DNA from: Saccoglossus kowalevskii
Taxonomy: Eukaryota > Hemichordata > Enteropneusta > Harrimaniidae
Assembly: GCF_000003605.2 (NCBI RefSeq)
Contig: NW_003142436.1
Span: forward strand, 1-35,652
Direction: 5' to 3'
DNA length: 35,652 nt
Shown: positions 1 to 35,652 of the stretch, piece by piece
Layout: each line of letters begins with the position of its first letter
Numbering within the stretch: position 1 is the stretch's first letter
The notes under the pieces: model-generated
Databases searched by the model: none
What the model was told of the DNA's origin: nothing
The model's input: the letters and a program-made list of their open reading frames with translations, nothing else
Made by a program: the position numbers and the translations under genes

Positions 1-56
1 CTGGCTACACCAAGTACAGACTAAGATTAGAGCTAATATCGTATATTTGTTGTGTT

Positions 57-112
57 CTGGCTACACCAAGTACAGGCAATGATTAGAGCTAATATCGTAT
101 ATTTGTTGTGTT
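57..112. repeat. Reference unit (type A, the commonest form)
   Basis: This unit carries the majority base at each variable site: C11, G20, A22, T24, C33, C40 and G41. It contains two short inverted repeats. ATTAG-AG-CTAAT lies at unit positions 26-37 and AATAT-CGT-ATATT at 35-47, so an AT-rich dyad covers the second half and holds the lone CpG in its loop. The last third is T/G-rich on this strand (TTTGTTGTGTT), giving a mild strand asymmetry that points the same way in every unit. No known protein-binding box was recognised. Confidence 0.9.
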
Positions 113-224
113 CTGGCTACACCAAGTACAGGCAATGATTAGAGCTAATATTGTATATTTGTTGTGTTCTGGCTACACCAAGTACAGACTAAGATTAGAG
201 CTAATATCGTATATTTGTTGTGTT

Positions 225-282
225 CTGGCTACACCAAGTACAGGCAATGATTAGAGCTAATATCGTATATATTTGTTGTGTT
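225..282. repeat. 58-bp unit with an extra TA
   Basis: A type A unit in which the TATAT run after the CpG is lengthened by two bases, reading CGTATATATTTG. I saw this only once. It fits a slippage event in the AT dinucleotide run and shifts the phase of everything downstream by +2. Confidence 0.85.
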
Positions 283-1290
283 CTGGCTACACCAAGTACA
301 GGCAATGATTAGAGCTAATATCGTAAATTTGTTGTGTTCTGGCTACACCAAGTACAGGCAATGATTAGAGCTAATATCGTATATTTGTTGTGTTCTGGCT
401 ACACCAAGTACAGACTAAGATTAGAGCTAATATCGTATATTTGTTGTGTTCTGGCTACACCAAGTACAGGCAATGATTAGAGTTAATATCGTATATTTGT
501 TGTGTTCTGGCTACACCAAGTACAGGCAATGATTAGAGCTAATATCGTATATTTGTTGTGTTCTGGCTACACCAAGTACAGGCAATGATTAGAGCTAATA
601 TCGTATATTTGTTGTGTTCTGGCTACACCAAGTACAGGCAATGATTAGAGCTAATATCGTATATTTGTTGTGTTCTGGCTACACCAAGTACAGGCAATGA
701 TTAGAGTTAATATCGTATATTTGTTGTGTTCTGGCTACACCAAGTACAGACTAAGATTAGAGCTAATATCGTATATTTGTTGTGTTCTGGCTACACCAAG
801 TACAGGCAATGATTAGAGCTAATATCGTATATTTGTTGTGTTCTGGCTACACCAAGTACAGGCAAAGATTAGAGCTAATATCGTATATTTGTTGTGTTCT
901 GGCTACACCAAGTACAGGCAATGATTAGAGCTAATATCGTATATTTGTTGTGTTCTGGCTACACCAAGTACAGGCAATGATTAGAGCTAATATCGTATAT
1001 TTGTTGTGTTCTGGCTACACCAAGTACAGGCTAAGATTAGAGCTAATATCGTATATTTGTTGTGTTCTGGCTACACCAAGTACAGACTAAGATTAGAGCT
1101 AATATCGTATATTTGTTGTGTTCTGGCTACACCAAGTACAGGCAATGATTAGAGCTAATATCGTATATTTGTTGTGTTCTGGCTACACCAAGTACAGGCA
1201 ATGATTAGAGCTAATATCGTATATTTGTTGTGTTCTGGCTACACCAAGTACAGGCTAAGATTAGAGCTAATATCGTATATTTGTTGTGTT
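283..1290. repeat. Long-range duplicated block 1, left copy
   Basis: Eighteen units whose order of types matches 26191-27254. Both copies start with a unit carrying the rare GTAAATTT in place of GTATATTT (323-330 and 26231-26238). They then run A, B, A(T33), A and on through A, C, A, A, D, B, A, A, D. The right copy has one extra unit (C11 changed to T, starting 26471) and a CA form of the CpG at its second B unit, so the copies have diverged by one unit-sized indel and a few point changes. Confidence 0.75.
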
Positions 1291-1850
1291 CTGGCTACAC
1301 CAAGTACAGACTAAGATTAGAGCTAATATCGTATATTTGTTGTGTTCTGGCTACACCAAGTACAGGCAATGATTAGAGCTAATATCGTATATTTGTTGTG
1401 TTCTGGCTACACCAAGTACAGGCAAAGATTAGAGCTAATATCGTATATTTGTTGTGTTCTGGCTACACCAAGTACAGGCAATGATTAGAGCTAATATCGT
1501 ATATTTGTTGTGTTCTGGCTACACCAAGTACAGGCAATGATTAGAGCTAATATCGTATATTTGTTGTGTTCTGGCTACACCAAGTACAGGCTAAGATTAG
1601 AGCTAATATCGTATATTTGTTGTGTTCTGGCTACACCAAGTACAGACTAAGATTAGAGCTAATATCGTATATTTGTTGTGTTCTGGCTACACCAAGTACA
1701 GGCAATGATTAGAGCTAATATCGTATATTTGTTGTGTTCTGGCTACACCAAGTACAGGCAATGATTAGAGCTAATATCGTATATTTGTTGTGTTCTGGCT
1801 ACACCAAGTACAGACTAAGATTAGAGCTAATATCGTATATTTGTTGTGTT
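731..1850. repeat. Tandem 560-bp higher-order repeat, two copies of ten units
   Basis: The unit order B, A, C, A, A, D, B, A, A, D starts at 731. It recurs at 1291 as the same order except that the last unit is B instead of D. The C-type units at 843 and 1403 are exactly 560 bp apart, which is ten units with no indel. An inner period of four units (A, A, D, B; 224 bp) is also visible at 899-1346. This is the clearest adjacent higher-order repeat in the left part of the window and overlaps long-range block 1. Confidence 0.8.
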
Positions 1851-2186
1851 CTGGCTACACCAAGTACAGGCAATGATTAGAGCTAATATCGTATATTTGT
1901 TGTGTTCTGGCTACACCAAGTACAGGCAATGATTAGAGCTAATATTGTATATTTGTTGTGTTCTGGCTACACCAAGTACAGGCAAAGATTAGAGCTAATA
2001 TCGTATATTTGTTGTGTTCTGGCTACACCAAGTACAGGCAATGATTAGAGTTAATATCGTATATTTGTTGTGTTCTGGCTACACCAAGTACAGGCAATGA
2101 TTAGAGCTAATATCGTATATTTGTTGTGTTCTGGCTACACCAAGTACAGGCAATGATTAGAGTTAATATCGTATATTTGTTGTGTT

Positions 2187-2233
2187 CTGGCTACACCAAG
2201 TACAGGCAATGATTAGAGTTAATATCGTATATT
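2187..2233. repeat. 47-bp short unit (9-bp deletion)
   Basis: TGTTGTGTT is missing, so GTATATT joins directly to CTGGCTAC. The unit is followed by the diagnostic order C, C (TG at the CpG), C, A(T33), A (TG). That order follows all five 47- or 53-bp units with the plain CTGG junction, so they share one origin. Confidence 0.9.
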
Positions 2234-2905
2234 CTGGCTACACCAAGTACAGGCAAAGATTAGAGCTAATATCGTATATTTGTTGTGTTCTGGCTACACC
2301 AAGTACAGGCAAAGATTAGAGCTAATATTGTATATTTGTTGTGTTCTGGCTACACCAAGTACAGGCAAAGATTAGAGCTAATATCGTATATTTGTTGTGT
2401 TCTGGCTACACCAAGTACAGGCAATGATTAGAGTTAATATCGTATATTTGTTGTGTTCTGGCTACACCAAGTACAGGCAATGATTAGAGCTAATATTGTA
2501 TATTTGTTGTGTTCTGGCTACACCAAGTACAGGCAATGATTAGAGTTAATATCGTATATTTGTTGTGTTCTGGCTACACCAAGTACAGGCAATGATTAGA
2601 GCTAATATCGTATATTTGTTGTGTTCTGGCTACACCAAGTACAGGCAATGATTAGAGCTAATATCGTATATTTGTTGTGTTCTGGCTACACCAAGTACAG
2701 GCAAAGATTAGAGTTAATATCGTATATTTGTTGTGTTCTGGCTACACCAAGTACAGGCAAAGATTAGAGTTAATATCGTATATTTGTTGTGTTCTGGCTA
2801 CACTAAGTACAGGCAATGATTAGAGCTAATATCGTATATTTGTTGTGTTCTGGCTACACTAAGTACAGACTAAGATTAGAGTTAATATCGTATATTTGTT
2901 GTGTT

Positions 2906-2967
2906 CTGGCTACACCAAGTACAGGCAATGATTAGAGCTAATACATGTATCATATATTTGTTGTGTT
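2906..2967. repeat. 62-bp unit with TA-CATG-TA insertion (event 1, copy 1)
   Basis: Six extra bases sit after the TA at unit positions 37-38, creating the perfect palindrome ATACATGTAT at 2941-2950. The bases read as a duplicated TA around CATG. The same change in the same sequence context is at 11898-11907 and 17672-17681. Confidence 0.9.
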
Positions 2968-3583
2968 CTGGCTACACCAAGTACAGACTAAGATTAGAGC
3001 TAATATCGTATATTTGTTGTGTTCTGGCTACACCAAGTACAGGCAATGATTAGAGCTAATATCGTATATTTGTTGTGTTCTGGCTACACCAAGTACAGGC
3101 AATGATTAGAGTTAATATCGTATATTTGTTGTGTTCTGGCTACACCAAGTACAGGCAATGATTAGAGCTAATATCATATATTTGTTGTGTTCTGGCTACA
3201 CCAAGTACAGACTAAGATTAGAGCTAATATCGTATATTTGTTGTGTTCTGGCTACACCAAGTACAGGCAAAGATTAGAGCTAATATCGTATATTTGTTGT
3301 GTTCTGGCTACACCAAGTACAGGCAATGATTAGAGCTAATATCGTATATTTGTTGTGTTCTGGCTACACCAAGTACAGGCAAAGATTAGAGCTAATATCG
3401 TATATTTGTTGTGTTCTGGCTACACCAAGTACAGGCAATGATTAGAGTTAATATCGTATATTTGTTGTGTTCTGGCTACACCAAGTACAGGCAATGATTA
3501 GAGCTAATATCGTATATTTGTTGTGTTCTGGCTACACCAAGTACAGGCAATGATTAGAGTTAATATCGTATATTTGTTGTGTT

Positions 3584-3630
3584 CTGGCTACACCAAGTAC
3601 AGGCAATGATTAGAGTTAATATCGTATATT
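3584..3630. repeat. 47-bp short unit, ATGG junction
   Basis: The same 9-bp deletion as at 2187-2233, but the next unit begins ATGGCTAC instead of CTGGCTAC. The following units keep the diagnostic C, C(TG), C, A(T33), A(TG) order, so this is probably the common short unit with a later C-to-A change. Confidence 0.88.
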
Positions 3631-4694
3631 ATGGCTACACCAAGTACAGGCAAAGATTAGAGCTAATATCGTATATTTGTTGTGTTCTGGCTACACCAAG
3701 TACAGGCAAAGATTAGAGCTAATATTGTATATTTGTTGTGTTCTGGCTACACCAAGTACAGGCAAAGATTAGAGCTAATATCGTATATTTGTTGTGTTCT
3801 GGCTACACCAAGTACAGGCAATGATTAGAGTTAATATCGTATATTTGTTGTGTTCTGGCTACACCAAGTACAGGCAATGATTAGAGCTAATATTGTATAT
3901 TTGTTGTGTTCTGGCTACACCAAGTACAGGCAATGATTAGAGCTAATATCGTATATTTGTTGTGTTCTGGCTACACCAAGTACAGGCAATGATTAGAGCT
4001 AATATCGTATATTTGTTGTGTTCTGGCTACACCAAGTACAGACTAAGATTAGAGCTAATATCGTATATTTGTTGTGTTCTGGCTACACCAAGTACAGGCA
4101 ATGATTAGAGTTAATATCGTATATTTGTTGTGTTCTGGCTACACTAAGTACAGGCAATGATTAGAGTTAATATCGTATATTTGTTGTGTTCTGGCTACAC
4201 CAAGTACAGGCAATGATTAGAGCTAATATCGTATATTTGTTGTGTTCTGGCTACACCAAGTACAGACTAAGATTAGAGTTAATATCGTATATTTGTTGTG
4301 TTCTGGCTACACCAAGTACAGGCAATGATTAGAGTTAATATCGTATATTTGTTGTGTTCTGGCTACACCAAGTACAGGCAATGATTAGAGTTAATATCGT
4401 ATATTTGTTGTGTTCTGGCTACACCAAGTACAGGCAATGATTAGAGCTAATATCGTATATTTGTTGTGTTCTGGCTACACCAAGTACAGGCAATGATTAG
4501 AGCTAATATCGTATATTTGTTGTGTTCTGGCTACACTAAGTACAGGCAATGATTAGAGTTAATATCGTATATTTGTTGTGTTCTGGCTACACCAAGTACA
4601 GACTAAGATTAGAGTTAATATCGTATATTTGTTGTGTTCTGGCTACACCAAGTACAGGCAATGATTAGAGTTAATATCGTATATTTGTTGTGTT

Positions 4695-4747
4695 CTGGCT
4701 ACACCAAGTACAGGCAATGATTAGAGTTACATGTAATATCGTATATT
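4695..4747. repeat. 53-bp unit: CATG insertion plus 9-bp deletion (event 2, copy 1)
   Basis: Six bases are added after the TA at unit positions 34-35, giving the palindrome TTACATGTAA at 4727-4736. The end of the unit lacks the same 9 bp as the other short units (+6 -9 = 53). The insertion point differs from event 1, so this is an independent event with the same inserted bases. Its twin is 7329-7381. Confidence 0.9.
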
Positions 4748-5811
4748 CTGGCTACACCAAGTACAGGCAAAGATTAGAGCTAATATCGTATATTTGTTGT
4801 GTTCTGGCTACACCAAGTACAGGCAAAGATTAGAGCTAATATTGTATATTTGTTGTGTTCTGGCTACACCAAGTACAGGCAAAGATTAGAGCTAATATCG
4901 TATATTTGTTGTGTTCTGGCTACACCAAGTACAGGCAATGATTAGAGTTAATATCGTATATTTGTTGTGTTCTGGCTACACCAAGTACAGGCAATGATTA
5001 GAGCTAATATTGTATATTTGTTGTGTTCTGGCTACACCAAGTACAGGCAATGATTAGAGTTAATATCGTATATTTGTTGTGTTCTGGCTACACCAAGTAC
5101 AGGCAATGATTAGAGTTAATATCGTATATTTGTTGTGTTCTGGCTACACCAAGTACAGGCAATGATTAGAGTTAATATCGTATATTTGTTGTGTTCTGGC
5201 TACACCAAGTACAGGCAATGATTAGAGTTAATATCGTATATTTGTTGTGTTCTGGCTACACCAAGTACAGGCAATGATTAGAGCTAATATCGTATATTTG
5301 TTGTGTTCTGGCTACACCAAGTACAGGCAAAGATTAGAATTAATATCGTATATTTGTTGTGTTCTGGCTACACCAAGTACAGGCAATGATTAGAGTTAAT
5401 ATCGTATATTTGTTGTGTTCTGGCTACACCAAGTACAGGCAATGATTAGAGTTAATATCGTATATTTGTTGTGTTCTGGCTACACCAAGTACAGGCAATG
5501 ATTAGAGCTAATATCGTATATTTGTTGTGTTCTGGCTACACCAAGTACAGACTAAGATTAGAGCTAATATTGTATATTTGTTGTGTTCTGGCTACACCAA
5601 GTACAGGCAATGATTAGAGCTAATATCGTATATTTGTTGTGTTCTGGCTACACCAAGTACAGGCAAAGATTAGAGTTAATATCGTATATTTGTTGTGTTC
5701 TGGCTACACCAAGTACAGGCAAAGATTAGAGTTAATATCGTATATTTGTTGTGTTCTGGCTACACTAAGTACAGGCAATGATTAGAGCTAATATCGTATA
5801 TTTGTTGTGTT
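4695..5811. repeat. Duplicated block 3, left copy
   Basis: After the 53-bp unit come nineteen units: C, C(TG), C, A(T33), A(TG), four A(T33), A, a C unit with A32 and T33 (AGAATTAAT, unit start 5308), A(T33) twice, A, B, A, C(T33) twice, and A with T11. The same order is at 7329-8334 with two units fewer: one of the four A(T33) and one of the two C(T33). The rare AGAATTAAT marker is 2578 bp from its twin at 7886, exactly one unit less than the 2634-bp offset of the short units. Confidence 0.85.
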
Positions 5812-6360
5812 CTGGCTACACTAAGTACAGACTAAGATTAGAGCTAATATCGTATATTTGTTGTGTTCTGGCTACACCAAGTACAGACTAAGATTAGAGC
5901 TAATATCGTATATTTGTTGTGTTCTGGCTACACCAAGTACAGGCAATGATTAGAGCTAATATCGTATATTTGTTGTGTTCTGGCTACACCAAGTACAGGC
6001 AAAGATTAGAGTTAATATCGTATATTTGTTGTGTTCTGGCTACACCAAGTACAGGCAATGATTAGAGCTAATATCGTATATTTGTTGTGTTCTGGCTACA
6101 CCAAGTACAGGCAATGATTAGAGCTAATATCGTATATTTGTTGTGTTCTGGCTACACCAAGTACAGGCAATGATTAGAGCTAATATCGTATATTTGTTGT
6201 GTTCTGGCTACACCAAGTACAGGCAAAGATTAGAGCTAATATCGTATATTTGTTGTGTTCTGGCTACACCAAGTACAGGCAATGATTAGAGCTAATATCG
6301 TATATTTGTTGTGTTCTGGCTACACCAAGTACAGGCAATGATTAGAGCTAATATCGTATA

Positions 6361-6600
6361 TTTTGTTGTGTTCTTGGCTACACCAAGTACAGGCAAAGAT
6401 TTAGAGTTTAATATCGTATATTTTGTTTGTGTTCTGGCTACACCATGTACAGACTAAGATTAGAGCTAATATCGTATATTTGTTGTGTTCTGGCTTACAC
6501 CAAGTACAGGCAAAGATTAGAGCTATATTCGATATTTGTTGTGTCTGGCTACACCAAGTACAGGCAATGATTAGAGCTAATATCATATATTTGTTGGGTT
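6361..6600. other. Indel-rich patch, net +5 bp
   Basis: Seven single T insertions occur in T runs or next to T (for example TTCTTGGC, GATTTAGAG, TTTGTTTGTG, GGCTTACAC), with two losses and a GCTATATTCGATATT scramble, within about five units. Neighbouring units show almost no such indels. The pattern looks like uncorrected read error, not satellite evolution. The unit starting at 6601 returns to normal phase. Confidence 0.75.
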
Positions 6601-7104
6601 CTGGCTACACCAAGTACAGACTAAGATTAGAGCTAATATCGTATATTTGTTGTGTTCTGGCTACACCAAGTACAGGCAATGATTAGAGCTAATATCGTAT
6701 ATTTGTTGTGTTCTGGCTACACCAAGTACAGGCAATGATTAGAGTTAATATCGTATATTTGTTGTGTTCTGGCTACACCAAGTACAGGCAATGATTAGAG
6801 CTAATATCATATATTTGTTGTGTTCTGGCTACACCAAGTACAGACTAAGATTAGAGCTAATATCGTATATTTGTTGTGTTCTGGCTACACCAAGTACAGG
6901 CAAAGATTAGAGCTAATATCGTATATTTGTTGTGTTCTGGCTACACCAAGTACAGGCAATGATTAGAGCTAATATCGTATATTTGTTGTGTTCTGGCTAC
7001 ACCAAGTACAGGCAAAGATTAGAGCTAATATCGTATATTTGTTGTGTTCTGGCTACACCAAGTACAGGCAATGATTAGAGTTAATATCGTATATTTGTTG
7101 TGTT
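6545..7104. repeat. Partial copy of block 2
   Basis: Units run A(CA at the CpG), B, A, A(T33), A(CA), B, C, A, C, A(T33). This matches the order that starts at 2906 and at 22962 but without the 6-bp insertion. It leads after a few more units into the 53-bp unit at 7329. Confidence 0.75.
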
Positions 7105-7328
7105 CTGGCTACACCAAGTACAGGCAATGATTAGAGTTAATATCGTATATTTGTTGTGTTCTGGCTACACCAAGTACAGACTAAGATTAGAGCTAATATC
7201 GTATATTTGTTGTGTTCTGGCTACACCAAGTACAGGCAAAGATTAGAGCTAATATCGTATATTTGTTGTGTTCTGGCTACACCAAGTACAGGCAATGATT
7301 AGAGTTAATATCGTATATTTGTTGTGTT

Positions 7329-7381
7329 CTGGCTACACCAAGTACAGGCAATGATTAGAGTTACATGTAATATCGTATATT
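7329..7381. repeat. 53-bp unit: CATG insertion plus 9-bp deletion (event 2, copy 2)
   Basis: Identical in structure to 4695-4747 and exactly 2634 bp downstream. The palindrome TTACATGTAA is at 7361-7370, and the unit ends GTATATT before the next CTGG. Confidence 0.9.
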
Positions 7382-8334
7382 CTGGCTACACCAAGTACAG
7401 GCAAAGATTAGAGCTAATATCGTATATTTGTTGTGTTCTGGCTACACCAAGTACAGGCAAAGATTAGAGCTAATATTGTATATTTGTTGTGTTCTGGCTA
7501 CACCAAGTACAGGCAAAGATTAGAGCTAATATCGTATATTTGTTGTGTTCTGGCTACACCAAGTACAGGCAATGATTAGAGTTAATATCGTATATTTGTT
7601 GTGTTCTGGCTACACCAAGTACAGGCAATGATTAGAGCTAATATTGTATATTTGTTGTGTTCTGGCTACACCAAGTACAGGCAATGATTAGAGTTAATAT
7701 CGTATATTTGTTGTGTTCTGGCTACACCAAGTACAGGCAATGATTAGAGTTAATATCGTATATTTGTTGTGTTCTGGCTACACCAAGTACAGGCAATGAT
7801 TAGAGTTAATATCGTATATTTGTTGTGTTCTGGCTACACCAAGTACAGGCAATGATTAGAGCTAATATCGTATATTTGTTGTGTTCTGGCTACACCAAGT
7901 ACAGGCAAAGATTAGAATTAATATCGTATATTTGTTGTGTTCTGGCTACACCAAGTACAGGCAATGATTAGAGTTAATATCGTATATTTGTTGTGTTCTG
8001 GCTACACCAAGTACAGGCAATGATTAGAGTTAATATCGTATATTTGTTGTGTTCTGGCTACACCAAGTACAGGCAATGATTAGAGCTAATATCGTATATT
8101 TGTTGTGTTCTGGCTACACCAAGTACAGACTAAGATTAGAGCTAATATCGTATATTTGTTGTGTTCTGGCTACACCAAGTACAGGCAATGATTAGAGCTA
8201 ATATCGTATATTTGTTGTGTTCTGGCTACACCAAGTACAGGCAAAGATTAGAGTTAATATCGTATATTTTGTTGTGTTCTGGCTACACTAAGTACAGGCA
8301 ATGATTAGAGCTAATATCGTATATTTGTTGTGTT
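7329..8334. repeat. Duplicated block 3, right copy
   Basis: This block begins with the 53-bp unit that carries both the CATG insertion (TTACATGTAA at 7361-7370) and the 9-bp deletion. It then repeats the unit order of 4748-5811 with two units missing. The AGAATTAAT marker unit starts at 7886. A single extra T is present near 8267-8270. Confidence 0.85.
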
Positions 8335-9006
8335 CTGGCTACACCAAGTACAGGCAATGATTAGAGCTAATATCGTATATTTGTTGTGTTCTGGCTACAC
8401 CAAGTACAGGCAATGATTAGAGCTAATATCGTATATTTGTTGTGTTCTGGCTACACCAAGTACAGGCTAAGATTAGAGCTAATATCGTATATTTGTTGTG
8501 TTCTGGCTACACCAAGTACAGACTAAGATTAGAGCTAATATCGTATATTTGTTGTGTTCTGGCTACACCAAGTACAGGCAATGATTAGAGCTAATATCGT
8601 ATATTTGTTGTGTTCTGGCTACACCAAGTACAGGCAATGATTAGAGCTAATATCGTATATTTGTTGTGTTCTGGCTACACCAAGTACAGACTAAGATTAG
8701 AGCTAATATCGTATATTTGTTGTGTTCTGGCTACACCAAGTACAGGCAATGATTAGAGCTAATATCGTATATTTGTTGTGTTCTGGCTACACCAAGTACA
8801 GGCAATGATTAGAGCTAATATCGTATATTTGTTGTGTTCTGGCTACACCAAGTACAGGCAATGATTAGAGCTAATATCGTATATTTGTTGTGTTCTGGCT
8901 ACACCAAGTACAGGCTAAGATTAGAGCTAATATCGTATATTTGTTGTGTTCTGGCTACACCAAGTACAGGCAATGATTAGAGCTAATATCGTATATTTGT
9001 TGTGTT
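8335..9006. repeat. Duplicated block 4, left copy (12 units)
   Basis: Order A, A, D, B, A, A, B, A, A, A, D, A. The same twelve-unit order is at 32419-33090 with no indel (offset 24,084 bp). The right copy has one private change, CCAACTACAG, in its first unit. Because these are common unit types, this match is weaker evidence than those carrying rare markers. Confidence 0.6.
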
Positions 9007-9454
9007 CTGGCTACACCAAGTACAGGCTAAGATTAGAGCTAATATCGTATATTTGTTGTGTTCTGGCTACACCAAGTACAGGCAAAGATTAGAGCTAATA
9101 TCGTATATTTGTTGTGTTCTGGCTACACCAAGTACAGGCAAAGATTAGAGCTAATATCGTATATTTGTTGTGTTCTGGCTACACCAAGTACAGACTAAGA
9201 TTAGAGCTAATATCGTATATTTGTTGTGTTCTGGCTACACCAAGTACAGGCAATGATTAGAGTTAATATCGTATATTTGTTGTGTTCTGTCTACACCAAG
9301 TACAGACAAAGATTAGAGCTAATATCGTATATTTGTTGTGTTCTGGCTACACCAAGTACAGGCAAAGATTAGAGCTAATATCGTATATTTGTTGTGTTCT
9401 GGCTACACCAAGTACAGGCAATGATTAGAGTTAATATTGTATATTTGTTGTGTT

Positions 9455-10126
9455 CTGGCTACACCAAGTACAGGCAATGATTAGAGTTAATATCGTATAT
9501 TTGTTGTGTTCTGGCTACACTAAGTACAGGCAAAGATTAGAGTTAATATCGTATATTTGTTGTGTTCTGGCTACACCAAGTACAGGCAATGATTAGAGTT
9601 AATATTGTATATTTGTTGTGTTCTGGCTACACCAAGTACAGGCAATGATTAGAGCTAATATCGTATATTTGTTGTGTTCTGGCTACACCAAGTACAGGCA
9701 ATGATTAGAGTTAATATCGTATATTTGTTGTGTTCTGGCTACACCAAGTACAGGCAAAGATTAGAGCTAATATCGTATATTTGTTGTGTTCTGGCTACAC
9801 CAAGTACAGGCAATGATTAGAGCTAATATCGTATATTTGTTGTGTTCTGGCTACACCAAGTACAGGCTAAGATTAGAGCTAATATCGTATATTTGTTGTG
9901 TTCTGGCTACACCAAGTACAGACTAAGATTAGAGCTAGTATCGTATATTTGTTGTGTTCTGGCTACACCAAGTACAGGCAATGATTAGAGCTAATATCGT
10001 ATATTTGTTGTGTTCTGGCTACACCAAGTACAGACAAAGATTAGAGTTAATATCGTATATTTGTTGTGTTCTGGCTACACCAAGTACAGGCAATGATTAG
10101 AGCTAATATCGTATATTTGTTGTGTT
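9455..10126. repeat. Duplicated block 5, copy 1 (12 units)
   Basis: Order A(T33), C with T11 and T33, A(T33, TG), A, A(T33), C, A, D, B with the rare GCTAGTATC (9934-9940), A, E(T33) and A. The same order with the same GCTAGTATC marker and rare E unit is at 17923-18594, offset 8468 bp (151 units plus two 6-bp insertions in between). A partial third copy is at 33586-34090. Confidence 0.85.
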
Positions 10127-11806
10127 CTGGCTACACCAAGTACAGACTAAGATTAGAGCTAATATCGTATATTTGTTGTGTTCTGGCTACACCAAGTACA
10201 GGCAATGATTAGAGCTAATATCGTATATTTGTTGTGTTCTGGCTACACCAAGTACAGGCAATGATTAGAGCTAATATCGTATATTTGTTGTGTTCTGGCT
10301 ACACCAAGTACAGGCAAAGATTAGAGCTAATATCGTATATTTGTTGTGTTCTGGCTACACCAAGTACAGGCAAAGATTAGAGCTAATATCGTATATTTGT
10401 TGTGTTCTGGCTACACCAAGTACAGGCAATGATTAGAGTTAATATCGTATATTTGTTGTGTTCTGGCTACACCAAGTACAGGCAATGATTAGAGCTAATA
10501 TCGTATATTTGTTGTGTTCTGGCTACACCAAGTACAGGCAATGATTAGAGTTAATATCGTATATTTGTTGTGTTCTGGCTACATCAAGTACAGGCAATGA
10601 TTAGAGTTAATATCGTATATTTGTTGTGTTTTGGCTACACCAAGTACAGGCAATGATTAGAGCTAATATCGTATATTTGTTGTGTTCTGGCTACACCAAG
10701 TACAGGCAATGATTAGAGCTAATATCGTATATTTGTTGTGTTCTGGCTACACCAAGTACAGGCAAAGATTAGAGCTAATATTGTATATTTGTTGTGTTCT
10801 GGCTACACCAAGTACAGGCAAAGATTAGAGCTAATATCGTATATTTGTTGTGTTCTGGCTACACCAAGTACAGGCAATGATTAGAGTTAATATCGTATAT
10901 TTGTTGTGTTCTGGCTACACCAAGTACAGGCAATGATTAGAGCTAATATTGTATATTTGTTGTGTTCTGGCTACACCAAGTACAGGCAATGATTAGAGCT
11001 AATATCGTATATTTGTTGTGTTCTGGCTACACCAAGTACAGGCAATGATTAGAGCTAATATCGTATATTTGTTGTGTTCTGGCTACACCAAGTACAGACT
11101 AAGATTAGAGCTAATATCGTATATTTGTTGTGTTCTGGCTACACCAAGTACAGGCAATGATTAGAGTTAATATCGTATATTTGTTGTGTTCTGGCTACAC
11201 TAAGTACAGGCAAAGATTAGAGCTAATATTGTATATTTGTTGTGTTCTGGCTACACCAAGTACAGGCAATGATTAGAGCTAATATCGTATATTTGTTGTG
11301 TTCTGGCTACACCAAGTACAGACTAAGATTAGAGTTAATATCGTATATTTGTTGTGTTCTGGCTACACCAAGTACAGGCAATGATTAGAGCTAATATCGT
11401 ATATTTGTTGTGTTCTGGCTACACTAAGTATAGGCAATGATTAGAGCTAATATCGTATATTTGTTGTGTTCTGGCTACACCAAGTACAGACTAAGATTAG
11501 AGTTAATATCGTATATTTGTTGTGTTCTGGCTACACTAAGTACAGGCAAAGATTAGAGCTAATATCGTATATTTGTTGTGTTCTGGCTACACCAAGTACA
11601 GGCAAAGATTAGAGCTAATATCGTATATTTGTTGTGTTCTGGCTACACCAAGTACAGACTAAGATTAGAGCTAATATCGTATATTTGTTGTGTTCTGGCT
11701 ACACCAAGTACAGGCAATGATTAGAGCTAATATCGTATATTTGTTGTGTTCTGGCTACACCAAGTACAGGCTAAGATTAGAGCTAATATCGTATATTTGT
11801 TGTGTT
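10127..11806. repeat. Ordinary satellite units, no assigned block
   Basis: About thirty units of types A, B, C and one D with mixed C33/T33. Private point changes seen here include ACATCAAG near 10583, TTTTGGCTAC near 10628 and AGTATAGGC near 11428. I did not place this stretch in a longer duplicated block by eye. It contains no foreign sequence. Confidence 0.8.
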
Positions 11807-12372
11807 CTGGCTACACTAAGTACAGACTAAGATTAGAGTTAATATCGTATATTTGTTGTGTTCTGGCTACACCAAGTACAGGCAATGATTAGAGCTAATA
11901 CATGTATCATATATTTGTTGTGTTCTGGCTACACCAAGTACAGACTAAGATTAGAGCTAATATCGTATATTTGTTGTGTTCTGGCTACACCAAGTACAGG
12001 CAATGATTAGAGCTAATATCGTATATTTGTTGTGTTCTGGCTACACCAAGTACAGGCAATGATTAGAGTTAATATCGTATATTTGTTGTGTTCTGGCTAC
12101 ACCAAGTACAGGCAATGATTAGAGCTAATATCATATATTTGTTGTGTTCTGGCTACACCAAGTACAGACTAAGATTAGAGCTAATATCGTATATTTGTTG
12201 TGTTCTGGCTACACCAAGTACAGGCAAAGATTAGAGCTAATATCGTATATTTGTTGTGTTCTGGCTACACCAAGTACAGGCAATGATTAGAGCTAATATC
12301 GTATATTTGTTGTGTTCTGGCTACACCAAGTACAGGCAAAGATTAGAGCTAATATCGTATATTTGTTGTGTT
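11807..12372. repeat. Partial copy of block 2 with the event 1 insertion
   Basis: Ten units match 2850-3415 in order and in length (566 bp each). They include the T11/T33 type B start and the 62-bp unit at 11863-11924. The match stops where this copy enters the 280-bp tandem duplication. Confidence 0.85.
11863..11924. repeat. 62-bp unit with TA-CATG-TA insertion (event 1, copy 2)
   Basis: The palindrome ATACATGTAT is at 11898-11907, in the same place in the unit as at 2941-2950, and is again followed by the CA form of the CpG. Confidence 0.9.
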
Positions 12373-12652
12373 CTGGCTACACCAAGTACAGGCAATGATT
12401 AGAGCTAATATCATATATTTGTTGTGTTCTGGCTACACCAAGTACAGACTAAGATTAGAGCTAATATCGTATATTTGTTGTGTTCTGGCTACACCAAGTA
12501 CAGGCAAAGATTAGAGCTAATATCGTATATTTGTTGTGTTCTGGCTACACCAAGTACAGGCAATGATTAGAGCTAATATCGTATATTTGTTGTGTTCTGG
12601 CTACACCAAGTACAGGCAAAGATTAGAGCTAATATCGTATATTTGTTGTGTT
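12093..12652. repeat. 280-bp tandem duplication of five units
   Basis: The five-unit order A(CA at the CpG), B, C, A, C at 12093-12372 is repeated at once at 12373-12652. Other copies of this region (3136-3415, 23186-23465, 34990-35269) have it only once. So this is a local duplication after the block was copied, or a loss in the others. Confidence 0.8.
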
Positions 12653-13548
12653 CTGGCTACACCAAGTACAGGCAAAGATTAGAGCTAATATCGTATATTT
12701 GTTGTGTTCTGGCTACACCAAGTACAGGCAATGATTAGAGCTAATATCGTATATTTGTTGTGTTCTGGCTACACCAAGTACAGGCAAAGATTAGAGTTAA
12801 TATCGTATATTTGTTGTGTTCTGGCTACACCAAGTACGGACTAAGATTAGAGCTAATATCGTATATTTGTTGTGTTCTGGCTACACCAAGTACAGGCAAA
12901 GATTAGAGCTAATATCATATATTTGTTGTGTTCTGGCTACACCAAGTACAGGCAATGATTAGAGCTAATATCGTATATTTGTTGTGTTCTGGCTACACCA
13001 AGTACAGACTATGATTAGAGCTAATATTGTATATTTGTTGTGTTCTGGCTACACCAAGTACAGGCAATGATTAGAGCTAATATCGTATATTTGTTGTGTT
13101 CTGGCTACACCAAGTACAGACTAAGATTAGAGCTAATATTGTATATTTGTTGTGTTCTGGCTACACCAAGTACAGGCAATGATTAGAGCTAATATCGTAT
13201 ATTTGTTGTGTTCTGGCTACACCAAGTACAGGCAAAGATTAGAGCTAATATCGTATATTTGTTGTGTTCTGGCTACACCAAGTACAGGCAATGATTAGAG
13301 TTAATATCGTATATTTGTTGTGTTCTGGCTACACCAAGTACAGGCAATGATTAGAGCTAATATCGTATATTTGTTGTGTTCTGGCTACACCAAGTACAGG
13401 CAAAGATTAGAGCTAATATCGTATATTTGTTGTGTTCTGGCTACACCAAGTACAGACTAAGATTAGAGCTAATATTGTATATTTGTTGTGTTCTGTCTAC
13501 ACCAAGTACAGGCAATGATTAGAGCTAATATCGTATATTTGTTGTGTT
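12653..13548. repeat. Duplicated block 6, copy 1 (16 units)
   Basis: Order C, A, C(T33), a B-like unit with TACGGAC (12835-12841), C(CA), A, F(TG), A, B(TG), A, C, A(T33), A, C, B(TG) and an A unit with CTGTCTAC (13493). The same order with all three rare markers (TACGGAC, type F, CTGTCTAC) is at 18819-19714, offset 6166 bp, which is 110 units plus one 6-bp insertion. The left seven units occur a third time at 16181-16572. Confidence 0.87.
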
Positions 13549-15340
13549 CTGGCTACACCAAGTACAGGCAAAGATTAGAGCTAATATCGTATATTTGTTG
13601 TGTTCTGGCTACACCAAGTACAGGCAATGATTAGAGTTAATATCGTATATTTGTTGTGTTCTGGCTACACCAAGTACAGGCAATGATTAGAGCTAATATC
13701 GTATATTTGTTGTGTTCTGGCTACACCAAGTACAGGCAATGATTAGAGCTAATATCGTATATTTGTTGTGTTCTGGCTACACCAAGTACAGGCTAAGATT
13801 AGAGCTAATATCGTATATTTGTTGTGTTCTGGCTACACCAAGTACAGACTAAGATTAGAGCTAATATCGTATATTTGTTGTGTTCTGGCTACACCAAGTA
13901 CAGGCAATGATTAGAGCTAATATCGTATATTTGTTGTGTTCTGGCTACACCAAGTACAGGCAATGATTAGAGCTAATATCGTATATTTGTTGTGTTCTGG
14001 CTACACCAAGTACAGGCTAAGATTAGAGCTAATATCGTATATTTGTTGTGTTCTGGCTACACCAAGTACAGACTAAGATTAGAGCTAATATCGTATATTT
14101 GTTGTGTTCTGGCTACACCAAGTACAGGCAATGATTAGAGCTAATATCGTATATTTGTTGTGTTCTGGCTACACCAAGTACAGGCAAAGATTAGAGCTAA
14201 TATCGTATATTTGTTGTGTTCTGGCTACACCAAGTACAGGCAATGATTAGAGCTAATATCGTATATTTGTTGTGTTCTGGCTACACCAAGTACAGGCAAT
14301 GATTAGAGCTAATATCGTATATTTGTTGTGTTCTGGCTACACCAAGTACAGACTAAGATTAGAGCTAATATTGTATATTTGTTGTGTTCTGGCTACACCA
14401 AGTACAGGCAATGATTAGAGCTAATATCGTATATTTGTTGTGTTCTGGCTACACCAAGTACAGGCAAAGATTAGAGCTAATATCGTATATTTGTTGTGTT
14501 CTGTCTACACCAAGTACAGGCAATGATTAGAGCTAATATCGTATATTTGTTGTGTTCTGGCTACACCAAGTACAGGCAAAGATTAGAGCTAATATCGTAT
14601 ATTTGTTGTGTTCTGGCTACACCAAGTACAGGCAATGATTAGAGTTAATATCGTATATTTGTTGTGTTCTGGCTACACCAAGTACAGGCAATGATTAGAG
14701 TTAATATCGTATATTTGTTGTGTTCTGGCTACACCAAGTACAGACTAAGATTAGAGCTAATATCGTATATTTGTTGTGTTCTGGCTACACCAAGTACAGG
14801 CAAAGATTAGAGCTAATATCGTATATTTGTTGTGTTCTGGCTACACCAAGTACAGGCAATGATTAGAGCTAATATCGTATATTTGTTGTGTTCTGGCTAC
14901 ACCAAGTACAGACTAAGATTAGAGCTAATATTGTATATTTGTTGTGTTCTGGCTACACCAAGTACAGGCAATGATTAGAGCTAATATCGTATATTTGTTG
15001 TGTTCTGGCTACACCAAGTACAGACTAAGATTAGAGCTAATATTGTATATTTGTTGTGTTCTGGCTACACCAAGTACAGGCAATGATTAGAGCTAATATC
15101 GTATATTTGTTGTGTTCTGGCTACACCAAGTACAGGCAAAGATTAGAGCTAATATCGTATATTTGTTGTGTTCTGGCTACACCAAGTACAGACTAAGATT
15201 AGAGCTAATATTGTATATTTGTTGTGTTCTGGCTACACCAAGTACAGGCAATGATTAGAGTTAATATCGTATATTTGTTGTGTTCTGGCTACACCAAGTA
15301 CAGGCAAAGATTAGAGCTAATATCGTATATTTGTTGTGTT
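13549..15340. repeat. Ordinary satellite units, T33-poor
   Basis: Thirty-two units dominated by types A, B, C and D with mostly C33. Short local motifs recur, such as B(TG) then A, near 14341, 14900, 15010 and 15180. One CTGTCTAC unit lies near 14501. No foreign sequence is present. Confidence 0.8.
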
Positions 15341-16068
15341 CTGGCTACACCAAGTACAGGCAATGATTAGAGCTAATATCGTATATTTGTTGTGTTCTGG
15401 CTACACCAAGTACAGGCAATGATTAGAGCTAATATCGTATATTTGTTGTGTTCTGGCTACACCAAGTACAGGCAAAGATTAGAGCTAATATCGTATATTT
15501 GTTGTGTTCTGGCTACACCAAGTACAGACTAAGATTAGAGCTAATATTGTATATTTGTTGTGTTCTGTCTACACCAAGTACAGGCAATGATTAGAGCTAA
15601 TATCGTATATTTGTTGTGTTCTGTCTACACCAAGTACAGGCAATGATTAGAGTTAATATCGTATATTTGTTGTGTTCTGGCTACACCAAGTACAGGCAAT
15701 GATTAGAGTTAATATCATATATTTGTTGTGTTCTGGCTACACCAAGTACAGACTAAGATTAGAGCTAATATCGTATATTTGTTGTGTTCTGGCTACACCA
15801 AGTACAGACTAAGATTAGAGCTAATATCGTATATTTGTTGTGTTCTGGCTACACCAAGTACAGGCAAAGATTAGAGCTAATATCGTATATTTGTTGTGTT
15901 CTGGCTACACCAAGTACAGGCAATGATTAGAGTTAATATCGTATATTTGTTGTGTTCTGGCTACACCAAGTACAGACTAAGATTAGAGCTAATATCGTAT
16001 ATTTGTTGTGTTCTGGCTACACCAAGTACAGACTAAGATTAGAGCTAATATCGTATATTTGTTGTGTT
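15341..16068. repeat. Duplicated block 7, left copy (13 units)
   Basis: Order A, A, C, B(TG), A with CTGTCTAC, A(T33) with CTGTCTAC, A(T33, CA), B, B, C, A(T33), B, B. The identical order is at 29613-30340, 14,272 bp away. That offset equals 255 units minus 8 bp, exactly the sum of the indels located between them. Two consecutive CTGTCTAC units (15565 and 15621) are the diagnostic marker. Confidence 0.87.
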
Positions 16069-16180
16069 CTGGCTACACCAAGTACAGGCAAAGATTAGAG
16101 TTAATATCGTATATTTGTTGTGTTCTGGCTACACCAAGTACAGACTAAGATTAGAGCTAATATCGTATATTTGTTGTGTT

Positions 16181-16572
16181 CTGGCTACACCAAGTACAGG
16201 CAAAGATTAGAGCTAATATCGTATATTTGTTGTGTTCTGGCTACACCAAGTACAGGCAATGATTAGAGCTAATATCGTATATTTGTTGTGTTCTGGCTAC
16301 ACCAAGTACAGGCAAAGATTAGAGTTAATATCGTATATTTGTTGTGTTCTGGCTACACCAAGTACGGACTAAGATTAGAGCTAATATCGTATATTTGTTG
16401 TGTTCTGGCTACACCAAGTACAGGCAAAGATTAGAGCTAATATCATATATTTGTTGTGTTCTGGCTACACCAAGTACAGGCAATGATTAGAGCTAATATC
16501 GTATATTTGTTGTGTTCTGGCTACACCAAGTACAGACTATGATTAGAGCTAATATTGTATATTTGTTGTGTT
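16181..16572. repeat. Block 6, partial copy (7 units)
   Basis: Order C, A, C(T33), TACGGAC unit (16363), C(CA), A, F(TG). This matches the first seven units of 12653-13548 and of 18819-19714. The TACGGAC sites at 12835 and 16363 are exactly 63 units apart. Confidence 0.82.
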
Positions 16573-17356
16573 CTGGCTACACCAAGTACAGGCAAAGATT
16601 AGAGCTAATATCGTATATTTGTTGTGTTCTGGCTACACCAAGTACAGACTAAGATTAGAGCTAATATCGTATATTTGTTGTGTTCTGGCTACACCAAGTA
16701 CAGGCAATGATTAGAGCTAATATCGTATATTTGTTGTGTTCTGGCTACACCAAGTACAGGCTAAGATTAGAGCTAATATCGTATATTTGTTGTGTTCTGG
16801 CTACACTAAGTACAGACTAAGATTAGAGTTAATATCGTATATTTGTTGTGTTCTGGCTACACCAAGTACAGGCAATGATTAGAGCTAATATCATATATTT
16901 GTTGTGTTCTGGCTACACCAAGTACAGACTAAGATTAGAGCTAATATCGTATATTTGTTGTGTTCTGGCTACACCAAGTACAGGCAATGATTAGAGCTAA
17001 TATCGTATATTTGTTGTGTTCTGGCTACACCAAGTACAGACTAAGATTAGAGCTAATATTGTATATTTGTTGTGTTCTGGCTACACTAAGTATAGGCAAA
17101 GATTAGAGCTAATATCGTATATTTGTTGTGTTCTGGCTACACCAAGTACAGACTAAGATTAGAGCTAATATTGTATATTTGTTGTGTTCTGGCTACACTA
17201 AGTACAGGCAAAGATTAGAGCTAATATCGTATATTTGTTGTGTTCTGGCTACACCAAGCACAGGCAAAGATTAGAGCTAATATCGTATATTTGTTGTGTT
17301 CTGGCTACACCAAGTACAGACTAAGATTAGAGCTAATATCGTATATTTGTTGTGTT

Positions 17357-17866
17357 CTGGCTACACCAAGTACAGGCAATGATTAGAGCTAATATCGTAT
17401 ATTTGTTGTGTTCTGGCTACACCAAGTACAGGCAAAGATTAGAGTTAATATCGTATATTTGTTGTGTTCTGGCTACACCAAGTACAGGCAAAGATTAGAG
17501 TTAATATCGTATATTTGTTGTGTTCTGGCTACACTAAGTACAGGCAATGATTAGAGCTAATATCGTATATTTGTTGTGTTCTGGCTACACTAAGTACAGA
17601 CTAAGATTAGAGTTAATATCGTATATTTGTTGTGTTCTGGCTACACCAAGTACAGGCAATGATTAGAGCTAATACATGTATCATATATTTGTTGTGTTCT
17701 GGCTACACCAAGTACAGACTAAGATTAGAGCTAATATCGTATATTTGTTGTGTTCTGGCTACACCAAGTACAGGCAATGATTAGAGCTAATATCGTATAT
17801 TTGTTGTGTTCTGGCTACACCAAGTACAGGCAATGATTAGAGTTAATATCGTATATTTGTTGTGTT
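17357..17866. repeat. Partial copy of block 2 with upstream flank and event 1 insertion
   Basis: Units match 2626-3135 at a constant offset of 14,731 bp: A, C(T33), C(T33), A(T11), B(T11, T33), the 62-bp unit, B, A, A(T33). This copy and the first share flank to the left of the block start, whereas the copies at 11807 and 22906 have a type D unit there instead. Confidence 0.8.
17637..17698. repeat. 62-bp unit with TA-CATG-TA insertion (event 1, copy 3)
   Basis: The palindrome ATACATGTAT is at 17672-17681, followed by the CA form of the CpG, as in the other two copies. Confidence 0.9.
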
Positions 17867-17922
17867 CTGGCTACACCAAGTACAGGCAATGATTAGAGCT
17901 AATATCGTATATTTGTTGTGTT

Positions 17923-18594
17923 CTGGCTACACCAAGTACAGGCAATGATTAGAGTTAATATCGTATATTTGTTGTGTTCTGGCTACACTAAGTACAGGCA
18001 AAGATTAGAGTTAATATCGTATATTTGTTGTGTTCTGGCTACACCAAGTACAGGCAATGATTAGAGTTAATATTGTATATTTGTTGTGTTCTGGCTACAC
18101 CAAGTACAGGCAATGATTAGAGCTAATATCGTATATTTGTTGTGTTCTGGCTACACCAAGTACAGGCAATGATTAGAGTTAATATCGTATATTTGTTGTG
18201 TTCTGGCTACACCAAGTACAGGCAAAGATTAGAGCTAATATCGTATATTTGTTGTGTTCTGGCTACACCAAGTACAGGCAATGATTAGAGCTAATATCGT
18301 ATATTTGTTGTGTTCTGGCTACACCAAGTACAGGCTAAGATTAGAGCTAATATCGTATATTTGTTGTGTTCTGGCTACACCAAGTACAGACTAAGATTAG
18401 AGCTAGTATCGTATATTTGTTGTGTTCTGGCTACACCAAGTACAGGCAATGATTAGAGCTAATATCGTATATTTGTTGTGTTCTGGCTACACCAAGTACA
18501 GACAAAGATTAGAGTTAATATCGTATATTTGTTGTGTTCTGGCTACACCAAGTACAGGCAATGATTAGAGCTAATATCGTATATTTGTTGTGTT
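17923..18594. repeat. Duplicated block 5, copy 2
   Basis: Matches 9455-10126 unit for unit. The GCTAGTATC marker is at 18402 and the rare type E unit starts at 18483. This copy directly follows the partial block 2 copy at 17357-17866, a junction of two blocks that lie far apart elsewhere. Confidence 0.85.
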
Positions 18595-18818
18595 CTGGCT
18601 ACACCAAGTACAGGCAAAGATTAGAGCTAATATCGTATATTTGTTGTGTTCTGGCTACACCAAGTACAGGCAATGATTAGAGCTAATATCGTATATTTGT
18701 TGTGTTCTGGCTACACCAAGTACAGGCAAAGATTAGAGTTAATATCGTATATTTGTTGTGTTCTGGCTACACCAAGTACAGACTAAGATTAGAGCTAATA
18801 TCGTATATTTGTTGTGTT

Positions 18819-19714
18819 CTGGCTACACCAAGTACAGGCAAAGATTAGAGCTAATATCGTATATTTGTTGTGTTCTGGCTACACCAAGTACAGGCAATGA
18901 TTAGAGCTAATATCGTATATTTGTTGTGTTCTGGCTACACCAAGTACAGGCAAAGATTAGAGTTAATATCGTATATTTGTTGTGTTCTGGCTACACCAAG
19001 TACGGACTAAGATTAGAGCTAATATCGTATATTTGTTGTGTTCTGGCTACACCAAGTACAGGCAAAGATTAGAGCTAATATCATATATTTGTTGTGTTCT
19101 GGCTACACCAAGTACAGGCAATGATTAGAGCTAATATCGTATATTTGTTGTGTTCTGGCTACACCAAGTACAGACTATGATTAGAGCTAATATTGTATAT
19201 TTGTTGTGTTCTGGCTACACCAAGTACAGGCAATGATTAGAGCTAATATCGTATATTTGTTGTGTTCTGGCTACACCAAGTACAGACTAAGATTAGAGCT
19301 AATATTGTATATTTGTTGTGTTCTGGCTACACCAAGTACAGGCAATGATTAGAGCTAATATCGTATATTTGTTGTGTTCTGGCTACACCAAGTACAGGCA
19401 AAGATTAGAGCTAATATCGTATATTTGTTGTGTTCTGGCTACACCAAGTACAGGCAATGATTAGAGTTAATATCGTATATTTGTTGTGTTCTGGCTACAC
19501 CAAGTACAGGCAATGATTAGAGCTAATATCGTATATTTGTTGTGTTCTGGCTACACCAAGTACAGGCAAAGATTAGAGCTAATATCGTATATTTGTTGTG
19601 TTCTGGCTACACCAAGTACAGACTAAGATTAGAGCTAATATTGTATATTTGTTGTGTTCTGTCTACACCAAGTACAGGCAATGATTAGAGCTAATATCGT
19701 ATATTTGTTGTGTT
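18819..19714. repeat. Duplicated block 6, copy 2
   Basis: Matches 12653-13548 over sixteen units at a constant 6166-bp offset. The TACGGAC marker is at 19001, type F unit at 19155 and CTGTCTAC unit at 19659. Confidence 0.87.
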
Positions 19715-21505
19715 CTGGCTACACCAAGTACAGGCAATGATTAGAGCTAATATCGTATATTTGTTGTGTTCTGGCTACACCAAGTACAGGCAATGATTAG
19801 AGCTAATATCGTATATTTGTTGTGTTCTGGCTACACCAAGTACAGGCAAAGATTAGAGCTAATATCGTATATTTGTTGTGTTCTGGCTACACCAAGTACA
19901 GACTAAGATTAGAGCTAATATCGTATATTTGTTGTGTTCTGGCTACACCAAGTACAGGCAAAGATTAGAGCTAATATCGTATATTTGTTGTGTTCTGGCT
20001 ACACCAAGTACAGGCAATGATTAGAGCTAATATCGTATATTTGTTGTGTTCTGGCTACACCAAGTACAGGCAATGATTAGAGCTAATATCGTATATTTGT
20101 TGTGTTCTGGCTACACCAAGTACAGGCAAAGATTAGAGTTAATATCGTATATTTGTTGTGTTCTGGCTACACCATGTACAGACTAAGATTAGAGCTAATA
20201 TCGTATATTTGTTGTGTTCTGGCTACACCAAGTACAGGCAAAGATTAGAGCTAATATCGTATATTTGTTGTGTTCTGGCTACACCAAGTACAGGCAATGA
20301 TTAGAGCTAATATCGTATATTTGTTGTGTTCTGGCTACACCAAGTACAGACTAAGATTAGAGCTAATATTGTATATTTGTTGTGTTCTGGCTACACCAAG
20401 TACAGGCAATGATTAGAGCTAATATCGTATATTTGTTGTGTTCTGGCTACACCAAGTACAGACTAAGATTAGAGCTAATATTGTATATTTGTTGTGTTCT
20501 GGCTACACCAAGTACAGGCAAAGATTAGAGCTAATATCGTATATTTGTTGTGTTCTGGCTACACCAAGTACAGGCAATGATTAGAGTTAATATCGTATAT
20601 TTGTTGTGTTCTGGCTACACCAAGTACAGGCAATGATTAGAGCTAATATCGTATATTTGTTGTGTTCTGGCTACACCAAGTACAGGCAATGATTAGAGCT
20701 AATATCGTATATTTGTTGTGTTCTGGCTACACCAAGTACAGACTAAGATTAGAGCTAATATCGTATATTTGTTGTGTTCTGGCTACACCAAGTACAGACT
20801 AAGATTAGAGCTAATATCGTATATTGTTGTGTTCTGGCTACACCAAGTACAGGCAAAGATTAGAGTTAATATCGTATATTTGTTGTGTTCTGGCTACACC
20901 AAGTACAGACTAAGATTAGAGCTAATATCGTATATTTGTTGTGTTCTGGCTACACCAAGTACAGGCAAAGATTAGAGCTAATATCGTATATTTGTTGTGT
21001 TCTGGCTACACCAAGTACAGGCAATGATTAGAGCTAATATCGTATATTTGTTGTGTTCTGGCTACACCAAGTACAGGCAAAGATTAGAGTTAATATCGTA
21101 TATTTGTTGTGTTCTGGCTACACCAAGTACGGACTAAGATTAGAGCTAATATCGTATATTTGTTGTGTTCTGGCTACACCAAGTACAGACTAAGATTAGA
21201 GCTAATATTGTATATTTGTTGTGTTCTGTCTACACCAAGTACAGGCAATGATTAGAGCTAATATCGTATATTTGTTGTGTTCTGGCTACACCAAGTACAG
21301 GCAATGATTAGAGCTAATATCGTATATTTGTTGTGTTCTGGCTACACCAAGTACAGGCAATGATTAGAGCTAATATCGTATATTTGTTGTGTTCTGGCTA
21401 CACCAAGTACAGGCAAAGATTAGAGCTAATATCGTATATTTGTTGTGTTCTGGCTACACCAAGTACAGACTAAGATTAGAGCTAATATCGTATATTTGTT
21501 GTGTT
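19715..21505. repeat. Ordinary satellite units
   Basis: Thirty-two units, mainly A, B and C with C33. Singular changes are CACCATGTAC near 20174, one T missing near 20825 (ATATTGTTG), and a TACGGAC unit near 21128 followed here by B(TG) and CTGTCTAC (about 21228). That order differs from block 6, so this looks like a recombinant of its markers. Confidence 0.75.
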
Positions 21506-22121
21506 CTGGCTACACCAAGTACAGGCAATGATTAGAGCTAATATCGTATATTTGTTGTGTTCTGGCTACACCAAGTACAGACTAAGATTAGAGCTAATAT
21601 CGTATATTTGTTGTGTTCTGGCTACACCAAGTACAGGCAATGATTAGAGTTAATATCGTATATTTGTTGTGTTCTGGCTACACTAAGTACAGGCAATGAA
21701 TAGAGTTAATATCGTATATTTGTTGTGTTCTGGCTACACCAAGTACAGGCAATGATTAGAGCTAATATCGTATATTTGTTGTGTTCTGGCTACACCAAGT
21801 ACAGACTAAGATTAGAGTTAATATCGTATATTTTTTGTGTTCTGGCTACACCAAGTACAGGCAATGATTAGAGTTAATATCGTATATTTGTTGTGTTCTG
21901 GCTACACCAAGTACAGGCAATGATTAGAGTTAATATCGTATATTTGTTGTGTTCTGGCTACACCAAGTACAGGCAATGATTAGAGCTAATATCGTATATT
22001 TGTTGTGTTCTGGCTACACCAAGTACAGGCAATGATTAGAGCTAATATCGTATATTTGTTGTGTTCTGGCTACACTAAGTACAGGCAATGATTAGAGTTA
22101 ATATCGTATATTTGTTGTGTT
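21506..22121. repeat. Duplicated block 8, copy 1 (11 units)
   Basis: Order A, B, A(T33), A(T11, T33) with AATGAATAG (about 21695), A, B(T33) with ATTTTTTGTG (about 21829), A(T33) twice, A, A, A(T11, T33). It matches 31411-32026 at a constant 9905-bp offset, including both private point variants. The copy at 27541-28156 has the same order but neither variant. Confidence 0.87.
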
Positions 22122-22905
22122 CTGGCTACACCAAGTACAGACTAAGATTAGAGTTAATATCGTATATTTGTTGTGTTCTGGCTACACCAAGTACAGGCAA
22201 TGATTAGAGCTAATATCGTATATTTGTTGTGTTCTGGCTACACCAAGTACAGGCAATGATTAGAGTTAATATCGTATATTTGTTGTGTTCTGGCTACACC
22301 AAGTACAGGCAATGATTAGAGTTAATATCGTATATTTGTTGTGTTCTGGCTACACCAAGTACAGGCAATGATTAGAGCTAATATCGTATATTTGTTGTGT
22401 TCTGGCTACACCAAGTACAGGCAAAGATTAGAGCTAATATCGTATATTTGTTGTGTACTGGCTACACCAAGTACAGACTAAGATTAGAGCTAATATTGTA
22501 TATTTGTTGTGTTCTGGCTACACTAAGTACAGGCAAAGATTAGAGCTAATATCGTATATTTGTTGTGTTCTGGCTACACCAAGTACAGACTAAGATTAGA
22601 GCTAATATTGTATATTTGTTGTGTTCTGGCTACACTAAGTACAGGCAAAGATTAGAGCTAATATCGTATATTTGTTGTGTTCTGGCTACACCAAGTACAG
22701 GCAAAGATTAGAGCTAATATCGTATATTTGTTGTGTTCTGGCTACACCAAGTACAGACTAAGATTAGAGCTAATATCGTATATTTGTTGTGTTCTGGCTA
22801 CACCAAGTACAGGCAATGATTAGAGCTAATATCGTATATTTGTTGTGTTCTGGCTACACCAAGTACAGGCTAAGATTAGAGCTAATATCGTATATTTGTT
22901 GTGTT

Positions 22906-24184
22906 CTGGCTACACTAAGTACAGACTAAGATTAGAGTTAATATCGTATATTTGTTGTGTTCTGGCTACACCAAGTACAGGCAATGATTAGAGCTAATAT
23001 CATATATTTGTTGTGTTCTGGCTACACCAAGTACAGACTAAGATTAGAGCTAATATCGTATATTTGTTGTGTTCTGGCTACACCAAGTACAGGCAATGAT
23101 TAGAGCTAATATCGTATATTTGTTGTGTTCTGGCTACACCAAGTACAGGCAATGATTAGAGTTAATATCGTATATTTGTTGTGTTCTGGCTACACCAAGT
23201 ACAGGCAATGATTAGAGCTAATATCATATATTTGTTGTGTTCTGGCTACACCAAGTACAGACTAAGATTAGAGCTAATATCGTATATTTGTTGTGTTCTG
23301 GCTACACCAAGTACAGGCAAAGATTAGAGCTAATATCGTATATTTGTTGTGTTCTGGCTACACCAAGTACAGGCAATGATTAGAGCTAATATCGTATATT
23401 TGTTGTGTTCTGGCTACACCAAGTACAGGCAAAGATTAGAGCTAATATCGTATATTTGTTGTGTTCTGGCTACACCAAGTACAGGCAATGATTAGAGTTA
23501 ATATCGTATATTTGTTGTGTTCTGGCTACACCAAGTACAGGCAATGATTAGAGCTAATATCGTATATTTGTTGTGTTCTGGCTACACCAAGTACAGGCAA
23601 TGATTAGAGTTAATATCGTATATTTGTTGTGTTCTGGCTACACCAAGTACAGGCAATGATTAGAGTTAATATCGTATATTCTGGCTACACCAAGTACAGG
23701 CAAAGATTAGAGCTAATATCGTATATTTGTTGTGTTCTGGCTACACCAAGTACAGGCAAAGATTAGAGCTAATATTGTATATTTGTTGTGTTCTGGCTAC
23801 ACCAAGTACAGGCAAAGATTAGAGCTAATATCGTATATTTGTTGTGTTCTGGCTACACCAAGTACAGGCAATGATTAGAGTTAATATCGTATATTTGTTG
23901 TGTTCTGGCTACACCAAGTACAGGCAATGATTAGAGCTAATATTGTATATTTGTTGTGTTCTGGCTACACCAAGTACAGGCAATGATTAGAGCTAATATC
24001 GTATATTTGTTGTGTTCTGGCTACACCAAGTACAGGCAATGATTAGAGCTAATATCGTATATTTGTTGTGTTCTGGCTACACCAAGTACAGACTAAGATT
24101 AGAGCTAATATCGTATATTTGTTGTGTTCTGGCTACACCAAGTACAGGCAATGATTAGAGTTAATATCGTATATTTGTTGTGTT
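22906..24184. repeat. Long-range duplicated block 2, copy 2 (23 units)
   Basis: Same order as 2850-4134, but without the CATG insertion and with CTGG instead of ATGG after the short unit at 23634-23680. The insertion is present in three copies of this region and absent in the others. Confidence 0.85.
23634..23680. repeat. 47-bp short unit (9-bp deletion)
   Basis: GTATATT joins CTGG at 23680/23681. It is followed by the same C, C(TG), C, A(T33), A(TG) order as the other short units. Confidence 0.9.
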
Positions 24185-24257
24185 CTGGCTACACTAAGTA
24201 CAGGCAAAGATTAGAGCTAATATTGTATATTTGTTGTGTTCTGGCTACACCAAGTAC

Positions 24258-24345
24258 AGGCCAATGATTAGGAGCTAATATCGTATATTTGTTGTGTTCT
24301 GGCTACACCAAGTACAGACTAAGATTAGAGCTAATATGTATATTG
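24258..24345. other. Indel-rich patch, net 0 bp
   Basis: Two insertions (AGGCCAATG, TTAGGAGC) are followed within one unit by two losses (AATATGTAT without the C, and ATATTGTTG without a T). The clustering and the compensating net length suggest read error, not real change. Confidence 0.65.
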
Positions 24346-26190
24346 TTGTGTTCTGGCTACACCAAGTACAGGCAATGATTAGAGCTAATATCGTATATTT
24401 GTTGTGTTCTGGCTACACCAAGTACAGACTAAGATTAGAGCTAATATTGTATATTTGTTGTGTTCTGGCTACACCAAGTACAGGCAATGATTAGAGCTAA
24501 TATCGTATATTTGTTGTGTTCTGGCTACACCAAGTACAGGCAAAGATTAGAGCTAATATCGTATATTTGTTGTGTTCTGGCTACACCAAGTACAGACTAA
24601 GATTAGAGCTAATATTGTATATTTGTTGTGTTCTGGCTACACCAAGTACAGGCAATGATTAGAGTTAATATCGTATATTTGTTGTGTTCTGGCTACACCA
24701 AGTACAGGCAAAGATTAGAGCTAATATCGTATATTTGTTGTGTTCTGGCTACACCAAGTACAGGCAATGATTAGAGCTAATATCGTATATTTGTTGTGTT
24801 CTGGCTACACCAAGTACAGGCAATGATTAGAGCTAATATCGTATATTTGTTGTGTTCTGGCTACACCAAGTACAGACTAAGATTAGAGCTAATATCGTAT
24901 ATTTGTTGTGTTCTGGCTACACCAAGTACAGGCAATGATTAGAGTTAATATCGTATATTTGTTGTGTTCTGGCTACACCAAGTACAGGCAATGATTAGAG
25001 CTAATATCGTATATTTGTTGTGTTCTGGCTACACTAAGTACAGGCAATGATTAGAGCTAATATCGTATATTTGTTGTGTTCTGGCTACACCAAGTACAGG
25101 CAATGATTAGAGCTAATATCGTATATTTGTTGTGTTCTGGCTACACCAAGTACAGGCAATGATTAGAGCTAATATCGTATATTTGTTGTGTTCTGGCTAC
25201 ACTAAGTACAGGCAATGATTAGAGTTAATATCGTATATTTGTTGTGTTCTGGCTACACCAAGTACAGGCAATGATTAGAGTTAATATCGTATATTTGTTG
25301 TGTTCTGGCTACACCAAGTACAGGCAATGATTAGAGCTAATATCGTATATTTGTTGTGTTCTGGCTACACCAAGTACAGACTAAGATTAGAGCTAATATC
25401 GTATATTTGTTGTGTTCTGGCTACACCAAGTACAGGCAATGATTAGAGTTAATATCGTATATTTGTTGTGTTCTGGCTACACCAAGTACAGGCAAAGATT
25501 AGAGTTAATATCGTATATTTGTTGTGTTCTGGCTACACCAAGTACAGGCAAAGATTAGAGCTAATATCGTATATTTGTTGTGTTCTGGCTACACCAAGTA
25601 CAGGCAAAGATTAGAGCTAATATCGTATATTTGTTGTGTTCTGGCTACACCAAGTACAGGCAAAGATTAGAGTTAATATCGTATATTTGTTGTGTTCTGG
25701 CTACACCAAGTACAGGCAATGATTAGAGCTAATATTGTATATTTGTTGTGTTCTGGCTACACCAAGTACAGGCAATGATTAGAGTTAATATCGTATATTT
25801 GTTGTGTTCTGGCTACACCAAGTACAGGCAATGATTAGAGTTAATATCGTATATTTGTTGTGTTCTGGCTACACCAAGTACAGACTAAGATTAGAGCTAA
25901 TATCGTATATTTGTTGTGTTCTGGCTACACCAAGTACAGGCAATGATTAGAGCTAATATCGTATATTTGTTGTGTTCTGGCTACACCAAGTACAGGCAAT
26001 GATTAGAGCTAATATTGTATATTTGGCTACACCAAGTACAGACTAAGATTAGAGCTAATATTGTATATTTGTTGTGTTCTGGCTACACCAAGTACAGGCA
26101 ATGATTAGAGTTAATATCGTATATTTGTTGTGTTCTGGCTACACCAAGTACAGGCAAAGATTAGAGCTAATATCGTATATTTGTTGTGTT
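24346..26190. repeat. Ordinary satellite units with one 46-bp unit
   Basis: About thirty-three units of types A, B and C. The region near 25420-25860 is T33-rich. The only length variant is the 46-bp unit at 25977-26022. No foreign sequence is present. Confidence 0.8.
25977..26022. repeat. 46-bp short unit (10-bp deletion)
   Basis: GTATATT joins TGGCTAC, so 10 bp of the T/G-rich tail and the first C are missing. The deletion differs by one base from the 47-bp units, and the flanking order (A with TG, then B with TG) is also different, so it looks independent of them. Confidence 0.85.
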
Positions 26191-27254
26191 CTGGCTACAC
26201 CAAGTACAGGCAATGATTAGAGCTAATATCGTAAATTTGTTGTGTTCTGGCTACACCAAGTACAGGCAATGATTAGAGCTAATATCGTATATTTGTTGTG
26301 TTCTGGCTACACCAAGTACAGACTAAGATTAGAGCTAATATCGTATATTTGTTGTGTTCTGGCTACACCAAGTACAGGCAATGATTAGAGTTAATATCGT
26401 ATATTTGTTGTGTTCTGGCTACACCAAGTACAGGCAATGATTAGAGCTAATATCGTATATTTGTTGTGTTCTGGCTACACTAAGTACAGGCAATGATTAG
26501 AGCTAATATCGTATATTTGTTGTGTTCTGGCTACACCAAGTACAGGCAATGATTAGAGCTAATATCGTATATTTGTTGTGTTCTGGCTACACCAAGTACA
26601 GGCAATGATTAGAGCTAATATCGTATATTTGTTGTGTTCTGGCTACACCAAGTACAGGCAATGATTAGAGTTAATATCGTATATTTGTTGTGTTCTGGCT
26701 ACACCAAGTACAGACTAAGATTAGAGCTAATATCATATATTTGTTGTGTTCTGGCTACACCAAGTACAGGCAATGATTAGAGCTAATATCGTATATTTGT
26801 TGTGTTCTGGCTACACCAAGTACAGGCAAAGATTAGAGCTAATATCGTATATTTGTTGTGTTCTGGCTACACCAAGTACAGGCAATGATTAGAGCTAATA
26901 TCGTATATTTGTTGTGTTCTGGCTACACCAAGTACAGGCAATGATTAGAGCTAATATCGTATATTTGTTGTGTTCTGGCTACACCAAGTACAGGCTAAGA
27001 TTAGAGCTAATATCGTATATTTGTTGTGTTCTGGCTACACCAAGTACAGACTAAGATTAGAGCTAATATCGTATATTTGTTGTGTTCTGGCTACACCAAG
27101 TACAGGCAATGATTAGAGCTAATATCGTATATTTGTTGTGTTCTGGCTACACCAAGTACAGGCAATGATTAGAGCTAATATCGTATATTTGTTGTGTTCT
27201 GGCTACACCAAGTACAGGCTAAGATTAGAGCTAATATCGTATATTTGTTGTGTT
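26191..27254. repeat. Long-range duplicated block 1, right copy
   Basis: Nineteen units matching 283-1290 apart from one extra T11 unit at 26471 and a few point changes. The shared GTAAATTT marker is at 26231. The copies are 25.9 kb apart, among the widest matches in the window. Confidence 0.75.
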
Positions 27255-27366
27255 CTGGCTACACTAAGTACAGGCAATGATTAGAGCTAATATCGTATAT
27301 TTGTTGTGTTCTGTCTACACCAAGTACAGACTAAGATTAGAGTTAATATCGTATATTTGTTGTGTT

Positions 27367-27428
27367 CTGGCTACACCAAGTACCGGTACAGACTAAGATT
27401 AGAGTTAATATCGTATATTTGTTGTGTT
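27367..27428. repeat. 62-bp unit with TA-CCGG-TA insertion (event 3, copy 1)
   Basis: Six bases are added after the TA at unit positions 15-16, making the palindrome GTACCGGTAC at 27380-27389. The unit is type B with T33, whereas its partner at 31237 is type A. Confidence 0.9.
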
Positions 27429-28156
27429 CTGGCTACACCAAGTACAGGCAATGATTAGAGCTAATATCGTATATTTGTTGTGTTCTGGCTACACCAAGTA
27501 CAGGCAATGATTAGAGCTAATATCGTATATTTGTTGTGTTCTGGCTACACCAAGTACAGGCAATGATTAGAGCTAATATCGTATATTTGTTGTGTTCTGG
27601 CTACACCAAGTACAGACTAAGATTAGAGCTAATATCGTATATTTGTTGTGTTCTGGCTACACCAAGTACAGGCAATGATTAGAGTTAATATCGTATATTT
27701 GTTGTGTTCTGGCTACACTAAGTACAGGCAATGATTAGAGTTAATATCGTATATTTGTTGTGTTCTGGCTACACCAAGTACAGGCAATGATTAGAGCTAA
27801 TATCGTATATTTGTTGTGTTCTGGCTACACCAAGTACAGACTAAGATTAGAGTTAATATCGTATATTTGTTGTGTTCTGGCTACACCAAGTACAGGCAAT
27901 GATTAGAGTTAATATCGTATATTTGTTGTGTTCTGGCTACACCAAGTACAGGCAATGATTAGAGTTAATATCGTATATTTGTTGTGTTCTGGCTACACCA
28001 AGTACAGGCAATGATTAGAGCTAATATCGTATATTTGTTGTGTTCTGGCTACACCAAGTACAGGCAATGATTAGAGCTAATATCGTATATTTGTTGTGTT
28101 CTGGCTACACTAAGTACAGGCAATGATTAGAGTTAATATCGTATATTTGTTGTGTT
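27367..28156. repeat. Duplicated block 8, copy 2, with TA-CCGG-TA insertion
   Basis: The first unit carries the insertion. Then come A, A, A, B, A(T33), A(T11, T33), A, B(T33), A(T33) twice, A, A, A(T11, T33). It is 790 bp long, the same as 31237-32026, at a constant 3870-bp offset. It lacks the AATGAATAG and ATTTTTTGTG variants found in the 21.5-kb and 31.4-kb copies. Confidence 0.85.
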
Positions 28157-29612
28157 CTGGCTACACCAAGTACAGGCAATGATTAGAGTTAATATCGTAT
28201 ATTTGTTGTGTTCTGGCTACACCAAGTACAGGCAATGATTAGAGCTAATATCGTATATTTGTTGTGTTCTGGCTACACCAAGTACAGACTAAGATTAGAG
28301 CTAATATCGTATATTTGTTGTGTTCTGGCTACACCAAGTACAGGCAATGATTAGAGTTAATATCGTATATTTGTTGTGTTCTGGCTACACCAAGTACAGG
28401 CAATGATTAGAGTTAATATCGTATATTTGTTGTGTTCTGGCTACACCAAGTACAGGCAATGATTAGAGCTAATATCGTATATTTGTTGTGTTCTGGCTAC
28501 ACCAAGTACAGGCAATGATTAGAGCTAATATCGTATATTTGTTGTGTTCTGGCTACACCAAGTACAGGCAAAGATTAGAGTTAATATCGTATATTTGTTG
28601 TGTTCTGGCTACACCAAGTACAGGCAAAGATTAGAGTTAATATCGTATATTTGTTGTGTTCTGGCTACACCAAGTACAGGCAAAGATTAGAGCTAATATC
28701 GTATATTTGTTGTGTTCTGGCTACACCAAGTACAGGCAATGATTAGAGCTAATATCATATATTTGTTGTGTTCTGGCTACACCAAGTACAGACTAAGATT
28801 AGAGCTAATATCGTATATTTGTTGTGTTCTGGCTACACCAAGTACAGGCAAAGATTAGAGCTAATATCGTATATTTGTTGTGTTCTGGCTACACCAAGTA
28901 CAGGCAATGATTAGAGCTAATATCGTATATTTGTTGTGTTCTGGCTACACCAAGTACAGGCAAAGATTAGAGCTAATATCGTATATTTGTTGTGTTCTGG
29001 CTACACCAAGTACAGGCAATGATTAGAGCTAATATCGTATATTTGTTGTGTTCTGGCTACACCAAGTACAGGCAATGATTAGAGCTAATATCGTATATTT
29101 GTTGTGTTCTGGCTACACCAAGTACAGGCAATGATTAGAGCTAATATCGTATATTTGTTGTGTTCTGGCTACACCAAGTACAGGCAATGATTAGAGCTAA
29201 TATCGTATATTTGTTGTGTTCTGGCTACACCAAGTACAGACTAAGATTAGAGCTAATATCGTATATTTGTTGTGTTCTGGCTACACCAAGTACAGGCAAT
29301 GATTAGAGTTAATATCGTATATTTGTTGTGTTCTGGCTACACTAAGTACAGGCAATGATTAGAGTTAATATCGTATATTTGTTGTGTTCTGGCTACACCA
29401 AGTACAGGCAATGATTAGAGCTAATATCGTATATTTGTTGTGTTCTGGCTACACCAAGTACAGGCAAAGATTAGAGCTAATATCGTATATTTGTTGTGTT
29501 CTGGCTACACCAAGTACAGACTAAGATTAGAGCTAATATTGTATATTTGTTGTGTTCTGTCTACACCAAGTACAGGCAATGATTAGAGCTAATATCGTAT
29601 ATTTGTTGTGTT
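28157..29612. repeat. Ordinary satellite units
   Basis: Twenty-six units. The left part is rich in T33; the part after about 28690 is mostly C33. A CTGTCTAC unit lies near 29557. No foreign sequence and no length variant were seen. Confidence 0.8.
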
Positions 29613-30340
29613 CTGGCTACACCAAGTACAGGCAATGATTAGAGCTAATATCGTATATTTGTTGTGTTCTGGCTACACCAAGTACAGGCAATGATTAGAG
29701 CTAATATCGTATATTTGTTGTGTTCTGGCTACACCAAGTACAGGCAAAGATTAGAGCTAATATCGTATATTTGTTGTGTTCTGGCTACACCAAGTACAGA
29801 CTAAGATTAGAGCTAATATTGTATATTTGTTGTGTTCTGTCTACACCAAGTACAGGCAATGATTAGAGCTAATATCGTATATTTGTTGTGTTCTGTCTAC
29901 ACCAAGTACAGGCAATGATTAGAGTTAATATCGTATATTTGTTGTGTTCTGGCTACACCAAGTACAGGCAATGATTAGAGTTAATATCATATATTTGTTG
30001 TGTTCTGGCTACACCAAGTACAGACTAAGATTAGAGCTAATATCGTATATTTGTTGTGTTCTGGCTACACCAAGTACAGACTAAGATTAGAGCTAATATC
30101 GTATATTTGTTGTGTTCTGGCTACACCAAGTACAGGCAAAGATTAGAGCTAATATCGTATATTTGTTGTGTTCTGGCTACACCAAGTACAGGCAATGATT
30201 AGAGTTAATATCGTATATTTGTTGTGTTCTGGCTACACCAAGTACAGACTAAGATTAGAGCTAATATCGTATATTTGTTGTGTTCTGGCTACACCAAGTA
30301 CAGACTAAGATTAGAGCTAATATCGTATATTTGTTGTGTT
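29613..30340. repeat. Duplicated block 7, right copy
   Basis: Matches 15341-16068 over thirteen units. The paired CTGTCTAC units start at 29837 and 29893, followed by A(T33) with the CA form of the CpG at 29949. Confidence 0.87.
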
Positions 30341-31236
30341 CTGGCTACACCAAGTACAGACTAAGATTAGAGCTAATATCGTATATTTGTTGTGTTCTGG
30401 CTACACCAAGTACAGGCAATGATTAGAGCTAATATCGTATATTTGTTGTGTTCTGGCTACACCAAGTACAGGCAATGATTAGAGCTAATATTGTATATTT
30501 GTTGTGTTCTGGCTACACCAAGTACAGGCAATGATTAGAGCTAATATCATATATTTGTTGTGTTCTGGCTACACCAAGTACAGACTAAGATTAGAGCTAA
30601 TATTGTATATTTGTTGTGTTCTGGCTACACCAAGTACAGGCAATGATTAGAGCTAATATCGTATATTTGTTGTGTTCTGGCTACACCAAGTACAGGCAAA
30701 GATTAGAGCTAATATCGTATATTTGTTGTGTTCTGGCTACACCAAGTACGGTCAATGATTAGAGCTAATATCGTATATTTGTTGTGTTCTGGCTACACCA
30801 AGTACAGGCAAAGATTAGAGCTAATATCGTATATTTGTTGTGTTCTGGCTACACCAAGTACAGGCAATGATTAGAGTTAATATCGTATATTTGTTGTGTT
30901 CTGGCTACACCAAGTACAGGCAATGATTAGAGTTAATATCGTATATTTGTTGTGTTCTGGCTACACCAAGTACAGACTAAGATTAGAGCTAATATCGTAT
31001 ATTTGTTGTGTTCTGGCTACACCATGTACAGGCAAAGATTAGAGCTAATATCGTATATTTGTTGTGTTCTGGCTACACCAAGTACAGACTAAGATTAGAG
31101 CTAATATCGTATATTTGTTGTGTTCTGGCTACACCAAGTACAGACTAAGATTAGAGCTAATATCGTATATTTGTTGTGTTCTGGCTACACCAAGTACAGA
31201 CTAAGATTAGAGTTAATATCGTATATTTGTTGTGTT
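30341..31236. repeat. Ordinary satellite units
   Basis: Sixteen units, B-rich at both ends. Private changes are TACGGTCAATG near 30748 and CACCATGTAC near 31023. Nothing but satellite is present. Confidence 0.8.
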
Positions 31237-31298
31237 CTGGCTACACCAAGTACCGGTACAGGCAATGATTAGAGTTAATATCGTATATTTGTTGTGTT
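31237..31298. repeat. 62-bp unit with TA-CCGG-TA insertion (event 3, copy 2)
   Basis: The palindrome GTACCGGTAC is at 31250-31259, 3870 bp (69 units plus 6) after the first copy. Confidence 0.9.
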
Positions 31299-32026
31299 CT
31301 GGCTACACCAAGTACAGGCAATGATTAGAGCTAATATCGTATATTTGTTGTGTTCTGGCTACACCAAGTACAGGCAATGATTAGAGCTAATATCGTATAT
31401 TTGTTGTGTTCTGGCTACACCAAGTACAGGCAATGATTAGAGCTAATATCGTATATTTGTTGTGTTCTGGCTACACCAAGTACAGACTAAGATTAGAGCT
31501 AATATCGTATATTTGTTGTGTTCTGGCTACACCAAGTACAGGCAATGATTAGAGTTAATATCGTATATTTGTTGTGTTCTGGCTACACTAAGTACAGGCA
31601 ATGAATAGAGTTAATATCGTATATTTGTTGTGTTCTGGCTACACCAAGTACAGGCAATGATTAGAGCTAATATCGTATATTTGTTGTGTTCTGGCTACAC
31701 CAAGTACAGACTAAGATTAGAGTTAATATCGTATATTTTTTGTGTTCTGGCTACACCAAGTACAGGCAATGATTAGAGTTAATATCGTATATTTGTTGTG
31801 TTCTGGCTACACCAAGTACAGGCAATGATTAGAGTTAATATCGTATATTTGTTGTGTTCTGGCTACACCAAGTACAGGCAATGATTAGAGCTAATATCGT
31901 ATATTTGTTGTGTTCTGGCTACACCAAGTACAGGCAATGATTAGAGCTAATATCGTATATTTGTTGTGTTCTGGCTACACTAAGTACAGGCAATGATTAG
32001 AGTTAATATCGTATATTTGTTGTGTT
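31237..32026. repeat. Duplicated block 8, copy 3, a mosaic of the other two
   Basis: The left end has the CCGG insertion of the 27.4-kb copy (GTACCGGTAC at 31250-31259). The right part has the AATGAATAG (31598) and ATTTTTTGTG (about 31734) variants of the 21.5-kb copy. The order of units matches the 27.4-kb copy throughout and the 21.5-kb copy from 31411 on. Confidence 0.87.
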
Positions 32027-32418
32027 CTGGCTACACTAAGTACAGGCAATGATTAGAGCTAATATCGTATATTTGTTGTGTTCTGGCTACACCAAGTACA
32101 GGCAATGATTAGAGCTAATATCGTATATTTGTTGTGTTCTGGCTACACCAAGTACAGGCAATGATTAGAGCTAATATCGTATATTTGTTGTGTTCTGGCT
32201 ACACCAAGTACAGGCAATGATTAGAATTAATATCGTATATTTGTTGTGTTCTGGCTACACCAAGTACAGACTAAGATTAGAGCTAATATCGTATATTTGT
32301 TGTGTTCTGGCTACACCAAGTACAGGCAATGATTAGAGCTAATATCGTATATTTGTTGTGTTCTGGCTACACCAAGTACAGGCAAAGATTAGAGCTAATA
32401 TCGTATATTTGTTGTGTT

Positions 32419-33090
32419 CTGGCTACACCAACTACAGGCAATGATTAGAGCTAATATCGTATATTTGTTGTGTTCTGGCTACACCAAGTACAGGCAATGA
32501 TTAGAGCTAATATCGTATATTTGTTGTGTTCTGGCTACACCAAGTACAGGCTAAGATTAGAGCTAATATCGTATATTTGTTGTGTTCTGGCTACACCAAG
32601 TACAGACTAAGATTAGAGCTAATATCGTATATTTGTTGTGTTCTGGCTACACCAAGTACAGGCAATGATTAGAGCTAATATCGTATATTTGTTGTGTTCT
32701 GGCTACACCAAGTACAGGCAATGATTAGAGCTAATATCGTATATTTGTTGTGTTCTGGCTACACCAAGTACAGACTAAGATTAGAGCTAATATCGTATAT
32801 TTGTTGTGTTCTGGCTACACCAAGTACAGGCAATGATTAGAGCTAATATCGTATATTTGTTGTGTTCTGGCTACACCAAGTACAGGCAATGATTAGAGCT
32901 AATATCGTATATTTGTTGTGTTCTGGCTACACCAAGTACAGGCAATGATTAGAGCTAATATCGTATATTTGTTGTGTTCTGGCTACACCAAGTACAGGCT
33001 AAGATTAGAGCTAATATCGTATATTTGTTGTGTTCTGGCTACACCAAGTACAGGCAATGATTAGAGCTAATATCGTATATTTGTTGTGTT
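32419..33090. repeat. Duplicated block 4, right copy
   Basis: Twelve units in the same order as 8335-9006. The first unit has CCAACTACAG, a change seen once in the window. Confidence 0.6.
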
Positions 33091-33538
33091 CTGGCTACAC
33101 CAAGTACAGACTAAGATTAGAGCTAATATCGTATATTTGTTGTGTTCTGGCTACACCAAGTACAGGCAATGATTAGAGCTAATATCGTATATTTGTTGTG
33201 TTCTGGCTACACTAAGTACAGGCTAAGATTAGAGTTAATATCGTATATTTGTTGTGTTCTGGCTACACCAAGTACAGACTAAGATTAGAGCTAATATCGT
33301 ATATTTGTTGTGTTCTGGCTACACTAAGTACAGGCAATGATTAGAGCTAATATCGTATATTTGTTGTGTTCTGGCTACACCAAGTACAGGCAATGATTAG
33401 AGCTAATATCGTATATTTGTTGTGTTCTGGCTACACCAAGTACAGGCAATGATTAGAGCTAATATCGTATATTTGTTGTGTTCTGGCTACACCAAGTACA
33501 GGCAATGATTAGAATTAATATCGTATATTTGTTGTGTT

Positions 33539-33585
33539 CTGGCTACACCAAGTACAGGCAATGATTAGAGTTAATATCGTATATT
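33539..33585. repeat. 47-bp short unit, ATGG junction, different right flank
   Basis: The same deletion and ATGG junction as at 3584-3630. The next units, however, are A, A(T33), C, A, D and so on (block 5) instead of the usual C, C(TG), C. The short unit therefore sits at a breakpoint between two block families. Confidence 0.85.
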
Positions 33586-34090
33586 ATGGCTACACCAAGT
33601 ACAGGCAATGATTAGAGCTAATATCGTATATTTGTTGTGTTCTGGCTACACCAAGTACAGGCAATGATTAGAGTTAATATCGTATATTTGTTGTGTTCTG
33701 GCTACACCAAGTACAGGCAAAGATTAGAGCTAATATCGTATATTTGTTGTGTTCTGGCTACACCAAGTACAGGCAATGATTAGAGCTAATATCGTATATT
33801 TGTTGTGTTCTGGCTACACCAAGTACAGGCTAAGATTAGAGCTAATATCGTATATTTGTTGTGTTCTGGCTACACCAAGTACAGACTAAGATTAGAGCTA
33901 GTATCGTATATTTGTTGTGTTCTGGCTACACCCAAGTACAGGCAATGATTAGAGCTAATATCGTATATTTGTTGTGTTCTGGCTACACCAAGTACAGACA
34001 AAGATTAGAGTTAATATCGTATATTTGTTGTGTTCTGGCTACACCAAAGTACAGGCAATGATTAGAGCTAATATCGTATATTTGTTGTGT
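33586..34090. repeat. Block 5, partial copy (9 units)
   Basis: Order A, A(T33), C, A, D, B with GCTAGTATC (33897), A, E(T33), A. It matches the middle of 9455-10126 and 17923-18594. Two single-base insertions fall inside (see the patch at 33929-34145). Confidence 0.8.
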
Positions 34091-34145
34091 TCTGGCTTAC
34101 ACCAAGTACAGGCAATGATTAGAGCTAATATCGTATATTTGTTTG
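33929..34145. other. Indel-rich patch, net +4 bp
   Basis: Four single-base insertions lie in four successive units: ACACCCAAG, ACCAAAGTAC, GGCTTACAC and GTTTGTGTT. Each extends a run of one base, as is typical of read error. Confidence 0.7.
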
Positions 34146-34709
34146 TGTTCTGGCTACACTAAGTACAGGCAATGATTAGAGTTAATATCGTATATTTGTT
34201 GTGTTCTGGCTACACCAAGTACAGACTAAGATTAGAATTAATATCGTATATTTGTTGTGTTCTGGCTACACCAAGTACAGGCAATGATTAGAGTTAATAT
34301 CGTATATTTGTTGTGTTCTGGCTACACCAAGTACAGGCAATGATTAGAGTTAATATCGTATATTTGTTGTGTTCTGGCTACACCAAGTACAGGCAATGAT
34401 TAGAGCTAATATCGTATATTTGTTGTGTTCTGGCTACACCAAGTACAGACTAAGATTAGAGTTAATATCGTATATTTGTTGTGTTCTGGCTACACCAAGT
34501 ACAGGCAATGATTAGAGCTAATATCGTATATTTGTTGTGTTCTGGCTACACCAAGTACAGGCAATGATTAGAGCTAATATCGTATATTTGTTGTGTTCTG
34601 GCTACACCAAGTACAGGCTAAGATTAGAGTTAATATCGTATATTTGTTGTGTTCTGGCTACACCAAGTACAGGCAATGATTAGAGTTAATATCGTATATT
34701 TGTTGTGTT

Positions 34710-35372
34710 CTGGCTACACTAAGTACAGACTAAGATTAGAGTTAATATCGTATATTTGTTGTGTTCTGGCTACACCAAGTACAGGCAATGATTAGAGCTA
34801 ATATCATATATTTGTTGTGTTCTGGCTACACCAAGTACAGACTAAGATTAGAGCTAATATCGTATATTTGTTGTGTTCTGGCTACACCAAGTACAGGCAA
34901 TGATTAGAGCTAATATCGTATATTTGTTGTGTTCTGGCTACACCAAGTACAGGCAATGATTAGAGTTAATATCGTATATTTGTTGTGTTCTGGCTACACC
35001 AAGTACAGGCAATGATTAGAGCTAATATCATATATTTGTTGTGTTCTGGCTACACCAAGTACAGACTAAGATTAGAGCTAATATCGTATATTTGTTGTGT
35101 TCTGGCTACACCAAGTACAGGCAAAGATTAGAGCTAATATCGTATATTTGTTGTGTTCTGGCTACACCAAGTACAGGCAATGATTAGAGCTAATATCGTA
35201 TATTTGTTGTGTTCTGGCTACACCAAGTACAGGCAAAGATTAGAGCTAATATCGTATATTTGTTGTGTTCTGGCTACACCAAGTACAGGCAATGATTAGA
35301 GCTAATATCGTATATTTGTTGTGTTCTGGCTACACCAAGTACAGGCAATGATTAGAGTTAATATCGTATATT
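34710..35372. repeat. Long-range duplicated block 2, copy 3
   Basis: Order B(T11, T33), A(CA), B, A, A(T33), A(CA), B, C, A, C, A, 47-bp A(T33). This is the order of copies 1 and 2 with two units missing before the short unit. The diagnostic C, C(TG), C order follows to about 35530. Confidence 0.82.
35326..35372. repeat. 47-bp short unit (9-bp deletion)
   Basis: GTATATT joins CTGG at 35372/35373, in the right end of block 2 copy 3. Confidence 0.9.
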
Positions 35373-35509
35373 CTGGCTACACCAAGTACAGGCAAAGATT
35401 AGAGCTAATATCGTATATTTGTTGTGTTCTGGCTACACCAAGTACAGGCAAAGATTAGAGCTAATATTGTATATTTGTTGTGTTCTGGCTACACCAAGTA
35501 CAGGCAAAG

Positions 35510-35652
35510 ATTAAGCTAATATCGCATATTTGCTGTGTTCTGGCTACACCAAGTACAGGCATGATTAGAGTTAATATCGTATATTTGTTGTGATCTGGCT
35601 ACACCAAGTACAGGCAATGAATAGAGCTATATTGATATTTGTTGTGTTCTGG
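35510..35652. other. Diverged, indel-rich right end, net -4 bp
   Basis: The last two and a half units have several unique changes: GATTAAGCT, ATCGCATATTTGCTG, AGGCATGATT, GTGATCTGG, AATGAATAG and GCTATATTGATATT. Divergence this dense is not seen elsewhere except at 6361-6600, which has a similar GCTATATTCGATATT. It may mark a poorly covered contig end or the start of a decayed array edge. Confidence 0.7.

Follow-up and report, generated by a model that had tools for sequence, protein, structure and literature searches.

The stretch of Saccoglossus kowalevskii DNA analysed here (the window, 35,652 bp) is the whole of contig C3336 from a 572-Mb assembly of 4,830 contigs, and it is occupied over positions 1..35652 of the forward strand by a 56-bp satellite array, for which TRF gave a period of 56 and 637.1 copies. 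Splitting the complete 35,652 bp into repeat units yielded 637 units that fall into 72 types, with 610 units being exactly 56 bp long and each of these differing from the consensus by no more than five bases. The only insertions longer than 2 bp among the 637 units were seven insertions of 6 bp, and all other changes of more than 2 bp were deletions, of 9 bp in type 15 (5 copies) and type 25 and of 10 bp in type 53, the remaining length variants being steps of 1–2 bp. The satellite also has a higher-order structure, in which identical neighbourhoods of units recur both with and without the 6-bp insertions.

A genome-wide check of this satellite, as proposed in the preliminary description of the locus, had little to work on: a degenerate 30-base unit probe (≤3 mismatches) gave 636 matches in the genome, 630 of which were placed inside the window by a separate scan, and the assembled satellite is practically this one contig. 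The 19-base word CTGGCTACACCAAGTACAG had no match in the plasmid collection, and matched 1 and 7 loci in the prokaryote and virus collections, respectively, with a single match each and no array.

Six-base insertions in seven satellite units

Six extra bases are present in 7/637 units, five with a length of 62 bp and two of 53 bp, the latter combining the 6-bp insertion with a separate 9-bp deletion. These units form three classes that all read TA, 4-bp palindrome, TA, as the preliminary description had reported, and both the unit split and the positions of the words bear this out. In the first class, the TA at unit position 37 (TA 37–38) has become TACATGTA in three units of type 18 (2942..2949, 11899..11906 and 17673..17680), and in the second class the same change is found at unit position 34 (TA 34–35) in two units of type 25, the type with the 9-bp deletion (4728..4735 and 7362..7369). 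The third class has TACCGGTA in place of the TA at unit position 15 (TA 15–16), in one unit of type 57 (27381..27388) and one of type 60 (31251..31258). Neither word occurs elsewhere in the window, and the 8-bp coordinates given here correspond to the 10-bp palindromes reported earlier minus one flanking base on each side. The extra bases lie at a TA site and have TA on both sides in 7/7 units and in all classes, and two unit lineages carry the same CATG core, each at a different TA site. The three sites are palindromic NTAN sequences (ATAT, TTAA and GTAC); a preference for palindromic TA sites was considered and set aside as weak, with 45% of the TAs in the window qualifying and a probability of 0.09 for three of three.

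The preliminary description had interpreted the insertions as excision footprints of Tc1/mariner elements, and had named 6-bp insertions of another form as evidence against this; a search of the window for such insertions found none. When a random 6-mer was placed at a random position of the consensus unit, the TA-palindrome-TA form resulted in 6334 of 2,000,000 trials (p=0.0032), and three independent events of this form would occur by chance at about 3e-8, although this value refers to a form that was chosen only once it had been observed. The same value argues against replication slippage or tandem duplication followed by point mutation, in which the palindrome would be coincidental. Slippage could account for the resemblance at position 37 between the insert with its following bases (CATGTAT) and the next seven bases (CATATAT) in type 18, and 5-bp insertions resembling duplications are present in another satellite array (L020). 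However, slippage at position 37 would have to combine a 7-bp copy with the loss of one base and a point change, and inspection by eye showed no near-copy adjoining the inserts at positions 34 and 15, making this explanation very unlikely.

Parts of eight other satellite arrays, representing approximately 1,560 units, were scanned for indels of at least 3 bp (excluding up to about 10 units at each array end, L022 and smaller arrays), and contained 5-bp and 3-bp insertions but no 6-bp insertion, which we count against the interpretation as excision scars. Genome-wide, TACATGTA is found at 54,306 sites versus 29,953 for the reversed word, and so common a word is a point against the scar interpretation; we rejected its abundance as evidence for scars, as the excess stems at least partly from other repeats such as a 75-bp tandem repeat. 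In 20 sampled stretches, 9 occurrences of TA-CATG-TA were seen versus 26.0 expected from an order-3 model, and 3 of TA-CCGG-TA versus 0.3 expected; no weight was given to this sample, with about 55 of its 200 kb consisting of N and eight stretches being satellite almost throughout.

Empty sites and probable spread of the insertions within the array

Deletion of the six bases produces a unit type that already exists in the array for each class, being type 7 (11 copies) for position 37, type 15 (5 copies) for position 34, and types 11 (8 copies) and 1 (87 copies) for position 15. Removal of the insert thus restores an existing unit each time, which means that no flanking base was lost. Empty sites were also found in the same context of neighbouring units. 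For the position-37 class, type 7 units are located at 22998..22999 and 34802..34803 in the context 14-[7]-3-0-1 and at 16889..16890 in the context 14-[7]-3-0, so that three scarred neighbourhoods (14-[18]-3-0) stand against three empty ones (14-[7]-3-0). The position-34 class has two scarred neighbourhoods (1-[25]-2-12-2-1-8) versus two empty ones (1-[15]-2-12-2-1-8), the latter with the 47-bp type 15 unit at 2220..2221 and a second empty site at 23667..23668.

For the CATG classes, each insertion can therefore be compared directly with a site that is identical apart from lacking the six bases. The insertion at 11899 and the empty site at 22998 differ purely by the six bases and are otherwise exactly alike over 390 bp to the left and 498 bp to the right, with the same empty site matching exactly over 126 and 681 bp for the insertion at 2942, and over 126 and 226 bp for that at 17673. 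The empty site at 2220 is identical over 114 bp left and 380 bp right of the insertion at 4728, and over 123 and 380 bp for that at 7362. The comparison is weaker for the CCGG class, where the best empty matches extend over 39 bp left and 173 bp right or 48 and 128 bp for the insertion at 27381, and over 104 and 72 bp for that at 31251. Since 630/637 units lack an insertion, we take the scar to be the derived state.

The copies with CATG insertions share exact flanks of 124+506, 348+234, 124+234 and 112+500 bp (left and right, respectively), and each CATG class is therefore most simply explained by one event that was spread by duplication. The two CCGG units are identical over 66 bp left and 11 bp right, and alike over 106+354 bp when up to 3 mismatches per side are allowed, and they probably represent one event plus conversion; a 23-mer with the CCGG insertion (27381) had no third place in the genome at ≤2 mismatches. 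Three events is thus the simplest count. An artefact of assembly or polishing could be suspected from clusters of 1–2 bp indels at 6316–6600, 24241–24352 and near the contig end, which resemble sequencing error, but the insertions recur three, two and two times in distinct contexts, with long exact flanks for the CATG copies, and such an artefact is extremely unlikely.

Another alternative is templated insertion during end joining of the polymerase-theta type, in which a break at TA is repaired with a few bases taken from a unit close by. Three unscarred units contain CATGTA or its complement, so that the CATG classes could have arisen by copying, and a 6-mer copied from a unit gives the scar form in 24/6160 combinations (0.0039), about as often as a random 6-mer. 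Templated inserts are also described at Tc1 breaks in C. elegans (PMC4490562). In contrast, CCGG has no template in the array, as CCGG, ACCGG, CCGGT, ACCGGT, TACCGG and CCGGTA were found on neither strand of the 629 unscarred units examined (one 60-bp unit being outside this count). Templated repair also predicts inserts of varied sequence and length, versus the three of one form seen here, and the clean restoration of existing unit types speaks against it as well; we consider it unlikely. For each of the three alternatives (templated repair, slippage and artefact), there is at least one class that it explains poorly.

Candidate source elements in the genome

The preliminary description had proposed two source families, one with CA...TG and one with CC...GG ends, and the first of these has a counterpart in the genome. 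A genome search with Pfam DDE_3 gave at least 27 matches, and 16 of these loci were fetched. Two of them (L038 and L043) carry terminal repeats immediately within the TA (TA|CAGACCCGCCAGAAAGTATTTAC), the left and right ends of each copy differing by one mismatch; the terminal arms are 28 bp long and 96% identical, and the ends read TA|CAGACCCG. These two loci combine terminal inverted repeats inside a TA duplication with a DDE transposase, as is characteristic of Tc1-like elements, with the L043 ORF matching both Pfam DDE_3 and the Sleeping Beauty transposase (5cr4_A, E 1.1e-23). A genome-wide search for the TA|CAGACCCGCC end at ≤3 mismatches identified 40 copies, 17 of them exact and 38 starting with TACA, whereas the reversed control gave none. 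Such ends formed six convergent pairs spaced 1.7–3.0 kb apart, five of which had a DDE_3 match between the ends, one of the five being below the family cut-off. The large number of identical ends suggests recent activity of the family.

The genome thus contains a Tc1-like family with CA...TG ends, and a source for CATG exists. The bases of the CATG insertions match the ends of this TA-inserting family, but two bases per end are weak evidence of authorship, and the chance that the CAGACC-ended family represented by L038 and L043 itself made the CATG scars is about one in three. Within the contig, no end of the CA-ended family was found at ≤3 mismatches, and the window showed no element body, in line with the earlier statement that none remains.

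No CC...GG family was found among 16 of the at least 27 DDE_3 loci and 4 of the at least 150 loci matching Pfam Transposase_1, with the ends being resolved in some of these only. A group of three DDE_3 loci (L041, L046 and L048) has CTACTCAAAACAATTT repeats with uncertain exact boundaries, no reading of which starts with CC, and TA-flanked ends could not be resolved in the other DDE_3 loci of the 16 fetched. The TA-flanked inverted repeats of the stretches fetched before the Transposase_1 loci likewise included none with CC...GG ends. The Transposase_1 search was for mariner elements, and four of its loci were read (L051–L054). Both ends were resolved in L051 and L052 and start with TA|CGAG, while L053 and L054 are 80–84% alike to these and have incomplete ends. 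This mariner family with CGAGGG ends resembles the presumed source of the scars in its TA-flanked ends and has a mariner transposase (Transposase_1), but a scar with two bases from each end would read TACGCGTA, unlike the TACCGGTA observed here. A family with the proposed CA...TG ends was found, and none with CC...GG ends among the few elements read.

Proposed mechanism and comparison with known elements

We propose that the three classes were left by the excision of Tc1/mariner-superfamily elements and were amplified afterwards together with the satellite, and put the probability of this at about 0.8. An element of the superfamily, or a non-autonomous relative, would have entered a TA in a single satellite unit and duplicated this TA, and would later have left through staggered cuts made two bases in from its 5′ ends. 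If end joining of the break retained and filled both two-base tails, it would leave TA-CATG-TA for an element with CA...TG ends and TA-CCGG-TA for one with CC...GG ends, and unequal exchange or conversion may have carried the scarred unit and the units around it to three, two and two places. Two-base tails that are both kept and filled give TA, 4 bp, TA, which fits all three classes. The 6-bp differences, the empty sites, the common flanks and the genomic CA...TG family are direct observations, whereas the former presence of elements at these sites, the identity of their families and the route of repair are inferred from them. The excision interpretation is strengthened by the empty sites in the array and by the real CA...TG Tc1-like family in the genome, making it the best reading, whereas the part of the earlier interpretation concerning CC...GG ends and a Tc1 precedent is weaker.

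Scar-leaving excision by Tc1/mariner elements is a well-known mechanism, and the original site is often unavailable when such scars are called. In this repeat both states are preserved together: the uncut version persists elsewhere in the array, flanked by hundreds of identical bases, and the two differ by exactly 6 bp. Should the interpretation be correct, TA-inserting elements can enter a satellite array and depart again, after which their scars spread like other unit variants, and this spread could help to order events in the evolution of the array. The satellite might even serve as a tape recorder of transposition, its scars and empty sites staying in phase through amplification of the array, with dead or lost TA-inserting families being readable from terminal dinucleotides; CCGG would then mark an unseen CC...GG family, and CATG a Tc1-like group with an unusual catalytic D-to-E spacing (42 residues, two copies), although we find this extension rather doubtful.

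In known systems, the Tc1 footprints of C. elegans keep TA twice with terminal element bases in between, and Sleeping Beauty, the transposase of which is matched by the CA-ended family described above, cuts three bases inside its ends. The scars described here share the doubled TA with the Tc1 footprints, as well as the two-base overhangs they imply, Tc1 breaks having non-complementary 2-nt 3′ overhangs according to PMC4490562. The preliminary description had called TACATGTA a described Tc1 footprint; no instance of it printed as a Tc1 scar was found in the literature searched, and PMC13148408 gives +4 as the typical size of a somatic Tc1 scar (78%), versus +6 in all three classes here, where no element is seen at the sites. 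Retention of both tails in all three classes is therefore not the majority outcome reported for Tc1. In PMC7913693, footprints of Tc1/mariner elements are given as 2–4 bp, and ZB is described as leaving 0–3 bp, fewer than the 4 bp here, and as preferring a palindromic AT target, a preference comparable to the palindromic scar sites in the array. ISY100, a bacterial Tc1/mariner/IS630 element, is likened to the proposed source for its cutting geometry only, being cut two nucleotides inside its 5′ ends as stated in PMC2170065. Set beside these elements, the insertions are a known kind of mark, unusually well documented, in an unusual place.

The 9-bp deletion and the position-34 scar

A 47-bp form of the satellite unit, which differs by a 9-bp deletion between two TT, occurs five times in the window (2187-2233, 3584-3630, 23634-23680, 33539-33585 and 35326-35372). 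The same deletion is carried by both units with the TA-CATG-TA scar at position 34 (2/2), which would most simply mean that this scar arose on a unit already lacking the 9 bp. Clusters of 1-2 bp indels, which look like assembly or read error, were also present in the window at 6316-6600, 24241-24352 and 33922-34149, and in the final 170 bp.

Satellites and inverted repeats elsewhere in the assembly

Among 20 sampled genome stretches, arrays of unrelated short satellites, with periods of 18, 33, 35, 44, 47, 50, 57, 59 and 66 bp, filled 8/20 almost throughout (L020-L023, L028-L030 and L032), and L019 in part only. A short inverted-repeat element with ends near GTAAAATCTGTATTAGAAGCC lies within a 75-bp tandem repeat (L014:885-1080), and is a further case of a likely mobile element inside a tandem array. 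Separately, L018:1616-3554 is a near-perfect long inverted repeat, with arms of >200 bp and approximately 1.5 kb between them.

The Tc1-like family with CA...TG ends

The two Tc1-like elements, at L038:1193-3442 (contig C346 of assembly G000) and L043:1132-2897 (C898 of G000), belong to a family with TA-flanked ends of 28 bp, TACAGACCCGCCAGAAAGTATTTACGCA. In both ORFs (2/2), the catalytic triad has 42 residues between its second D and its E, in contrast to 34 residues in Sleeping Beauty. Within the literature collection that was searched in full text, DD42E returned no paper.
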